Virus record (IMG/VR): IMGVR_UViG_3300032046_000019
Location: 1-64,000 of that record
Source: a virus
Reading direction: 5' to 3' (one strand)
DNA: 64,000 bases
Shown here in pieces: positions 1 through 64,000 of the stretch; within the stretch, counting starts at the first letter, position 1; each line of letters starts with the position of its first letter. The notes under the pieces were generated by a model, which was not told where the DNA came from, searched no databases, and saw only the letters and a list, made by a program, of their open reading frames with translations. The translations under genes were made by a program, and so were the position numbers.

Positions 1-54
1 TTCTTTTACAGCCCAGGACGCACTCCTAAACATTTCAAGTATTTTATTTTTCAT
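1..54 (-). CDS. Partial gene running off the left edge
   Basis: The ATG lies at 52-54 and the frame stays open to the window edge, giving 18 residues starting MKNKILEMFRSASWAVKE. It overlaps the end of the upstream gene by 11 bases, the packing seen elsewhere here. Function is unknown, and the call rests on position and open frame only. Confidence 0.45.
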   Translation of the reverse strand, partial: MKNKILEMFRSASWAVKE

Positions 55-340
55 ATTTTCTACCCTGTTCTATTATATCATACAAAATATCATTGTTAAT
101 GACTTTTATTTTCTTGCGCTCCTCTTGTGATATTCTTATAGAATAATGCTTAGATGCCATATCAATAATATCCATCACCTCATTGTTGTCCAATGTAGAT
201 TCATGGAAAATAAAAGTTAATAACTGCTGCGGCGTCAGATTCTTTTTAAATAAAATCTTCTTTCCTTCAACAAACAAGTCTTCATCAAAAGATAATAATA
301 TAGATTTTTTTTTCGTATTTGAGGAAATGCTGTCTGACAT
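44..340 (-). CDS. Hypothetical charged protein, 98 aa
   Basis: I chose the MSDSISS start at 340 over an ATG two codons upstream because this Met begins a typical acidic-serine N-terminus; the choice is not certain. The protein is Lys/Glu rich, without Cys pairs, signal peptide or membrane segment. It follows the Gly-rich gene in the same direction and overlaps the next gene. I do not recognise the family. Confidence 0.7.
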   Translation of the reverse strand: MSDSISSNTKKKSILLSFDEDLFVEGKKILFKKNLTPQQLLTFIFHESTLDNNEVMDIIDMASKHYSIRISQEERKKIKVINNDILYDIIEQGRKYEK

Positions 341-375
341 ACACATATCCTATAAGTTTATTTAACTATTGTCTA

Positions 376-1101
376 TTAGGCAGCTCCACCGCCGCCGCCA
401 CCACCACTCAAGGCACCGGCTGCAAAAGGAGCCATACCTTGATCTCTCATCTCTTCTTCGGAACGTAAGTCATAATTCTGTTCCATCATCTCTTCAAATT
501 GTTTAGCCGTTGGCTCATCATAGTTTACTCTAATATATTCTATGGCACGATTTAAAATAGTACTCTTTGGGTTAAGCAAAGCTTCATAGTTACCAACAAG
601 TCTAGCAATGCCCATCGCATAATTGTTTAAATTAATCTTAGGAGTCGCTATAACAGGGGTAGGAGGCGCTCCACCTAAATCTCCACCACCTGCGGTTGGG
701 TCTGCTCCAGGATCGCCGCCTGCGTCATCTACAGGGGCTTCATCACCACCACCTGGTGCTGCTCCAGGATCTTCGTCGGCCTCAAATAAAGAAGCTAAGA
801 CTCCCATTTTTTTTCTAGACTCTCCAGTCACATTAGTCGTAGGTGGAGGATTTACCATATTGCTGACTTCTCCAGCTTCTTGCGCGGTAACAGGAGGAGT
901 ACCAGGTATGTCATAGTCATTAGAAGTAGGAATGGATTCCTTCTCATAAGAAATTAAATACTTGTCCACTATCTGATCTAAAGAAATCTTCTTCTGTGGC
1001 ATCACTGGGTCAGTTTGACTAGGTGCTATCACATTCTCTTGCTCAAATAAAAACTTACTCAATATACCAGCTTTATTCTTAATGTTGCTTTTCTTATTCA
1101 T
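376..1101 (-). CDS. Gly/Ala/Pro-rich protein with two L-F-E sites, scaffold- or virion-like
   Basis: 241 aa. Residues about 105-150 and the C-terminal end are long Gly/Ala/Pro/Asp tracts, which makes this gene much GC-richer than its surroundings. Two short segments resemble each other: GILSKFLFEQE near residue 12 and GVLASLFEADE near residue 100. Each carries L-F-E, which fits the [I/L]-x-E cleavage rule known for T4-type prohead proteases. The middle part (residues 155-220) looks helical and structured. It sits 21 bases after the SOD-like gene, so the two are probably co-transcribed. A head scaffold or core protein is my inference; no homologue is recognised. Confidence 0.75.
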   Translation of the reverse strand: MNKKSNIKNKAGILSKFLFEQENVIAPSQTDPVMPQKKISLDQIVDKYLISYEKESIPTSNDYDIPGTPPVTAQEAGEVSNMVNPPPTTNVTGESRKKMGVLASLFEADEDPGAAPGGGDEAPVDDAGGDPGADPTAGGGDLGGAPPTPVIATPKINLNNYAMGIARLVGNYEALLNPKSTILNRAIEYIRVNYDEPTAKQFEEMMEQNYDLRSEEEMRDQGMAPFAAGALSGGGGGGGAA

Positions 1102-1122
1102 CTTCTTGTTTGCTTTCTATTT

Positions 1123-2070
1123 TCAGAAACTTCCCTTGGCTCCACCAATAGGCGCATTAGGCTGCTGCCAACTTCCACCACCAGGTATTGAAATCTTTCC
1201 CTCACTATCAATCTGCTCATCTCCTATAGGAGCCTGCTCTTGATTGATCTGTGATAGGATCTTCTGTGGCATCTCGTTAACTAAGGGCCTTATTTCAAAT
1301 AAATCATTCAGTCTAGACCTCTCAGCCACTACCATACGTGCCTCAATTATATTCCAATTCATTTCCTTCATCATAGCATTCACATAACTCTTCTTATCTT
1401 CAAGGTAATCTCTACAATAAGAATGTGCCCACATATCAAATACGATAACTGGTATCCCACCGATAGGTATCCCCGTAGTATGGCCATCTATTATACATGT
1501 CATGTAAACGTTTCTTAGTGGTTCAAAGTATGTGACAGCCCAGCCCTCTCTTGATCCTAAACAACATGCTCTAAAATCATATTGCCACTTCTCAAATGTT
1601 CCAAAATCCCTAGCAAGTCTCATATAGGGAACCGAATCAATCGATATGCTTGACTTCGTGTCAGATATATTATAGAAAAACAACTCATGCAACTTTATCG
1701 CATTTAAATTGTACTGCTCATCTATCTTTAAACTTCTAAAGTCAGATGAATTAGAATCAGACTCTTCTGTCGAAGCTGTCTGGCTCTTTATCGTTACTTT
1801 ATCAAAAGCCTTTACATAGGCATTATATAATTTCTCGTGGGACTCCTTGGCCTTTGAAGAAAGATACTCGGTCTTTAATAAAAAACTCTTGGGGGTCAAT
1901 ACAAAACTTTCATTCAACTTATCTTTGACAGTTTGTATTAATGTCTTAGGTGAACCTAACTGTACTTTATTTACTATAGGCTGTGGTGAAGCTGTCTTTA
2001 TACCAGAATTTGCAAAGCTTTGCTTCACTGACTGTTTTATTATCTCGTTAATATCTTTGTCTTTAAACAT
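1123..2070 (-). CDS. Fe/Mn superoxide dismutase-like protein
   Basis: 315 aa. Residues about 70-245 follow the Fe/Mn-SOD fold order: a SHEKLYNAYV helix segment, KLHELFFYNI (family N-H-x-F-W region, His128), FGTFEKWQYDF and REGWAV (family FGS...GSGW), then FDMWAHSYCRDY (family D-V-W-E-H-A-Y-Y, with Asp212 and His216 as metal ligands). Three of the four usual ligands are visible. The first N-terminal His is not clear, and the bridging Glu of WEH is Ala. About 65 residues of unrelated N-terminus and a Gly/Pro-rich tail are extra compared with enzymes of about 200 aa. Its neighbour is also Gly-rich. It may be an active SOD or a virion protein reusing the fold; activity is uncertain. Confidence 0.8.
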   Translation of the reverse strand: MFKDKDINEIIKQSVKQSFANSGIKTASPQPIVNKVQLGSPKTLIQTVKDKLNESFVLTPKSFLLKTEYLSSKAKESHEKLYNAYVKAFDKVTIKSQTASTEESDSNSSDFRSLKIDEQYNLNAIKLHELFFYNISDTKSSISIDSVPYMRLARDFGTFEKWQYDFRACCLGSREGWAVTYFEPLRNVYMTCIIDGHTTGIPIGGIPVIVFDMWAHSYCRDYLEDKKSYVNAMMKEMNWNIIEARMVVAERSRLNDLFEIRPLVNEMPQKILSQINQEQAPIGDEQIDSEGKISIPGGGSWQQPNAPIGGAKGSF

Positions 2071-2083
2071 GTTTTCTTCCTAA

Positions 2084-2822
2084 TTCTTTTTATAAATAGA
2101 TTTTTTGTTTCACTTCTTCTGGTTTTCTTATCAAATCTATTAAATTTATATTTCTTAAGTCTTTAATTATATTTCTGTCTCACTTTAATCCACTCTCTTT
2201 AAATCCCTTGTTTTGTTATCTCGATTTTAAATAACCTTATATTCGTGTGGTTTTGCGAAAAGGCTTTGATCCCTACCCTGGGTGGGTCGGGTGGATTACC
2301 CAAAAAAAACATAAAATTTAAAATCAAATTAAAACCAAAATAAAACTAAAACCATAAAAAATAAATTAATTCAAGACCCAAACCCGAACCAAAATTAAAT
2401 CAATCAAAACAGAATTAAACCCAAGCTAATTTAAAACCAAAGCCCAAGCCTAAAATACCTAAGCACCACACAACAACCAAGACACTAGGTTCTCTATATA
2501 AAAACCCAGTAATTCCTTTATTAAATTAATAAAAACACACATACACCCTATTGACTATGTTCCCTAGTAGATTGACTGTCTTCTCCTATGTAGTTTATAT
2601 GACTTAGGAAGTTAAAATAATCTATGAAATTAGTTAGCATAATAGAGACCTAGAAGTGGTTAGTATCCACAGAAAGAGGCTTAAAGTTTTGGGAGGTATT
2701 TTAATAGCGTATCTTTTAAAAAAAGCATATAATAAAAGCCTTTAAAGTGAGAAAGTTAGTGAATATAAAAATACATGTCGGCTGTGAGTGAGTGAGTGAG
2801 TGAGTGAGTGAGAAGTTTTAAG
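2084..2822. other. Long non-coding stretch with strong base bias
   Basis: No convincing gene on either strand in about 740 bp, the longest such gap in a window where gaps are usually under 50 bases. It holds a G-rich run (GGGTGGGTCGGGTGG, 2280-2294), then about 200 bases (2300-2500) that are almost free of G and made of A/C-rich words such as AAAACCAAAATAAAAC, and a GTGA microsatellite at its right end. It may be an origin, regulatory region or structured RNA; nothing decides between these. Confidence 0.5.
2784..2812. repeat. GTGA tetranucleotide microsatellite
   Basis: About seven perfect tandem copies of GTGA, directly after the stop codon of the following minus-strand gene. A repeat of this purity can expand or contract by replication slippage. 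Confidence 0.9.
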
Positions 2823-3701
<879 letters not shown>

Positions 3702-4817
3702 TATTTTTAATTCCTTTCTTTTTGTTTGCCGCCTTTGGATTTATGAAAACAACGGCCTTGGATACTTTGGAGGTAGAAATATCAAAAACATCTGTTGTTG
3801 CGATTTTCGTCAATGTATTAATAAAAGGCAAAAACAACAAGTTGTTTTTGAAATAGTCGTCACTACCATAACGTTCTTCTTCTTCTTGTTGTGGTGTCTT
3901 TTTTAGACCATCTTTTTCAAAGATTGGCAAAAAGATTTGTTGGCTAGCATATGCCAACATACTTTCGGAATGATTTTTAAAATACGAGTCTCTGTCTCTT
4001 ATTAGTTTAACATAATCTCCAGAGTCTTTTATATTTGTTAGTATATAACTTGGTATATCTTTTTTATTATTATCATCATTGTCATCTTTAAAAGAATAAT
4101 GATACTTTGTTTGAATCATGCTTCCTTCTTTTGGAAGTTTAGGGATTTTCTCAGATTCAATATAAGAAGTTTGGATTTTATTTAAAATAATGAATTCTGA
4201 GAACAACTTGTTCATTATCTGAATTGTTGCTGTTTTATACTCCTCTCCTTCTTTTATTTCTTTTGTTGTGTTGCCGCTAAAATATTTTAACATAACGTCA
4301 GCTTTGATGCTTGTTATCGTATCATAATTTGATTTTACCAATAAATTATCTTCACTATTATTATTATACAGCAGGAACAGAGGTCTAAAATGAGATGGCA
4401 TTTTTTTCTCTTCTGTATTTTCAAAAAACAAAAGACTAGGACTTATTGTAAATGAATAATTATAACACGGAGTATGAACGATATTATTCAAGGACGAAGG
4501 TGAATAACGATAACTGATGGCAGCCTTTTTTGGATGAAACGTTAATGAAGAGGAACCTTCAAATGGATTTTTTGTTGATTTATGTTTGTGTTGTTGTTGT
4601 TGTTCGTAATAGAGTAAAGTATATTCGGTATTTAATCTTTTTTTAGTACCATCATAACACTCACAACCAATCAAGATATGTTCTCTTAGGAACTGTTTTA
4701 CGGCTTCGTCTAAATTGTTTTTAACAGACTTAAGTGAAAATCCACAAGATTCTATGTAGTCCGTACAAGGAAGAGAAAGTTGTTGATAATGTTTATTTTT
4801 TTTACTCAAGGTTATTT

Positions 4818-5144
4818 TTATCTCTGTAGTTTATTGTTTTCTTTTTTGTTTGCCGACTTTGACTTTTTTTGTAACACGGTTGTTGCTGTTATTATATTAA
4901 AACCAAAAGCAGAAGAAAGCACGGGAGCGTCCAGTAAAACAAAATTGTGATTGCTATCCTGAGTAGTGCTTCTAAATTCCCTTGGAGGAACTTGATAGGT
5001 GACTACATTAGGAGATCCTAACATGGAGAATATAACATATATACTCATGATGGAAATTGACAATAATACCACAACAAACATAGCAAAAAAGATATTCTTG
5101 CTCTTGTTTTTGTTGTTATTGATATTTTTATATTTTTCGTTCAA
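4818..5144 (-). CDS. Small single-pass membrane protein
   Basis: 108 aa. A basic Asn/Lys-rich start (residues 1-17) is followed by one hydrophobic helix (about 18-43), then a polar domain, ending in a Lys/Asn-rich tail. This predicts an N-in, C-out inner-membrane protein. The tail (KSANKKENN) resembles a segment of the downstream neighbour (KAANKKKGIKN). Function is unknown. Confidence 0.65.
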   Translation of the reverse strand: MNEKYKNINNNKNKSKNIFFAMFVVVLLSISIMSIYVIFSMLGSPNVVTYQVPPREFRSTTQDSNHNFVLLDAPVLSSAFGFNIITATTVLQKKSKSANKKENNKLQR

Positions 5145-5181
5145 GGTATATTTCTATTGTTAAATTTAGTGTTGTTCTAAT

Positions 5182-5376
5182 TTAATACTTGTTATTATGA
5201 GAATAGGTGTAATCCGAGTTAGGAATCCATGTGCCGTCTTGTGTTTGTGTCAAACCTAGTACAAAAGATTCTTTTCTAAGAAAGATGATATATTCTTTGT
5301 GTATTGTACGTTTATTAGTATATGACAAACATATATTGTGATTATTTTTTTGTTTGCTAAAATTGAAATACATCAT
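5182..5376 (-). CDS. Hypothetical small protein, 64 aa
   Basis: It begins MMYFNFSKQKNN, which resembles the starts MFRFNFCKNKNN and MLNFYFIKNKR of nearby genes. Its end (TQTQDGTWIPNSDY) is similar in kind to the W-containing ends of those genes. I place it in the same small subfamily of unknown function. Confidence 0.55.
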   Translation of the reverse strand: MMYFNFSKQKNNHNICLSYTNKRTIHKEYIIFLRKESFVLGLTQTQDGTWIPNSDYTYSHNNKY

Positions 5377-5392
5377 ATATTGATACCTGTTC

Positions 5393-5578
5393 CTAAAAAT
5401 CTCTTTGAAAGAATCTTTCTACTTGTTGTGTTTTTACATTATATAAAATTTTCTTGAATCCAGAACTGGATTTATACCAGATGTTAAAGGCTATAAGTGT
5501 CTTACCTGTCTCTTTGTTGGCTATTACACGTAAAGTTCTATAAGACTTGCTATATTTTTTGTAGTTGAAATGAAACAT
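5393..5578 (-). CDS. Hypothetical small protein, 61 aa
   Basis: It begins MFHFNYKKYSKSY, again the M-[FML]-x-F start of this local subfamily, and is basic and aromatic-rich throughout. About 80 bases with no gene follow upstream. No function is recognised. Confidence 0.55.
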   Translation of the reverse strand: MFHFNYKKYSKSYRTLRVIANKETGKTLIAFNIWYKSSSGFKKILYNVKTQQVERFFQRDF

Positions 5579-5660
5579 TTTATTAAATCATATTAAATTA
5601 TTATTAAGTTTTAAACCAAAAGAGATTCTGTGACATGTTTTTAATTCTTGTTTTTTCACT

Positions 5661-5832
5661 CTAATACAAGACAACCCAGTATCCGTTTCCATTGTTCAAT
5701 AGACACGAAATTTTGTTTGCTGTTAAAATATAAAGATATTGTCCAAAATATTCTTCAATCCGAACATACACTATATATTTCTTTATATTTGTCCTTATTG
5801 TTTTTATTTTTACAAAAATTAAACCTAAACAT
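5661..5832 (-). pseudogene. Frameshifted member of the MxFxF small subfamily
   Basis: The ATG at 5832 overlaps the upstream stop (TAATG), a typical coupled start. It reads 25 codons (MFRFNFCKNKNNKDKYKEIY...) to TGA at 5755-5757. One base to the +1 frame the coding continues to TAG at 5661, with GQYLYILTANKISCLLNNG and then NGYWVVLY. That part matches the end of the next upstream protein (LYIITLDNTLCLVNN, then W). Both halves resemble one relative, so the gene is split by a single +1 change, at or before the TGA. Confidence 0.6.
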
Positions 5833-6476
5833 TATTTCAACTCATAAAATTTGTTTTTTGTTTCTTCTTTCCCGGTGTTTATCAGAACAACTCCTGTTTT
5901 TAAGTTTTTCTCAAGATCATAACAATAAATTACGTGAAAAGATTTTTCTTCTTCATAATCTATTTTAAAGGTTCTTATATCATAAATAAAAAATTTACCT
6001 GTTAATAACTTAATTGTCTCACCAATTTCGTCTTTTATATAATGAGGCGTTTCAATTTCTTCTTTTTCAAAGAAATAATAATTCTTATAAATTAATTCTT
6101 TAGAATAAAGAATTGTGTCTGTTTTTTGTTTTTCTAATTCTTTTTCCGTAAAGGATTTTGGGACATTTGTTTCAAAATTAAAACCAAAAGTTTTTAAACC
6201 ATCCCAAGATTTGTTTGTGTCGGAAAAATATGTATTTGGTTGAAACGTGAATCGAGAACTTTCTGTGTGGCCATAGTCATAAAATCCCATTACCTTTAAT
6301 TTAAAATTTTCATTGTTTGTTGATGATAAATCATCATATAAATTATAATATAAAATATATTGACTATTTTTATTCAAGCCCCTTACTATTGGTTTAATAA
6401 CAAAATTTGTTTTTAACTTTTCAATTAAAAGAGTCTCCAGTGTCTGTTTTAATAATTCTTTTGGTTTAAATTCCAT
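5832..6476 (-). CDS. Hypothetical protein, family A (large form), 214 aa
   Basis: I chose ATG at 6476 (MEFKPKELLK) over one ten codons upstream because GGGAG lies just before it and the overlap with the neighbour falls to 11 bases. The end (KSFHVIYCYDLEKNLKTGVVLI) carries the family's aromatic-x-x-x-N signature. A preceding segment (GKFFIYDIRTFKI) matches VKQFKIYDISKFHV in the 6952-7596 protein, so these are diverged paralogues. No catalytic motif is visible. Confidence 0.7.
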   Translation of the reverse strand: MEFKPKELLKQTLETLLIEKLKTNFVIKPIVRGLNKNSQYILYYNLYDDLSSTNNENFKLKVMGFYDYGHTESSRFTFQPNTYFSDTNKSWDGLKTFGFNFETNVPKSFTEKELEKQKTDTILYSKELIYKNYYFFEKEEIETPHYIKDEIGETIKLLTGKFFIYDIRTFKIDYEEEKSFHVIYCYDLEKNLKTGVVLINTGKEETKNKFYELK

Positions 6477-6672
6477 TTGACTCCCACACTGTGGTCCAAT
6501 TTCCACTTATATTGTTTACTAAACACAAGGTATTATCTAAGGTTATTATATACAAATAACAATTCCGTGTTGTATTTTTATCACTAGGTTCAAAATGAGC
6601 AAACATTGTATGTATTGCTTTATAATGTTTATCATGAATTCTTTTGTTTTTAATAAAATAAAAATTTAACAT
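6466..6672 (-). CDS. Hypothetical small protein, 68 aa
   Basis: It starts MLNFYFIKNKR and ends with YLYIITLDNTLCLVNN and a Trp-rich tail. The split gene at 5661-5832 is a clear relative. It overlaps the next gene by 11 bases. Unknown function. Confidence 0.65.
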   Translation of the reverse strand: MLNFYFIKNKRIHDKHYKAIHTMFAHFEPSDKNTTRNCYLYIITLDNTLCLVNNISGNWTTVWESNGI

Positions 6673-6676
6673 TTGT

Positions 6677-6955
6677 TTAAATTCTTTCTATTTTCATTTC
6701 TCTAGAAGCATCAGTATGATAATGCGAAAAGAGACTAAAAAAATTATTTGTTTTAAGCGAATAAAAATTATATTTAAAAGTTTTAACTTTTAAACTTGTG
6801 TTAAATGGATTTGGAGAATAACTTGATTTTTCATTATTCAAATATAGTGCTGGCTCTTTTATTATTTTTATCGTTTTAAACCCTTTATAGTCATTAAAGG
6901 TTACACTGTATATTTCACCTTCAATTAAATTTGATAGAAGTGTTGTATTTTTCAT
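6677..6955 (-). CDS. G-x-x-Y / FYS-x-x-x-N family protein
   Basis: 92 aa. It shows the family layout: GEIYSVTF near residue 13, a central strand ending PALYL, and FKYNFYSLKTNNFFSLF near the end. The start overlaps the upstream stop by 4 bases (ATGA), so translation is probably coupled. The strand-rich pattern suggests a small beta-barrel, which is my inference. Confidence 0.75.
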   Translation of the reverse strand: MKNTTLLSNLIEGEIYSVTFNDYKGFKTIKIIKEPALYLNNEKSSYSPNPFNTSLKVKTFKYNFYSLKTNNFFSLFSHYHTDASREMKIERI

Positions 6956-7596
6956 TTAATGAATTTTATTTTCTTATTTGTTTCAAATGAATAACAATCA
7001 TATATTTCATAAGATATCTGTTGTTTTCTTAACGCTGAATCCGGCAAGGTTACATGAAATTTAGAAATATCATAAATCTTAAATTGTTTCACAAGAACAT
7101 AATCACTATCCGCAGAAAGCAAATAACTTTTGTTTACTAGATTAAGAACATTACCTATAGATTTTTTTAATTTAGCTGTTGCTACTAGTTTTGTTGGTTT
7201 TTTTTCTACAAAAACTTTCATATAATAAGTTAAGTGTCTGTCCCTGGGATTACTCATTTGTTCTATAATTTCAAATCTAATATATTTTTGCATATTAGTA
7301 TTCCCGTGTAAGTTCCCTAATTCTAAATTGATATTTAAATTTTTTCTATCATAAGATATTTCGTTAGTTCGATTTGTAAAACACCAACAAGAATAATTCA
7401 AATCGTCGTCTTTATCTACATCGGACTCTAATACAACACTTGTTTCTGGGTCATGAAAAATTTCAATTGTTTCATTATTTTTTTTTAAAAAATTCGTTGT
7501 AAATATCACAACATTATCTTTGAAAAAGAGTTCTAGTTCTTTTTCTATAATTTTCCTTATTTCTTCGGCTTTTTCTTTAGAAAATTTATTTTTCAT
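6952..7596 (-). CDS. Hypothetical protein, family A (large form), 214 aa
   Basis: Residues 1-35 form a charged helix (KAEEIRKIIEKELELFF) followed by strand-rich sequence. The last 40 residues (YEIYDCYSFETNKKIKFIK) carry the family signature. It is the same length as the 5832-6476 protein and comparable along the C-terminal half. Packed one base after a small upstream gene. Confidence 0.7.
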   Translation of the reverse strand: MKNKFSKEKAEEIRKIIEKELELFFKDNVVIFTTNFLKKNNETIEIFHDPETSVVLESDVDKDDDLNYSCWCFTNRTNEISYDRKNLNINLELGNLHGNTNMQKYIRFEIIEQMSNPRDRHLTYYMKVFVEKKPTKLVATAKLKKSIGNVLNLVNKSYLLSADSDYVLVKQFKIYDISKFHVTLPDSALRKQQISYEIYDCYSFETNKKIKFIK

Positions 7597-7597
7597 A

Positions 7598-7753
7598 TTA
7601 TTTTAATATTTTGAAATCTATTATTTTTGTTCTACCGGCATGAAATGCAACAAACAAACTTTGCAAGTCAACATCTGACTTGAGTGGCAAGAACTTATCT
7701 GGCACTTCCATCTCAACAGTCATTTGTATTGTTAATATTTTCTTTTTATTCAT
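7598..7753 (-). CDS. Small hypothetical protein, 51 aa
   Basis: An open frame from ATG at 7751-7753 to TAA at 7598-7600 fills the space between two family genes exactly. The product is MNKKKILTIQMTVEMEVPDK followed by a polar segment and a basic end (GRTKIIDFKILK). Its frame fit, 8-base overlap with the gene before and 1-base gap to the next support it as real. Unknown function. Confidence 0.6.
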   Translation of the reverse strand: MNKKKILTIQMTVEMEVPDKFLPLKSDVDLQSLFVAFHAGRTKIIDFKILK

Positions 7754-8069
7754 ATTCTTCTATTTCTACAGTCCAATTATTGTCATAGTTGTAAGTAAAA
7801 TATTGATTTCTTTCAGGACAATAAAATACCTTATTTTCCCCATCGTCTGTTTCTTCTATGAAAATATAAATTAATTTCTTCTTGTTTAAATTAAAAAACA
7901 ATTTAATTGTATACAATTCTCCCACTTTGAATTTTTTTCTTTTCAACCTATCTCTTTCGGCTTCATATATGAATGAAATCGTTTTATCATCAGGAATAGG
8001 ATACTCTGTTGCTTTTGAAAGCATATAATTAGATTTTTTTATAATATAATCTTTTATTTTTGTTAGCAT
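7746..8069 (-). CDS. G-x-x-Y / aromatic-x-x-x-N family protein
   Basis: 107 aa. The family front motif is KVGELYTIKLFF near residue 40, the central strand is KKKLIYIFIEE, and the end is KVFYCPERNQYFTYN, where the usual FYS-x-x-x-N reads FYC-x-x-x-N. An N-terminal helix of about 35 residues is extra. Unknown function. Confidence 0.7.
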   Translation of the reverse strand: MLTKIKDYIIKKSNYMLSKATEYPIPDDKTISFIYEAERDRLKRKKFKVGELYTIKLFFNLNKKKLIYIFIEETDDGENKVFYCPERNQYFTYNYDNNWTVEIEEYE

Positions 8070-8070
8070 T

Positions 8071-8223
8071 TTATTTCTCTGTTGAGGGATATGGATAACC
8101 CATATAAAATAATAAACCAGTTGGTAAATCCATAGGTTTCAAAAAAGCCACTTCTATTTCGTTTCTGAAATTTACATAAACTCTTCTTTTGCCATCTTTT
8201 GTTTTAAACCTAAATTTAATCAT
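8071..8223 (-). CDS. Small hypothetical protein, 50 aa
   Basis: ATG at 8221-8223, TAA at 8071-8073, one base before the next gene's start. The product is MIKFRFKTKDGKRRVYVNFR, then a hydrophobic and Pro/Tyr-rich end (LLFYMGYPYPSTEK). The perfect packing between neighbours is the main support. Unknown function. Confidence 0.6.
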   Translation of the reverse strand: MIKFRFKTKDGKRRVYVNFRNEIEVAFLKPMDLPTGLLFYMGYPYPSTEK

Positions 8224-8263
8224 AAGATTATGATAGCAAGAAATAATTCTTAGTCAACATCAA

Positions 8264-8515
8264 CTAAAATAATTCTTCAATAAAAACATGTTGCATACGT
8301 ACATCATTTTCGTCTATATAATAGAATTTGTTTTTATTTAAAGAATAAAAACAATGTATAGTTTTCATATACGTACCATCAAACAGAACGTCGTTGAGAG
8401 AATAACCAATATATAAAATTGGAAAATCTTCTAAACCTTCAATATATGATGTTAGTGGTAATTTTATTATTTTATAAAATTCTCCGACAACAAAATTTAT
8501 ATTGGGTGTTTTCAT
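8264..8515 (-). CDS. G-x-x-Y / FYS-x-x-x-N family protein
   Basis: 83 aa from ATG at 8515, preferred because it falls just after the upstream stop (8517) and begins immediately before the family motif VVGEFYKIIK. The central strand is PILYIGYS and the end motif is IHCFYSLNKNKFYYI, both textbook for this family. Unknown function. Confidence 0.75.
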   Translation of the reverse strand: MKTPNINFVVGEFYKIIKLPLTSYIEGLEDFPILYIGYSLNDVLFDGTYMKTIHCFYSLNKNKFYYIDENDVRMQHVFIEELF

Positions 8516-8516
8516 T

Positions 8517-8894
8517 TTATACTTTATCGACTGTGTAATCCTGAGACTCTTGCCAGCCAAATTTTATATATGTGTTACTATGGAAATTGAAAAATACCAA
8601 ATTCGGATAAGAGTCTTTTTCTTCAATTAAAATACATAAGTTTTTATTACCAGTAACCGTAACTGGATAAGGTGTTTTTACTTTAGAGTACAAAAGAAGA
8701 AGTTGTTTGGGGCACCTTGCAACATAATACAAGTCTCCAGTCACTACTTTTATCTTAGACTTAAATTCTTGTTCGCATTTGGTATTTTTCAAAGATAAAA
8801 ATTTAAAAATCTCTTCTTGTGAAGATTTATTTTTTTTATCGTCTTTTTTTAAAACGTCAAGATAAAGATCTTTTAATTTTTTAGAATTTGGCAT
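8517..8894 (-). CDS. G-x-x-Y family protein with N-terminal helix
   Basis: 125 aa. Residues 1-50 are a Lys-rich helix, then VTGDLYYVARCP (family front motif), the central strand NLCILIEE, and NLVFFNFHSNTYIKFGW as a diverged end motif. It runs in an unbroken series with the neighbours. Confidence 0.65.
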   Translation of the reverse strand: MPNSKKLKDLYLDVLKKDDKKNKSSQEEIFKFLSLKNTKCEQEFKSKIKVVTGDLYYVARCPKQLLLLYSKVKTPYPVTVTGNKNLCILIEEKDSYPNLVFFNFHSNTYIKFGWQESQDYTVDKV

Positions 8895-8918
8895 TTTATG
8901 ATTTAATCAAAATCAATT

Positions 8919-9233
8919 TTATCTTTTGTAATCAATCATTTGTTCTGAGCACCTAAAACCGAGCGCATTATATGGTGTATCCAAGTTATTTGCTGCCAAC
9001 ATGGTCCAACCAAATTCGGCGTATTTGTCTACTATTATTATTAATAGTTTATCTATTTTAGAATCATTGAAATTGAATTTTCTTAGTTCATCTTTTCCTA
9101 TTACAAACACAGATTCAGATCCGTTAAAACTATATCTAATATTTTTATCTATTAAGCGATATAGTTCATCTGGAACTTTAATTGTGTTTGCTTCTCTAAA
9201 TTCAGTTGCTACCTTTTGATATTCTTCAGGCAT
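8919..9233 (-). CDS. Hypothetical protein, 104 aa
   Basis: It starts MPEEYQKVATEFREAN and is a mixed alpha/beta-looking soluble protein with LLIIIVDKYAEFGW in the middle. It lacks the family motifs of its neighbours. No function is recognised. Confidence 0.6.
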   Translation of the reverse strand: MPEEYQKVATEFREANTIKVPDELYRLIDKNIRYSFNGSESVFVIGKDELRKFNFNDSKIDKLLIIIVDKYAEFGWTMLAANNLDTPYNALGFRCSEQMIDYKR

Positions 9234-9245
9234 TTTTTGTTTCCT

Positions 9246-9473
9246 TTATATAAATATTAAAAATAGAATAACCAAGATGGTTAAACCAAATCCTAGTTGA
9301 AGCCAATTAACCTGAAAAGGTTTATCTTTTCCAAAGGTAGAATCCATGTCAGATGACCAACATTCAAAACACAGGTCATTATTTTCTCTAACATTTGTAG
9401 TAAAACTTTTAAGACAACCAGCAGAAGGATATACGTTTTCACCGCATTTTTTAGTTATTGTTTTTTGTTCCAT
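9246..9473 (-). CDS. Small Cys-rich, tail-anchored membrane protein
   Basis: 75 aa. Four Cys in the first 40 residues (KKCGENV, GCLKS, and LCFEC) suggest a metal site or disulfides. The last 20 residues are a single hydrophobic helix (LTILVILFLIFI) at the very C-terminus, as in tail-anchored or holin-accessory proteins. Function cannot be set from sequence. Confidence 0.6.
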   Translation of the reverse strand: MEQKTITKKCGENVYPSAGCLKSFTTNVRENNDLCFECWSSDMDSTFGKDKPFQVNWLQLGFGLTILVILFLIFI

Positions 9474-9524
9474 TCAAGAATGATACTACAACAGAAAAAC
9501 TATCTAAACCGCATAAATAAAAAT

Positions 9525-9770
9525 TTACTTCTTGTGTCTCTTGTTGTATAATTTTCTGATTCCTTCTGGAATATACCAGAAATAATAACTGATATAATGA
9601 AGATATAATACAGCGATTTTATGTTCGGTTTCATTTAACTCATACCAGTAAAAATCCGACTCACACAAAAGAGATTCTTCTTTTTCTTCGTTTCCTAAAA
9701 CTCTATAAAATAGAGACTTTTCTACACCCGACAAATAGGTAAGTATTTTTTTTATTGATAATTTTTTCAT
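9525..9770 (-). CDS. Hypothetical small protein, 81 aa
   Basis: It is basic and aromatic-rich, starting MKKLSIKKILTYL. The middle has an acidic patch (EEKEESLLCESDFYWYELNE) and the end is basic. The start overlaps the upstream stop by 4 bases. The N-terminus vaguely recalls the tag described for the plus-strand genes but lacks the K-E ending. Confidence 0.55.
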   Translation of the reverse strand: MKKLSIKKILTYLSGVEKSLFYRVLGNEEKEESLLCESDFYWYELNETEHKIAVLYLHYISYYFWYIPEGIRKLYNKRHKK

Positions 9771-10369
9771 TTGTTTATTTTTTTACTTGTTCTGGCAAGA
9801 GCACATTTAGGACATCCTTGACCACTTCTATGATTTATTGGTTTTTGCAAGAACTGATTGTTGCAACTATTGCATATTATGTTTATTTTTGTTTGTGCAT
9901 TTTTGTATTCCATTAAAGAATAATTGTATTTTTCTTTTCCATGAACTTTATTAAAATCATCTATAACTTTTTGTTTTGATTTCTTGTTTACAACAGAAGA
10001 ACAATATTTACAACCATGACATAAATGGTCTGAGGCTCTTTGCTCAAAAACACCATGTATTTTACATATAATTTTTATTTTATTATTAATTGTTTTAAAC
10101 TCTACCAATGAATAATCGTATTTTTCCTTATGAAAATTTTTAGCTTTATTGATAAAGATTTGTTTGTCATATTTGACATGGCTACAAGAAGGACAACCAG
10201 AACCATTTAAGTGATTTTTTGCCCATGGATGAAAAACTCTTTTACAAGTGTTGCACTTTATATTTAATTTTGTTTTTGTTAAAATGTTTTTTTCTTTTAT
10301 TAAAGAATAGTCGAATTTGTCACCATGTTTTTCGGTTGCTTTTTTTATAAATGCTCTTATTGTATACAT
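9767..10369 (-). CDS. Triple zinc-motif repeat protein (DUF723-like)
   Basis: 200 aa with three tandem copies of about 60 residues: [FY]-[ND]-Y-S-L, a K-I-x-I-x-C strand, a first Cys pair, and a closing G-C-x-x-C. The closing parts are NGSGCPSC, CHGCKYC and GQGCPKC. This matches the zinc-binding repeats that phages and giant viruses often link to homing-type endonucleases, but no nuclease domain follows here. The start at 10369 (MYTIRAF) is preferred; MYYRCN at 10387 is possible. DNA binding is likely, and the exact role is open. Confidence 0.75.
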   Translation of the reverse strand: MYTIRAFIKKATEKHGDKFDYSLIKEKNILTKTKLNIKCNTCKRVFHPWAKNHLNGSGCPSCSHVKYDKQIFINKAKNFHKEKYDYSLVEFKTINNKIKIICKIHGVFEQRASDHLCHGCKYCSSVVNKKSKQKVIDDFNKVHGKEKYNYSLMEYKNAQTKINIICNSCNNQFLQKPINHRSGQGCPKCALARTSKKINK

Positions 10370-10417
10370 GTTACATCTATAGTACAATAAAATACACTAT
10401 AAACCTTCAAATATAAC

Positions 10418-11638
10418 TTATTCTATAATAACCCACAAATTAGGAATACCAAGAGCAATTGGATGAATTGATCTCCAACCAGAAGGTATTTCTGCTGGGT
10501 TAAAATCAAACATGAATCTTGCGTCTGCTGGACTAAGGTTTACACAACCATGAGAACGAACTCTCCCAAACCCATTATGCCAGAAACTTTCATGTAAAGC
10601 CACATCTTCATTGATTTCGGTCAAATATTGTGTCCAGCGTACACCTTCCACATTATATGGTCTAGAACCACCACCTCTCATTTGGGTATAAGTAATTTTT
10701 CTTCTTACTTGGAATGTTCCAGAGTGAGTGGAACCACGTATCCTTCCTGTAGAAACCATAGTGGCAAAAACAAGATCATCATGGTCATAAGCGGTTAAGA
10801 CTTGTTGATTTAAGTCTACATGTACCCATCTTACACCACTTGGTATCGTACTTGGACGATTATGTTTAAATCCATATCTAACGTCACCTCTTGGAATGGT
10901 TCCGTTAACATATGTATTTCTTCTTGATAATATTCTTTCGTTTTCCATAACAGAAACAGTAGCTATTGTTCTATTTTGTGAAACCGCCTCGAATCTTTCA
11001 TATCTTAAAACAGGCAATACTTGTCTGTTTGGTAAGGTAATGTTTGTATCGTTTAAAATAAAAACAAAATTATCTGGTGGATTTTGCCATCCCGAGAAAG
11101 TGCTTGGTTCAAATATTTCTAGTGAAGCAACAGGAACAAATCCTCCATTTGGTCTTTCCAAGTAACCTTGAGTTTGCAACAAAGCATTTGTTCTAAATAA
11201 CAATTCGTCACCATTAGAAAAGCTCTCTAAAATACCTCCATGGTCAGAAGGATTATCTCTAGATACAACACCTCTTCTTTTTACTTTTGCCCATGTGAAG
11301 TCAGGAGGACCACCTAGAAATTCAGCTTCTCTAGTTCTGGGTCCAGTGCTTAGGTTAGAAAGTCTAACAATGCCTTGAGGGTATAATTGTGCCCAAGAAT
11401 TTCTTGACACACAATCGGGGATACACCCAACTACTCTAACAGGATCTCCAAATCTTAAAAGAGATATTGAAGGCCCAAGTCTTTCGAGTGACGGCAAAAC
11501 AAAGACATTGTTGTCGGTTGATATCCATGCATTAAAAGGAGGACTAAGTGGAATTTCTTGAGCATTAACTCTACACATTAAATTAAACAAACTAACAAAA
11601 ACTACAGCAAAAAAAACCAAGCTTTTATTCTTTAACAT
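10418..11638 (-). CDS. Secreted L,D-transpeptidase (YkuD domain)
   Basis: 406 aa. A Sec signal peptide covers residues 1-26 (basic MLKNK, hydrophobic core, cleavage after VNA). The C-terminal third is a YkuD domain: VHVDLNQQVLTAYD starts it, VSTGR is the central strand, HESFW holds a conserved His, and RVRSHGCVNLSPADARFMFD is the catalytic motif with the nucleophilic Cys in S-H-G-C-V-N. The enzyme would form or edit peptidoglycan cross-links in the periplasm. The intervening 200 residues look like SH3-like repeats. A phage-coded, exported cross-linker is unusual; envelope reinforcement during infection is my inference. It has its own leader region upstream. Confidence 0.85.
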   Translation of the reverse strand: MLKNKSLVFFAVVFVSLFNLMCRVNAQEIPLSPPFNAWISTDNNVFVLPSLERLGPSISLLRFGDPVRVVGCIPDCVSRNSWAQLYPQGIVRLSNLSTGPRTREAEFLGGPPDFTWAKVKRRGVVSRDNPSDHGGILESFSNGDELLFRTNALLQTQGYLERPNGGFVPVASLEIFEPSTFSGWQNPPDNFVFILNDTNITLPNRQVLPVLRYERFEAVSQNRTIATVSVMENERILSRRNTYVNGTIPRGDVRYGFKHNRPSTIPSGVRWVHVDLNQQVLTAYDHDDLVFATMVSTGRIRGSTHSGTFQVRRKITYTQMRGGGSRPYNVEGVRWTQYLTEINEDVALHESFWHNGFGRVRSHGCVNLSPADARFMFDFNPAEIPSGWRSIHPIALGIPNLWVIIE

Positions 11639-11672
11639 ATATTTTCCTATTAAACAATTCCTTCTTTATTTA

Positions 11673-11696
11673 AATATGATAAGCTAAAATCATATT
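11673..11696 (-). other. Perfect inverted repeat ahead of the L,D-transpeptidase gene
   Basis: AATATGAT and ATCATATT arms (8 bp) around an 8-base loop, beginning at the stop codon of the upstream gene. No U-run follows, so it is as likely an operator or 5' hairpin as a terminator. Confidence 0.5.
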
Positions 11697-11974
11697 GTTA
11701 ATTTTTTTATTAAATAACCAGAACCCGCATAAAAAAAATCTTTTTGCAATATTTTAAATTTTTCATTTCTCAATAATGAATAAAAATTTAAAACTATAAA
11801 ATCTCTATAAATATTTCCTTTTATTTTGATGTCGCTGCGCATCCATAGTTTTTCTTTTGATTCGCCTAAATAAATACACGTTCCATAATTTATTTCTATT
11901 TGAAGAGAGTTATCATAAATTTCATATAAAGTTCCTGTTTTTATTTTTTTATGTTTCATATTATATTTTTTCAA
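11690..11974 (-). CDS. G-x-x-Y / FYS-x-x-x-N family protein
   Basis: 94 aa with all family signatures: KTGTLYEIYDNS, INYGTCIYLGES, and VLNFYSLLRNEKFKIL. It is the closest relative of the next upstream gene (KIGEFYNIFDYS, VDYGTCVCLGKS), a recent tandem duplication. The two overlap by 14 bases. Confidence 0.8.
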   Translation of the reverse strand: MKKYNMKHKKIKTGTLYEIYDNSLQIEINYGTCIYLGESKEKLWMRSDIKIKGNIYRDFIVLNFYSLLRNEKFKILQKDFFYAGSGYLIKKLTI

Positions 11975-12215
11975 TTAAATAAGCATCTTCATATATATAA
12001 AATTTTTCATTTTTCAAAAATGAATAGAAATTAAACTTTACATAATCTTTATAAATTTTTTCTTTTGTTTTTTTATTTATGGAATCCCATATTTTGTCTA
12101 TTGATTTGCCTAAACAAACACATGTCCCATAATCCACATCTATTTGACTAGAGTAATCAAAAATGTTATAAAATTCTCCTATTTTTACTTTAAGTTTTTT
12201 ATTCTTTTGTTTCAT
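11961..12215 (-). CDS. G-x-x-Y / FYS-x-x-x-N family protein, tandem paralogue
   Basis: 84 aa: KIGEFYNIFDYS, DVDYGTCVCLGKS, FNFYSFLKNEKFYIYED. It is colinear with the downstream gene over its whole length. The start overlaps the upstream stop by 4 bases. Confidence 0.8.
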   Translation of the reverse strand: MKQKNKKLKVKIGEFYNIFDYSSQIDVDYGTCVCLGKSIDKIWDSINKKTKEKIYKDYVKFNFYSFLKNEKFYIYEDAYLIEKI

Positions 12216-12496
12216 AGTGGTCGTATGTGATAAAACGGCAACTCATCTCTTGGTATGGAAAATGTTTCATTTTTTTCAAAACTATAAAACAATAACTCAA
12301 CTGTTTCTAGTGGACCACTATGATGAAACAATATTCTGCTGGCACATGGTTTTTTATCAAGAAAAATACATTTATTATCTGTTACTTCTAAAAAGTCATT
12401 AACAATATATAAATTATTAATGATTAAATCATCAACTGTGATTTTGTTTTCAATAACTGAATAATGAGGAAATTGTATTATATTTGGATTTACCAT
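12212..12496 (-). CDS. G-x-x-Y / FYS-x-x-x-N family protein
   Basis: 94 aa from ATG at 12496 (MVNPNIIQFPHYS), chosen because it nearly abuts the upstream stop while the upstream alternative overlaps by 55 bases. The front motif has drifted (NNLYIVNDF), the central strand is NKCIFLD, and the end is VELLFYSFEKNETFSI. Confidence 0.75.
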   Translation of the reverse strand: MVNPNIIQFPHYSVIENKITVDDLIINNLYIVNDFLEVTDNKCIFLDKKPCASRILFHHSGPLETVELLFYSFEKNETFSIPRDELPFYHIRPL

Positions 12497-12783
12497 TGTT
12501 CTTCTTCTAATTCTTCTTTCATTAATTCTTTCACAATAAACCAATTTTTTCTTTCAAATTTCCACCATCGTTTTATTGGAGAAAGATCGGTTATATCTAT
12601 TATTTGAATTAAAATCGGAGTTAGTTGTTTGTAACAAACCATTACTTCACAATCAGGACACTTAAGGGGGAATTTAATTTCCCCTTTACCATTTGTTTGA
12701 CAAAGTAATGGTAAATCACATACATGACAAGGATGCATCATGTATTTTTTTACCGCAGAGACTTTATATTTTTGTTTTGTCAT
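12490..12783 (-). CDS. Small zinc-ribbon-like protein
   Basis: 97 aa. Two Cys pairs, HPCHVCDLPLLC and KCPDCEVMVC, separated by about 20 residues, fit a four-Cys zinc ribbon. A Trp-rich basic segment (KRWWKFERKNW) and an acidic tail follow. It could bind nucleic acid or a host protein; no family is recognised. Confidence 0.65.
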   Translation of the reverse strand: MTKQKYKVSAVKKYMMHPCHVCDLPLLCQTNGKGEIKFPLKCPDCEVMVCYKQLTPILIQIIDITDLSPIKRWWKFERKNWFIVKELMKEELEEEQW

Positions 12784-12851
12784 GTTTTCTTTCTTTTAAG
12801 AAATAATATTTAAGCATTTTTTACAAACATAAAGACATAAAAGGCATATTT

Positions 12852-13418
12852 TTATTCAAAATAATATGTACCATTTCCTTGGTCATATTTAAAAATTCTA
12901 TCAAAAAAATTAAAATTTGTTTTCAATTTAAATTTAGTATTTTTCTCAACATCATAAATAGTAAAATAACACATGTGATGTTTTTTAAATATCCTATACC
13001 AAATAAAATCTGATATTATAAACTCTCTAGTTCCGAACCAAATTGATTTATTAACAACAGCAATAGTGTCGGATAAATCTTCGGTGTGTTGAACTTCTAT
13101 TCTATATATTTTTTCTGTTTCTAAATGTGCAATAGGTGTCTTTTGTATGTAATCAAAATGTTGATTTTTTATATTAATACTGTCAACGTAAACACTATTA
13201 CTATTTGCATATTGTTTTTTTGTTATTATGCAATAATCTTCAAACTTGTTTCTATTAAAATTTAATATCAAATTGTTTTCGCCTAGATAAAAACCATCTG
13301 ATAATTTATCTATGAACTTATCTTTACTATTTGGCGAATCGATATTTATATCTGTTGGGTCCAAAAAACAAAATTTAAGCCAAGTTATTAGTTCTTTATC
13401 GGGGCATGTTTTTTTCAT
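12852..13418 (-). CDS. FYS-family large form, 188 aa
   Basis: It carries LETEKIYRIEVQ as the front motif near residue 110, AVVNKSIWFG as the central strand, and CYFTIYDVEKNTKFKL as the end motif. The N-terminal 100 residues are an extra domain. The start overlaps the upstream stop by 4 bases (13415-13418). Confidence 0.7.
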   Translation of the reverse strand: MKKTCPDKELITWLKFCFLDPTDINIDSPNSKDKFIDKLSDGFYLGENNLILNFNRNKFEDYCIITKKQYANSNSVYVDSINIKNQHFDYIQKTPIAHLETEKIYRIEVQHTEDLSDTIAVVNKSIWFGTREFIISDFIWYRIFKKHHMCYFTIYDVEKNTKFKLKTNFNFFDRIFKYDQGNGTYYFE

Positions 13419-13832
13419 TTCGGTGGTTTTCCTTTAATTTCTATATCAAATTCATCTAGAGAACATTCTTCACCATCAAAATATTCTTCCCCAACAGGAA
13501 TAGCCTCAGATTCATAATCTTCTGATATTCTAAAACCTCTAGCCGAAATAATTCCATGTCGTTTCGCCTCTTCGTATTCTTCGATAGAAATAGGTATCCT
13601 GTTATTTAAAGTGGAATTATAATTGCAAACTTCTGTTCCTTCTTTAAACCATGTATCTGGTTTTGCTATAAGTTTAACATGTTTGTTCATGAGTTCTTCA
13701 TATGTTGTGATTTGAAGCGGTATATGAGGAGTATAAAGAAAAACAGGATCAAAAACACCACAATTACAAGAATGCCAATCTTTATGCCAAGGGCATTCTG
13801 GTGGGTGGGGTAGTTTCTTCCATGTTGGTCAT
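13415..13832 (-). pseudogene. Cys/His-motif protein, split by one +1 frame change near its start
   Basis: The C-terminal 91 residues read cleanly from an internal ATG at 13690. The same frame is open upstream to 13828 and reads HPPECPWHKDWHSCNCGVFD, an evident metal-type Cys/His cluster, but has no start codon. At 13832 an ATG with AGGAAAG upstream opens the neighbouring frame and stops after 16 codons. Dropping one base after the second codon gives MTTWKKLPHPPECPWHKD, a natural-looking N-terminus. A strong promoter lies just upstream. It is either an assembly indel, a decayed gene or +1 recoding; otherwise only the 91-residue form is made. Confidence 0.6.
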
Positions 13833-13902
13833 TTTAATATTTTCTTTCCTAAAAACCTAAAATCTTTCGCATAAGCCCTGGCTGCTTGTTTCATTGTTGT
13901 TC

Positions 13903-13931
13903 ATTGTATCTCACAACAAAACCCTTGTCAA
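13903..13931 (-). promoter_or_regulatory. Sigma-70-type promoter
   Basis: On the minus strand TTGACA (13926-13931), 17 bases, TACAAT (13903-13908). The predicted start is about 60 bases ahead of the ATG at 13832. It probably drives the minus-strand gene series beginning there. Confidence 0.75.
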
Positions 13932-13934
13932 CTA
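13915..13934. repeat. 20-base direct repeat, copy 1
   Basis: AACAAAACCCTTGTCAACTA, exactly repeated at 14437-14456. This copy contains the -35 box of the minus-strand promoter. Confidence 0.8.
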
Positions 13935-14096
13935 TAAAAAAATGGTTTGCACCAGAAGTGGTAGCAAAGAAAGAATGGTTTTGGCTGGCTATTCGGACTT
14001 TTTGTTTATTGGCAAATAATTACTAGACGTGGCAATCAATCAATGATAAATCGCTCCTAAAAGTTCCAATCAAAAGAAACAAGAGACAACAAAAAA

Positions 14097-14438
14097 ATGA
14101 AAATCACCAAAGAATATCTTGCCAAGGTCATCAGAGAAGTTTTGAAAGAACAGGTTGAAGATGAAAATGATTTAAATCCAGTCTTTAATAAGGTTGTCAA
14201 TTCTATTATTAAAAATGGAAAAAGAATTACAATAAAACTAGGTAATGGAGAACCATTAAGTGACGAAGCTTGGAAAGTAAATAATTCTGTATACAGAAAA
14301 AATTTAGAAGATGGTTCTGAGTATATTATTAATAAAGCAATGGGTCTTATTATCAAGAAAACTTCCAGTGGAGAAGTTGAAATAAAAAATGGCACAATAG
14401 AAGATCTCAAAAATTTAGCTTACAATCCATTTCAATAA
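14097..14438 (+). CDS. Tagged small protein (MKIT-helix type), 113 aa
   Basis: It begins MKITKEYLAKVIREVLKEQ, the amphipathic tag shared with other genes here, ending in [I/L]-x-E sites (IRE, LKE). The rest is a polar protein with a short repeated strand pattern (IIKNGKRITIKLGNG) and no catalytic motif. It is a plus-strand gene in a minus-strand block, like several other tagged genes. The tag resembles T4 capsid-targeting sequences; packaging in the virion is inference. Confidence 0.75.
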   Translation: MKITKEYLAKVIREVLKEQVEDENDLNPVFNKVVNSIIKNGKRITIKLGNGEPLSDEAWKVNNSVYRKNLEDGSEYIINKAMGLIIKKTSSGEVEIKNGTIEDLKNLAYNPFQ

Positions 14439-14456
14439 CAAAACCCTTGTCAACTA
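14437..14456. repeat. 20-base direct repeat, copy 2
   Basis: Identical to 13915-13934. It overlaps the stop codon of the tagged gene. It keeps TTGACA on the minus strand but has no good -10 box, so it is probably a non-functional copy. Confidence 0.8.
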
Positions 14457-14472
14457 AAAGTTAAATTATTTT

Positions 14473-14501
14473 TTTACAAATTTCTTGTTTTATTATATAA
14501 T
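14473..14501 (+). promoter_or_regulatory. Sigma-70-type promoter, possibly leaderless
   Basis: TTTACA (14473-14478), 17 bases, TATAAT (14496-14501). The expected start falls at about 14508, right at the ATG at 14509, and no ribosome site is visible, so the transcript may be leaderless. Confidence 0.65.
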
Positions 14502-14508
14502 TTATAAT

Positions 14509-15099
14509 ATGACCACAAACAAATTATCAACATTAATAAAAAACTTCATGTTGTTTATTTTGTGTTCTTTTTTATGTTTTAATTCAAAATGTTATCAAAC
14601 CACAGTGTCTCGTAATTTAATTATCTCAAACCTAACATACACAACAGAGGTCAACAATGTAATTGATGCCTGGAATTCTTCTGTTTATTTAAATCAATTT
14701 AATATTGAAAATAATTGTAATATTAATGAATTATATTATTCTTTTTTACCTGATGAGGAATTTGTATTACGCTCAGATGGATACTGCCCCATCACATCTC
14801 CTGATGCACCAAAACATGAATGTAATCAAAGATTCGGTTATGCTTATGCTTTTTATTCACGAGATGAACAAGTACTTTATTTGACAAGTAATATTTTAAA
14901 TAAAAAATTCAATGAGCAATTTGTTTATTATTTAATTAGACACGAAACAGTACATTGGTTATCAACTTGTACTAGACATGAAGAATCAAGTTATTTATTT
15001 GATAATTCTGATTCTAGTCACTTAGATGGAAGACTTTGGTTTGGTACATATTCTGTTTTAGAACAGAGTTCTTTAACTACAAATTTAATGATTTATTAA
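14509..15099 (+). CDS. Secreted protein with HExxH zinc-protease motif
   Basis: 196 aa from ATG at 14509. Residues 1-28 look like a Sec signal peptide (basic start, FMLFILCSFLCF core). YYLIRHETVHWLSTCTRHEE (residues 140-159) contains H145-E-x-x-H149, typical of a zinc metallopeptidase, with His157 and Glu158/159 as possible third ligands. Several Cys would fit disulfides in the periplasm. The spacing does not match metzincins exactly, so the clan is open. It is one of few plus-strand genes in this block. Confidence 0.6.
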   Translation: MTTNKLSTLIKNFMLFILCSFLCFNSKCYQTTVSRNLIISNLTYTTEVNNVIDAWNSSVYLNQFNIENNCNINELYYSFLPDEEFVLRSDGYCPITSPDAPKHECNQRFGYAYAFYSRDEQVLYLTSNILNKKFNEQFVYYLIRHETVHWLSTCTRHEESSYLFDNSDSSHLDGRLWFGTYSVLEQSSLTTNLMIY

Positions 15100-15614
15100 A
15101 ATCTAATTTCTTTATCTAGGAAATTTTTTAAGTCTTTTCTGACGCCCTTTACAAATTGTTCTGTAGAAACTTGTTTATTAATCTTGTTACTAATATCTAA
15201 AGTTTCAACTTCAACCAATCCGTTATTTATTTTTTCATACACTTGGCTTATGGAATTATAAAATTTTTCATCTAAAGAAGAATCTGAGAATATTCCTATT
15301 CCCATTCTTTCCAAGAGGCTTGGATTGCATCTTTCTAATTTATTTTTTTCTAGAGAATAAAAATTCAAAGAAACATTGGGGGCTATTAACTGTTCGTTAT
15401 CGTTTAATTCGATACCAACATATAAATGTAAAAATCTTTTATTTAACTTTATTGATACTTCAATATCACTGTCGCTGTCATCATTATTTTGGTTATATAA
15501 TAGTTCCGTAACCCTGTGTGATAATGATGGCTCAAAAGTAACATAATAAAGATTTCCTTCCTTTAAGGAAGATTTTAAGTCTTTATATGTGTTTAATTTA
15601 ACTTTTTTAATCAT
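15096..15614 (-). CDS. G-x-x-Y / FYS-x-x-x-N family protein, 172 aa
   Basis: KEGNLYYVTFEPS is the front motif, RFLHLYVGIELND the central strand and VSLNFYSLEKNKLERC the end motif. A helical C-terminal extension of about 65 residues is extra; the 18061-18561 protein has the same architecture (GEHYYVVK, HLYFYLGIEE). It converges on the secreted protease gene with a 4-base overlap. Confidence 0.75.
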   Translation of the reverse strand: MIKKVKLNTYKDLKSSLKEGNLYYVTFEPSLSHRVTELLYNQNNDDSDSDIEVSIKLNKRFLHLYVGIELNDNEQLIAPNVSLNFYSLEKNKLERCNPSLLERMGIGIFSDSSLDEKFYNSISQVYEKINNGLVEVETLDISNKINKQVSTEQFVKGVRKDLKNFLDKEIRF

Positions 15615-16282
15615 TTTTTATTTATTATTTTTTTTATCGTATTTAATTCAGTTTTGGAAAACAAATTATTTTTTCCTTCTTTGTATTCAGTGTTTATTTT
15701 AAATACAGAAAAGTATTCTGTGCCATCGGATGTTTTGTGTGAGTTGTCTCCAACTGTAATTGTGAAATTTTCATTTTTATCAAAATTATAAAAATCTAAA
15801 ACATACTTTATTGGGAAAGAATCTTCAGGACTTTCTTCAATAGATTTTAATACACACAAATCTTCCTTAGAGGGTATAGTTTTAAACAAAGCAGGAGTTG
15901 GATTAGGAGTTAGATTTGTAGTATAATATCCATTAATTTTATTACGTAAATAATCCGTGTTATCTATAACATAATAGAGTTGTTTTTCTTCACACAACTT
16001 TAAATTCGTTTTTTTACTTAAATTTAAGTGTCTATATGGCAATGAAGATAGATATTCTTCGGATAAATCTTCTGTGGGATGTTTTTTCTCTATCATAGTT
16101 TTTATAGAATATTCATCTGTTGTTGTTATAGATGTTGGCCAACTAATACTGGTAGTTGTATTGTTTGGTGATATTGTTATGCTTGTATTATTTGTATTAT
16201 AAGGCAACGTTATTGTGTTTGTACTTATAGTTTTGTTCACTCGGTATGTGTTGCTTGTGTCTATATTTGTATTTTTCGTCAT
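15611..16282 (-). CDS. FYS-family protein with Thr/Asn-rich N-terminus
   Basis: 223 aa. The first 60 residues are a Thr/Asn/Ser-rich low-complexity run. Then come EEKQLYYVIDNT (front motif), DLCVLKSIEE (central strand) and VLDFYNFDKNENFTI (end motif). The tail is Lys-rich. It overlaps the next gene by 4 bases. Confidence 0.7.
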   Translation of the reverse strand: MTKNTNIDTSNTYRVNKTISTNTITLPYNTNNTSITISPNNTTTSISWPTSITTTDEYSIKTMIEKKHPTEDLSEEYLSSLPYRHLNLSKKTNLKLCEEKQLYYVIDNTDYLRNKINGYYTTNLTPNPTPALFKTIPSKEDLCVLKSIEESPEDSFPIKYVLDFYNFDKNENFTITVGDNSHKTSDGTEYFSVFKINTEYKEGKNNLFSKTELNTIKKIINKK

Positions 16283-16391
16283 TGTTTTTTTCCTAGTTGT
16301 TGTTGTTGATAATACCTAGTCTTAAATTTGTTTTAAACTATAACAATCAATCACTAATTGTGGTTAGTTTTTTGTAGAAGTATGCTATTTG

Positions 16392-16592
16392 CTATTTATA
16401 TTCTCCAAATATTGCAATGCATAATTCATAATCACGATTAGAATTAGATAAACCTCCATTCCACTAAACAGGACAAGATTGTCCATGACCCACCTTGCAT
16501 CCATGTGTACTACAACATATGCCTTCATGACTTTTAATTTCAGATGCATAAAGTTTTGGGTTTGTTCTGCTTAAATTAATCTTCCACCTTAA
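16392..16592 (-). pseudogene. Cys/His-rich small gene interrupted by TAG
   Basis: The frame is open from 16592 and reads RWKINLSRTNPKLYASEIKS, HEGICCSTHGCKVGHGQSCP and then V-TAG (16464-16466), followed in the same frame by WNGGLSNSNRDYELCIAIFG before the final TAG at 16392. The C-C-x-x-H-G-C-K-x-G-H cluster is not what a random frame gives. There is no ATG start, and its first codons overlap the end of the upstream gene. Likely a decayed gene; amber readthrough is the less likely alternative. Confidence 0.5.
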
Positions 16593-16926
16593 TTAATTTT
16601 CCATAAATATTCTTTGCAGGTGTCCAACCATTCACATGACCTCGATTATTGCTTATCTGAAATTGCAACGTATTCTTTTCTTCTTTATTGCTTAAAACTC
16701 CCTTGATTGCTGTGACCAAGTGCAACATTTGTCTGCCATTCACTTTACATAAAACGGCATCACCAGTTTGAATTGACTCAATGCCTTTTTCGAGTTTTGA
16801 AATCGGAATAATAGTAACTTCTTGTTTATCGAAGATAATTGGTTTCATTGAATTACCCCGAGGTCTAAAGACTACATCTTCACCCTCAAGAAGTTTTTTT
16901 ACATGATGTTCTGTTCCGTCTCCCAT
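16576..16926 (-). CDS. S24/S26 peptidase-like protein
   Basis: 116 aa. FRPRGNSMKPIIFDKQEV has the G-x-S-M serine region of the LexA/signal-peptidase fold, and GDAVLCKVNGRQMLHLVTAI is the strand pair that normally ends with the catalytic Lys. Here His stands in place of Lys, so proteolysis is doubtful. FQISNNRGHVNGW follows the pattern of a widespread phage and bacterial group of this fold. Possible role: a regulator or a diverged, inactive peptidase. Confidence 0.7.
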   Translation of the reverse strand: MGDGTEHHVKKLLEGEDVVFRPRGNSMKPIIFDKQEVTIIPISKLEKGIESIQTGDAVLCKVNGRQMLHLVTAIKGVLSNKEEKNTLQFQISNNRGHVNGWTPAKNIYGKLIKVED

Positions 16927-16953
16927 AATATTTTTCCTTTTATTCTACTAAAA

Positions 16954-17154
16954 TTATTTTTCTTCAAATGTTGTTTTTATCTTTGTTGGATACTGGTCGA
17001 ATTGGAATCCACATAATTTATATTCTTCTCTTTCTTTGTATTCGATAGAATCTGGAATGACAGTTTTTAACTTTCGTTTATTTTTTAACGAGTGAGGGTA
17101 CGTCAATTTTAATTTTATTCTTCTCCAATTCCATCTTCGTATCTGCATGGGCAT
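16954..17154 (-). CDS. Hypothetical basic protein, start uncertain
   Basis: 66 aa from ATG at 17154, or 50 aa from TTG at 17106, which would avoid a 40-base overlap with the upstream gene and still leave GGAGAAG upstream. The sequence is Lys-rich with YKEREEYKLCGFQFDQYPTK near the end. No function recognised. Confidence 0.5.
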   Translation of the reverse strand: MPMQIRRWNWRRIKLKLTYPHSLKNKRKLKTVIPDSIEYKEREEYKLCGFQFDQYPTKIKTTFEEK

Positions 17155-17405
17155 GTTGTACCAAGATGATGAATTCCTGTGTCATAACAACCGGAACAAG
17201 AGAAATCAAGTAATTCTTTATAGTTTGGTTTGTTTTTTCTATTTCCCTTTACGAAATCATAACCAACGATTGCAATGCATATACTTGCACCAACAACAAC
17301 CAATAATGGAGATAACATGATTATCAATGTTCGTTTAAAACCTTTTATCTTGCCAGTTTCAAAATTTTCATAAATCTCTCCAGGCAATTCATATATTTTG
17401 CTCAT
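17115..17405 (-). CDS. Small membrane protein with Cys/His tail
   Basis: 96 aa. A hydrophobic helix at about residues 27-50 (MLSPLLVVVGASICIAIVGY) is followed by a polar C-terminus with CSGCYDTG and a C-P-C, a possible zinc or redox site (four Cys). It starts 4 bases inside the upstream stop. Function unknown. Confidence 0.6.
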   Translation of the reverse strand: MSKIYELPGEIYENFETGKIKGFKRTLIIMLSPLLVVVGASICIAIVGYDFVKGNRKNKPNYKELLDFSCSGCYDTGIHHLGTTCPCRYEDGIGEE

Positions 17406-17704
17406 TTTAAATCTTTTACCATAATATTATTTAATGAATAAATAATTGTACCTGTTGGATGTTGTTTGTCCCATTCTTCCAAGTCTACAATCTGATACCA
17501 ATCCTCTGGATGTCCATTTACGCTTAGGATTGTTCGTGTTTCTTTTATTTGTCCTTTTCGTGGACCCTTGGTGAAATATTGATGTTCTTCTTTAGTTTGA
17601 ATTCTGCTATTCGCTTCCTCAAAAGTTTCAAAAAAACCAATCCAATCTTCTGTTCCTTGTTGTGGGTAATGAACACTGCCAGCAATTAATAAAAATTTTT
17701 TCAT
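17402..17704 (-). CDS. Hypothetical soluble protein, 100 aa
   Basis: It starts MKKFLLIAGSVHYPQQGTED, then WIGFFETFEEANSRI. This kind of protein (GT-x-DWIG-x-FET-x-EEA) is common as a hypothetical in phage genomes. No catalytic residues are evident. Confidence 0.65.
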   Translation of the reverse strand: MKKFLLIAGSVHYPQQGTEDWIGFFETFEEANSRIQTKEEHQYFTKGPRKGQIKETRTILSVNGHPEDWYQIVDLEEWDKQHPTGTIIYSLNNIMVKDLK

Positions 17705-17714
17705 TTATTTTCCT

Positions 17715-18083
17715 TTATTTTCCTTTTAATATTTCTTCTACCAATGGAAGTTTAGCTTCCGTCCATTTAATCATTTCTTCTGATTCTGATGCGAAGAAAC
17801 ATTTTAGTGTATTGTTTTCATCTATTTTTAAATTAATTTTTAATTTTGAGTTATTATAATCATTTGTAAAATCTTCTTCTCTGTATTCGCTTAGTGAATC
17901 TTTTTCAAAGACAAAAGGCAAAATAACATCAAACTCTTTCATATTTAAAATTTCCAATACTTTATCTACTTGGTCTTTTGAAGAAATATTTGCATAAAAA
18001 TATACATATTCCTTAGCAAGAAGCATTGGTGGATCAATCATTACTTCTAAAACATAATATTTATTTTGTACTTCGTTGCTCAT
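17715..18083 (-). CDS. Hypothetical protein, 122 aa
   Basis: An alpha/beta pattern with strands KYYVLEVMID and VYFYANISS, acidic C-terminal half. It overlaps the next gene by 23 bases. Unknown function. Confidence 0.6.
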   Translation of the reverse strand: MSNEVQNKYYVLEVMIDPPMLLAKEYVYFYANISSKDQVDKVLEILNMKEFDVILPFVFEKDSLSEYREEDFTNDYNNSKLKINLKIDENNTLKCFFASESEEMIKWTEAKLPLVEEILKGK

Positions 18084-18561
18084 ATGAAATGGTTCCTGTT
18101 GTGTTTGTTATTTCTCTTAAAAGATCATTTGTGGCCGCGTCTATTTGTTTAGCTTCGTCTTGCGCAAGACATTCTTTTTCTTCACTAGATAAAAACAAAG
18201 CAGCTTCTTCAATTTTTTCTTTATTTTCTTCTATTTCAAAAATCCCATATTCGGCTAAATTTATTAAATTAATTTTTATATGTTTGTTTGAAGCCACAGA
18301 GTGAAAAACAACACTCTTGGAATTTTTTCCTATGTCGGCATTTAAATCTTCTTCTATTCCAAGATAAAAATACAAGTGTTTTATACTGAAATCAATTTTT
18401 ATATCAAAGTCTTTTTTAGGATCTGCTTGTTGGATAGCATTTATAAAATGATTAAATCCAGCGATCTTAACAACATAATAATGTTCTCCTTCTTTTAACT
18501 TAGCAAGATCACTATGTGATTTTAACTCAACTTTTCGTTCTTCAATAGTTGCCATTTTCAT
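18061..18561 (-). CDS. G-x-x-Y family protein, 166 aa
   Basis: KEGEHYYVVKIAG, HLYFYLGIEEDL and VVFHSVASNKHIKINL are the family's three signatures in order, the last one diverged (FHS-x-x-x-N). Its C-terminal helical extension matches the 15096-15614 protein in place and size, making the two a subgroup. A second Met at residue 3 is an alternative start. Confidence 0.7.
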   Translation of the reverse strand: MKMATIEERKVELKSHSDLAKLKEGEHYYVVKIAGFNHFINAIQQADPKKDFDIKIDFSIKHLYFYLGIEEDLNADIGKNSKSVVFHSVASNKHIKINLINLAEYGIFEIEENKEKIEEAALFLSSEEKECLAQDEAKQIDAATNDLLREITNTTGTISYEQRSTK

Positions 18562-18585
18562 TTTATTTCTTTATCTATTTTTGTT

Positions 18586-18816
18586 TTATTTAAAATTTGG
18601 TTGTCCAAATCTACTACTAAATTGATTGTTTTCTATATATTCATTGCCTATTGAACCAATTGGGTTTGGTTTATAATGAGTGCCTGCTCCTAATTTATAT
18701 GAATTAAATAAAGTCAATTCTTTTTCTAGTTCTAAATTTTTTTCTTTAGCCAATTTAAGCTCGGCCAATAAATCAAAAATTCTTTTTTCATAATCAATAA
18801 TTTCTAATTGTGTCAT
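18586..18816 (-). CDS. Hypothetical coiled-coil protein, 76 aa
   Basis: Residues 5-40 are a heptad-like Leu/Lys/Glu helix (LLAELKLAKEKNLELEKELT), followed by a Gly/Asn/Pro-rich tail. It directly precedes the DNA ligase stop by two bases. A small structural or partner protein is likely. Confidence 0.6.
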   Translation of the reverse strand: MTQLEIIDYEKRIFDLLAELKLAKEKNLELEKELTLFNSYKLGAGTHYKPNPIGSIGNEYIENNQFSSRFGQPNFK

Positions 18817-18817
18817 T

Positions 18818-19975
18818 TCAAAATTCTCTTTCTTTTGTTTTCCAGAATTTGATAGCTACACCAAAACGAGGGACTTTTTCTTCTGGTGTTAATTCTTGAT
18901 ATCGTATCGTAACTAAAGTTCCTATATACTCTGTTTTATTTAAAAGAAGTTCTCTGTAAGAGTCTCTGTTCCCTCTCATGTTTGCTTTGAAAATTTTTCC
19001 ACGAGAATCTTTACAAAAAACTCTACCAGCCATACCAGAACGGTTTCCAACTCCTTCTGTAATATCTGTTATAATAAACTCGTCATCAACAAAATCTTTT
19101 CTTTTAAGAAGTTGTTTAGAGCGTTTGTTTTCATAATTTACACTAGAGAACCGGATCATTTGACCTTCATATCCCTGTTCTACATAGTCTCTAAAAAGTT
19201 CATCTAGACTCTCTTTGTTTTGCACTTTGGTAGTTTCGACAATTTTTATATATTTTTGTGCTAAATTATTTGTTTTATACAAATTTTCTTTAATAAGATT
19301 TTCTAAAGATTCAAATCTTTTTTCAAAAGAACCAACTATTGTTGGAAAATCATAAACCCAATATTGCAAATATTTCTTGGATTTATCAAAATCTACTGGT
19401 GTTGGTTTTGATTTTTTTGCAATTGAAATTATTTCATTAAAATTATCAGATAATTTATCCGAATATAGTTCTCCATCAAAAACAAATTCTGGGTTTATGT
19501 CAAACAATGGTTGAAGTGTTTCTGAAATATGTGGTGCCGAGATAATTGGCTTACCTTCCCTGCTCCACATTCCTTCTTTATTAACAATACATCTTAAGCC
19601 GTCTATTTTTGGCTGACTGAAAACAATATTTGAATAATAATCTGATTGTGTGACGACGCAATCTATAAGATACTTTTTTGCCAACATTGGTCTAAAATAA
19701 TTGTCTTCGGAAATATTATCATCTAAAGTTTCTTTATAATTTCCTTGAGCAAGTTTCTTTTTATAGTTTGTAGCAACTTCGAGTATACACTGTACTTCCT
19801 CAGAAGTTTCATTTGCTTTGCCTAAATTTTTGCGTGTACAAGTGGTCCATTCAGCAACAACCATTTTTCCATTTAATTTACCCGAGATTGTTCTGTAGGA
19901 CTTTCTGTCTGGTGATATTTCTTGTTGCCAGGTTTGTATTGAACCTGTTGCAGTTTGTTTATATAGTGTTTGCAT
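18818..19975 (-). CDS. ATP-dependent DNA ligase with WGR-like N-terminus
   Basis: 385 aa from ATG at 19975, chosen for AAGGAGA upstream and because MQTLYKQTATGSIQTWQQEI starts a WGR-type domain. The nucleotidyltransferase core holds motif I QPKIDGLRC with the adenylated Lys123, FVFDGELYSD (III), YEGQMIRF (IV) and LLKRKDF (V). An OB-fold follows to the end. It seals nicks using ATP in phage replication and repair. A promoter lies about 20 bases ahead of the start, and the gene is divergent from the tagged gene at 20117. Confidence 0.92.
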   Translation of the reverse strand: MQTLYKQTATGSIQTWQQEISPDRKSYRTISGKLNGKMVVAEWTTCTRKNLGKANETSEEVQCILEVATNYKKKLAQGNYKETLDDNISEDNYFRPMLAKKYLIDCVVTQSDYYSNIVFSQPKIDGLRCIVNKEGMWSREGKPIISAPHISETLQPLFDINPEFVFDGELYSDKLSDNFNEIISIAKKSKPTPVDFDKSKKYLQYWVYDFPTIVGSFEKRFESLENLIKENLYKTNNLAQKYIKIVETTKVQNKESLDELFRDYVEQGYEGQMIRFSSVNYENKRSKQLLKRKDFVDDEFIITDITEGVGNRSGMAGRVFCKDSRGKIFKANMRGNRDSYRELLLNKTEYIGTLVTIRYQELTPEEKVPRFGVAIKFWKTKEREF

Positions 19976-19995
19976 TGTTCTCCTTGATTCATCAT

Positions 19996-20023
19996 AGGAT
20001 AGCACATGAAACGTTGAGTGCAA
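19996..20023 (-). promoter_or_regulatory. Sigma-70-like promoter for the DNA ligase gene
   Basis: Minus strand TTGCAC (20018-20023), 16 bases, TATCCT (19996-20001), about 20 bases upstream of the ligase ATG, leaving room for AAGGAGA. Confidence 0.5.
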
Positions 20024-20074
20024 GATATTTCTTTTATGTGAAAAAAATGACACAATAATAATTTTTTTATTTTT

Positions 20075-20096
20075 AGGCAAATATAAATATTTGCCT
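20075..20096 (+). other. Perfect 9-bp hairpin upstream of a tagged gene
   Basis: AGGCAAATA / TATTTGCCT around a 4-base loop, 20 bases before the ATG at 20117. Nothing ends on the plus strand here, so an operator or a 5'-end mRNA hairpin fits better than a terminator. A TTTTTTTATTTTTA tract just before it is repeated ahead of the paralogue at 27994. Confidence 0.55.
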
Positions 20097-20116
20097 TTCA
20101 CTTGGAAAAATAAAAT

Positions 20117-20401
20117 ATGAAAATTACAACACAACAATTAAGAAAAATTATAAAAGAAGAAATTGAAAAATATAATTCTTTTCCTTCCAAGGAAGATATA
20201 ATGTTAGCAGTAAGAAAATATGCAAAAGGTTCTGGTATTCCTTGGAATATACTTGATGAATTCTCAGACGCTGATATTATTAATGGAGTACTTTCTGATG
20301 ATATTTCAATAGCAGAGGGTATATTTGAGGTTGAAAAATGGTTGGGAGCAAAATGGAGAATTAGTCGTAGTCGTGATCGTGAAAAACAACACGATATATA
20401 A
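20117..20401 (+). CDS. Tagged small protein (MKIT-helix type), 94 aa
   Basis: It begins MKITTQQLRKIIKEEIEKYN, nearly base-identical over 45 bases to the gene at 27994. The remainder (EDIMLAVRKYAKG..., W-x-ILDEF-x-DADII, ...RDREK) also aligns with that gene, so they are paralogues. The tag ends in I-K-E. It is a plus-strand gene between minus-strand blocks. No enzyme motif is visible; a packaged internal protein is proposed. Confidence 0.8.
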   Translation: MKITTQQLRKIIKEEIEKYNSFPSKEDIMLAVRKYAKGSGIPWNILDEFSDADIINGVLSDDISIAEGIFEVEKWLGAKWRISRSRDREKQHDI

Positions 20402-20405
20402 TAAT

Positions 20406-20456
20406 AAATTTTTCAATTTCATCTTCTTTTATATCTTCTATTGGTCATAATGTTTC
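20406..20456. repeat. About 51-base direct repeat, copy 1 (truncated gene start)
   Basis: It matches 21539-21591 except for two bases missing. On the minus strand it is a remnant of the first 15 codons of the 21224-21583 gene, whose frame is lost by the 2-base gap. Copies 1 and 2 flank the two HREDGPA-repeat genes. Confidence 0.8.
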
Positions 20457-20461
20457 AAGTG

Positions 20462-20848
20462 TCATTTGATGTTCTTGTATCTTTGATTTAATTCTTTCAG
20501 GGCTTTCAAGCAAGTTTTCTCTGAGTTATACTTGACTCCTTCCAAAAACCACTGTTTTGATCCGTCATTCCATTCACAAGCCGGACCATCTTCTCTGTGA
20601 AGTTTTCCATTCAAACACCACTCTTTTAATCCATCATTCCATTCAATTGCCGGACCATCAACTCTGTGATAATTTCCATTCAAAAACCACTGTTTTGATC
20701 CATCACTTCCAATATGTGCCGGACCATCTTCTCTGTGAAGATTTCCATTCAAATACCAATATTTGGTTCCATCGGAATAAAATTCAATCTCCTTACGTTG
20801 AAGGGGATCGTTCTTAATATATCTTTTAAATAATATGTGGGTTTTCAT
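20462..20848 (-). CDS. HREDGPA-repeat protein (MORN-like), copy B
   Basis: 128 aa built from four repeats of about 22-23 residues: x-DG-x-K-x-W-x-LNG-x-x-HREDGPA, seen for example as NGNLHREDGPAHIGSDGSKQ. Proteins with this repeat are frequent in large phages, with unknown role. The start, RYIKNDPLQRKEIEF, matches the upstream copy. The starts and stops overlap by 4 bases with that copy. Confidence 0.85.
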   Translation of the reverse strand: MKTHILFKRYIKNDPLQRKEIEFYSDGTKYWYLNGNLHREDGPAHIGSDGSKQWFLNGNYHRVDGPAIEWNDGLKEWCLNGKLHREDGPACEWNDGSKQWFLEGVKYNSEKTCLKALKELNQRYKNIK

Positions 20849-21213
20849 CTTTTATACTCTTTCAAGGCTTCCCGGTGTTCTTTTTCAGAAAGAAATCTAT
20901 TTCCATTCAAAAACCACTGTTTTGTTCCATTACTATATTCACATGCCGGACCATCTTCTCTGTGAAGATTTCCATTCAAATACCAAGATTTTGTTCCATC
21001 ACTATATTCACATGCCGGACCATCTTCTCTGTGATGTTTTCCATTTAAAAACCAATGTTTTGTTCCATCACTTCTTTCAATTGCCGGACCATCTTCCCTA
21101 TGAAGTTTTCCATTCAAAAACCAATATTTGGTTCCATTAACATGGAATCCAATCTCCCTAATTTGACTGGGATCGTTTTTAATATATCTTTTAAAATTAA
21201 TAGCGGTTTTCAT
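20845..21213 (-). CDS. HREDGPA-repeat protein (MORN-like), copy A
   Basis: 122 aa, a tandem paralogue of the downstream gene, with four copies of LNG-x-x-HREDGPA after RYIKNDPSQIREIGF. The two genes are translationally coupled and lie between direct repeats of about 50 bases, so the pair may be a mobile or duplicated unit. Function unknown. Confidence 0.85.
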   Translation of the reverse strand: MKTAINFKRYIKNDPSQIREIGFHVNGTKYWFLNGKLHREDGPAIERSDGTKHWFLNGKHHREDGPACEYSDGTKSWYLNGNLHREDGPACEYSNGTKQWFLNGNRFLSEKEHREALKEYKR

Positions 21214-21223
21214 CTGTTTGTTT

Positions 21224-21583
21224 TCATTTCAATTTCCAAACTCTCCAAAAACTTGAGTCATAAAAAGCGTCTACTTTTATTTTTATTTCTTCATTGTCTT
21301 CTATGTTGTAGAATAATAAATCAAACGTAATTGGAATTGTTTGAGATTCCTTTGTTTCTTTTAAAATACAAGATGTTTTTGGGGTCTTGGGGTTTAATGG
21401 TGCATTTGGATGTGCTTTTTCAATTAGAAATATTGAACCTATTTCTAATTGTCTAAAGGCAGAAACGAAATTTAAATTCAAAAAATGTAATTTTTCATCT
21501 TCTGACTCCTTTTTGTGAACAAAGACATAATTGTTTACAAATTTTTCAATTTCATCTTCTTTTATATCTTCTACATTGGTCAT
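21224..21583 (-). CDS. G-x-x-Y / FYN-x-x-x-N family protein
   Basis: 119 aa. The front motif is LEIGSIFLIEKAH, the central strand TSCILKETKES, and the end motif FDLLFYNIEDNEEIKI. Its first 15 codons are duplicated as a broken fragment at 20406-20456. Confidence 0.7.
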   Translation of the reverse strand: MTNVEDIKEDEIEKFVNNYVFVHKKESEDEKLHFLNLNFVSAFRQLEIGSIFLIEKAHPNAPLNPKTPKTSCILKETKESQTIPITFDLLFYNIEDNEEIKIKVDAFYDSSFWRVWKLK

Positions 21584-21591
21584 AATGTTTC
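21539..21591. repeat. About 53-base direct repeat, copy 2
   Basis: The intact version of the 20406-20456 repeat; it covers the start codon and first codons of the 21224-21583 gene. Confidence 0.8.
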
Positions 21592-21622
21592 CAATTAAAT
21601 TTAAAGTAATTCTTTTAATTTT

Positions 21623-21895
21623 TCATTTTATTCTAGGTGGTATTGTTGAATATTTTTTTATTACTGCTGCTTCATCTACACTAACACTAACTGCTTGTTG
21701 TAATTCTTGGGAGTCATATTCGGTATATTTTTTATCAATTGAAAATTTCAATATAGAGAAAATTACATTTTTTTCATCTTCGCGCGTTTTAACACTAGAA
21801 CCGAATTGCCTTTTATTGGTTTCGTAAAATGACTTGCATAGAGTTTTTGAAATAACCAACAGGTCTCCATATTTTAAATTATTTTTTTCAATCAT
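21623..21895 (-). CDS. Probable G-x-x-Y family member
   Basis: 90 aa. NLKYGDLLVISKTL fits the front motif without the Tyr, and KNVIFSILKFSIDKKYTEYD is a diverged end. Membership is weaker than for the neighbours. It shares one base with the upstream stop. Confidence 0.55.
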   Translation of the reverse strand: MIEKNNLKYGDLLVISKTLCKSFYETNKRQFGSSVKTREDEKNVIFSILKFSIDKKYTEYDSQELQQAVSVSVDEAAVIKKYSTIPPRIK

Positions 21896-22170
21896 TATTT
21901 AATTGCTTCTTCCAACATTTCAGAAAATATTCTTATAATATATTGATCATAATCTTTTGGATTTTCTATTATATCTAATAAGTCTTTACATGTTTGTTTA
22001 TCTTTTAATAAATTAGAAAATTTTTCTTTAAAATCTTCTCTTTTTTCTTGTCTAAATGTTTCATAACATTCGTTTGTACAAATTTCGTTTTCCCAACCAA
22101 CTAACCCACAAGAACCACATGCATGAAACATGTTTTTGCAAACTTTGCACTCTGTATTTCTTCTACTCAT
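21895..22170 (-). CDS. Small Cys-rich zinc-finger-like protein
   Basis: 91 aa. CKVCKNMFHACGSCGLVGWE and ICTNECYETF give a six-Cys cluster typical of treble-clef or zinc-finger folds. The C-terminal 60 residues are a charged helix. It lies next to the NadR-like kinase, overlapping by 4 bases. Target unknown. Confidence 0.65.
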   Translation of the reverse strand: MSRRNTECKVCKNMFHACGSCGLVGWENEICTNECYETFRQEKREDFKEKFSNLLKDKQTCKDLLDIIENPKDYDQYIIRIFSEMLEEAIK

Positions 22171-22718
22171 TTGTTTTCCTCTAGGTTAAATTCTTTATTT
22201 TTAATCATATCCAGTATTCTTATATGTGCGTATTCGTCTGCTTCTATTTCATCATAACTAACATTATGGTTAATAAGAAGGTTTTTTATTTCCTGATCTT
22301 TTTCAAGTGCTTCTTCGTAAGTTTGATTTCTTCCACGAGGATCATATGCTTTGACTCTTTTTAAGAAAAAATTATAATTTTCATAGCTATCAAAAATTTC
22401 TTTTGTTAAAAGAGGAAACGAAGAGTAATAATCTTGTGGCATATAAGACAAACACATTAAAATAGGACTATCGGTAATACAATAATCAACTTGCTCTACT
22501 AAAATTTTTTGTTTTTGTTCTTGTTTGGCCAGCAATAATAATTGATTACTAAATGTTGTAGGATGTTGTCTTTCCCAAACTAATTGTTTTGCATATTCCG
22601 TAATAAGCTCAACACTGTATTGTTGTAATTTCATTATATTGAATAACCCTGAACTAGTTGTGCTTTTTCCTGTGCCTGGTCCTGCCCACATGTTTATTAC
22701 TTTTAGTTTTTTATTCAT
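22167..22718 (-). CDS. NadR/AAA_28-like P-loop kinase or ATPase
   Basis: 183 aa from ATG at 22718 (stop-start TAATG with the upstream gene). A Walker A, WAGPGTGKST at residues 11-20, is followed by a V-E-L-I-T-E-Y-A-K segment and VDYCITDSPILM, the order seen in the ribosylnicotinamide-kinase domain of NadR and its phage relatives. Probable nucleotide or nucleoside kinase. Together with the macro domain 2 kb away it hints at NAD/ADP-ribose metabolism, which is inference. Confidence 0.75.
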   Translation of the reverse strand: MNKKLKVINMWAGPGTGKSTTSSGLFNIMKLQQYSVELITEYAKQLVWERQHPTTFSNQLLLLAKQEQKQKILVEQVDYCITDSPILMCLSYMPQDYYSSFPLLTKEIFDSYENYNFFLKRVKAYDPRGRNQTYEEALEKDQEIKNLLINHNVSYDEIEADEYAHIRILDMIKNKEFNLEENK

Positions 22719-22924
22719 TATAAATCTCCCCAAACACAATTTGCTATATATTCTAATTCATCTTCTAAATTATAAGATTTTGCTAATTTTATTATGTCTT
22801 CATCATTAATCCACTGGTATCTTTCGGTACTTAACCTAAAATATGAGTTTTTAGCTGACAAATACAGTCTCTCCCGACCCTCGGAAAATCTATTTATTTC
22901 TTCTTCGGTAAAACCTTTATACAA
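22718..22924 (-). CDS. Hypothetical helical protein, 68 aa
   Basis: It is mostly charged helix (TEEEINRFSEGRERLYLSAK) and ends VWGDL just before the kinase start. Overlaps the upstream gene by 8 bases. Unknown function. Confidence 0.6.
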   Translation of the reverse strand: MYKGFTEEEINRFSEGRERLYLSAKNSYFRLSTERYQWINDEDIIKLAKSYNLEDELEYIANCVWGDL

Positions 22925-23108
22925 AGTTGTTCTCTATTTTGTCTTCAAAACACTTTATACAAACATGAAATTTATGTGTATTTGATGCATTGTTTGGTGT
23001 ATGCCTACGAAAACTTGAGTCATACTCCTCTTTTAAAGGAGGAGAAATAATTATTGCTCCAGGTTCTAATAATTTTTCATTACAAAATACACAACAAAAT
23101 TCAAACAT
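22917..23108 (-). CDS. Small four-Cys protein, 63 aa
   Basis: FCCVFCNEKLLEPGAIIISP near the start and FHVCIKCFEDKI near the end give two Cys pairs, a likely zinc site. No further domain. Unknown partner. Confidence 0.6.
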   Translation of the reverse strand: MFEFCCVFCNEKLLEPGAIIISPPLKEEYDSSFRRHTPNNASNTHKFHVCIKCFEDKIENNFV

Positions 23109-23123
23109 TTTCTTTTTCTTTCT

Positions 23124-23519
23124 TTATTCAACTAGCTTATTACATAAGTTCTTATAATACTCTATATCATATAGGAATTTTACCAACCAATTTCCTTGAA
23201 AATCTTTTGGTTCTATGTTATAAGTAAACATGCCGATTTGTGAACCCAGAATATAAAATCCGTGTTTTGAACCATCTGTGCCTTCAGATAATATCAAACG
23301 AATTTGTATCCCTAAGTCTTTTAGTTCCAAAACTTCGTTTTCCCAGAAAAAGAACAGTTCAGGACAAGAAGTTGGTTCTTGTAATATATCTTCTTTTGTC
23401 ATCCAGTCATACTCTGGATTACCGGCGTGAATACTACTCCATGAAGTTTCTACTATAAACCCTTTGTTTTTTGCCTCTTTTTCAACAAGATCAACATATT
23501 CTTCACACCACTTTATCAT
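23124..23519 (-). CDS. Hypothetical soluble protein, 131 aa
   Basis: An alpha/beta pattern with CPELFFFWENEVLELKDLGI and a Gly/Ser-rich turn. It overlaps the M23-like gene by 17 bases. No recognised motif. Confidence 0.6.
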   Translation of the reverse strand: MIKWCEEYVDLVEKEAKNKGFIVETSWSSIHAGNPEYDWMTKEDILQEPTSCPELFFFWENEVLELKDLGIQIRLILSEGTDGSKHGFYILGSQIGMFTYNIEPKDFQGNWLVKFLYDIEYYKNLCNKLVE

Positions 23520-24015
23520 TTATTATTCCTTTCACAATATCAGTTGGGTCTAACAAAAATTGTGGTTTTGTTTTATCGTGGTTCCAAATAACTGTTTCGT
23601 TTGGAATATCTGAGTATAATTCCAAGTGAAGCATTGTCGTTGGATTTATACCTTTATTCATTTTTAAAACCTGAACGATAGTTCCTATATAATCGTTCGT
23701 TGAAACTTTTGTTCCAATTTTAATTGTTTCATTAACTTCAATTTCGCCATAAACAAAAACTTCTTTTTCTCCTTCGGTTTGAACCCAAATTGCTTTAGTG
23801 TCATTCCACCATGGAGTTGGTGGTGAACTTTTTGTTCCCGTAAACCATTCTATGTTAATAACAGAACCATTTTTAATTGGAAAAACCTTTGAATTATTTG
23901 GAATAAAAATATCAATACCAGTATGAATGTCATATGTTCTTATAGAACCAAACATTGCTTGCGGATATAAATCTGGTGTTGGTAGTTGCCATTTTATGTG
24001 AGATTCAAATAACAT
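23503..24015 (-). CDS. M23 (LytM)-like protein with an altered zinc site
   Basis: 170 aa. YDIHTGIDIFIPNNSKVFPI matches the H-x-x-x-D ligands and strand of M23 endopeptidases; MLHLELYSD is where the second H-x-H should be but reads H-L-E, so zinc binding may be changed. The rest keeps the beta-sandwich order (GSVINIEW, VYGEIEV, GTKVSTNDYIGTI). There is no signal peptide. It may be a diverged peptidoglycan-cutting enzyme or a structural relic. Confidence 0.7.
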   Translation of the reverse strand: MLFESHIKWQLPTPDLYPQAMFGSIRTYDIHTGIDIFIPNNSKVFPIKNGSVINIEWFTGTKSSPPTPWWNDTKAIWVQTEGEKEVFVYGEIEVNETIKIGTKVSTNDYIGTIVQVLKMNKGINPTTMLHLELYSDIPNETVIWNHDKTKPQFLLDPTDIVKGIINDKVV

Positions 24016-24024
24016 AATTTATTC

Positions 24025-24369
24025 TTAAAGTTCAGGTTCTCTCACATGTTTTTTATATTCTTCCTTAGTAGCAAAAGTAATTGGTACTCCTGTTTCAATA
24101 GGTTTCATACAACAATCTAGCGAATAAGGCAATCCATCATTTTCATTTAATTCTCTACAAGAAACTAAAAACGAGTATCCTTCGCCGTCCTTGGTGAACT
24201 GCAAACAAGAAGAAACACCTTCTGTTTCTATGGCTTTATCAATTGCATTTCTTAAACTTAGAAGTGATTCTTTTGTTCCTAAAATTCCAGCAGGGTCATG
24301 ACAAAAGCCTTGCGAATAAACATGTAATGTTCTTTTAAATTTTGACTCATTTGTAATTTCTTCATTCAT
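24025..24369 (-). CDS. Hypothetical protein, 114 aa
   Basis: I use ATG at 24369 (MNEEITNES) because AGAGGAA lies upstream. It contains YSQGFCHDPAGILGTKESLL, which resembles a bacterial and phage hypothetical group with HDPA...GT...L...L-x-x-A-I. Not assigned. Confidence 0.6.
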   Translation of the reverse strand: MNEEITNESKFKRTLHVYSQGFCHDPAGILGTKESLLSLRNAIDKAIETEGVSSCLQFTKDGEGYSFLVSCRELNENDGLPYSLDCCMKPIETGVPITFATKEEYKKHVREPEL

Positions 24370-24434
24370 ACAATTATTCCTCTTTCTTAATAAGAATATC
24401 ATCTTTGTAATATAAATCAAGAAAAATCTTCAAC

Positions 24435-24902
24435 TTATAAAACCCATAAATTTTTGTTAATGGAGTCATCAAGATTATCATCAATTATTTTAGATATTAA
24501 ATTCCAGTCACCACCACCAAGTCCAGCACCAATCATAGGAAAATTAACATCTAATATTTTATTTTTAATGGCAAAATCATTTATTTTTTGAAAACAAAGT
24601 TTAATGGCATTATAATCAACATAAAGATTCCCATCTCTACCAAAATATTTTTGCGTGACAGCGTTTATTATGTAAAGAGGAGGTTGGTCTGGATCTGGGT
24701 TTACTGAGGCTACAGATATGCTTCCGGGCTCCAAAGAGCCCTTAAGCTTGTACTGTTCAAGATACACTCTGAACGCCTCTGGATACGTTCTTTTGATTTG
24801 TACAGCTATCCCACTACCCATCACACCTTGTGCGTTTGTGCCGTGACATATAATGCCGCTTTTTATATTTTTTAACATATCTCCATTATTTGTTTTTATC
24901 AT
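24435..24902 (-). CDS. Macro domain protein (ADP-ribose binding)
   Basis: 155 aa. NGDMLKNIKSGIICHGTNAQ and GVMGSGIAVQIKR at residues 6-38 form the adenine/ribose-binding loops, and FPMIGAGLGGGDWN the diphosphate loop. Family members bind or hydrolyse ADP-ribose derivatives such as Appr-1''-p. In a phage it could remove ADP-ribosylation or act against NAD-based defence; this role is inference. Neighbours are small unknown genes. Confidence 0.85.
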   Translation of the reverse strand: MIKTNNGDMLKNIKSGIICHGTNAQGVMGSGIAVQIKRTYPEAFRVYLEQYKLKGSLEPGSISVASVNPDPDQPPLYIINAVTQKYFGRDGNLYVDYNAIKLCFQKINDFAIKNKILDVNFPMIGAGLGGGDWNLISKIIDDNLDDSINKNLWVL

Positions 24903-24903
24903 T

Positions 24904-25101
24904 TTATCCTTTTGTTACTTTTGTGATTACGTTTTCTTTTACTTCTAAAATAATTCTATTTATTCTTATATCTGTTATAACACGAAGAGGATTTTCATCT
25001 AAAAATATAATAGAAGGATAATAATCTGTATCTTCAAGAATCTCTTTTTCTACTTCTTTATAAGTCTTTCCAATATATGATTTTAATTTTTTTTGATCCA
25101 T
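24904..25101 (-). CDS. Small protein resembling an I78-type inhibitor
   Basis: 65 aa. IGKTYKEVEKEI then RVITDIRINRIILEVKENVI resembles the potato-inhibitor / I78 layout (V-x-x-D-x-R-x-N-R-x-x-[IL]-x-V). The similarity is loose and only visual. It abuts the macro gene by one base. Confidence 0.5.
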   Translation of the reverse strand: MDQKKLKSYIGKTYKEVEKEILEDTDYYPSIIFLDENPLRVITDIRINRIILEVKENVITKVTKG

Positions 25102-25120
25102 AAATTATTTTTATTAAAAT

Positions 25121-25708
25121 TTAAACCCACAAAAAACCTCTAATTTTTACTAATCTAACAATATTTTCTGTGGCAATTTCATTATATGAATCAATTTCAT
25201 GATATTCTAGCATATCAAAATTAACCAAATAATCTTTTTTCCACCAAATATATAAACTTTTTATTTCTTTATAAGTTTCAACATGTGCATTTAAACCTTC
25301 TTTTTCATTTAAAAGAATCATATAATCTAAACCTTCTATAAAATCACTGTATTCCAATTTATTTTTGAATCTAAATTTTGATATACAACTTGGTAGTTGT
25401 TTTTCTACATAACAACACAATAACGAAAAACAAACATGAAGCATTCGTGTGTCAACATCATAATATTCTGGTTTTAATCCTGTGTCAACAATATGATATT
25501 TATGTTTTGGTATAAATCTATATTTTATTTTCCAATAATAATTTTCTATTCTACGAATTTTTATTCGGAACCATATAGTTAATTCCTCGGAAAAGAAATA
25601 TTTTACTGGATGTTGTTTTTTTGCTTCTTTTCTCCATTCATCCCAACGCTCCAAGGTAGCGGACGATGGTTTTTTTATTTGAAAAGGTTTTTTTATTTTA
25701 AATTTCAT
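25121..25708 (-). CDS. Hypothetical basic protein, 195 aa
   Basis: From ATG at 25708 (MKFKIKKPFQIKKPS), preferred since the longer frame runs into the upstream gene. Lys/Trp/Tyr-rich, with VCFSLLCCYVEKQLP in the middle. No domain recognised. Confidence 0.6.
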   Translation of the reverse strand: MKFKIKKPFQIKKPSSATLERWDEWRKEAKKQHPVKYFFSEELTIWFRIKIRRIENYYWKIKYRFIPKHKYHIVDTGLKPEYYDVDTRMLHVCFSLLCCYVEKQLPSCISKFRFKNKLEYSDFIEGLDYMILLNEKEGLNAHVETYKEIKSLYIWWKKDYLVNFDMLEYHEIDSYNEIATENIVRLVKIRGFLWV

Positions 25709-25716
25709 ATTTTTTC

Positions 25717-26538
25717 TTAAAATTGCAACCGAAACCACACTGGATAATGATCGGAAGTTGTCCTTGTTATTGTTCTTATTATTCCCCAATTATTAGAATA
25801 TCTTGTTCTCATATTCTCAGTTATAATAATTCTATCATAGGCACAATTTGTGCTTGCCACATTTGTATCTGCACTATCTGGAACAATCCAAACATATTGT
25901 GAACTATGCAATAATGTGTTGTTGACTTCTTGACTTGTGGCATATTGACATGCTGCGTTCATGTCGCCAAGTATAATATAATTATTTTCTTGCGGCCATA
26001 AGTTTCTCGTTTCTTCTACCACATAGTGCAAACCATTTATTTCGCTAATTGTGTTTATTGGTACAGTATGTATTGTAATAACTACAAAGGTTTGTTGAGA
26101 ATTTAACGTTCTAAATCTTGCAATCCATGGTTCTCTAGCAAAATTATTAAGTCTTTCATCATTAAATAAATGATTTTCTAAAATTTCAACCAAATTAGTA
26201 CGATAATAAAAAGCATATTGTTCTGCTTTTCTTAAATCACTTTGTTGTTGTCCAGTCCTTGGACTTAAAGACATAGCATATTGAGGTCCACTTCTTCTGT
26301 TTATTTGTTGTAACAGCATACCAGCCACTCTATTACTACTGTCAGAAATTTCTTGTATGGCAACAATATCATATGACCGTATAATAGAAACAATAACATT
26401 AACGTCTTGAGGTCTATTAATTTTTGTCATACCAAGGTTTTGTATATTAAATGTAGCAACATTAATTGCTTGTGAAAAACTTTTACTTTGGAAACAAAAA
26501 CTAAGTAAAATTATAAAAACAAATAATATCTTTTTCAT
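25717..26538 (-). CDS. Secreted endonuclease/exonuclease/phosphatase (DNase I-like)
   Basis: 273 aa from ATG at 26538 with GAGGA upstream. Signal peptide at residues 1-23 (KKILFVFIILLSFCFQSKSF). The DNase I-like fold shows in order ATFNIQNLG (motif with Asn), DIVAIQEI (metal Glu), VVITIHTVPIN (catalytic-His strand), IILGDMNAAC (Asp-x-Asn) and TSDHYPVWF (final Asp-His). It likely hydrolyses nucleic acid or a phosphodiester in the periplasm or outside. It is the third exported enzyme of the window and has its own promoter. Confidence 0.88.
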   Translation of the reverse strand: MKKILFVFIILLSFCFQSKSFSQAINVATFNIQNLGMTKINRPQDVNVIVSIIRSYDIVAIQEISDSSNRVAGMLLQQINRRSGPQYAMSLSPRTGQQQSDLRKAEQYAFYYRTNLVEILENHLFNDERLNNFAREPWIARFRTLNSQQTFVVITIHTVPINTISEINGLHYVVEETRNLWPQENNYIILGDMNAACQYATSQEVNNTLLHSSQYVWIVPDSADTNVASTNCAYDRIIITENMRTRYSNNWGIIRTITRTTSDHYPVWFRLQF

Positions 26539-26565
26539 CAAAATTGTCCTCTTTTCTAAGAAATA

Positions 26566-26593
26566 ATTATAACACACTGATTCGCAAAGTAAA
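26566..26593 (-). promoter_or_regulatory. Sigma-70-like promoter for the secreted nuclease
   Basis: Minus strand TTTACT (26588-26593), 16 bases, TATAAT (26566-26571), about 30 bases ahead of the ATG at 26538. Confidence 0.6.
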
Positions 26594-26600
26594 GCAAAAC

Positions 26601-26873
26601 TTACTTGTTTCTTTTAACAACTCTTGTCTCTGTTGTGCTTTCTTTACCATTCAATTTATTAAACAAACAAGAACCTAAAACGTTTATAAGGTCTTCAACT
26701 CTCGTAATATCCATCATGTTATATTGATTTGTTTTTTTATATTCTTCCAATATATGTTTTAGATGAATACTAAAGTGTGCCGCATTATCGCCACGGATAA
26801 ACACACCAGGCCAGTCATCTTCAAATTGTATTGGTCCGGTTTCTACTCTATCAATTTTTAATTTATTTTCCAT
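26601..26873 (-). CDS. Hypothetical phage protein, 90 aa
   Basis: FEDDWPGVFIRGDNAAHFSI is a sequence I associate with many phage hypotheticals; the rest is helical, with a basic tail. No activity is known. Confidence 0.7.
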   Translation of the reverse strand: MENKLKIDRVETGPIQFEDDWPGVFIRGDNAAHFSIHLKHILEEYKKTNQYNMMDITRVEDLINVLGSCLFNKLNGKESTTETRVVKRNK

Positions 26874-26894
26874 GATTGTTTCCTTACATTTTTA

Positions 26895-27275
26895 TTAATC
26901 CAAAACTACAAACTTAATATATTCTTCATCATCTAAAGAAACAAAAACCACATTTTCTTCTTCAGTGTCTTCTACAAGTTCGCTTGTAGAGTATTTAATT
27001 TTACCATCGCGCCCAAGACAATCTATTGTGTTTATTGTTTGTAATAATACTTTAGCCCTTGAAAATGCTTTGCCTTTATTAATATAAACATAGGCTGTTT
27101 TTTCTGCATGATCAAATTTTATTTCATTTAAAACAAGTACAGCAAAAGTTTGATTCCATTCATCGGTAGTAAAATCAATGTCCTTAGATTTAAAAGCAGA
27201 AGCTTTACCACTAAATTTATTCACTATATTTCCAGGTGTCTTTGACCAATATATAGTTTTTTTTATATAACTCAT
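26895..27275 (-). CDS. Hypothetical protein, 126 aa
   Basis: A beta-rich pattern (FAVLVLNEIKFDHAEKTAYV) and acidic end. Overlaps the upstream gene by 4 bases. Unknown. Confidence 0.6.
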   Translation of the reverse strand: MSYIKKTIYWSKTPGNIVNKFSGKASAFKSKDIDFTTDEWNQTFAVLVLNEIKFDHAEKTAYVYINKGKAFSRAKVLLQTINTIDCLGRDGKIKYSTSELVEDTEEENVVFVSLDDEEYIKFVVLD

Positions 27276-27484
27276 AACATTTTTTCTTTCTTTATTAAAA
27301 TTCTTATTAGCAACAAAGTATCTGCTAAAATGAATATAATCACTGAAACAAGCATTACTGCCGAGAAGGGATATGATACTGCGTGCAGTGCCGCATTTAA
27401 AAATAAAGCATATAATGTTATCTTTTCAGATAGTTTTGAAATATCCGATAAAGATAAATTTTGTATTTTTTTAAATATAATCAT
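27272..27484 (-). CDS. Small two-helix membrane protein
   Basis: 70 aa from ATG at 27484, which gives a 4-base ATGA overlap with the upstream gene. Two hydrophobic helices (about 20-37 and 41-62: VMLVSVIIFILADTLLLIRI) suggest a membrane hairpin; holin-like or accessory, undecided. Confidence 0.6.
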   Translation of the reverse strand: MIIFKKIQNLSLSDISKLSEKITLYALFLNAALHAVSYPFSAVMLVSVIIFILADTLLLIRILIKKEKML

Positions 27485-27867
27485 TTTTTCACAACACATT
27501 GTTCTATATTGGAATTAACATTTGAAAAATTTTTCACAATAAATTCAACAAACTCATCTCTTTGTTTTATTTTTTGTCTGATTAAAAATCTTACATATGG
27601 GACTGAATTATTTGGTGAGATAACCGTTATTTCTTCTACGTGTCTCGAAATGTCGGATAAAGATAACATGCTGTCGCATTTAAACAATACATAAAAATCT
27701 CCTTCATCATTTTCACAACAATATTCTGTTGTAATTCCAACATAAGAATTTAACCACTCAACAACAGGAACCATCTTGGTATCAACTTCAAATGGCTTAA
27801 ATTGCATAAGCGTTGTTTTGTGGTTTTTGTTTGAAATTTTTTTTAAACGTTTATTTTTTTTAGACAT
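27481..27867 (-). CDS. Hypothetical protein, 128 aa
   Basis: It starts MSKKNKRLKKISNKNHKTTL, a strongly basic N-terminus, and continues with VVEWLNSYVGITTEYCCEND and a strand-rich segment. Coupled to the small membrane protein. Unknown. Confidence 0.6.
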   Translation of the reverse strand: MSKKNKRLKKISNKNHKTTLMQFKPFEVDTKMVPVVEWLNSYVGITTEYCCENDEGDFYVLFKCDSMLSLSDISRHVEEITVISPNNSVPYVRFLIRQKIKQRDEFVEFIVKNFSNVNSNIEQCVVKK

Positions 27868-27993
27868 AGATTTTATTTTGTTCAATTAGAACTTTACCAC
27901 AGAACAGCCAAACATTAATCTTGTTGGTTATAATTTTTATTTTTTTATTTTTAAAGAAACTATTTATATTTGATTTTATTTGGAGAACCAAAC

Positions 27994-28275
27994 ATGAAAA
28001 TTACAATACAACAATTAAGAAAAATTATAAAAGAAGAAATCGAAATAAATAGTTCGGTTCCTTCTATGGAAGAAATGGTTGCAGCGGTAAAAGCACATGC
28101 GATGAAAAACTACGAACATGGTGGCTGGGATTATGTTATTGAAGCATTTGGGGACAAAGACATTGCAGAAAAAATTGGTGATGCAAAAACAACAGAAGAA
28201 GCCATAAAAAATATAGGTTATGATTTAGGAATACTTCGTGATCGTGAAGATGACATTAGAGCAGAAAGGTTCTAA
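27994..28275 (+). CDS. Tagged small protein (MKIT-helix type), 93 aa
   Basis: From ATG at 27994 with TGGAGA upstream; it begins MKITIQQLRKIIKEEIEINS. A paralogue of the 20117 gene in the tag, the body and 45 near-identical leading bases; both share TTTTTTTATTTTTA at 40-41 bases upstream. Plus-strand gene in a minus block. Proposed packaged protein; no enzyme motif seen. Confidence 0.8.
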   Translation: MKITIQQLRKIIKEEIEINSSVPSMEEMVAAVKAHAMKNYEHGGWDYVIEAFGDKDIAEKIGDAKTTEEAIKNIGYDLGILRDREDDIRAERF

Positions 28276-28278
28276 TCT

Positions 28279-29310
28279 TTATTTCATTATATTTTTAACT
28301 AGTGGTTGGCCATGCATCCAGTGTGTTGTTGTTAACACATGACCTTTTCTCACGAATTTTGCAACTTTATGTTTGAATTCTCCGTAACTGAATTCCTCAA
28401 AAGTACGAATTACATATCCTTCACAAGAATCCCAATCTTTTTTAGAATTATATAATTGTCTTATTAAGTTTTCATCATATATTCCGTCATAAATCACATC
28501 GACAGGAGTTATTCCTAATAACTGAAAATACTCTATTGTTTCATCCCATGGCAAACAAATATTTTTTTCATTCCAAATACTAAATCCAAGAAAATATGAT
28601 TTTAGGTTTTCATATCCTATTGAATGTTTCACATACATATTCTCTCCACAAATTCGCCATTTCTCGGGAATGTCTTGAGATATCGATGAATGAAAGTTTT
28701 TAACCCAATTTCTCGAAGGATGATTGTTTGAATCAATAGAACGAGCATGTGTGTAGTTTTTGTACAAAGAGGTATTTTCTCCATCAAATTTCTGTGTCAC
28801 AATAACACGTTTGTTTGTAAATGAATTCATAGAATCAATAACTCTATCATCATTATGAATGCCTTCCGACCAAGGAACATGATTAGTTCTTTGATATTTC
28901 ACATATTCACAAAACAAAGATAGGTGATTTGAAATAATCTTTTGAACACTCTCATCAAAAAACAATTCTCCTTTAAGTCGAGTACCATTTTCTAATATTA
29001 AATTTCCCCACTTGTCATATTTGTGATCATTATAAAAATGAAGAGGAATTACTATATGTGTGATTTTACATGCTTCTCTTACTTGTTCTACAGATATATC
29101 TGTTCTCTCACAAGCCAAATGATGTTCCTCACACACCGAGGCACCATTATCAATATAATAGCCACCGTCAGACCAAAGCTTTCGCTCAATTATATGATGT
29201 GCGTCTAGTGCTTTATTTTTACAAAATACACAAACGAAATTATCTCGTTCAAAAACCTTTTGACGAAATTCATTTCTTGTTAATAGTTTTGGTATGTATG
29301 AGCTTTTCAT
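28279..29310 (-). CDS. HNH endonuclease-RNA ligase fusion
   Basis: 343 aa. Residues 20-75 are an HNH domain: CVFC (27-30), DAHHIIERKL (His38/39), NGASVCEEHHLAC. Residues about 140-340 are an RNA ligase of the phage Rnl type: VTQKFDGENTSLY with Lys174 as the adenylated residue, CGENMYVKHSI, YFLGFSIW (III), SCEGYVIRT (IV) and HKVAKFVRKGH (V). The ligase could repair host-cut tRNA. I know of the ligase alone in many phages; the fused HNH is less usual. A promoter lies just upstream and could make the message leaderless. Confidence 0.85.
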   Translation of the reverse strand: MKSSYIPKLLTRNEFRQKVFERDNFVCVFCKNKALDAHHIIERKLWSDGGYYIDNGASVCEEHHLACERTDISVEQVREACKITHIVIPLHFYNDHKYDKWGNLILENGTRLKGELFFDESVQKIISNHLSLFCEYVKYQRTNHVPWSEGIHNDDRVIDSMNSFTNKRVIVTQKFDGENTSLYKNYTHARSIDSNNHPSRNWVKNFHSSISQDIPEKWRICGENMYVKHSIGYENLKSYFLGFSIWNEKNICLPWDETIEYFQLLGITPVDVIYDGIYDENLIRQLYNSKKDWDSCEGYVIRTFEEFSYGEFKHKVAKFVRKGHVLTTTHWMHGQPLVKNIMK

Positions 29311-29316
29311 ACAACA

Positions 29317-29344
29317 ACTATATCATAATTCAAATCACTGTCAA
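29317..29344 (-). promoter_or_regulatory. Sigma-70-type promoter, possibly leaderless
   Basis: Minus strand TTGACA (29339-29344), 16 bases, TATAGT (29317-29322); the predicted start is within a few bases of the ATG at 29310. Confidence 0.6.
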
Positions 29345-29378
29345 CCGATTTTTTAAATAACACAATTATAATATGTTA

Positions 29379-29822
29379 TCAGAATTCTCCGCCTGAATTT
29401 AAGAAATCGGCTAGAGAGTTCATACTGTTTTGCACATCAGCTTGTAAGTCATTTATTACTCTGTCAATTTGAGGGTTTTTAATACCAAGTTTTGCAATAT
29501 CGTATTTAAGATTATTTAGTGTTTTTTCAAATGATGCAGCTGCATTTTGGGTATTACTTGCATGAGATTTTAACAAAGTAGATTTTGTTTTTTCTGATGC
29601 GGCTGTTCTTTTTCCGGCAGCATTTTTTTGCATTTCTGATGCTGCTGTTTCTGAACCAAGGGCACTAACAGCTTTTCCAGCTAATTCTGAGGCTTTAGCG
29701 GCCATATTGCCTTTAACTCCAGCTGCGCTTGCTTTGACTCTATCAAAAAAACCCTCATCAAGTTCTTTGTTTTGGATTTCTTCTTTAATAATACGTCTTA
29801 ATTGTTGTTTGGTGATTCTCAT
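29379..29822 (-). CDS. Tagged Ala-rich helical protein (MRIT-helix type), 147 aa
   Basis: From ATG at 29822 with GGAG upstream. It begins MRITKQQLRRIIKEEIQNKE, and the remainder is Ala/Lys-rich with heptad-like helices (AAGVKGNMAAKASELAGK). The tag matches the plus-strand tagged genes, though this one is on the minus strand. Similar Ala-rich proteins occur as small core or internal virion proteins; inferred only. Confidence 0.78.
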   Translation of the reverse strand: MRITKQQLRRIIKEEIQNKELDEGFFDRVKASAAGVKGNMAAKASELAGKAVSALGSETAASEMQKNAAGKRTAASEKTKSTLLKSHASNTQNAAASFEKTLNNLKYDIAKLGIKNPQIDRVINDLQADVQNSMNSLADFLNSGGEF

Positions 29823-29893
29823 GATAAAATTTTCTCCATAATTGTTTACAATCATTAAATATTCATATAATAATAATAATACCAAAAAAAATA

Positions 29894-32800
29894 TTATTGA
29901 TTCAATTTGTATATTTTTGATAAAAACGTTGATAACCCATAGTTGTTTTTATCAAAAGAACCAACAACTAAATCATTTGCATTTAGATTGTTTTCGCTAG
30001 CTTTATAGTTCCAAATATTACAAAAAATCTCTGAACCATTTTCACTTTTTAATCTTATTTTTAGATATTTTTTCTCTGTTTTTGTCACAGCTACAGTTGT
30101 TGATACCACAATAGCCCAATAAATACTATCTTTTGAATTCCAATTTTCAATTGGATCTATATCGTTTTTAAATATAAATTCTCTCATCTCGGGCGTAACA
30201 ATAAGAGACATGTCGTCCATGCCAGCTATTTCTTTCTTTATTTTAAGCCTTTCTTGTCTTGTCCAGTCCTCCATTCCCTGTACTTCTGTAATATACTGTT
30301 GTAAGAGTTCTTTATGGTTTCTGTTCTTTTTTCTACTTATGGCTTTTTTAAGTTCATCTGACTTATCAAATAATACTGAATGCATTTGTTTGTAGTTTTT
30401 GAATACCTTATCAGGTCCGACAATATCCATCGAATCAAAAGCTTCCATTTGTATTAGCGCAGACAATGCACGTTTATTAAACTTGGAGTGTTTCCAGACT
30501 TCTTCTCCACCTTCTTGTTTCCACAAAAGATCTTCAATAGTTTTATAAGGTCTATTGTCGTCTAATTCATATAAAACAGTCTTTCCTACATTTTTAAGTG
30601 AAGTAATAGATGGAATCATGACATTATCTTTACAAATATATTCATGTGTTGAATAATTTATATCTGGTTTTCCTAATTTATATCCAAGCCTGGTGGCTTC
30701 TTTTAGGGCAATGCTTTTTGGATCTTCTTTGCCTGCCGCTTTTCCTTTGTCATTAATACAATAGTCAATATAAGAAGTGGTCCACTCATCAGGATAATAA
30801 GTTAAAAACCACGCACACTGATAAGATGTAATGGCATAAGCTACAGCGTGTGACTTATTGAACGAATATGCAACAAACTTTTCCATTCCATCAAAAATAT
30901 CACCAGATATTGAAGAATCTATATTATTAACAGTCTTACATTTATCAATAAAATCATCACGAAGCAATTGTATGTCTTTAATAGTTTTCTCTTTGTTTGC
31001 AATATCCTTTTTGGTGAAAGCTTTTCTAACAGAATCGGTTTCATCAAGAGGCACGCCTGCCAATTGACTATAAATCATCTGCAACTGCTCCTGAAATACC
31101 ATTAGACCAGAGGTTTCTTTATATACGTTTTTTAATAGTGGGTGTTTATAAATAATACTTTCACTATTAGCTCTATTCTTTAGATAAAGTTTATCTGCTC
31201 CAATTCCTAGTGGACCTGGGCGAAATAAAGATGTAGCAATAGCAATATCAATAATATTGGTTGGTTTCATCTTAGCCATGAATTCTTGTACGTTTTCTTG
31301 AACGAATTGGAATACTCCTGCGTAATTCTTATTCCAGTAAACATTTTCATATACTTTCATATCATCCAGAGCGTTATTGTCAGGATGTAATTTGTCATAA
31401 AACCATGTTTTTATTTGTTCAAATGTTACTGTCTTTTTACCAGTTTCTTTTCTAATGATCTTTTTTATAGTATTTTCAAATATACGCAAAGTACCTAGAC
31501 CAAGAACGTCAAACTTGAGAAATCCAAAATATTCCAAGTGACGATAATTTAAACCTTCTGGCCAAGCAGACTGTAGGTGTTTACCGCTTTTAATAACAGG
31601 CATGTTTTCAAACACTTGGTCTGTAATGACAACCCCGCCCGCATGTCGCGAGATCGCCTTCATTTGTTTAAAAAGAACAAATAAAGCTTCTTGGAATTCT
31701 GGGTAATCTTTCATGAATTCCATGAATTCTCTATATGATACCGAGTCTTTTTCAGCAACCTCTAAAGTAAACTGCCAAACTGCTGCGTCAAATCCTGGTT
31801 CTTGTTTTGCAACTTCAAGTGCTTCGTTTCTCATTCTGCTTGTATATTGATTTACAATATCAAAAGGAACATTGTATACACGAGATAAATCTTTAATCAA
31901 AGAAGCTACTTGCAATTGAGCAAAATTTGAAACCGCAACAACGTTTTCTTCTCCAAAATATTCTCTTATAATTTCTAGGGCTCTTTCTCGGTCGGCGAAA
32001 TCTGAGTCAATATCAGCATTCGATGCCTTCTTTTTGCTTAAAAATCTTTCAAAGAGCAATCCAAATCTAATTGGATCCATTTGAGTGATACCAAGCAAAT
32101 AAGACAGCAAGCTGCCTCCTGCGCTGCCACGAGCGTTTCCTAAAAGCATTTCTTTGCTTGTTAGTTCCATGATTTTAGCATAGGTTAAAAAATATTTTGA
32201 TAACTTTAAATGTTTAATAACATCTAATTCTAATTTAAGCCTATCAATATAGTTTTGTTCTTTATGTTTTTTTCTATTAATTAAACCATATTTTGCAAGT
32301 TTTATTAATTCTTTAAAAGCCAGGTCTTCCTCGGCAGTTTCACTTCCGTATTCTTTTAATAAAAGATCGTATTCAGTTTCGGTAACTAATTTGTTTAGTC
32401 TTGGAAGTTTTACAGAACGATCAATATCAACATTTCCTATTTGTTCATGAGCAATTTCATGTGTACGTTCAATAGCATCACAAATTAAATCATCATCATA
32501 AAATGAATATTTCTCTTTTTCTTCAAGATATGTTTTCCAAACTTGTTGTGCATTTTTTGGATAAAGTTCACACTTGAGATCTTCTATTTTTTGCGGAAGC
32601 ATAGAAGCATCTACTTGGCCCTTGTTTTTAGACATCCATGCCATGGCCTTATACAATTCACGCTCTCTCCAGTGAGAAGGATTTGAATAGTGAGCATCAC
32701 ATGTTACAACAAGTTTTGTATTTGTTCTTTTTGCTGCTTCAATAATGTGATAATTCTTGAGATGTTGTGCTCCAAGCTTATTAAACTGAAGTTCCAGGTA

Positions 32801-33620
32801 ATAGTTTTCTTCTCCTAGTGCGTCTTTGAATTCTTCAATAGAATCTTTGAGTTTCCTTTGGATTAATTCAAAGTTATCATCATTGGGTTTGTAGTTGTTC
32901 CAATCTTGTTCTATTTGATTATCAAATATGATTTTACTGTCAAAACCAGCGACGCAAGAACTTAATGCTATTATGTCTCCCTTGCATTCTTTTTTAAGAA
33001 TGTCAAAATCTATTCTTGGAAAATAAAACATTCCATCAACATACGATGTTGACACAATTTTAAAAAGAGATTTTAATCCATTACTATTTTTAGGTAACAA
33101 CACAAGATGACTTCGTTGTCTTAAAGGATCTTTGTGTTTAATTGTTTTTGATTCTTCTTCGTTTTCTACAATGGTTCCATTGTTAGACTCTTCGTCTTCT
33201 TTAGATACTGAGGGCGATATTTCTTCTAGGTCATTTTTAGTATCAAGTAACGAATCTCCTATTGAATCAAAGGATTCTAATTTAATTTTGGAATTAGTTT
33301 TTAGTTGTTTGCTTAACCCTGCTTTTTGTTCCTTTAAAAGATTCCATTCCCTTAACGAAGGTATGAAATACGCTTCAACACCAGGAATTGCTTTGAAATT
33401 AACTCCTTTTGATTGAAGTTTCTTGTTGTGCATATACTGATGCGAAAACCCATTCATGTTACCATGATCTGTTAATGCTAGTGCGTCCATTTCATTTGAA
33501 ATGGCGAAATCGATATGATCTTGAGGAAGACCAATCGCATCACCTAACGAGAAAGGTACTGTGAGAATGCAAACCCACGTACCTCCGTGGAGCTTTGGGG
33601 CTCTTATTATTATCATTCAT
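29894..33620 (-). CDS. dnaE: DNA polymerase III alpha subunit (C family), PHP motif in another frame
   Basis: About 1240 aa. Polymerase motifs: NARGSAGGSLLSYLLG (near 497) and NADIDSDFADRERAL (near 538) with the catalytic acidic residues; an OB-like C-terminus follows. PHP signature TDHGNMNG is present near residue 50. The first PHP motif H-x-H is missing from the frame starting at 33616, but ATG at 33620 in another frame reads MNDNNKSPKAPRRYVG, then LHSHSTF, and stops at 33540. Skipping one C near 33551 gives LHSHSTF-SLGDAIGLP, the expected PHP start. Hence one +1 change near 33540-33554: an indel in assembly, or recoding. It replicates the phage genome; the exonuclease at 34901 may be its proofreader. 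Confidence 0.88.
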
Positions 33621-33704
33621 ATATATTTTTTTCTCCTAATTGTTTGTTGTGTATTGATGTTAATATAAAATCTTGTCTGAAATGTTTTATTTCAACACTA
33701 AAAC

Positions 33705-33732
33705 CATATTCTGATTTAGAATCCAGAATATG
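33705..33732 (-). other. 9-bp hairpin at the 5' end of the polymerase message
   Basis: CATATTCTG / CAGAATATG with a 10-base loop, beginning at the transcription start predicted from the promoter at 33739-33767. A 5'-end hairpin could stabilise the mRNA or serve as an operator. Confidence 0.6.
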
Positions 33733-33738
33733 CGAGAC

Positions 33739-33767
33739 ATTCTAACATCTTGTGTATTTTATGTCAA
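33739..33767 (-). promoter_or_regulatory. Strong sigma-70-type promoter for the polymerase gene
   Basis: Minus strand TTGACA (33762-33767), 17 bases, TAGAAT (33739-33744). A second TTGACA lies about 17 bases further upstream. Confidence 0.75.
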
Positions 33768-33782
33768 CCAAAATTTTATTTG

Positions 33783-34034
33783 TCAATAAAGTTCGTAGTT
33801 ACCTAAAACTGGTTTTAAACTTATTGAATTATTTTCAAAAGTTACAACTACGGGCACATGCCATTCTTCTCTTGTCTCAGTTTGTTGATAACTACGCTGA
33901 GTGTAATTTAGGAACGCCTCAACCTCATATTGGACAGAAGGACTAAGTGGCCTATATAAGAACTTTTCAGATAACTTGTTTTGGTAAAGATTTAAAACCT
34001 TAATTAACATTTCTTTTTGTATTGGTTTTTTCAT
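33783..34034 (-). CDS. Hypothetical protein, 83 aa
   Basis: Helical start (MKKPIQKEMLIKVLNLYQNK), strand-rich end (VPVVVTFENNSISLKPV). Overlaps the next gene by 4 bases and is followed by the polymerase promoter. Unknown. Confidence 0.6.
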   Translation of the reverse strand: MKKPIQKEMLIKVLNLYQNKLSEKFLYRPLSPSVQYEVEAFLNYTQRSYQQTETREEWHVPVVVTFENNSISLKPVLGNYELY

Positions 34035-34228
34035 TTTGTATTATTTGTTTTCAAGAGTTCGGAAATTAATTGTTTTATTTCTAATAAAAGAATTTCACTA
34101 TGTTCTTGTTTTTTTCTACACTCACAAGTAAACATAGGAGGTGGCAAGCCAAGACCTATGTGAATTTCTGGAATAAAAATAGGCGCTCCACACTTTGGAC
34201 AAGAACTTGTTATAGTGTAGCCTAACAT
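34031..34228 (-). CDS. Small zinc-ribbon protein, 65 aa
   Basis: SSCPKCGAPIFIPEIH and FTCECRKK give a four-Cys zinc ribbon over residues 9-39, with a helix after it. AAAGGGG lies upstream. Probably binds nucleic acid or protein. Confidence 0.65.
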   Translation of the reverse strand: MLGYTITSSCPKCGAPIFIPEIHIGLGLPPPMFTCECRKKQEHSEILLLEIKQLISELLKTNNTK

Positions 34229-34252
34229 TTAATTAATTAAACCCCTTTAAAT

Positions 34253-34867
34253 TTACTCAAATTTATATTTCATATCTACAGTAACGTTAAATTCTGGTAT
34301 TTTAATAAAATTAGCTATATTGTGTTTTAGTGCTTCTTCAGCAGTAAAATATAAGTCACAATGATTGTTTTTAATTAAAAGCTGTTTAAAATATTTTTTT
34401 GGTTTCCCGCAATTTTCTGCTAGCATTTCTAGAGATTTTTCGTTTATCTTTTCTAGTTGGTCTGCTGCTGTACGAGCTTCATGTGGGTTTCCAACCGAAT
34501 CTGATTCTTGTGTAGCATGATGTATCATAACAGTTGAATTAGGAGAAATATATCTATAGCCTTCTGTTCCACAAGAAAATAAAACGCTTCCTGCACTCAT
34601 TACTTTACCACAAACAATAGTTGCTATGGGCACTTTGCATGTTTTTAATATATCAATCATAGAAAACATTGCATAAACATCTCCTCCAAAAGAATCAATT
34701 ACTATAGGAATTATCTCTTGTTCGTTGTTTTGAGCAGCGATAATCGCCTCAGAAAAAGCAAATGCTGTTTCCTCTGAAATTTCTCCTCTGACTTGTATGA
34801 TGTTTGGTAACGCTAATTCTGGATTTGCTAATTTAATCTTGGGATTGATATTAAAGTTATATTTCAT
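34253..34867 (-). CDS. ClpP-like serine protease
   Basis: 204 aa, the length of ClpP. IDSFGGDVYAMFSMIDIL matches the ClpP oligomer and oxyanion region. The triad is Ser91 in VMSAGSVLF, His116 in TVMIHHAT and Asp171 in CDLYFTAEEAL. Members degrade proteins with an AAA partner or act alone as phage prohead proteases. No ClpX/ClpA is in the window, so either role is open; a capsid-maturation role would fit with tags that look like protease sites. Confidence 0.85.
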   Translation of the reverse strand: MKYNFNINPKIKLANPELALPNIIQVRGEISEETAFAFSEAIIAAQNNEQEIIPIVIDSFGGDVYAMFSMIDILKTCKVPIATIVCGKVMSAGSVLFSCGTEGYRYISPNSTVMIHHATQESDSVGNPHEARTAADQLEKINEKSLEMLAENCGKPKKYFKQLLIKNNHCDLYFTAEEALKHNIANFIKIPEFNVTVDMKYKFE

Positions 34868-34900
34868 GCGTATTAATGATAACTATTGTGTTTTATCACT

Positions 34901-35512
34901 TTAAGCTAAACTTTTAAAATTCTTTAATATTTCTATTGTAAGATAAACATCTTTTTTTGCTGAGTGAATGCCTTTAGTATCTATTTTAAATAATTTTGAG
35001 AGATTTTCAAGTGAAATTTCAAAATCTTCTGGTAGTTTCCCTATTATTTTATAATATTGTGCTATTGTTGCTGTATCCACAGGAGCTTTACTTTTTAAAA
35101 CAATAAATGGATCCAATTGTTTTCTTATATCATCTAAAACAAACATATTATCAAATGCAACATTGTGTCCACCTATAATAATCTCTGTGTTTTTTGAATT
35201 TAAATAAATACCTGCTGTATCACTATCTTCTATTAAAAAATAGCTTTCAAAAAATTTTTTCATTTTATCCAAAAACCAATCATAAGTAATTGTATTTTTG
35301 TTTTGACAATGTTTTACAATATCTATTTTATTATATTGTAAAGCATTTACATCTATTAAAATACTCCCCGAGTTTGGTTTTATATTGAATTCTGGTGTTT
35401 CTTTTATTATATTTAGATTTTTATCTAATAAACATCCATAATATTTTAAAACTGCGTGCGATGTTGTTAGCCCAGATGTTTCGCAATCGTGAAAATAGTA
35501 ATATTTATTCAT
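34901..35512 (-). CDS. DnaQ-like 3'-5' exonuclease
   Basis: 203 aa from ATG at 35512 (MNKYYYFHDCETSG). Exo I is HDCETSG (D-x-E), Exo II is GGHNVAFDNMFVL, and Exo III is HSAKKDVYLTIEIL (H-x(4)-D). It degrades DNA or RNA 3'-5' and is a natural candidate for proofreading with the nearby DnaE. Divergent from the structural block. Confidence 0.88.
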   Translation of the reverse strand: MNKYYYFHDCETSGLTTSHAVLKYYGCLLDKNLNIIKETPEFNIKPNSGSILIDVNALQYNKIDIVKHCQNKNTITYDWFLDKMKKFFESYFLIEDSDTAGIYLNSKNTEIIIGGHNVAFDNMFVLDDIRKQLDPFIVLKSKAPVDTATIAQYYKIIGKLPEDFEISLENLSKLFKIDTKGIHSAKKDVYLTIEILKNFKSLA

Positions 35513-35572
35513 ATCAACATAGTACAATGAGAGTAAAACATAATAAACTATCTGGTGGAAATACTTATTTCT

Positions 35573-36904
35573 ATGAAAAAGAAACAAAAACATTTAAAAT
35601 CAGAAGGTCAAAATGATATTGGAAATTTCAGCGGTGCTGCTAGTTTTCAAGGAAGTGCCCATGGCAAAAATGGCAATTATGGCTTGGGAGGGAAAAAACA
35701 ACTAGCAAAACCCTCAGATGAAGAAACAATTTCGGAACGTTCTCCTTCGGATGGTTTTTACCGAGATTTGCCTGGATTTCCCGAAATGAATTCTTTGCAA
35801 AATAAACAAGTAATGGTTCCTCGTGACCCAAACGAAGATGAAATTAATGATCGTCTTGGTCCTACTATAGATGGACAACCAATAGACGGTGTAGATACTT
35901 GGAAGTCAACGACCCCTTCTAAAATGGGAACCGCTATATATAAAACAAATTCAATACTTGCTAAAAAACAATTTGTACCAAAAGATATTCAAGCCGAAAA
36001 TACTATACCAGAGAGTGCAGGACCATCTGGCGTTGGTAGTCTAGGCTCTACAACTTGGAGTTCTTCTAAAAATGCTTTAGTAAAACCAAAAGATTTTTTT
36101 CAAGAATTAGAAGATTATAAAAACGGAGATATAAATGCAAAAAATCCCGTAGGAACAAAAGGAGTAATAGTTAGACCAACAACGCATGTACCCGACAATG
36201 GAGATGGTAAAGATGTTAAATTCAAAGAAAACAAGATAAATAAAATGAAATTTTTAAAAGAAATGATTGATTTATTAGTAGAAGAACTGTTATCAGAAGA
36301 AGACTTAGACGAGGCTCCTCAAAATGTACAGGCTATAATTCCTGGATTTCTCCCAGTTGGTCAATTTATAAAAGATACGGCCTATTTAGACCAATTACAC
36401 AAACAAGCATTAAAGATTGCTGATCCGAATCAAACATACCCAAATAGATATAAAGAGGCTCTGGACAATTTGAAAAAAGAACTTGAAGCAGCAAATATAC
36501 CTCAGCCAATGATAAAAACTATTATAGATCAGACTGATGCTGCTAGGCAAGAGAATATAGAAACAGACAAAAAACGAGCAGCAGGAATTTTAAGTAAACC
36601 AATTGCTGTGCAAGGAAAAGAACAGCAAAGAAATAAAGATGTTCCGAAACCACTTGAAGATACTGTTGTAAAACCTAATATTGATGAGATGAGATTGCTT
36701 AAAGACTATTATGAACAATTACAACAAGCTTCACCTAATATGAAAAATCAAATTGAGCAATCTATTATTACTCAAATAAAACAACTTGGTATAAATAAAG
36801 TTAAAAATTGGGTTGGTAGCGATGTTTATAACTCTTTTATTGGTGGTAAAAATATACCACCTGCAACCGCATATTATAAAGATTTACTAACTAAAATAAA
36901 ATAA
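35573..36904 (+). CDS. Virion-associated-like protein, 443 aa
   Basis: From ATG at 35573 (MKKKQKHLKSEG) with GGTGGAA upstream. A long low-complexity polar N-terminus, then MKFLKEMIDLLVEELLSEED near residue 225, an amphipathic segment resembling the tags and rich in [I/L]-x-E. The rest is helical. First gene of the plus-strand block. A structural or core role is inferred. Confidence 0.6.
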   Translation: MKKKQKHLKSEGQNDIGNFSGAASFQGSAHGKNGNYGLGGKKQLAKPSDEETISERSPSDGFYRDLPGFPEMNSLQNKQVMVPRDPNEDEINDRLGPTIDGQPIDGVDTWKSTTPSKMGTAIYKTNSILAKKQFVPKDIQAENTIPESAGPSGVGSLGSTTWSSSKNALVKPKDFFQELEDYKNGDINAKNPVGTKGVIVRPTTHVPDNGDGKDVKFKENKINKMKFLKEMIDLLVEELLSEEDLDEAPQNVQAIIPGFLPVGQFIKDTAYLDQLHKQALKIADPNQTYPNRYKEALDNLKKELEAANIPQPMIKTIIDQTDAARQENIETDKKRAAGILSKPIAVQGKEQQRNKDVPKPLEDTVVKPNIDEMRLLKDYYEQLQQASPNMKNQIEQSIITQIKQLGINKVKNWVGSDVYNSFIGGKNIPPATAYYKDLLTKIK

Positions 36905-36924
36905 AATTTAAAGGAACATAAAAT

Positions 36925-37467
36925 ATGGAAGATTGGCAAAAAAAATATTATTCAAATAAAATGAACGGGGTTCCTATGCCTCACGAACAGCCTCAACCAG
37001 TTATAACACAAAGACATAGTTCACCTTCAAATGGAGAAATAAATCTTGAAAATGAATTAATGAGTAGGCTTGCTGGTAAAATGCAAAATTCAAATGGTAA
37101 TCAAAATGGATTTATGCCGCCAGGGTTTGTTTCAAATAACAATAATGGCCCCAAACAAGTTGAACTAAAAATAGGCAAGCCTTTTTATAGGGAAATACAA
37201 ACAGGGGGATTTGGTAGTGTGACGCCGCTTGTTAAAGAAAGTGGCACTATTTTAGAAAATATATCAAAAAATGTTTTTTATAAAAAAGAAAAAAGAGCCT
37301 TTATTGTTGATAATACAAATTCTATTGATCTTGGCAACATAGCAAATCATCCTGAAAAGATAATTGACTTATGTGAGATAGAAATTCCATTTGTTGGAAA
37401 AATTTTAGTAACCAGGGATTCCATTATAGAATCTCACTCTTCAGCAAAACAATTATTAAAAGGCTGA
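36925..37467 (+). CDS. Hypothetical protein, 180 aa
   Basis: It starts MEDWQKKYYSNKMNGVPMPH, with a Gln/Asn-rich linker, then a structured half (VELKIGKPFYREIQTGGFGS). AAAGGAACAT is upstream. Position suggests a virion protein. Confidence 0.65.
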   Translation: MEDWQKKYYSNKMNGVPMPHEQPQPVITQRHSSPSNGEINLENELMSRLAGKMQNSNGNQNGFMPPGFVSNNNNGPKQVELKIGKPFYREIQTGGFGSVTPLVKESGTILENISKNVFYKKEKRAFIVDNTNSIDLGNIANHPEKIIDLCEIEIPFVGKILVTRDSIIESHSSAKQLLKG

Positions 37468-37509
37468 TAAACAATTAATTAATTACTGACATGTTAAACA
37501 AGGTGGTTC

Positions 37510-38322
37510 GTGCCAATAATATATCCGAGCGGATTAGATACATTTAATAACCCAAGTCCAAGTGATCACTTGGATGATCCGCTTGTATTACATCATCAAC
37601 AACATAGCGACATAAATGATGCCGTAGTTGAAATCGAAGACTGGATTGGGGTTTCTGGTTCTTTAGTTCCTTATACTATAGAATTTAGATTACATAATAC
37701 TTCCCTTGGACATAATCACGATGGTTATAATTCTAGGCCAGTTGCTCTTGGTCCACCCCAGTTTGGTTCAGGACCAACATATCCTATTGGATATTATTCT
37801 GATTTTACAAATACTACAAGAGTTGGTAGTGCTGTTGATAGATTAAATCAAGCATTATTAACTATTACATCGGGTTCTTCAACAACTTTTCAATATAATG
37901 GAATTGTTATAAATCCTAGTGGAACTACTATTGTTAATATTTCTGGTAGTTCTGAAACTGTTGTTGCTTTTGGTAGTGGAAGTACAATAACCTATTTTTT
38001 CTCAGAATCTTTAAAAGAAACATCTAGAAAATTAATTTTATTAGCTGATGGCGGGCCATTTGAGGGTTATGCAACTGGTGCATTTAGAACTATTGGTTAT
38101 GAGGCAAATAAAATATTTGCTACCGAGTCTATCTGGTTTACTGATTCATCTATGACATCAAAAATCGTATCAGAGAAAATAACATATGGCCCAAAAAGAA
38201 CAGTTTCAGTACGAGAATGGAAAGCTTACGCGACAGATGGTTCTACTGTTTTGAGTACAGTAACAGATAACATCTATTATAGAAGTGTTTTTGAAGTTAG
38301 CAGATCTAGAACTATTTTATAG
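37510..38322 (+). CDS. Virion or fibre-like protein, 270 aa
   Basis: GTG start at 37510 with AAGGTGG upstream. YPSGLDTFNNPSPSDHLDDP and LHHQQHSDINDAVVEIEDWI are features common in phage fibre and baseplate proteins. A beta-rich C-terminus follows. No domain assigned. Confidence 0.7.
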   Translation: MPIIYPSGLDTFNNPSPSDHLDDPLVLHHQQHSDINDAVVEIEDWIGVSGSLVPYTIEFRLHNTSLGHNHDGYNSRPVALGPPQFGSGPTYPIGYYSDFTNTTRVGSAVDRLNQALLTITSGSSTTFQYNGIVINPSGTTIVNISGSSETVVAFGSGSTITYFFSESLKETSRKLILLADGGPFEGYATGAFRTIGYEANKIFATESIWFTDSSMTSKIVSEKITYGPKRTVSVREWKAYATDGSTVLSTVTDNIYYRSVFEVSRSRTIL

Positions 38323-38378
38323 TTTTCGAGTAATATGTTATAGAATTATACTTAAATTAACGACAGGAGAAGTAATAT

Positions 38379-39065
38379 ATGGGTTTAGAATCACCAATTA
38401 GCACACTATTTGATAGCAATGGAACAGAAATGGCTTATTCGCAAAGCCAAGCAATTACTACTGGTACTACAACTGGCTATCTAGTGATGGGTTCTGGTTC
38501 AAATGGAGCCACATTTATTAAAATGGGTCCAAGTGGTGAAGTTTTCATCACAGGCTCGATTGATGCAGTTGCAGCAGGTGTTCAATCTATTACTGGAACA
38601 GTAAACATTGGTAATCAGTGGGCATTTACAACCGGGTCCAATAATGCCTTAACAGTCAATCAAGGACAATCAGGTTCTATTGGTCAAAGCTGGTTTGTTA
38701 GTGTTACAGATGGCACCAAGGTTTTAGGAACTGGCTCATCTGCTCCATTGTATGTTAATGTAGTAAATTCCATAACATCCTCAACGACTTCAACTACTAC
38801 TGTTGTTTCACAAGTATTAGCTTGGACTGGCTCTTATGCAATGTTAGCCTCAAATACAGCAAGAAAAGGTGTTTCAATAAGTAAAGAAGGTGCTGGATGG
38901 GCTTATGTATTGTTTGGTTCGGGTACACCTTCTGATGTTTTATTTTCTGTGAAATTGGCCAATAATTCTTTTTATGAAGTTCCATTTAATTATACTGGGC
39001 CTATAAAAGTGTCTTTTTCAAACAATGTTGCAACTAGTTTTATATTAGTAACAGATTTTAGCTGA
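38379..39065 (+). CDS. Fibre-like protein, 228 aa
   Basis: Ser/Thr/Gly-rich strand repeats (TTGTTTGYLVMGSGSNGATF) with CAGGAGAAGT upstream. It resembles parts of the large repeat protein downstream. A strong terminator follows. Confidence 0.65.
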   Translation: MGLESPISTLFDSNGTEMAYSQSQAITTGTTTGYLVMGSGSNGATFIKMGPSGEVFITGSIDAVAAGVQSITGTVNIGNQWAFTTGSNNALTVNQGQSGSIGQSWFVSVTDGTKVLGTGSSAPLYVNVVNSITSSTTSTTTVVSQVLAWTGSYAMLASNTARKGVSISKEGAGWAYVLFGSGTPSDVLFSVKLANNSFYEVPFNYTGPIKVSFSNNVATSFILVTDFS

Positions 39066-39093
39066 TAAATTAAATGTTTAATATAAACTAAAG

Positions 39094-39120
39094 AAAGACA
39101 CTAATTATTAGTGTCTTTTT
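39094..39120 (+). terminator. Rho-independent terminator
   Basis: AAAGACACTA / TAGTGTCTTT stem, 5-base loop, then a run of T. It sits directly after the 38379-39065 gene. Confidence 0.9.
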
Positions 39121-39132
39121 AATTAAAATACT

Positions 39133-39522
39133 ATGCCTTTAACTCAAGATTTAAATGAATTTATACCATTATTAATTGGCTTGTCTGGTTCTTCTGGATT
39201 TAGCAATAATACTAGCAGTGTTGTTTTGGTAAGCTATCCAACAACTACAACCGCATTTAGATTAATTGAGCCAAAAAACATGTCTATAATAAACACTGAC
39301 ACAACTAGTTCAATGTTTATTACAGTAATTTCTGATAGTGTCGGAGAAAAATATGTTGATAGAGTTATTCTAGATCCTGGAGATAAATGGTTTTTGGACA
39401 CAAAAGTTATATTACCAAATAATGACTCACAATTTATTTTAAAATTATCTTCCAGTGTTCAAACAAATCAACTTGTTTGGAATGTATCTTATAACGAAAT
39501 AGATAAAGGAAATCTATTATGA
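39133..39522 (+). CDS. Hypothetical virion protein, 129 aa
   Basis: A hydrophobic front (MPLTQDLNEFIPLLIGLSGS) and beta-rich remainder. Overlaps the next gene by 4 bases. Location suggests a fibre or baseplate component. Confidence 0.65.
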   Translation: MPLTQDLNEFIPLLIGLSGSSGFSNNTSSVVLVSYPTTTTAFRLIEPKNMSIINTDTTSSMFITVISDSVGEKYVDRVILDPGDKWFLDTKVILPNNDSQFILKLSSSVQTNQLVWNVSYNEIDKGNLL

Positions 39523-40253
39523 GTGCATTTGATAAAAATGGAAGATTTAAAGTCCATGTTGATGGTGTTGGTTCGGGTATAACCGTTGTTAATAATATTA
39601 CAACTTCAATAAATAATATTGAAGTCCAAAACAATGATGTTTCTATTTTACCTACTACAACAATATTTGATTTTAATAATAGTTTTCAAGTAACAACTCC
39701 AATAACAAACAAAGTTGTTATTAGTGCTTCTTTTGGTTCAAATATACAAACAATAAGTTCAAGTAATGCCCCTGGAACATCTTTGTTGTTTGCCAGAGAG
39801 GACCACATCCATAAACAGAATCTTGGTTTTATTTTTGAGGCATATCAAACTTCTTCACAGCCAGTTTCTTCTTCTCCATCATATAATAATGTTTCATTTG
39901 ATTCTACACGAACAAACAATGATATATATTCAATTAATTCTCTAAGGAACACTCTTACTTTTATCTCTGCTGGTATCTATGAAATAGATTACAGAGTATC
40001 TATTGATGATACAAATAACAACAAAGCACAAAGTTTATGTGCGGTTTTACTAAACGGAAATCAAGTTTCAGGTTCTTTTTCTTATGGATTTCATTCAAAT
40101 GCTGGACAAGGTATAATTACAAACGTTGGGCATATTACTTTAAATATAAGTGCTAGTTCCACAATAAATATTGTTGTACAAAAACAATCTGGTGGTGGAA
40201 ATTTAGTTACTGTTCCAAACGGAACTAACCTACTAATTACAAGATGGGTATAA
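39519..40253 (+). CDS. Fibre-like protein with C1q/TNF-like C-terminal domain
   Basis: 244 aa. A short N-terminal shaft, then residues 110-244: GFIFEAYQTSSQPVSSSPSY, TFISAGIYEIDYRVSI, SLCAVLLNGNQVSGS, LNISASSTINIVVQ. This ten-strand jelly-roll order resembles C1q/BclA heads used in phage adhesins. Trimeric tip is inferred. Confidence 0.65.
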   Translation: MSAFDKNGRFKVHVDGVGSGITVVNNITTSINNIEVQNNDVSILPTTTIFDFNNSFQVTTPITNKVVISASFGSNIQTISSSNAPGTSLLFAREDHIHKQNLGFIFEAYQTSSQPVSSSPSYNNVSFDSTRTNNDIYSINSLRNTLTFISAGIYEIDYRVSIDDTNNNKAQSLCAVLLNGNQVSGSFSYGFHSNAGQGIITNVGHITLNISASSTINIVVQKQSGGGNLVTVPNGTNLLITRWV

Positions 40254-40258
40254 AATAA

Positions 40259-43200
40259 ATGCCAATTTCTACATATACATATCCTTTTACAAGCTTTCCA
40301 AATACTATAATAGCAAAAGATGCTTTATATGATGAAGTTAATAGTAGTTCAATAACAATTGCACTACAATCAATTGATAATGACTTGACTGATGTTTTCT
40401 TTAATTTTAAAGCAGCTCTTTCTGGGGCGGAAGTTATTGTTTTAAATGCGATTGTAGCCGCACATCAAGGAATACCATTAACTGACACAATTACTGTAAT
40501 TCAGGGTTCCTCTGGGAGTATTCCTTGGCCAGTTATGATTCCTTCTGGTTCAATTACATATGTTACACAAACTTCAGGAAGTGTTTTTTCAATAACTGGA
40601 ACAGTTCATTTAGATAATTCAATATTAACTACAACTGGTTCTGTAACAGTCAATAATTTCCCAGTTACACAATCAGTTAAAATTGATCAAACAATCACTT
40701 TGCCGGTTTCCCTAAGTAATACACCTCTTGTAACAATAACTAATCCAGTAACAACTGCTAGTATTTCTAATTTACCAGTTACACAAAGTGTTTTTGTTGG
40801 TTCTTCTATAACTCTTCCAGTATCTGTTTCAAATACTGTTTCTGTGACTGGTAGTCTCTCAGCCTTAGTTACTTTCCCAAGTATTCAAAACGTTTCTGTT
40901 GTTTCTTCCTCGGTAACACAAAGTATCACGGGTTCTGTTTCAATTAACAATTTACCAGTCACTCAATCAGTGTTTCTTGGTGGTTCCTCTATAACTCTAC
41001 CAGTGTCACTAAGTAATACACCTCTTGTAACGATCACAAATCCCGTAACAACGGCTTCAATATCAAATTTACCTCTTACTCAATCAGTAAAAATTGACCA
41101 AACAATCACGCTTCCAGTTTCTATTTCTAATACTCCAATTATAACAGGTTCTGTAACTATTAATAATCCTACAGTGCTACCCATAACTCAATCGGTGTTT
41201 ATTGGAGGCTCTGGTATAATTTTCAATGTATCAATGAGTAATACTCCAATTGTGACTATAAGCAATCCAGTCACAACAGCAAGTATTTCCAATCTTCCAT
41301 TAACTCAAAGCGTTAAGATTGATCAAAGTATTTCTTTGCCTGTGTCTTTGAGTAATACTCCTTTTGTAACAATAACTAATCCAGTAACAACTGCTAGTAT
41401 TTCAAATTTACCAGTTACACAAAGCATCTTTGTGGGCGGCACTGCAATTACTCTACCAGTTTCTGTTTCTAACACAGTAACCGTCACTGGTTCGGTTACT
41501 ACAACATTAACATTACCAACAACTCAAAGCTTCAAATTAGTTGATATTGGAACCGATGTTACACAAAGTATTACTGGTTCTGTTTTTGTGATAAATCAAC
41601 CAGTTACACAAAGTGTATTTATTGGAGGTTCAGGGATAACATTTGCTGTCTCGATGAGTAATACTCCACTTGTAACAATCACAAACCCTGTAACAACTGC
41701 GTCTATCTCTAATTTGCCTCTTACTCAGAGTGTTAAAATTGATCAAACAATCACACTTCCAGTTTCTGTTTCTAATACAGTAACCGTCACTGGCTCAGTC
41801 GCCACAACTATTGTGTTGCCTGCAACTCAAAGTTTCAAACTTGTTGATGTTGGAACCAACATAACCCAAAGTATTACTGGTTCTGTTTTTGTAATCAATC
41901 TTCCAACAACTCAATCGGTAAAAATAGACCAAACAATTACTTTGCCAGTTTCATTGAGTAATACTCCACTTGTAACAATCACAAACCCTGTAACAACTGC
42001 TAGTATTTCTAATCTTCCATTAACACAAAGTGTAAAAATTGATCAAAGTATTACATTGCCAGTTTCTGTTTCTAATACTGTGACTGTTACTGGTTCTGTA
42101 GCCACAACAATAGTTTTTCCAACAACTCAAAGTTTCAAACTTGTTGATGTCGGTACAAATATTACTCAATCAATCACTGGTTCTGTTTTTATAATAAATC
42201 TTCCAACAACTCAATCCGTATTCCTTGGAGGTTCTAATACAATATTAGGAATTTCAATGAGCAATACTCCTTTTGTAACAATTACAAATCCAGTCTTGAC
42301 TGCATCTATTTCAAATTTACCTCTTACTCAGAGTGTTAAAATTGATCAAACAATTACTCTGCCTGTTTCTTTAAGTAATACTCCGCTTGTAACAATAACA
42401 AATCCTGTATTAACTGCCAGTATTTCTAATTTACCTTTAACTCAATCAGTAAAAATTGATCAGTCAATTACTTTACCTGTATCTGTTTCAAACACCGTTA
42501 CTGTTACTGGTTCGGTTTTAACAACAGTTGTCTTTCCTGCGACCCAAAGTATGAAATTGGTTGATATTGGAACCGATGTTACACAAAGTATTACTGGTTC
42601 TGTTTTTGTAATTAATTTCCCAACAACACAATCAGTTTTTCTTGGTGGTTCTGCCATTGCATTAAATGTATCAATGAGCAATACTCCTTTTGTAACAATC
42701 ACAAACCCTGTTACAACTGCTAGTATTTCAAATCTTCCATTAACTCAATCAGTAAAAATAGATCAAAGTATTACATTACCCGTTTCAATCAGTAATCAAA
42801 TAATAACTCAAAGTGTTTATTTGGCTTCAGGTAGTTCAGGATTTAACAACACAAGTCCATTGTGGATCACTGGTTCTGTGACCACGGGTGGTTCTAGTGG
42901 AGGAACTGTTATTCAAGGAGCCTCTGGTAGCCTTCCGTGGAAAATAGAAATAATTCAAAGCGGTTCTGCCATCTCGGATATAAATGCATTATATGTTAGA
43001 CCTACACGTTATAATGCGACAAGTTTTGGACAAACAAGAACGGTTAGCCCATATACTCTTGTTGACAATGTAAACAAGTATGGATTTGATTCAATTGAAT
43101 ACAGTACTAGTTCTGTTGGTTCTGGTACTCTGGCCAATGTATTAAGTGAAAGTGCTATGCGTCTTACTGTTGGAACTGGTTCAACTGACAAGATTACTCT

Positions 43201-44185
43201 ACGTTCCAATACATATTATAGATATCAAGCGGGTAAGGAGCAAATTATTAAAATTTCTGCTTATAACGCGGATACTGGTAAAACAAATCAAATTCGTACA
43301 TGGGGATATGGAGATGACAATGATGGTCTATTTTACTGTGTCTCTGGTACAAATTTTGGTGTATTAAGAAAATCTAGTACATCAGGTATTGTTGTTGAAA
43401 CATTTACCACACAATCATCTTTCAATATAGATAAACTTGATGGAACAGGAGCTTCGGGTCTTATTCTTGATGTTACTAAAGCAAATATATATGAAACTCA
43501 TTTTCAGTGGCTTGGAGTTGGATATGTTGGAATGTATGTTAATAGTATAGCAGCTCATGTATTTAATTTTCCAAATACATTAACTGTTCCATATATGAAG
43601 ACAGCAACCCTTCCATTACAGTTTGAAGTAAAAAATAATGGTGTTTCAATATCAAGTGGATTTACTTATATATGTTCTGCTGTTGAAAGTGATGGAGGCA
43701 CAAAACCACCAGAATTTACATTTGGTGCATATACACCATCTGATCTTACAATTGGAACAACTGATGCTTCACTTATAGCTATTCGACCAGGTACTGCATT
43801 TAGAAGCGTAGAGAATAGAACAATCGTCATACCAACAAAACTAAATATTTCAACTGAGGGTTCTAGGGCTTCATATAAAGTTATTCTTAATCCAACAATC
43901 ACTGGGACACCTTTGTGGATTTCTGCAAGTTCAAACAATTCTTCGGTCGAATATACAACATCGTCTTTGGCATATTCAGGTGGAGAGGTGTTATTTAGAG
44001 GTTTCCTACCTAATTCAAATGATTCTCAACAGCTTGATTTTGCGGATTTTTTCCAAGACAATGGCCGCAAATTAAGATTAAGTGCTTTCGCAACTTCTCA
44101 AGATGTTTTATTGATTGTGGGACAAGATGAAGCAGCAGGAAGTACGATTATGCGTACCTCAATTAATTGGAAGGAAATAAGATAA
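40259..44185 (+). CDS. Giant repeat fibre-like protein, 1308 aa
   Basis: Residues about 130-870 are tandem strand repeats such as ISNLPLTQSVKIDQTITLPV, SNTPLVTITNPVTTAS and VFLGGS, repeated roughly 15-20 times with small changes at the base level too. The C-terminal 430 residues are unique and look like a globular region. Such repeats are typical of long triple-helical fibre shafts. It may be the receptor-binding or long tail fibre. Confidence 0.75.
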   Translation: MPISTYTYPFTSFPNTIIAKDALYDEVNSSSITIALQSIDNDLTDVFFNFKAALSGAEVIVLNAIVAAHQGIPLTDTITVIQGSSGSIPWPVMIPSGSITYVTQTSGSVFSITGTVHLDNSILTTTGSVTVNNFPVTQSVKIDQTITLPVSLSNTPLVTITNPVTTASISNLPVTQSVFVGSSITLPVSVSNTVSVTGSLSALVTFPSIQNVSVVSSSVTQSITGSVSINNLPVTQSVFLGGSSITLPVSLSNTPLVTITNPVTTASISNLPLTQSVKIDQTITLPVSISNTPIITGSVTINNPTVLPITQSVFIGGSGIIFNVSMSNTPIVTISNPVTTASISNLPLTQSVKIDQSISLPVSLSNTPFVTITNPVTTASISNLPVTQSIFVGGTAITLPVSVSNTVTVTGSVTTTLTLPTTQSFKLVDIGTDVTQSITGSVFVINQPVTQSVFIGGSGITFAVSMSNTPLVTITNPVTTASISNLPLTQSVKIDQTITLPVSVSNTVTVTGSVATTIVLPATQSFKLVDVGTNITQSITGSVFVINLPTTQSVKIDQTITLPVSLSNTPLVTITNPVTTASISNLPLTQSVKIDQSITLPVSVSNTVTVTGSVATTIVFPTTQSFKLVDVGTNITQSITGSVFIINLPTTQSVFLGGSNTILGISMSNTPFVTITNPVLTASISNLPLTQSVKIDQTITLPVSLSNTPLVTITNPVLTASISNLPLTQSVKIDQSITLPVSVSNTVTVTGSVLTTVVFPATQSMKLVDIGTDVTQSITGSVFVINFPTTQSVFLGGSAIALNVSMSNTPFVTITNPVTTASISNLPLTQSVKIDQSITLPVSISNQIITQSVYLASGSSGFNNTSPLWITGSVTTGGSSGGTVIQGASGSLPWKIEIIQSGSAISDINALYVRPTRYNATSFGQTRTVSPYTLVDNVNKYGFDSIEYSTSSVGSGTLANVLSESAMRLTVGTGSTDKITLRSNTYYRYQAGKEQIIKISAYNADTGKTNQIRTWGYGDDNDGLFYCVSGTNFGVLRKSSTSGIVVETFTTQSSFNIDKLDGTGASGLILDVTKANIYETHFQWLGVGYVGMYVNSIAAHVFNFPNTLTVPYMKTATLPLQFEVKNNGVSISSGFTYICSAVESDGGTKPPEFTFGAYTPSDLTIGTTDASLIAIRPGTAFRSVENRTIVIPTKLNISTEGSRASYKVILNPTITGTPLWISASSNNSSVEYTTSSLAYSGGEVLFRGFLPNSNDSQQLDFADFFQDNGRKLRLSAFATSQDVLLIVGQDEAAGSTIMRTSINWKEIR

Positions 44186-44187
44186 TC

Positions 44188-46029
44188 ATGATTAGTTCAA
44201 GATTAGAATTAAATGGAAATTATGTAAACGTTACAAGTTCTTGGAATGAATTTAGAACTCTTATCAACGGAACCTCGGCTTCTTTAAGTTATGCTTATGA
44301 TGACTTTGGTGGATTTTATAAAATTGTAACCGAACCATTTGTTGGCTTTAGTTATGTCTATAATATAGATAAGACTAATGATCTATCAAGTAAAACAGAT
44401 TTTGAAACTAACTGGAGGGACCAGCCATATAGACTATCTGGTATTTCAACTACAATACAAGGATATAACAACACAGGATATTATCCGGATCCTTCAAATA
44501 AATTAGCTAGTGAACAAACATCAATCAATATGGATGTGGCAGGTAGTTTACAAATACGCGGGGCAGTACTCACAGACGAAATAAGTTTTCGAGATGATTT
44601 TACTGGTACTAGTTTGTTTGAAATACCAGCTGGCACAATTACATTTACAAATGGTTCTGACCAAATTACTGGTACGGGAACAAATTTTAATCTTTTCACC
44701 TCACAAGAATATATTAAAGGAATTTCTGAAGCAAACAATATTCTTGTTGGATTTTCTTCAATTGATTCTGCTGTGTCGGCAACTTTAGATTCTGCATATC
44801 AAGGTAGCACGGGTACAACTACTGGACAAGTATCATTTTGGATACCAAATTCTAGTTCCGGTGGAACAGTTGTGGTAACATCTTCTTTAGTTAGGTTGGC
44901 TGCCTCAGCTACCTCTGGTTCGGTTGCATTAATTAGGCGCGCAGGAGATTATGTACCATTTGCATTAACTATAATTGGAAGTATAAATCAACGTGTAGCT
45001 AATCAACAAACAATTTTTGGTTTCCAAGACACAATACAAAATCCAAATCAACAAGCTGTTGTAATATTAGATGGAACAGATAATACTTTAGTTAAATTTA
45101 GATCTTCTTTTGGTTCAGCAAGTCTTGATACAGAAACTACAACAATTTCATTATCTTCTTCACAAAACAATCAACCTTTATCAAGTTCTCAGGTTATAAA
45201 ATATGAAATAAATGCAACTCCTGCATTTGCGTCACTATTAATTAATGGCAAAGTAGCTGTTAGACACGAGACTCATATTCCTGGTCCTTATACACCACTA
45301 AATGTTGTTGCATATGTGGAAAACACAGGTGCAGCCACAACAGGAACAACTGCTTCTATTGATGTAATAACATTTCAAAATGTTAACAACATACAATCAA
45401 ACAATGGTTTCAGAGCTGAACCACAAAATATTCAATTAGTTGCAACTTCTATATCATCATCGGTTCAACAAGAAATAAGATCTGACGGGTTTGGAAATTT
45501 ATCTGTTCGTGAATATCAACCTCCTACTTTCTCGGCTTTGGTTTCTTCACAAAGCATTGGTAACGGAAAATCAATGTTTTCTATTATGAATTCAACTTCT
45601 GGTTCTGCTACTACTATAAAAATACAATCAGTAAAACTAATCAATATTTTAAACACTGCCATAGTAGGCATAAATGCTCAGTTTCAATTTTTAAGAATGA
45701 CTGGACATTCGGGCGGCACAACTGTTACACCTTTTACTTTTGACACAACAGACAATCTTGCAACAAACGTTACTTGTTTAACCAATGGTACACCTACAAG
45801 TACAACTGGTCCATTGTTGAGATACTACTGGTCTTCCGATGAATGGGTAATTGGTACAGCCGATCAAGAATCTCAAGACCATGCATTTCAAAACGTAATT
45901 CCGATATATCAAGCAAAACAAGGAACCAAACCAATAACTTTAAGAGCACAACAAGGTTTAACAATAAATCAAATTGTAAACTCGGTACTTGGTGCTTTTG
46001 ATATAGAAGTTGTTTTTACACAGGAATAG
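44188..46029 (+). CDS. Fibre/baseplate-like protein, 613 aa
   Basis: I use ATG at 44188 because it falls right after the upstream stop with AAGGAAAT before it. Ser/Thr-rich beta strands throughout (SLVRLAASATSGSVALIRRA). Linked closely to both neighbours. Role inferred from position. Confidence 0.65.
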   Translation: MISSRLELNGNYVNVTSSWNEFRTLINGTSASLSYAYDDFGGFYKIVTEPFVGFSYVYNIDKTNDLSSKTDFETNWRDQPYRLSGISTTIQGYNNTGYYPDPSNKLASEQTSINMDVAGSLQIRGAVLTDEISFRDDFTGTSLFEIPAGTITFTNGSDQITGTGTNFNLFTSQEYIKGISEANNILVGFSSIDSAVSATLDSAYQGSTGTTTGQVSFWIPNSSSGGTVVVTSSLVRLAASATSGSVALIRRAGDYVPFALTIIGSINQRVANQQTIFGFQDTIQNPNQQAVVILDGTDNTLVKFRSSFGSASLDTETTTISLSSSQNNQPLSSSQVIKYEINATPAFASLLINGKVAVRHETHIPGPYTPLNVVAYVENTGAATTGTTASIDVITFQNVNNIQSNNGFRAEPQNIQLVATSISSSVQQEIRSDGFGNLSVREYQPPTFSALVSSQSIGNGKSMFSIMNSTSGSATTIKIQSVKLINILNTAIVGINAQFQFLRMTGHSGGTTVTPFTFDTTDNLATNVTCLTNGTPTSTTGPLLRYYWSSDEWVIGTADQESQDHAFQNVIPIYQAKQGTKPITLRAQQGLTINQIVNSVLGAFDIEVVFTQE

Positions 46030-46032
46030 AAA

Positions 46033-47163
46033 ATGATTAAATTTGGAACAGGATTAATAAATATCGAACTTGACTGGCCTTCTTTTAAAGAAATTGCAGT
46101 TTCTAAATTTCTTAAAATACAACATGTTTTAGATCAACAACAATTATTATATCAAATTTTTGGAATTGATGGAACAATTGTATATTCAACAACAATTTTT
46201 TCCCAATTTATTCCTAGTGTTTGTGATACAAATCAAATAACAAATGATGCATACAAAGCGGATTTTGAAACAAATTTTCTTGCATCTTCAAATAAAAGAC
46301 TTACCTCGGAGACGCAAGAAAATAGTGCAATGCTTGTTACCAATGTTGGTCGTGAAGGTAACGAGTATACAGTAGCTACTCCAAATCTTTGTGATAAAAC
46401 AACATGGTTTTATACAAGCGAAAGACAAGAAAATATAGAATTAAGTTCTTTTGATGGAGGCACAACTTTTTCTGTTTCCGGCTCCGATGAATCTTGGGTT
46501 GACATGTATCATGGCAAATATTTTCAAGAATATATGTTTAGAGAATACAAGCTTCATAAATATGAAGTAATTATAACTGTTGATGATACAACACAATCAA
46601 TGCGTGCTCCATTTGCAACATCTGGAGGAGATTATTATGTGAATTATAGAAGTGGTTCTGTTGTTTTTTCAAACCCAACAACGGGTTCGGTTAAAGCCTC
46701 ATATAATAAAGTTGTAAACTCGGAATTTTGCTTAGAACCTCATAATGGTAATTATATTGATGTAGAAGAGGTTGAAGTTCAATTTACTTCTGATGCGGAT
46801 ATGAAAGATCGTGTTGTTTTTGAGGTTCGTGGTTATGTACAATACTTTGCTCCTGAACTATGTGATCTATATGGTGGGCCTCTTCCTGCGAATACAATTA
46901 TTCCTCTTCAGAAAACTTGGTATGACACATTCTATCAACTTATTGATGAGGCTCTTGGTTCTTATCCGGTAATTCCTGCTATTGGTGGAAATAGTGGCAG
47001 AGGAACCCAACATGAAACTTATGGTTTTCCAATGAGATATGCGACTGTTAGAAGAATGTACAGTAAATATGGACTTCATTCGTGTGTATATCTTGAAAAC
47101 AATATTGAATTTGGCGGTGAAAGAGCAACAGCTACTTTTTATTGCATACAAAATCCAGAATAA
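46033..47163 (+). CDS. Virion protein, 376 aa
   Basis: It starts MIKFGTGLINIELDWPSFKE. Middle part is beta-rich with SMRAPFATSGGDYYVNYRSG and VVFEVRGYVQYFAPELCD. Last gene of the fibre series; function not recognised. Confidence 0.65.
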   Translation: MIKFGTGLINIELDWPSFKEIAVSKFLKIQHVLDQQQLLYQIFGIDGTIVYSTTIFSQFIPSVCDTNQITNDAYKADFETNFLASSNKRLTSETQENSAMLVTNVGREGNEYTVATPNLCDKTTWFYTSERQENIELSSFDGGTTFSVSGSDESWVDMYHGKYFQEYMFREYKLHKYEVIITVDDTTQSMRAPFATSGGDYYVNYRSGSVVFSNPTTGSVKASYNKVVNSEFCLEPHNGNYIDVEEVEVQFTSDADMKDRVVFEVRGYVQYFAPELCDLYGGPLPANTIIPLQKTWYDTFYQLIDEALGSYPVIPAIGGNSGRGTQHETYGFPMRYATVRRMYSKYGLHSCVYLENNIEFGGERATATFYCIQNPE

Positions 47164-47221
47164 TAAAATTAATATTTGTTTAATATCTTTTATATATTAT
47201 TTATATGTAAGGGATTTAACA

Positions 47222-48091
47222 ATGAATAAAAAAAGAGCATTAGTTTTGAGTGGCGGGGGTTCAAAAGGAGCATTTCAAGTAGGTGTTTTGAAATATTTAA
47301 TTGGAGAACTCAATAATCAATATGATATATACACAGGTATTTCTGTTGGAGCTTTAAATGCTTCATTTCTTTCACAATTTCCAAAAGGAAAAGAAAAAGA
47401 AGCGTTAGAAAATTTAGTAAATATTTGGAACAAAATCAACAAAGGAAACATTTATCATAATCATAGACCTTTTGGGAAATTAGAAGCTTTATGGAAATCA
47501 AGTGTTTATGATAGTTCCCCGCTTAAAGATTTTGTTTATAACAATCTTGATCCTGTTAAAGTTAAAGAATCCGGTAACGAATTAAGAATTAGTGCTTGTT
47601 CTTTATTAACAGGAAACTTAAAAGTTTGGAATGAAAAAGATACTGATGTTATTAGAGATGCTGTTTTAGCATCATCGTCTTTTCCAGTGATGTTTAACCC
47701 AATTAAAATAAACGATGATCTTTTCACTGACGCTGGGGTTAAAGATATTGCGCCACTTAGTGCAGCTATTGATGCTGGGGCAGAAATTATTGACATAATA
47801 GTTACTTCACCTTTTGGTTCCCAGCCATGGAAGACTAAAAGAAAAAATTCTATAAAAGTTCTACTACGTTCAGTTGATTTAATGTCTGATGAAATTTTAG
47901 CTAATGACCTAATAAAACTTGAGAAAATAAACAAAAAAGTTATTTTGGGTACAGCTGATCCTCGCTATAAATATATTGAATATAATTTATATAGACCTGA
48001 AAACCTCTTGACTGATAACTCTCTTGATTTTGATAGAAAATTGTTAGACACCATGATGGTGACAGGATATAAAACCGTAACAGAAAAATAA
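47222..48091 (+). CDS. Patatin-like phospholipase
   Basis: 289 aa from ATG at 47222; a longer frame starting at 47039 only overlaps the upstream gene. LSGGGSKGAFQVGVLKYL is the oxyanion loop, YTGISVGALNAS holds the G-x-S-x-G nucleophile (Ser41), and LFTDAGVKD the Asp of the dyad (Asp170, D-A-G in place of D-G-G). It would hydrolyse phospholipids or other acyl esters. No signal peptide, so it acts in the cytoplasm, or enters from virions. Sits after the tail genes; lysis or membrane attack is inference. Confidence 0.88.
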   Translation: MNKKRALVLSGGGSKGAFQVGVLKYLIGELNNQYDIYTGISVGALNASFLSQFPKGKEKEALENLVNIWNKINKGNIYHNHRPFGKLEALWKSSVYDSSPLKDFVYNNLDPVKVKESGNELRISACSLLTGNLKVWNEKDTDVIRDAVLASSSFPVMFNPIKINDDLFTDAGVKDIAPLSAAIDAGAEIIDIIVTSPFGSQPWKTKRKNSIKVLLRSVDLMSDEILANDLIKLEKINKKVILGTADPRYKYIEYNLYRPENLLTDNSLDFDRKLLDTMMVTGYKTVTEK

Positions 48092-48112
48092 TATATTACA
48101 ACAAATAAAAAG

Positions 48113-48147
48113 AAGCTACTTATATTAACAAGTAAGTAGCTTATGCT
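48113..48147 (+). terminator. Hairpin/terminator after the patatin gene
   Basis: AAGCTACTTA (48113-48122) pairs with TAAGTAGCTT (48133-48142), 10-base loop, then ATGCTTTTT. The T-run is a few bases late, and the hairpin touches the next gene's ATG, so it might also limit that gene's translation. Confidence 0.7.
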
Positions 48148-48661
48148 TTTTCCGCCGCCATACACATATAATGACCCAAGAATATTATATAATGAACCAT
48201 GTTTTTTTTATGATGGTATTTTTGATAGTGTTTGTTTAGCGAATAAATTCACATCAGCAAGGGGGCATGGTGGTGGATTAACTTCTGGAAAACAACAACA
48301 GCCAAAAGAAAAATTAAAAGAACACTTAAATGTTTTTATAGAATGTGAATTAATAAGAATAAATGATTTATTAATTCAGTGTGAAAAGCCAACTTGGTTA
48401 CGTTTTGTTGGAGAAAATGACGATGTTGATATTTTTGCCGGGGATTTTAAAATAAGTTTATCAAACCCAATAATTAAAGGAGAATATATTAATATAATTA
48501 AAAAATTATTTGTTAGCACCAGTTTTAAAGGCATAAAAACAGAAGATTCATGTATAACTCCAAACGACATAGAGATGAAAGTTCAATATATTGAACCCTA
48601 TGAAAAAATAAAAGTACAAGCAACATTAATAAATGTTAAAACAAAAAAAGACAACGAATAG
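48143..48661 (+). CDS. Hypothetical protein, 172 aa
   Basis: It starts MLFPPPYTYNDPRILYNEPC and has a Gly/Gln-rich loop, then beta-rich sequence. The start sits immediately after the hairpin. Likely virion-associated, unconfirmed. Confidence 0.6.
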   Translation: MLFPPPYTYNDPRILYNEPCFFYDGIFDSVCLANKFTSARGHGGGLTSGKQQQPKEKLKEHLNVFIECELIRINDLLIQCEKPTWLRFVGENDDVDIFAGDFKISLSNPIIKGEYINIIKKLFVSTSFKGIKTEDSCITPNDIEMKVQYIEPYEKIKVQATLINVKTKKDNE

Positions 48662-48690
48662 TTTAGAACAATAATTAAACCAGAGGAAAC

Positions 48691-49374
48691 ATGAGCGAAA
48701 AAGTTATTTTAAAATTAGATGAAAGTAATGAATTGGGTTTTAAACTTACAATTCAAGGAATGTCTACCGAGCCAAATTCTTCATCTCCGATTTGTAGATT
48801 TGTTGTAATGGAATCTGGTGGTTCCCAAGATACAATGGGTTACATGTTTCCAGTAAAAAAACAAGATGATGGAACAGTTATTGTTACTATTCCTCCAATG
48901 AAAAATATATTCAAAGAAAACAAGGATTATACTGGTAAAATTGAAATCTTACTTGGTAGCAGGTATTTTACACCCGCTACAATGAATATTGGATTTGAAA
49001 AACCAGTTGAAGTTACAGTAGAATCTGTTAAACCACAAACTAAAAAAGAAGAATTTGAAATTTTTATTGAACCAATTGTAATTAAAAATAAAAATGAATC
49101 TGTTATAAAAACTCCAATTCATGAAATTCATGAACCTAAACCAATAATAAAAGATCTTGATGAACTTGTAAAAACAATAGAAGAATCAAAACAAGTTAAA
49201 TCCCAAGAAAAACAAAATTATGTGGAATTAACAAAATCACAACTTGAAGAATTAATCCGTCGCAAAAGATCAAACAAATTGAAAGAAACAAAAGAGACTT
49301 CTTCTTCTTCTTCTTCGTCACCAGATGACTTGAAAAATAGAATGAAAAACATATTAAAAGATTCTTTAAAGTAA
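48691..49374 (+). CDS. Hypothetical structural-like protein, 227 aa
   Basis: An N-terminal beta domain (MSEKVILKLDESNELGFKLT, GSRYFTPATMNIGF) resembles a hypothetical group I associate with large marine phages, then a charged linker and a C-terminal helix with a Ser run. AGAGGAAAC is upstream. Confidence 0.65.
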   Translation: MSEKVILKLDESNELGFKLTIQGMSTEPNSSSPICRFVVMESGGSQDTMGYMFPVKKQDDGTVIVTIPPMKNIFKENKDYTGKIEILLGSRYFTPATMNIGFEKPVEVTVESVKPQTKKEEFEIFIEPIVIKNKNESVIKTPIHEIHEPKPIIKDLDELVKTIEESKQVKSQEKQNYVELTKSQLEELIRRKRSNKLKETKETSSSSSSSPDDLKNRMKNILKDSLK

Positions 49375-49632
49375 TCTAAATTCTTTTAGAATCTCATAAG
49401 CAATTTCTTGTGACTCAAACTTTGGTTTCACTGTAAAATTCACAATATCATTGTGATAAACAATATCTTCAATGTTTCTTTTCCCAGAGAAATCGCATAT
49501 TTTTTGAGCTAACATGTTAACTTCTCTTGGTATATAAAGAGAACCATTGTTATCTTTTAAACAATCAAAAGAAATATAATTTTCACCTATTCCGCGAAAT
49601 AAAGTAACTGGATTTGGAAATCTTAAAGGCAT
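49366..49632 (-). CDS. Hypothetical protein, 88 aa
   Basis: It starts MPLRFPNPVTLFRGIGENYI. Mixed alpha/beta, converging on the upstream plus gene by 9 bases. Unknown. Confidence 0.6.
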   Translation of the reverse strand: MPLRFPNPVTLFRGIGENYISFDCLKDNNGSLYIPREVNMLAQKICDFSGKRNIEDIVYHNDIVNFTVKPKFESQEIAYEILKEFRLL

Positions 49633-49839
49633 TTAATTTAGCATAGTTTGAAAAATATCAGATGTATACCAGGCACGAGAACCATCTTCGAAAAATTCCA
49701 AACAATATTTAATATAAAAATCTTCTACCGATACATCAACGACCTTTGCTTTGTGATATGATGCCTTTATAAGAACATCAACTATGTCTCCCTTATTATG
49801 TTCTTTTTTTGTTTGTTCGTAGGTAAGTGTATTAAACAT
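49633..49839 (-). CDS. Small SH3/Tudor-like protein, 68 aa
   Basis: NKGDIVDVLIKASYHKAKVV and VSVEDFYIKYCLEFFEDGSR give the strand order of an SH3/Tudor-type barrel. AAGGAGATAAC is upstream. Could be a remote relative of the G-x-x-Y family, not shown. Confidence 0.6.
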   Translation of the reverse strand: MFNTLTYEQTKKEHNKGDIVDVLIKASYHKAKVVDVSVEDFYIKYCLEFFEDGSRAWYTSDIFQTMLN

Positions 49840-49954
49840 TTTGTTATCTCCTTGTTGATTCTATTCAATCATACTATCACATTATATAACTATAGCAATT
49901 ATTGTTAAAATAAAAACATAAGAAACTTCGGTTTTGTTTGCAATATTTACTTTC

Positions 49955-50533
49955 ATGAGAGAAAACTTAAAAATATTAATAAATTCTATTCTAAAAGAAG
50001 AATTAAAAAAAATAAACGAGGCTGCTAAAACAATAGAATCTATTCCTAGTGAATATAAAGTTCATATAGGAAAAGGACTATTGGGTGGAGACAAAGATAT
50101 AGAATTAAAAAATGATCAAGATAATGTTTTGGGTTCAATTTCTCTAGCTAGACCAAAAAATGCTGATGGGCCTTGTCTAAGTGCCTATATAGTGTTCCAC
50201 TCTAGAGCCACAAGCGGCTATGGACCCCTCTTGTATGATATTGCGTTGGAGTATGCCGGTTCAAGTGGAATCGCCCCAGATCGCCTCCTAGTGTCTTCTG
50301 ATGCCTCATCTGTTTGGAATTACTATTATACCAATAGAGGAGATGTTAGAAAAGAACTTTTAGATAATATTTTATTACCACAAACACCACAAAAAGAAGA
50401 TGACTGCTCTTTTAAGTCATCTGGAGACGAAGAAGACAAAATAGAACGTCCTTGGTTAAATTATGTATATTACAAAGACTCGCAAGATAATATTAATAAA
50501 CTTAGAAGTCTTGGAAAATTAGTTGAAGAATAA
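49955..50533 (+). CDS. Tagged GNAT-like protein, 192 aa
   Basis: From ATG at 49955 (MRENLKILINSILKEELKKI); the first 20 residues fit the amphipathic tag (ILKEE). The body has SGYGPLLYDIALEYA, DRLLVSSDASSVWNYYY and NRGDVRKELL, the layout of a phage acetyltransferase-like group. Enzyme activity is possible; virion packaging via the tag is my inference. Confidence 0.7.
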   Translation: MRENLKILINSILKEELKKINEAAKTIESIPSEYKVHIGKGLLGGDKDIELKNDQDNVLGSISLARPKNADGPCLSAYIVFHSRATSGYGPLLYDIALEYAGSSGIAPDRLLVSSDASSVWNYYYTNRGDVRKELLDNILLPQTPQKEDDCSFKSSGDEEDKIERPWLNYVYYKDSQDNINKLRSLGKLVEE

Positions 50534-50542
50534 AAATGCAAA

Positions 50543-50570
50543 AACCTCAAACGATTTTTCGAGTGAGGTT
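50543..50570 (-). terminator. Hairpin between convergent genes
   Basis: AACCTCA and TGAGGTT arms with an inner CGA/TCG. On the minus strand TTTTTGCATTTTT follows, so it ends the minus gene at 50594; on the plus strand there is no U-run. Confidence 0.7.
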
Positions 50571-50593
50571 CTTAAATAAGAAAAATAGTTTTC

Positions 50594-50857
50594 TCAGGCT
50601 TCTACATTAGCTTCTTTTGTTTGTCTCTCAGAACTTTGTTCTTCTGCTTTTCTAGATAGTTCTGTTATATATTCATTGTATGCTTTAACATAATCTTCAT
50701 CAAGAGTAAGATATTTTTCGTTTTCCGCAACAAGAACAACTGCTCTTAGGTGATCAACTAAATTAGTTCCCGTAAGCAAAGAAAGCTGAATTAGCTCCCT
50801 CACAATTATAATCACATCATCACTAAATTTAAATGTATTTTTGGTTTTTTCCGTCAT
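50594..50857 (-). CDS. Hypothetical protein, 87 aa
   Basis: A helical protein (DDVIIIVRELIQLSLLTGTN and an acidic tail). Ends at the hairpin. Unknown. Confidence 0.6.
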   Translation of the reverse strand: MTEKTKNTFKFSDDVIIIVRELIQLSLLTGTNLVDHLRAVVLVAENEKYLTLDEDYVKAYNEYITELSRKAEEQSSERQTKEANVEA

Positions 50858-50925
50858 ATCTAGTCCTTTATTTTTGTACTCTCAGTCGATTTGTTTAAAA
50901 TGTATAATAAAAATTATACAAGAAA

Positions 50926-51210
50926 TTATAGTTTTTGTTTCTCGGAATTTTTTACTACGCCTAATATGCTGTAGCCTGCTAAATCAACATAGGCATCGTT
51001 TTTTGCTTCTTTTGTTATATTAGTATTAGTTAATCTTGAAAGTTTTTCAAGCATGTGAACAACTAGAATAAACTCTTGATATGTCTCAGGTTGAACCCCT
51101 GATGGGTATAGTTCGGTTAGGGTTTTGGATATTTTAATATCCACAGGACCATATTTTTTTCTTTTATCTAAAATTATGTCCTCTATTTCTTTGAAAAGTT
51201 CTTTAATCAT
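50926..51210 (-). CDS. DUF1599-like protein, copy B
   Basis: 94 aa. DKRKKYGPVDIKISKTL and LYPSGVQPETYQEFILVVHM match the upstream protein in order. The group (K-x-x-YG...LYP-x-G) resembles a phage nucleotide-modification-associated family; assignment is visual. Overlaps copy A by 4 bases. Confidence 0.65.
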   Translation of the reverse strand: MIKELFKEIEDIILDKRKKYGPVDIKISKTLTELYPSGVQPETYQEFILVVHMLEKLSRLTNTNITKEAKNDAYVDLAGYSILGVVKNSEKQKL

Positions 51211-51500
51211 TTTTTATCCTTTAAAACTTCATTGGTTTCCCACATTCTGGTTGAGACTCCAATTAAATCTTTATATGGGTCTTCATCATAAGATGTCTTG
51301 TTGGATGCAATTCTTTTTAATTTATCAAATATTCTTAAAATTAATGGAGCATCTGCGAATGACTCTACTGGAATACCAGTTGGATATAATAATTTTAAAA
51401 AATCAACTGATTTTGAAAACGAGTCACCATAGTTTTTATTTTTATCTTCTACTACGTTTCCAATTTCTGTCGCAGCTTTAATATAATCTCCTTCTGCCAT
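51207..51500 (-). CDS. DUF1599-like protein, copy A
   Basis: 97 aa. DKNKNYGDSFSKSVDFLKLL, YPTGIPVESFADAPLILRIF and DKLKRI...EDPYKDLIG follow the DUF1599-type pattern better than copy B. Tandem paralogue of the next gene. The precise reaction is unknown. Confidence 0.7.
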   Translation of the reverse strand: MAEGDYIKAATEIGNVVEDKNKNYGDSFSKSVDFLKLLYPTGIPVESFADAPLILRIFDKLKRIASNKTSYDEDPYKDLIGVSTRMWETNEVLKDKK

Positions 51501-51585
51501 ATGATTTTTCTTTCCTTATAAAGATACTATAATCTACTAAAATGTTTGTTTAAACAAAGTAACTGAAAAAAAGCACACTTCTAAT

Positions 51586-52581
51586 GTGGTAGCTTTAACA
51601 CTTACTGAACTAAACAAAAGAGATAATTTAAAAATCTTTTTGTCTAAAATACAAAATCAAGAACCATTTGAACTAATTGAAGAGAAAAAGAAAGTCTTTA
51701 ATTGTGATATGGTAATCATAGACAACTCAGATATATTTTTATTGGAATCTTTACAAAATTATATTGAAAAAGAAAATATAAAAGCTTTAGGGATGTTTTA
51801 TAAAAATAAACAATTATTGTTGAAAACAAAATCAAACATAGAATTAACATCTGGTTGTTTGTTGAAAACAATAGAATTTGGTTCTGTTGGATTTCAAAAA
51901 ACATATCAAAAAGAAACAAAGTTTTTTTCTGATCTTAGTGATAAGTTAAAAACTATAACAAATGATTCAAAAGAACCAGCTAATCTTGTTTTTTTAAATC
52001 ACCTTGGAAAAGAAATTTTATCAATTAACAACATCTTATCAGTTGAAAAAACTATTAAAATTAAAGGGAATTATGTTAAGTCTGATTTTGAATTTAAGGA
52101 TAATAATAACAAATCTATTTTATGGATTTCACACAAAGATGGAAATAAGGCAAATTCTTTTCGTCAGTGGTCTGGTATCAAAGAGTTTGAAACTCATCCA
52201 GAGTTAGTATTGTTTGGAAAACAAATAAAAAAACATTATCGCAATAATATTAAAAAAACAAACATAGGTAAAAAAATAAAAGATAAAGAATTAAAATTAA
52301 ATTCCTTATTTGGTTCCTCAAAACATTATGGACCCAATAAAGTTAATTTAATTGTTCAGGGAAACTTAGAGTTTAAAAAAATATTAAACAACACTTATTC
52401 TGTTACTGCAAATTATATATTTTCCCCAGAACAAAACATGGAAGATATTCCAAAAGAATATGAACCAATCCTATTTGCATCTAAATTAAACCTAGAACCA
52501 AAAAGATGTTCTTTTGGTATCCAAGGCTGTAGAGGTTTAATATATCCAACTAAGGGTAAAAAAATAAAACTAATAGATTAA
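51586..52581 (+). CDS. Hypothetical protein, 331 aa
   Basis: GTG start at 51586; no strong ribosome site. It starts MVALTLTELNKRDNLKIFLS and has SILWISHKDGNKANSFRQWS and ELVLFGKQIKKHYR. I have seen this pattern in phage hypotheticals of unknown role. Its last codons are part of a direct repeat. Confidence 0.65.
   Translation: MVALTLTELNKRDNLKIFLSKIQNQEPFELIEEKKKVFNCDMVIIDNSDIFLLESLQNYIEKENIKALGMFYKNKQLLLKTKSNIELTSGCLLKTIEFGSVGFQKTYQKETKFFSDLSDKLKTITNDSKEPANLVFLNHLGKEILSINNILSVEKTIKIKGNYVKSDFEFKDNNNKSILWISHKDGNKANSFRQWSGIKEFETHPELVLFGKQIKKHYRNNIKKTNIGKKIKDKELKLNSLFGSSKHYGPNKVNLIVQGNLEFKKILNNTYSVTANYIFSPEQNMEDIPKEYEPILFASKLNLEPKRCSFGIQGCRGLIYPTKGKKIKLID
52560..52580. repeat. 21-base direct repeat, copy 1
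   Basis: Five A then TAAAACTAATAGATTA, inside the 51586-52581 gene's last codons. Copy 2 is at 54176-54196; the copies bracket the lectin-like and kinase genes. Confidence 0.8.
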
Positions 52582-52611
52582 CATTATATTATTTAAACCA
52601 TATTTAATTTT

Positions 52612-53163
52612 ATGAAAAACTATACTCTTAAAGGTTCGGCAAAAGAAAATAAAACTGGCGGCATTGTTTTGACAACAAATTTCCACCAAAATGGAACGCT
52701 AAATTTAAATAAAAAAATAAATATTTCAACTAAACCATGGACTATAAACTTTTCTTTTAAAATTTCGAAAAATAAAGGGGCATCAGACGAAGATGGTTCG
52801 GGAGGCGATGGTTTGTGGTTAGAGTTCGATAAAAGAAAATTTGCCATAGGCTTTGATACATTTAAAAACGATTTAAATAAAACTGGTAATGAAATTCATT
52901 TATATTTGGAGAACGAAATTGTTTCTCAAAAACACTGTTCGATTAAAATGAATTCTGGTAAATTAATAAAAGCTAAAATAATTTGTGAACCAAACAAATT
53001 TATAAAAATTTTAATAAATGATTCATTAATTTTAAATCATTCTTTTAAACAAATTAATTTATCATCCTTGTTTGATTCTGAGGAATGTTCGTTTAGAGTT
53101 TTTTCTTTTACAGGTGCTGCTGCAAGCACACAAGAAATAAAAAAGTTGAACGTTTTATTTTAA
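52612..53163 (+). CDS. Lectin-like (concanavalin-type) protein, 183 aa
   Basis: PWTINFSFKISKNKG, GDGLWLEFDKRKFAIGFDTF and NEIHLYLENEIV follow the L-type lectin order (W-x-x-x-F-x-F, GDG-x-x-x-x-x-D, G-F-D-T-x-x-N). It may bind sugar on the host surface. No signal peptide. Role in adsorption is inferred. Confidence 0.65.
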   Translation: MKNYTLKGSAKENKTGGIVLTTNFHQNGTLNLNKKINISTKPWTINFSFKISKNKGASDEDGSGGDGLWLEFDKRKFAIGFDTFKNDLNKTGNEIHLYLENEIVSQKHCSIKMNSGKLIKAKIICEPNKFIKILINDSLILNHSFKQINLSSLFDSEECSFRVFSFTGAAASTQEIKKLNVLF

Positions 53164-53170
53164 ACGATTA

Positions 53171-54157
53171 CTAAAGCAGTTTTTTGTTTTTAACGATTCC
53201 TGCTAATAATTTTAAGCGGTCTATAGAAATATATGATTCTTTTACAGAATTGTCTTTTAATTTTTCTAAACTTGGAACTCCAACATATTTTATATCGGAA
53301 AATCCTTCTTCTGTAGAAGGTGCGGAATAGGATGCAAACATTCTATCATATGCTTGTGTTGGAATTGTTTTTGCTCCACCACTAGCTTTAATTTCTTCTT
53401 GTCTAACCAAGGCAACATCTTTAATTTTTTGAACTAATTCTGGAGTATAACCTTCTTCTGGAGCAAAAACTATAGCAATTTGATTATAAAAATCATTGAC
53501 TTTGTTTAAATTACTTGGATCTTCTCCAAGTATTTTTAAAATGTCTTTTCTATGATTGTTTCTTTCTTGAACACTCATATTAACCATATCAATTGCAAAG
53601 TTTTTTCTTGTTTCCTCTTTTTTTCCAACTACAGTATTTTTAACATTTGAAAGTTCTTCTGCTACTTTTTCATTTGCAAGTTCAATTTTCTCCCACATGA
53701 AAGGATTTATAAATTCTGGTTTAACACCAAAACGAATAATTACATCTTGTAAATTTTTTAATAAAAAAGGCTTGAGTTCGCCATATTTTTCACTCGCAGG
53801 AACACTTGTTGCTAAATTAGCAATTTTTTTCAAATAAGAATCTACTTGATTCTTTGAATTTAAATCACTATCGTATTCTGATAATGTTTTTGAATCTGGT
53901 GGAATTCCTGCTTGATCTTTTAGTTCATTAGGTGGACGAGCAAACATGTCGTCATATGTTCCAACCTTGGTTTCACTAGCAATTTTTTCTACCAATTCAT
54001 CACGATTAATAATTTCATAACCTTGCAAATTAGTTTTTATATATGTACTTTTACCTGTTGCTGGAGGCCCAATTAAAAAAACAAGATTAGCCTTTGAATT
54101 TTGAGAACCATCATCTTGCATTTCTTTAAGGATTTTTACTAAAGATAATTTTTTCAT
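53171..54157 (-). CDS. P-loop kinase-like protein with tag-like N-terminus, 328 aa
   Basis: It starts MKKLSLVKILKEMQDDG (tag-like, ending L-K-E), then VFLIGPPATGKSTYIK (Walker A, residues 30-38) and NRDELVEKI, as in zeta-toxin and polynucleotide-kinase-type phosphotransferases. The C-terminal 130 residues are helical. Substrate not predictable. Flanked by 21-base repeats with the lectin gene. Confidence 0.75.
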   Translation of the reverse strand: MKKLSLVKILKEMQDDGSQNSKANLVFLIGPPATGKSTYIKTNLQGYEIINRDELVEKIASETKVGTYDDMFARPPNELKDQAGIPPDSKTLSEYDSDLNSKNQVDSYLKKIANLATSVPASEKYGELKPFLLKNLQDVIIRFGVKPEFINPFMWEKIELANEKVAEELSNVKNTVVGKKEETRKNFAIDMVNMSVQERNNHRKDILKILGEDPSNLNKVNDFYNQIAIVFAPEEGYTPELVQKIKDVALVRQEEIKASGGAKTIPTQAYDRMFASYSAPSTEEGFSDIKYVGVPSLEKLKDNSVKESYISIDRLKLLAGIVKNKKLL

Positions 54158-54175
54158 AACTGTAAATATATCTTT

Positions 54176-54196
54176 AAAAATAAAACTAATAGATTA
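54176..54196. repeat. 21-base direct repeat, copy 2
   Basis: Identical to 52560-52580; here it lies in the leader upstream of the kinase-like gene. Confidence 0.8.
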
Positions 54197-54208
54197 TTTG
54201 CTGGAAAC

Positions 54209-54236
54209 AAAAAAAGATTGTGTAAAATACACAATC
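54209..54236 (-). terminator. Rho-independent terminator
   Basis: On the minus strand GATTGTGTA / TACACAATC with a 3-base loop and T7 after it, 36 bases past the stop of the 54273-54686 gene. Confidence 0.9.
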
Positions 54237-54272
54237 AATTCTTCATTTATATATTTTAGTTAATTAACCAAA

Positions 54273-54686
54273 TCAGACAACGTTTACTTTGTTTGTAGTA
54301 TGCCAGTAATAACCGATAGAGCTACTAACAGCCATGAAACCAATGGTTGCATGTGAGCCGGAATATGTAAGAGTCCAAGTTGAACCAGGTCTAATTCCGT
54401 TTGATGCTGTTACAAGAATTTGATCATTGCTTCCTGTTCCTGTCATTAAACAAAATTCTGTACCTAAAGTTGCAACCGCAATAACTGGCAAACTAGCTGT
54501 TATTCCTAGTGAACTTGTTGGACAAATAACAGTAAATTTGTTACTGCTTAATGTTACGTTTGTGTTGTTAAATGAATAATTTTGCACTGGATGTACGGTT
54601 TGTTTTAACGTTACTCCAAATGTTGAATCTCCTACAACTTCCTCTGAAATTACACCACGACTGTCAATTGTTGTTTTAATACCCAT
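54273..54686 (-). CDS. Beta-rich structural-like protein, 137 aa
   Basis: It starts MGIKTTIDSRGVISEEVVGD. Ser/Thr/Gly-rich strands with LVTASNGIRPGSTWTLTYSG, like a fibre or decoration protein, although it lies among replication genes. AGGAGAAA is upstream and a clear terminator follows, so it forms a single-gene unit. Confidence 0.65.
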   Translation of the reverse strand: MGIKTTIDSRGVISEEVVGDSTFGVTLKQTVHPVQNYSFNNTNVTLSSNKFTVICPTSSLGITASLPVIAVATLGTEFCLMTGTGSNDQILVTASNGIRPGSTWTLTYSGSHATIGFMAVSSSIGYYWHTTNKVNVV

Positions 54687-54748
54687 TTTATTTTTCTCCT
54701 GCCAATAAATATTATATTATTGACAAGAAAACATTTTAAATTTTTAAT

Positions 54749-57700
54749 TTAATTACATTTACTATTGCCGCAACTTGTGCAAGAGAGGCAGCCTTCCAAG
54801 TAAGCTAAATCTTCCGATCCACAAGAGTCACATTTCTTTTTAATTTTTGTGCCATCTTTAATGTATGTTTTAAGTACTCTAGAAATTGCCTTAGAAAAAG
54901 AAAACAAGTCACTATCTTTTTCTCCACCCTTAACAACTTGTTCTACCACAAACTGTACGGCTGTGCCATGTCTTAAAGCCAAAGATAAAGTTCTTGTAAA
55001 TGCGCTCTCAGTATCGTTCGCAAATACTTTTGCTAAATCTTTTACAATAATCTCGTTATCACCTTCACCAATTATAACATTATAGGTTCCGTTTTTCTTA
55101 ATAAATCCTTTTTTAGCAGATTTTGGAATAGAAATATGTTCTGAGCGTCCAGCGAAAATTTCATATGGTTTATCGTGATATAAACCAACAAACGCATTCC
55201 ACTTCTCACCTTTCACTGTAATTTGATAGATGTCACAAGGTAACATTTCAGGTCGTTTTGGAGCGTGTGTTTCAATAAAGTCTTCTGTTATTATTTGTTT
55301 TTGTTTTGTTTCCGCTATTAACACGCCATCACGACAACCATCACGATATATTGTTACTCCTTTGGTTCCTGATAACCAACCAGTCATGTATATATCTGAT
55401 ACTGTTTCTTTTGAAATATCTGATGGTAAATTTGTTGTATTGGAAATACTATGACATATCCACTTTTGAGCGGCAGCTTGAGCTTTTATCTTCATTCCCC
55501 AATCAATATCATTTGCTCTTGCCTTGTAATAAGGGCTATCTTCTATTGCTTCTTTGCCCGCAACTTGCATCCATTTTTTATATTGATGATGATACACTTT
55601 ATATTCTTGCCATTTTATTCCAGTGGCATCAATAAAATCAACTCTCGCTTCTTTATCATTAGAATTTATTTTTTTTCTTCTCTTGTAAATTACTTCAAAA
55701 GCAGGTTCTATTCCTGAGGTTGTCTGTGTGAGAATTGAAACCGAACCTGCGGGTGCTGTCGTGGTTAGAGCAATATTGCGTCTTCCGTATTTTTCCCAAT
55801 TTTTTCTAAGATTTTCATCAAGATTCATTATTCTATTTATAAAAACATGCTCTTTTTCAAGATTGTAATCATAAACAGGAAATGCACCACGTTCTTTTGC
55901 AAGATTTACAGTTTCTCTATAAGCATTTAATCCAAGTTGTTTATATATTTCTTCAATAACTTCAACAGATTTTTCTGTTCCATAATGAATATTAAGAGCA
56001 GCCATTGTATCTCCGATAGCTGTTACACCAAGACCAGTTCTTCTTCCGTTAATTGCTGCTTTTTTAATTTTTTTCCATAAATCTAATTCAACTTGTTTAA
56101 CTTCTTGTGGTTCAGGATCTATTTCAACTTTATTAATAATTTTATCAATACATTCAAGTTCGAGATCAATCATATCATCCATAAGACGTTGAGAAATTTT
56201 TGTAATTTTTGAAAAATTCTCATAATCAAATTCTGCACCAGATGTAAATTGATTTTTTACAAATGAAAGAGTATTGATTAATAATAAACGGCACGAATCA
56301 TATGGGCTAAGAACAATTTCACCACAATTGAATACATGGACTCCCATGTAGGATACATTATCAACAACTTTTGTAATAACAGAAACCATATGATTGTCAT
56401 CAGCCGTGATATTGTAAACGTCATGCAGTCCCTCAATCTCAACAACGGAAACTACTTTGTGATTGTAGTTTGTTCCTGCTTCTTGTACTTCTTTCCAATT
56501 TTGAAATCCATATTTTGTCTTGAGTCTATATGATAGATTCTCTTGTTTGCAAGCTTGCTCCCATTCTTTCATCAATGGTTTACGTTCAAGATCAAACTTT
56601 AGTTTTGAAAACATTTGAGCTTGCTTGATTTTTATCGAATCAAGCTTTACCTTGTAGGTTTCATTTAATGTCTTTGTTCTTGCTGTGTTGATATCTTTGT
56701 TGCTGTTAACGTATATCAAAGAACACGCCTGAGAGCAAAATGAAGCTTCTCTTTGTAGGTGATTGATTGAGAATTTTGAGTCACAGATCTCACAGATCTT
56801 TTCTACAAAGACCTGATTATCAACAATATTAGCCACATATCCTTGAGATAGCATATTTTGCAATGTCTTGACAACTCTTGGATCGGTATCAATGTGATCG
56901 TAACCAAATTCAATAGCACATAATTTTGCCAATTCTGTTGGATTGGCTGCAAGCGTTTTTCTAAAGTCAGTAAAACCACTAGGTAATTGATTCATAGAAG
57001 CAAATTGCTCCCATTCATTTAGACTAAAACGTCTACCAAGTGTCTTTGTTAGTTCTGTGGCTTTATTTTTAATCTCTTCATTTGTAACAGAATATGAATT
57101 ACCATTTGCAAAACCTTTACAATCATGTTCAGCGTGAAATTGTTGATGTTCTTTGAATGTCATTATTTCAAGATTATCTGGACTATTGTTAAGTCCGTTA
57201 TAATCCTTATGATGAACAACAAGTCCACCCGTATTTGCCCAACCAGACTTTTTCGCATTTTCATAAACAGCATTCCACTTTTTTGGATTGTTATATTGAG
57301 CAATCAAACGATGCTCATACACTCTATTTTTAGTCATATCTTTAGTGTTACAATGAACAAGATAATATGGTTTACTATCTTTTTTTATAGATTGTGCGTA
57401 CTTAGAAAATCGCGGCAAACTATCACCAGAAACTAAATCTTTAGCTTGTTTTCTTGTGCCATCTTTTAATAAAAACTCATGATTAGGAGTTACATCTAAG
57501 AACGACATATCATCTAATGTAACTCTTACGATTTTTTGATTATGTCCCGTTATTCTTGGATTTCTACCTGTTTTAATTTCTACCAAACCAGTAGATGGAT
57601 TCAAAGAATATACTGGAACATCTTTTCCTTCTTCTGATAATTGTTTAATTGAAACAGCATTTCTGCCATCTGCTACAGCAATCAAAGTTTCGCCAGAAAA

Positions 57701-58579
57701 ACATGGATTAGTGCTTACAGTTCCAAATCCTTGTTCTTTATAACACTCAGTAGGAGTTGTATTAATAATATTATCCCAAAAAAGCAATCCAGGCTCAGCA
57801 CTTATCCATGCTGAATCAATAATTTGATCCCAAATTTGTTTGGCATTTATTTCTTTTCTTATTTGAGGATTTACTTTATTATCAACTGGAAATCTTACTT
57901 CATAATTTTTATTATCTTTTACAGCATTCATAAACTCATCACTAAGACGAATAGAAATATTTGCACCAGTAACTTTTTTAAGATCTCTTTTAATATTAAT
58001 AAAGGTTTCTATTTCAGGATGGTGTATTGATATAGAGAGCATCAAAGCGCCACGACGACCCGACTGAGCACATTCAATCGTACTATTACTATATCTTTCC
58101 ATAAAAATAGCAATTCCATCTGTGGTTTTTGCTGCATTTTTAGTAATAAGACCCTTTGGTCTAATTGTGGATATATCAAACCCTACGCCGCCGCGACGTT
58201 TCATAATTTGAATTTGTTCTTGATCTGTTTTGAGAATGCCACCATATGAATCATAGGGGGATTCGATAACAAAACAATTTGATATAGAAACGGTTTGATA
58301 TGGATTTCCAATTCCAGACATTGGTGAACCTTGAGGAATAATATATTTAAAATCTTTCAAATAAGAATAAATTTCATCCTCCGACAAAGGATTTGGATAT
58401 TTTTGTTCTATTCTGGCAAATTCTTTAGCTAATCTTTTATGCATGTCATCTGGTGTTTTTTCCAAAATATCTCCTTCAGGAGATGTTAATGCATACTTCC
58501 CTAAAAACACTTGTGCTGCTAATTCATCTCCATTAAAATATTCAATTGAATCTTTAATTGCTTCTTCGTAAGTTGCCAT
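54749..58579 (-). CDS. nrdJ: Ribonucleotide reductase, class II (NrdJ-like), split by an intein
   Basis: 1276 aa, of which about 817 are enzyme. Enzyme signatures: SISNCFVIESPYDSYGG, IMKRRGGVGFDISTIRP, the broken TNP|CGEIVLSPYD active-site motif (Cys and Glu after the intein), TTTAPAGSVSIL, and a C-terminal zinc ribbon (CDSCGSEDLAYLEGCLSC). This matches AdoCbl-dependent reductases; no small subunit gene is seen. It makes dNTPs for phage DNA synthesis and needs cobalamin. The intein must be removed for activity, as it splits the N-P-C-G-E loop. Confidence 0.9.
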   Translation of the reverse strand: MATYEEAIKDSIEYFNGDELAAQVFLGKYALTSPEGDILEKTPDDMHKRLAKEFARIEQKYPNPLSEDEIYSYLKDFKYIIPQGSPMSGIGNPYQTVSISNCFVIESPYDSYGGILKTDQEQIQIMKRRGGVGFDISTIRPKGLITKNAAKTTDGIAIFMERYSNSTIECAQSGRRGALMLSISIHHPEIETFINIKRDLKKVTGANISIRLSDEFMNAVKDNKNYEVRFPVDNKVNPQIRKEINAKQIWDQIIDSAWISAEPGLLFWDNIINTTPTECYKEQGFGTVSTNPCFSGETLIAVADGRNAVSIKQLSEEGKDVPVYSLNPSTGLVEIKTGRNPRITGHNQKIVRVTLDDMSFLDVTPNHEFLLKDGTRKQAKDLVSGDSLPRFSKYAQSIKKDSKPYYLVHCNTKDMTKNRVYEHRLIAQYNNPKKWNAVYENAKKSGWANTGGLVVHHKDYNGLNNSPDNLEIMTFKEHQQFHAEHDCKGFANGNSYSVTNEEIKNKATELTKTLGRRFSLNEWEQFASMNQLPSGFTDFRKTLAANPTELAKLCAIEFGYDHIDTDPRVVKTLQNMLSQGYVANIVDNQVFVEKICEICDSKFSINHLQREASFCSQACSLIYVNSNKDINTARTKTLNETYKVKLDSIKIKQAQMFSKLKFDLERKPLMKEWEQACKQENLSYRLKTKYGFQNWKEVQEAGTNYNHKVVSVVEIEGLHDVYNITADDNHMVSVITKVVDNVSYMGVHVFNCGEIVLSPYDSCRLLLINTLSFVKNQFTSGAEFDYENFSKITKISQRLMDDMIDLELECIDKIINKVEIDPEPQEVKQVELDLWKKIKKAAINGRRTGLGVTAIGDTMAALNIHYGTEKSVEVIEEIYKQLGLNAYRETVNLAKERGAFPVYDYNLEKEHVFINRIMNLDENLRKNWEKYGRRNIALTTTAPAGSVSILTQTTSGIEPAFEVIYKRRKKINSNDKEARVDFIDATGIKWQEYKVYHHQYKKWMQVAGKEAIEDSPYYKARANDIDWGMKIKAQAAAQKWICHSISNTTNLPSDISKETVSDIYMTGWLSGTKGVTIYRDGCRDGVLIAETKQKQIITEDFIETHAPKRPEMLPCDIYQITVKGEKWNAFVGLYHDKPYEIFAGRSEHISIPKSAKKGFIKKNGTYNVIIGEGDNEIIVKDLAKVFANDTESAFTRTLSLALRHGTAVQFVVEQVVKGGEKDSDLFSFSKAISRVLKTYIKDGTKIKKKCDSCGSEDLAYLEGCLSCTSCGNSKCN
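56327..57703 (-). other. Intein with HNH domain in the ribonucleotide reductase gene
   Basis: Residues 293-751 (459 aa). It starts with Cys (CFSGETLIAV, block A), has a block-B region (LDVTPNHEFLLKDGT), an HNH endonuclease (LVVHHKDYNGLNNSPDNLEI) and ends HDVYNITADDNHMVSV...VHVFN before Cys752. The penultimate residue is Phe instead of the usual His. A Cys-based zinc cluster (CEICDSKF, CSQAC) lies in the insert. Spliced out to rejoin NP|CGE. Confidence 0.9.
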
Positions 58580-58747
58580 ATAATATTTTATACTCCTGTA
58601 AATTTTGTGTTGGTGATTGTTTAATTATTGTCTTTTTAAGAAAAATTTCTTATTAAAGAAACTATTTTTATACCTATAAAATAGACACTTTATAAGTTTG
58701 GAAATGCTATATATCTATCAAGTGTGAATTTATCAGAAACAATAAAA

Positions 58748-61228
58748 TCAAACTATTTTTTTCAAAGTTAATCCATTGGATTCTTCTTTGTTTTTTTGTA
58801 CTCTTATAAATGCTGCTCTTAATGATGATCTTTGTGTTTCTTTTTCACTATTGGTATCGTTGCTATCTACACCACGCATTTCTTCTTCGCTTAAAATTCT
58901 CAATTTTGATTTTGAAGTATCTAAGTGAGCTTTTAATACAATGCCATCTATTCCTGCTCTATTTTTTGCAATATAGAGTGTTGCGAATCCAGTTGACTTT
59001 TCTGTCTGTTTTCTAGATAAACCTAATATAAAATCACAAATATGAGCTTGACCATAAGATTCTGCCATGTTTGTAGTATCAATTAGTTCACTTGAGGCAC
59101 CCTCTCTATTACTTTGGGTAGCTGTCCAAACAGGAATATCTGCTTCCCCAGCAAATCCACGTAGTTCTTCGAAAATTTTCTTTAATTCAAATCTAGGAGC
59201 ATCATATTTTTCACTAGATCTCATAATACCGGCATAATCGATAACAATCATATCTGGTTTGAATCCAGTATTAGATAATCTTTCTATGTGATTTCTTAAC
59301 ATTTGAACAGTGCAAGTTCCGGTTGGATAATATTTTACAAATAGCTTTCCATAATTGTCTTTATTTGCTCTATAGTGTTCTTTTATTTCTTCCTTGTTTT
59401 CAAAACAATAAGTTGAAGAAATATCAACCAAGTGAGAATCTATACGAACACCAAGTGCTCTTTCATTTAACTCAAAGGTATAAAAAATAACATTTTTGCC
59501 TTGTTTTAAGCCTTGTGCGGCTAAGTGAACAAGTACATGTGATTTTCCACAATTTCTATTAACGTCCATATTTTGAGTTAGATATAAATTATCAGAATCT
59601 ACCGTAAATCCGTAAAAATTATCATTTTCTAATTCTTCTATTGAAAATTTACATACATTGTGTCTAGTATTACTTGTTGTGTTTATAGCTGCTTGTTTTC
59701 TTTCAAGTTTAGTTGGTATTGAATGTAAATCACCTGTTATAAAAAGTCTGTTATAAGTTGTGTTATATTTTTTGTCAAACTTTTTTCTTTCAGTCACTGC
59801 GAAACCTAAAGAACGAGATAAAAACGCTACATCATTAGCTAATTGAATAGATTTTGTACAGTATTCTACTGAATTTCTATTTTTCTTCAAAGACCCATCT
59901 GTATCAATTAGACCAGCAAGTAATTTAAGTCTATTGTCCTTTGAAGATATCTTGTATTCATGTGGAATAAATTTATCACCACTTAACTTGTTAATAAGCT
60001 TTAGGCTTCTAAGCGAATTTCTTAATACATTATTGTGTTTATAACTCGTTGTTCCATAAATACCAATTGCCTTGTTATCTTTTTTATAGTGATGTGAATA
60101 GTTCATACCAATAGAATTGAGATAGCGTTCATAAGTTTGTTTTATTTCAGAATCTGCTGTTGTTAGCTCAATTCTATTTTCTTTAATTGAGCCATCTCCA
60201 AGCAGTAATCCTAAAACATATGGTTCGATTAATAATTCTTTATAGAATTTTTCTTTAAATTCAATTCCATTAGCAGGTTGATACCAAAAATGTACGTGTT
60301 TAAACCACTTTGATGATTTCAAATAATCTTTAATAGTAATTTCTACATGTTTTTTTGTTACTGAACTTGTTAGAGCAAGAGTATGATTTTCATTATATAC
60401 TTGCTCGTAGCCCCAACGAGTTTTAACTTTATACATCTTTTCATTACCGCGAACCAAATTTAAAACATTACGAGGTCTACTGTCTGGTCCCATTATTTTG
60501 GCACCAACTTCAATATCTTCTACGTTTTTGAGTGTTCCATTGAACATTAATATTTTTGTTCCCTTTGCATGACAACCTGTAGGAGCCACAACTACTCCAA
60601 TTTCCCCGGCACCAAGTCCACCATTAAGAACATCTCTCTTGTCTAGCTCGGGAATGCCTGTAGCAATCGTTTTACGGTACGTTGTAGAGTAACGTGCCTC
60701 AATGTCTTCTTCATCTCCGATGGTCAATCCTGGAGTTATTGTGGAGCCTGCAACGAGGGCATCTTTAATAACATTTGTTACCTTGTCATAATTTTCTGTA
60801 ACAATAAGTTCAACGCAACTCTCTAGTGCATTTTGCAATGATTGTTTTTTGCAAAACTCTAGTGAGCGTTCTTTGACATATGCTAAGTCACCAGCATTTT
60901 CATTCTTAATGATTTTTTCTAAAAACAATTTAACTTGTTGTTTCAGTCCTGCGTCTTTAGAGTTTCCTAAGTCCTGAACTAAAATCCCAGTTAATAACTC
61001 AGTGGATGGGAATTCTTTATATTTTTTATGATAGGAAACATATTTGTCTGCAATTAATTTTAAATAATTGTACTCAAAAAACTCAACATTCAAAACTTCG
61101 GAAAATTGAGCAGACCAGTTGCGGTCATTGATCATTGCTTGAATTATTTTTTCTTGAAAAGATTTATCAAACGCAAAGTATTTTTTTGTGTTTTTGTTAT
61201 CGTTATTTGATTCAGATTCTTGAGTCAT
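58748..61228 (-). CDS. dnaB: DnaB-type replicative helicase, split by an intein
   Basis: 826 aa from ATG at 61228 with AAGGA upstream; about 485 aa are helicase. Residues 1-150 form the N-terminal domain. GEIGVVVAPTG|CGKSHVLVHLA is the Walker A, split by the intein after Gly. Then FYTFELNE, MIVIDYAGIM (Walker B), and PVWTATQSNREGA. It unwinds the duplex at the phage fork. Only an intact splicing reaction gives a working P-loop. Confidence 0.92.
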   Translation of the reverse strand: MTQESESNNDNKNTKKYFAFDKSFQEKIIQAMINDRNWSAQFSEVLNVEFFEYNYLKLIADKYVSYHKKYKEFPSTELLTGILVQDLGNSKDAGLKQQVKLFLEKIIKNENAGDLAYVKERSLEFCKKQSLQNALESCVELIVTENYDKVTNVIKDALVAGSTITPGLTIGDEEDIEARYSTTYRKTIATGIPELDKRDVLNGGLGAGEIGVVVAPTGCHAKGTKILMFNGTLKNVEDIEVGAKIMGPDSRPRNVLNLVRGNEKMYKVKTRWGYEQVYNENHTLALTSSVTKKHVEITIKDYLKSSKWFKHVHFWYQPANGIEFKEKFYKELLIEPYVLGLLLGDGSIKENRIELTTADSEIKQTYERYLNSIGMNYSHHYKKDNKAIGIYGTTSYKHNNVLRNSLRSLKLINKLSGDKFIPHEYKISSKDNRLKLLAGLIDTDGSLKKNRNSVEYCTKSIQLANDVAFLSRSLGFAVTERKKFDKKYNTTYNRLFITGDLHSIPTKLERKQAAINTTSNTRHNVCKFSIEELENDNFYGFTVDSDNLYLTQNMDVNRNCGKSHVLVHLAAQGLKQGKNVIFYTFELNERALGVRIDSHLVDISSTYCFENKEEIKEHYRANKDNYGKLFVKYYPTGTCTVQMLRNHIERLSNTGFKPDMIVIDYAGIMRSSEKYDAPRFELKKIFEELRGFAGEADIPVWTATQSNREGASSELIDTTNMAESYGQAHICDFILGLSRKQTEKSTGFATLYIAKNRAGIDGIVLKAHLDTSKSKLRILSEEEMRGVDSNDTNSEKETQRSSLRAAFIRVQKNKEESNGLTLKKIV
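59552..60574 (-). other. Intein with LAGLIDADG domain in the helicase gene
   Basis: 341 aa. It begins CHAKGTKILMFNGTLKNVED (block A); block B is YNENHTLALTSS; LAGLIDADG motifs are YVLGLLLGDGS and LLAGLIDTDGS; the end is GFTVDSDNLYLTQNMDVNRN before Cys. The last residue is Asn and the preceding one Arg rather than His. Insertion lies exactly in the helicase P-loop, a known DnaB intein site. Confidence 0.9.
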
Positions 61229-61251
61229 GCATATCCTTGTTGTTGTTTTAA

Positions 61252-61291
61252 AAGAAAAAAAAGTAGACAACGGAATTTACCCATTGCCTAC
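61252..61291 (-). terminator. Rho-independent terminator between the exonuclease and helicase genes
   Basis: On the minus strand GTAGGCAATGG / CCGTTGTCTAC (11 pairs with two G-U) around a 7-base loop, followed by a run of T. It ends the 61319-62335 transcript and overlaps the helicase leader. Confidence 0.9.
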
Positions 61292-61318
61292 AAAGTCTCA
61301 CCACTTACTATAGATAGT

Positions 61319-62335
61319 CTAGTTACAACATAAAGTCATTTTCATTGTTGAAGCTAGTTTATCGAAATCAATATCTGTTATTATTTGATTGGAAATTAAG
61401 CCTTTTATTAAGCCTAATTTGTCCATTTTCGGTTCAAAAGTATCGACAGCATATTCTATTTTTTGTATTTGACTTGTAGACATTGAATTTGAACTTAGAT
61501 ACATAAGTTTCCAATTTCTTTCTACGATCATTCTAGCATCAATGATGTCCTTATATACCTTGATCTTCGTTCCTTGTGTTACCATTTGTTCACAATATTC
61601 AATCAAGTCTCCAACACAATAATCAGTGGTTATCTCATTGAATCCTGGTATTCTTTTTGTTAGAGTTTTGAATCCTACTCCTCCTACTCCGTTAATGTTA
61701 TCTGACTCATCTCCTACAACAGATTTTGCCAGTGCAAAATTATTTGGAGAAATGTCAAACATTTCCAGAACTGCTTGTTCGTTTACTATAATTTTTTTTG
61801 TTGGCTCAAATATTTCAACTTGTTTATCATCTAGCAGTTGATAAAAATCTTTATCAGATGACACAATTATTTTTTTACCACTTGTGTTTTTAAATTTGTA
61901 TTTTGTAAGATATCCAATTACATCATCTCCTTCAACATCTTGAACATACAATTGACATACTGGAATGTGCTTTAATACATTTATTAAAATATTAAGTTGT
62001 TGTTCTTTGTTATCCGCATCTTTTTGTATCCACTTCCTATTATCTTCTTTTTTTATTTCTTTAAAAGTCTTTTTATCTTTTTCTCTATTAGCTTTATATC
62101 CTTCAAAAATTTTCTTTCTTCTTTGTGAACCGCCACCTGATTCCCAAGCTATGAAAACTTTTGATGGAATCATATCTCTGACCAAGGCATTTAAGGATCT
62201 AATAAATCCAACTACACCACCAACAGGTATTCCCTGTGCTGTTATTGTTTCATTAACCATGAAGTTTCTTATAAATAAATTCATGCCATCAATAATCATT
62301 ATTGGACGATGTTCTTGATTTTTAGTTTTTAACAT
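61319..62335 (-). CDS. 5'-3' exonuclease / flap endonuclease
   Basis: 338 aa. PIMIIDGMNLFIRNF (first Asp), KIFEGYKANREK (arch basic residues), VEGDDVIGYL (E-x-D-D), IVSSDKDFYQLL (D-x-D) and VVGDESDNINGVGGVGFKTL (helix-3-turn-helix) are the T4 RNase H / Pol I exo signature. It removes primers and flaps during lagging-strand synthesis. Confidence 0.92.
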   Translation of the reverse strand: MLKTKNQEHRPIMIIDGMNLFIRNFMVNETITAQGIPVGGVVGFIRSLNALVRDMIPSKVFIAWESGGGSQRRKKIFEGYKANREKDKKTFKEIKKEDNRKWIQKDADNKEQQLNILINVLKHIPVCQLYVQDVEGDDVIGYLTKYKFKNTSGKKIIVSSDKDFYQLLDDKQVEIFEPTKKIIVNEQAVLEMFDISPNNFALAKSVVGDESDNINGVGGVGFKTLTKRIPGFNEITTDYCVGDLIEYCEQMVTQGTKIKVYKDIIDARMIVERNWKLMYLSSNSMSTSQIQKIEYAVDTFEPKMDKLGLIKGLISNQIITDIDFDKLASTMKMTLCCN

Positions 62336-62407
62336 ATTCTTAGTTTACCAAATTATGTTTTAACAGTATACACGAAAAACAATTATCTTACGATATTTAA
62401 TGTCACT

Positions 62408-62836
62408 ATGAGTACAAAAAATTCAAAAGACTTAATAAGAGACTTAATAAAAGAAGAATTGATTTTATATAAACAAAAACAAATAAATGAAAGTTTTGTT
62501 GGCGTTGCTATGTTGGCTGCTCTTGGGGCAGTTATAACAAAAGTTGTAACATCTGTTATGAAAGATTATTCACAAAATATACAAAGTGGGCAAAAGGCAA
62601 CAAGCGAAGCCTCTATGAAATATTTATCTAATCTAATGAAAACTTCTTTTTTGTCCGACCCAAGAGTGACCTCTCAGATAGAGTCATATAAAAGTTTAAA
62701 GACTCCTGAAGATAAAGAGAAAATTAAAACAGAGATTTTTAGACTTATTAAGTCAACATTGGAAAATAAATTCAATATTGAACCAAGAGACTCCAGTAAA
62801 ATATCATATATCGTTGTTACTGATTTATTCAGATAA
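62408..62836 (+). CDS. Tagged protein (amphipathic-helix type), 142 aa
   Basis: It starts MSTKNSKDLIRDLIKEELIL, a variant of the tag ending I-K-E; a short hydrophobic segment (VGVAMLAALGAVITKVV) and a helical body follow. Plus-strand gene in a minus block. Proposed packaged protein. Confidence 0.7.
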   Translation: MSTKNSKDLIRDLIKEELILYKQKQINESFVGVAMLAALGAVITKVVTSVMKDYSQNIQSGQKATSEASMKYLSNLMKTSFLSDPRVTSQIESYKSLKTPEDKEKIKTEIFRLIKSTLENKFNIEPRDSSKISYIVVTDLFR

Positions 62837-63028
62837 ACGTTCTATCAGTTCTTTTTTTATGGCGGTACCAACAACTGCTCCAGCAAAAACAATTCCAAGT
62901 GCTTTAAATGTTATATCTTCGCCGCTTGTAGCGACCATTAATACACTTGTGGCTCCTACAATTAATAGAGGCCCAATTAAATAATATTTTATTCTACCAA
63001 GAATTGTATCTTTTACATTTTTTTTCAT
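62825..63028 (-). CDS. Small membrane protein, 67 aa
   Basis: Two hydrophobic segments (YYLIGPLLIVGATSVLMVA and FKALGIVFAGAVVGTAI) with a basic start; a membrane hairpin. Overlaps the end of the convergent tagged gene by 12 bases. Unknown function. Confidence 0.6.
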   Translation of the reverse strand: MKKNVKDTILGRIKYYLIGPLLIVGATSVLMVATSGEDITFKALGIVFAGAVVGTAIKKELIERLSE

Positions 63029-63056
63029 TATTATATCTCCTAAACATAAATAGAAA

Positions 63057-63701
63057 CTATAAACATACTTTATTTTTTATAAATAATTCTTCTATATAAC
63101 ATGGCAATGTTTCATACCAGGTTTTTTCTTTAAAAACATCAGGTAAGTTTAAAGTAATAATATCATTATAAGGTGAATTTTCTGGTGTGCTCCACTTTCT
63201 TGTATTTAAAATATAATTGTAAAATTGAACATAGGCATTTGCTTTTTGTATATAAGAATTTACATCTATTCTTAGATTATATTTTTTTATTTTTTCTACT
63301 GTTCTTTTCTCACAATCAAGTTCCAGTTCTCTAGTTCGTTCAATGTGAAATTTTATATTTTCAATTTCATTACCACTAAGCCAACTATCAACTATATCAC
63401 AAGAAAGATTGTTCTCCCAAATTTTATCATTTTCTAACCACTGATCCATATGACAGGATTCGTGTACTAATGTCGAAAGAAAATTTTCTTGGATATTTTT
63501 TATGTTTTTTAAATTTTTTCCAATTGAACAAACAAGAATTGGACTTTTGGTTTTTTTATCAACATTGTCAAAATACCCACAACACTCTATTGAATCCAAA
63601 TACATAATAGAATCTGTTTTTGATAAAATCAATTCTACATTACTTTGTTCACATAAAATTTTTAAGTCATTTACAAATATTTGTTGTGGGCTTTTAATCA
63701 T
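63057..63701 (-). CDS. HExxH metallopeptidase-like protein, 214 aa
   Basis: NFLSTLVHESCHMDQWLEND holds H80-E-x-x-H84, and RTRELELDCEKRT 40 residues later supplies acidic residues in the position of the third ligand of gluzincins. It looks like a minimal M78/SprT-like zinc protease. No signal peptide. Substrate unknown. Confidence 0.65.
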   Translation of the reverse strand: MIKSPQQIFVNDLKILCEQSNVELILSKTDSIMYLDSIECCGYFDNVDKKTKSPILVCSIGKNLKNIKNIQENFLSTLVHESCHMDQWLENDKIWENNLSCDIVDSWLSGNEIENIKFHIERTRELELDCEKRTVEKIKKYNLRIDVNSYIQKANAYVQFYNYILNTRKWSTPENSPYNDIITLNLPDVFKEKTWYETLPCYIEELFIKNKVCL

Positions 63702-63704
63702 ATT

Positions 63705-64000
63705 TTATCTTCCCGATGAACCAAAACCTGCTTCTTTTCTATCTGAAGTGTCTCTAATTACATCTGTTTCATGTACTACAATTGAACAATTATTATTCAC
63801 ACTAACACACTCGGTTGCTACAGTGGTTGTATTTGAAAACACTGGATATACTACAAACTGTGCTATTCTGTCGCCTTTTGAAACAACATAATCTTGGTCT
63901 GTTGAATTAACCAAGGCAACTTTAATAACACCAGTATAACTCAGAGTGTCTACAATCCCGCCTACAGGGAAGATTCCCTTGCTAGCTAGTCCTGACCTAC
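63705..64000 (-). CDS. dut: dUTPase (trimeric), 5' end beyond the window
   Basis: The frame is open to the window edge and reads LASKGIFPVGGIVDTLSYTG, then VALVNSTDQDYVVSKGDRIA and QFVVYPV, and ends AGFGSSGR, matching dUTPase motifs 2-5. Hydrolyses dUTP to keep uracil out of phage DNA. Only the C-terminal 98 residues are in the window. Confidence 0.92.
   Translation of the reverse strand, partial: RSGLASKGIFPVGGIVDTLSYTGVIKVALVNSTDQDYVVSKGDRIAQFVVYPVFSNTTTVATECVSVNNNCSIVVHETDVIRDTSDRKEAGFGSSGR

Follow-up and report, generated by a model that had tools for sequence, protein, structure and literature searches.

Why should several genes on one stretch of viral DNA, encoding proteins whose bodies have little in common, begin with the same short helix? 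The original prediction for this stretch, which is 64,000 nucleotides long and is referred to below as the window, was that the helix is a capsid-targeting sequence of the T4 kind, cut by the prohead protease after [I/L]-x-E. We conclude that the shared N-terminus is very probably a T4-type capsid-targeting propeptide, which a gp21-family protease would cut at a defined site, the cargo being kept in the head and injected. The co-occurrence of the tag with gp21 and gp23, the position of tagged genes beside gp21, a second site that is specific for Glu, conservation of that site in one protein family (g69) and the presence of different tags on homologous proteins all support this model.

Seven genes of the window share an N-terminal helix

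Within their first ~20 residues, seven of the 83 called genes (g20, g31, g48, g50, g69, g75 and g80) contain the motif [LIMV][IVLM][KR]E. The mean count in within-gene shuffles was 0.58 and seven was never reached in 2000 of them, giving a p-value that is optimistic because the motif was chosen after the tags were seen. In each of the seven the tag is an N-terminal helix of 12-28 residues that closes with [L/I]-x-E, and the genes listed in the original prediction, including the kinase-like one starting at 54157, lie where it had placed them.

The tags are given here with a bar marking the putative cut. On the + strand, g20 (14097..14438, 113 aa) carries MKITKEYLAKVIREVLKE|Q at 14097-14150, and it matched no Pfam family above the cut-off and no PHROG family. 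The tags of g31 (20117..20401, + strand, 94 aa) and g48 (27994..28275, + strand, 93 aa) are MKITTQQLRKIIKE|E at 20117-20161 and MKITIQQLRKIIKE|E at 27994-28038, respectively, both N-termini fitting MKIT[T/I]QQLRKIIKEEI. On the - strand, g50 (29379..29822, 147 aa) has MRITKQQLRRIIKEEIQNKELDE|GFF at 29754-29822. The tags of the remaining three have diverged. The GNAT-like g69 (49955..50533, + strand, 192 aa) starts with MRENLKILINSILKEELKKINE|AAK at 49955-50020, and g80 (62408..62836, + strand, 142 aa), for which the family search returned only a weak, sub-threshold SieB-like match, starts with MSTKNSKDLIRDLIKEELILYKQKQINE|SFV at 62408-62491. The P-loop kinase-like g75 (53171..54157, - strand, 328 aa; AAA_33 E 2.7e-5, slightly under the family cut-off) has a short variant, MKKLSLVKILKE|M, at 54122-54157. 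Direct searches of viral contigs found no close relatives of g75 or g69, but membership of g75 is backed by homologues in two records, L085 and L126, that bear the canonical tag MKITNKQLRQIIKEELNRVLRE|N, the one in L126 lying directly upstream of gp21.

The tag is widespread in viral sequences and sits on unrelated proteins

The exact degenerate tag pattern was run on IMG/VR and on 257 Gb of prokaryote genomes. It matched at least 120 IMG/VR stretches, which independently confirms the tag outside the window, as against 11 in the prokaryote genomes, several of which are dense phage-like arrays. Among the matches listed, IMG/VR holds at least 172 tagged ORFs, at least 155 of them distinct, with up to 31 tags in one genome. 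Across 20 large gp21-positive records there were 226 matches to the tag pattern and a single match to a reversed control pattern.

Among the matches listed, 141 tagged bodies fall into 128 unrelated clusters. The claim that the bodies differ completely may fail for one pair in the window. Counting the tag, g31 and g48 match at 48% over 60 aa, so that they may be paralogues, a kinship that is suggestive because the bodies alone give E = 0.15.

Homologous cargo was found behind different tags, namely MKITK.QLK.IIKEEL...L.E, MNLLREYIRELLTE|A and MKKLLTEWREFLKE|G, and by this comparison tag and cut site form separate modules. The tag might instead be an evolutionary scar, a 5' gene segment spread by recombination whose peptide has no role. 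Tag DNA is indeed highly alike within one genome and tagged genes stand in tandem arrays, as such a scar would have it, but conservation at the protein level extends across very different tags, and homologous cargo retains the site alone while the tag sequence varies. We regard a scar as extremely improbable.

A tblastn search of cultured phages with a 23-aa tag gave no match, a result that is uninformative because low-complexity filtering may mask such a query. The cultured gp23 relatives immuto, Mel-JY01 and RM378 showed no canonical tag in the stretches near gp21/gp23, and in the open-licence literature we found no report of MKITK or of the tag in environmental phages. We know of no virion proteomics of any tagged phage.

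The putative cut site is Glu-specific and usually lies beyond the first motif

Among the matches listed, [LI]xE with the Glu at residue 21 or 22 occurs in 47% of 155 tags and in 1% of bodies. More generally, [LIM]xE[GASN] is enriched 5.0-fold at residues 16-45, with 66 observed and 24+-4.7 in composition shuffles, whereas decoys in which D, Q, K, S or T replaced the Glu were not enriched (D 0.72-fold). In T4, Asp at P1 (position 10) inhibits processing (PMC9026906); the decoy comparison finds a matching preference in the tags, Glu and not Asp at P1 followed by a small P1' residue.

These patterns make it more likely that the scissile bond is usually the second [LIM]-x-E|[A/G/S], at about residue 22, than IKE|E at residue 14. 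The prediction of cleavage after [I/L]-x-E is supported as regards a conserved, Glu-specific site at which cutting would occur, and revised as regards the probable bond. The second-site Glu is predicted at position 22 in g69, 23 in g50 and 28 in g80, and the N-termini after cutting would be AAKTIESIPSEYK, GFFDR... and SFVGVAMLAALGAVITK, respectively. A candidate site is present in g50, g69, g80, g75 and g20; in g31 and g48 no clear second site can be made out, and they offer IKE|E alone. The g50 site is kept in its N-terminal matches (VDE|GFV in L117, LDE|GFM in L057 and LNE|GVF in L073).

The same patterns bear on whether the tag could be a helix that docks on capsid or scaffold and is left uncut, its L-x-E pattern reflecting no more than amphipathic-helix periodicity. 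The tag does have an amphipathic character and finishes at the predicted helix end, the spacing between IxE14 and LxE22 corresponds to helix repeats, and such a tag could persist on mature cargo. Periodicity does not account, however, for an enrichment confined to Glu, as against Asp or Gln, with a Gly/Ala/Ser/Asn bias at P1', for the co-occurrence of gp21 with the tag, or for the persistence of the site at internal boundaries without the usual tag, such as those in L390, L394 and L355 described below, and we consider an uncut docking helix unlikely.

Many tagged records encode a T4-type prohead protease and capsid protein

The gp21-family protease (PF03420) is encoded in 39 of 55 tagged records and 7 of 39 random records. 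For records of 17-100 kb the figures are 20 of 34 tagged and 3 of 33 controls (p = 2e-5); for those of at least 100 kb, 19 of 21 and 4 of 6, the difference is not significant (p = 0.2). Catalytic His85 and Ser140 (T4 numbering) are invariant in the gp21-family proteases of tagged records, and tagged genes adjoin gp21 in L122-L126 and L128. A gp23-type capsid protein is found in 26 of 36 large tagged or related records. It can be seen that all 25 pattern-fitting gp23 pro-regions end in L-x-E (LRE or LKE in 24), followed mostly by A or S, an ending that the second site of the tag resembles.

A different cellular address for the tagged proteins, such as a replication compartment, a membrane, host polymerase or a chaperone, is very improbable to our minds. 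Annotation gives no location, since most tagged proteins are without known function (a Pfam match in 5 of the 131 scanned), which leaves room for such an address, but it would not be expected to bring with it linkage to gp21, a site like the gp23 pro-region end, near-confinement of the tag to phage sequences or the parallel with T4 internal proteins set out below.

The protease of the window itself is inferred from relatives because the window's own record is a 69,320 bp fragment in which neither a gp21 match nor any recognised head gene was found. The DNA polymerase III alpha of the window is 37-41% identical to those of tagged, gp21- and gp23-positive records of 240-290 kb, and matched nothing in four records that are gp21-positive but untagged. 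Of the relatives found, the closest is G046 (65 kb), which shows no gp21, gp23 or tag-pattern match.

The site is conserved in the g69 family, also between domains

The best single case for the model, judged from sequence conservation, is g69. A profile search with this protein returned 63 loci, and [LIMVF]xE stands at the domain start in 82 of 83 family domains (70 of 71 N-terminal and 12 of 12 internal), as against 5.8% by chance. E22 of g69 is invariant in the A2 and A3 alignments, and is one of eight such residues among 54 sequences. In the predicted model (pLDDT 89.6), helix 2-20 stands apart from a well-folded domain and the cut site falls within the less confident link between them. A fold search aligned this model best with chains that are mostly GNATs (Z up to 8.0, low identity); g69 itself has no Pfam GNAT match, and its mature part may have a GNAT fold.

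The 12 internal copies belong to longer ORFs, the largest of them 1383 aa, and the site persists between domains even where the usual tag is missing, as in L390, L394 and L355. A 923-aa ORF in L082 joins DUF192, PolyA_pol (poly(A) polymerase/CCA-type), a g69-like domain and a PAP2 phosphatase, with LxE sites in the linkers, and the 1383-aa ORF in L355 contains three GNAT-like copies plus one more GNAT. Tag-like helices sometimes stand beside the L-x-E|A domain separators of such ORFs. Since this site recurs from one domain to the next, some cargo is apparently made as polyproteins and cut in the prohead. We lean slightly towards the view that in uncultured large phages some injected effectors are packaged polyproteins, which the prohead protease would cut into enzymes in the head. 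Our literature search found no description of prohead maturation being used to process effectors.

Comparison with T4 and other head-packaged proteins

The T4 capsid-targeting sequence of IPI, IPII, IPIII and Alt is likewise short, N-terminal and amphipathic, is borne by small proteins that are unrelated to one another and ends in [L/I]-x-E, and the protease that cuts it belongs to the family found in tagged relatives. The comparison with T4 internal proteins suggested by the original prediction reveals, by eye, a similar form in MKTYQEFIAE|A (IPII and IPIII) and ...TITE|A (IPI); the likeness of MKTYQEFIAE|A to MKQLLTEWRKFVLTE|G is judged by eye alone, as the peptides are too short for homology testing. 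Glu rather than Asp at P1 and Ala/Gly/Ser at P1' are common to both systems, as is the theme of diverse cargo behind a conserved tag (PMC3012670, PMC9026906). The present tag differs in being longer (12-28 residues), in falling into several classes and in marking tens of genes per genome; its cargo is mostly without known relatives, and the site is also used within multi-domain ORFs.

Ejection proteins of SPN3US and phiKZ-like giant phages are head proteins from which a gp21-related protease cuts the N-terminal propeptide, again behind a Glu, and two of these propeptides are short, at 20 and 24 residues (PMC10052503, PMC9026906). Most SPN3US propeptides, however, are 111-254 residues long, and the portions of these papers used here describe no short tag common to dozens of proteins. 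Polyvalent proteins, as treated in the relevant portion of Iyer et al. (2017, PMC5512222), are multi-domain, predicted to be packaged in the head and include GNAT domains, and one of them, P1 DdrB, undergoes proteolytic processing before it is packaged. The ORF in L082, which joins several effector-like domains, may be a packaged protein of this sort; the peptidase link of polyvalent proteins is their own MPTase domain, whereas gp21-type cutting at L-x-E|A domain boundaries is predicted here.

By analogy with T4, the amphipathic helix would attach late in infection to the prohead's scaffolding core during assembly and so pull unrelated cargo proteins into the prohead. A gp21-family protease would then cut after the Glu of [L/I/M]-x-E|[A/G/S] at the tag end, a site proposed from its conservation, and would divide polyprotein cargo at interdomain sites. 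Mature cargo would stay packaged alongside the DNA and be injected together with it, as host-takeover or counter-defence effectors.

T4 IPI and Alt act as effectors or counter-defence proteins. If the model is true, a signature of 15-25 residues, readable from DNA, marks head-loaded and probably injected proteins of uncultured phages, and hundreds of small proteins without relatives become predicted effectors or counter-defence proteins of the IPI/Alt kind. Their exact predicted N-termini could be checked by virion or environmental proteomics, and prohead proteases would be suggested to cut packaged polyproteins into effectors.

Gene orientation and other features of the window

Late-strand orientation had been put forward in favour of the model, and in the two-directional window 5 of 7 tagged genes lie on the + strand compared with 15 of 76 others (p = 0.008). 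In relatives, 217 of 226 tags lie on the gp21 strand against a baseline of 382 of 406 ORFs, which is uninformative because these genomes are one-directional, and in one large relative (G026) most tags run opposite to gp21. Orientation was dropped as general evidence, and what the window contributes is weak. No consistent signal of the T4 late promoter TATAAATA was found upstream of tagged genes.

The ClpP-like gene nearby (34253..34867, - strand), to which the original prediction had drawn attention, was dropped as a candidate prohead protease and has no bearing on the tag; it encodes an ordinary Clp protease (PF00574 E 7.3e-28), and the protease that matters for the model belongs to the T4 family and occurs in relatives. 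The + strand block of tail genes is headed by g55 (35573..36904, 443 aa), in which an internal tag-like KFLKEMIDLLVEELLSEEDLDE|AP can be read; a PHROG search of proteins from this block gave tail-fibre matches only, all weak. The Gly-rich protein g01 (376..1101, - strand) does contain the L-F-E sites noted there, SKFLFE|QEN and LASLFE|ADED, and both are kept in a homologue in L130 (44% identity), as TLLFKEAE and SLLFEQE; g01 is a possible additional substrate of the protease.

A shared N-terminal tag inside and outside the window

Gene calling by codon usage gave 83 genes in the window, which covers positions 1-64000 of an IMG/VR virus record, a fragment of 69,320 bases with 31% G+C. The motif [LIMV][IVLM][KR]E falls within the first ~20 residues of a helix-like N-terminus in exactly seven of them, the same seven named in the original prediction, whereas within-gene shuffles averaged 0.58 and never reached seven. 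Since this motif was picked post hoc, evidential weight comes mainly from outside the window. An exact scan of IMG/VR with a degenerate DNA pattern encoding M[KR]IT...L..II[KR]EE matched at least 120 stretches; the matches listed include 172 ORFs that carry the tag, of which 155 are distinct, with a median length of 117 aa, and the bodies are mutually unrelated, 141 of them forming 128 clusters. Scanning 131 tagged proteins matched five Pfam and seven PHROGs families, one protein each, and almost all bodies are unknown proteins. When up to three mismatches were allowed, large tagged records held up to 31 tags, the reversed control pattern matched once across all 33 records, and the tag pattern was absent from all nine untagged control records. 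The 257 Gb of prokaryote genomes scanned contained 11 stretches with the pattern, and several of these are dense arrays of tags on phage-like contigs within MAGs. The GenBank record LR756508 (uncultured phage, 484 kb) has nine tag-like ORFs within 49 kb.

In locus L082 an operon at 870-13829, downstream of a DnaK-like gene, contains roughly twelve genes with tags that fall into two classes. DG.K.W.LNG.LHREDGPA repeats occur in the untagged window pair g32/g33 (20462-21213, minus strand), and a similar repeat protein in locus L071 (4367-4906) carries a canonical tag.

Position and specificity of the predicted cleavage site

Cleavage had originally been placed at IKE/E, residue 14 (slashes mark predicted cuts), but positional statistics favour a second site instead. 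Of the tags, 47% have [LI]xE with its Glu at residue 21 or 22, compared with a rate of 1% per position in bodies, and [LIM]xE[GASN] occurs in residues 16-45 at 5.0 times the body rate (66 observed against 24.4 in composition-preserving shuffles, s.d. 4.7). Tagged genes g31 and g48, which may be paralogues judging by their sequences, are without a clear second site. Enrichment was absent when the Glu was replaced by D (0.72), Q, K, S or T, and was just 1.6-1.9-fold for P1' residues other than G/A/S/N. Specificity of the gp21 prohead protease predicts both features; an account of the LxE pattern by helix alone does not. The suggested comparison with T4 internal proteins and gp21 targets agrees with gp21-type cleavage: IPII and IPIII begin MKTYQEFIAE/A, and PMC9026906 gives the T4 motif as L/I-x-E, with Asp at P1 inhibiting processing. 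Within the same set of records as the tags, pro-regions of gp23-type capsid proteins terminate in ...LL[R/K]E, and the next residue is in most cases A or S.

The T4 core protein gp67 (gene 67, L396:42782-43024) contains TIDLIKEEKIAIARNFLIEGEE, similar to the IIKEEL...L.E tag, so mimicry of a core protein by the tag is a possibility.

Conservation of the site in the g69 family

Many large records contain relatives of tagged gene g69 (49955-50533), and a profile search recovered 88 distinct domains at 63 loci. [LIMVF]xE lies at the domain start in 82 of the 83 domains whose alignment extends that far, a selection that could bias the count, compared with 5.8% at random body places; P3 is Leu in 73, and P1' is Ala in 40 and Gly in 23. 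Of the five domains excluded, two are fragments at contig ends; the other three align from a later position and have LxE-like sites in the upstream residues where shown. Differing tags precede the domain (MNLLREYIRELLTE/A, MKKLLTEWREFLKE/G, MKLTEAKLKKLINEVLEE/G; MRENLKILINSILKEELKKINE/A in the window), with the Glu constant. E22 of g69 is among eight residues invariant across 54 sequences, and one alignment (A2) matches INE22/AAKTIESIP to LLTE14/AAKTVEDLP. In the predicted structure (pLDDT 89.6, pTM 0.83) helix 2-20 forms a separate arm ahead of a confident domain, and the structures closest to it are for the most part GNAT acetyltransferases (Z reaching 8.0, low identity), giving a lead towards a GNAT-like fold.

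The site is also retained in 12 of 12 internal g69-like copies. A 923-aa ORF of L082 comprises DUF192 (9-110), PolyA_pol (163-286), g69-like and PAP2 (825-915) domains with linkers RKSIRLLLRE/SST, ESVIVRLLTE/AAK and NFVKEILKE/ETF; three of its domains match separate ORFs in record G087, where the g69-like ORF begins MNLLREYIRALLTE/AAK. In L355, one ORF of 1383 aa combines a Pfam GNAT domain with three g69-like copies, each preceded by a site. Such ORFs may be packaged polyproteins that would be cut in the prohead; in a few internal cases (L359, L366) a Met shortly before the site makes an internal start possible.

Association with the prohead protease

The original prediction noted that the T4 protease is of another family than the nearby ClpP-like gene. 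That gene is indeed an ordinary Clp protease, and was rejected as the relevant enzyme, but tagged records do encode the T4 gp21 family (PF03420): 39 of 55, against 7 of 39 controls chosen via an arbitrary 14-mer. Among records of 17-100 kb the counts are 20/34 against 3/33 (p = 2e-5); above 100 kb the difference is not significant (19/21 against 4/6). His85 and Ser140 (catalytic, T4 numbering) are invariant in eight gp21-family sequences when these are set against the proteins of T4 and of a Flavobacterium phage, and 26 of 36 large records searched encode a gp23-type capsid protein. Tagged genes adjoin gp21 in several loci: they flank it on each side in L125 and L128, while in L126 its immediate upstream neighbour is a tagged kinase.

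At the sequence level, these records show a common tag on unrelated bodies, a Glu-specific site, conservation of that site, and co-occurrence and linkage with gp21. The capsid-targeting concept is already known from T4, and by analogy the tag would bind the core, tagged cargo would be loaded into the head, the tag would be cut off and the cargo injected. In the searchable literature we found no description of these classes of tag, of the scale on which uncultured large phages carry them, or of the internal sites.

Late-strand orientation, also put forward as support, is informative only in the two-directional window, where five of seven tagged genes but 15 of 76 others are on the plus strand (p = 0.008). 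It is uninformative in relatives because ordinary ORFs share the gp21 strand (382/406) as tags do (217/226). Contrary to the model, 8 of 11 tags lie opposite gp21 and gp23 in G026, the two-directional 278-kb record of locus L045. Its loci include several g69-like copies bearing different kinds of tag.

The window's record has neither a gp21 match nor recognised head genes, so a gp21-type protease in its phage is inferred from relatives. The DNA polymerase III alpha of the window aligns along almost its entire length, at 37-41% identity, with the same enzyme from 240-290 kb tagged records that have both gp21 and gp23 (G026, G087, G088, G012, G017, G086, G036 and G091), and had no match in four gp21-positive untagged controls. 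The nearest relative identified, G046 (57%), is likewise a fragment and has neither gp21 nor gp23 nor any canonical tag.

Other genes of the window

An Fe/Mn superoxide dismutase gene (1123-2070, minus strand; PF02777, E 2.7e-15) adjoins the Gly-rich g01, a pair conserved in the related locus L130. Ribonucleotide reductase-like (54749-58579) and replicative-helicase-like (58748-61228) ORFs, both on the minus strand, appear to be interrupted by inteins. An endonuclease/exonuclease/phosphatase-like protein (25717-26538, minus strand) has an apparent signal peptide by eye, odd for a phage. The plus-strand tail-gene block includes a patatin-like phospholipase (47222-48091; PF01734, E 1.5e-28) and a 1308-aa protein (40259-44185) with many repeats around LPVTQSV / SNTPLVTITNPVTTAS.
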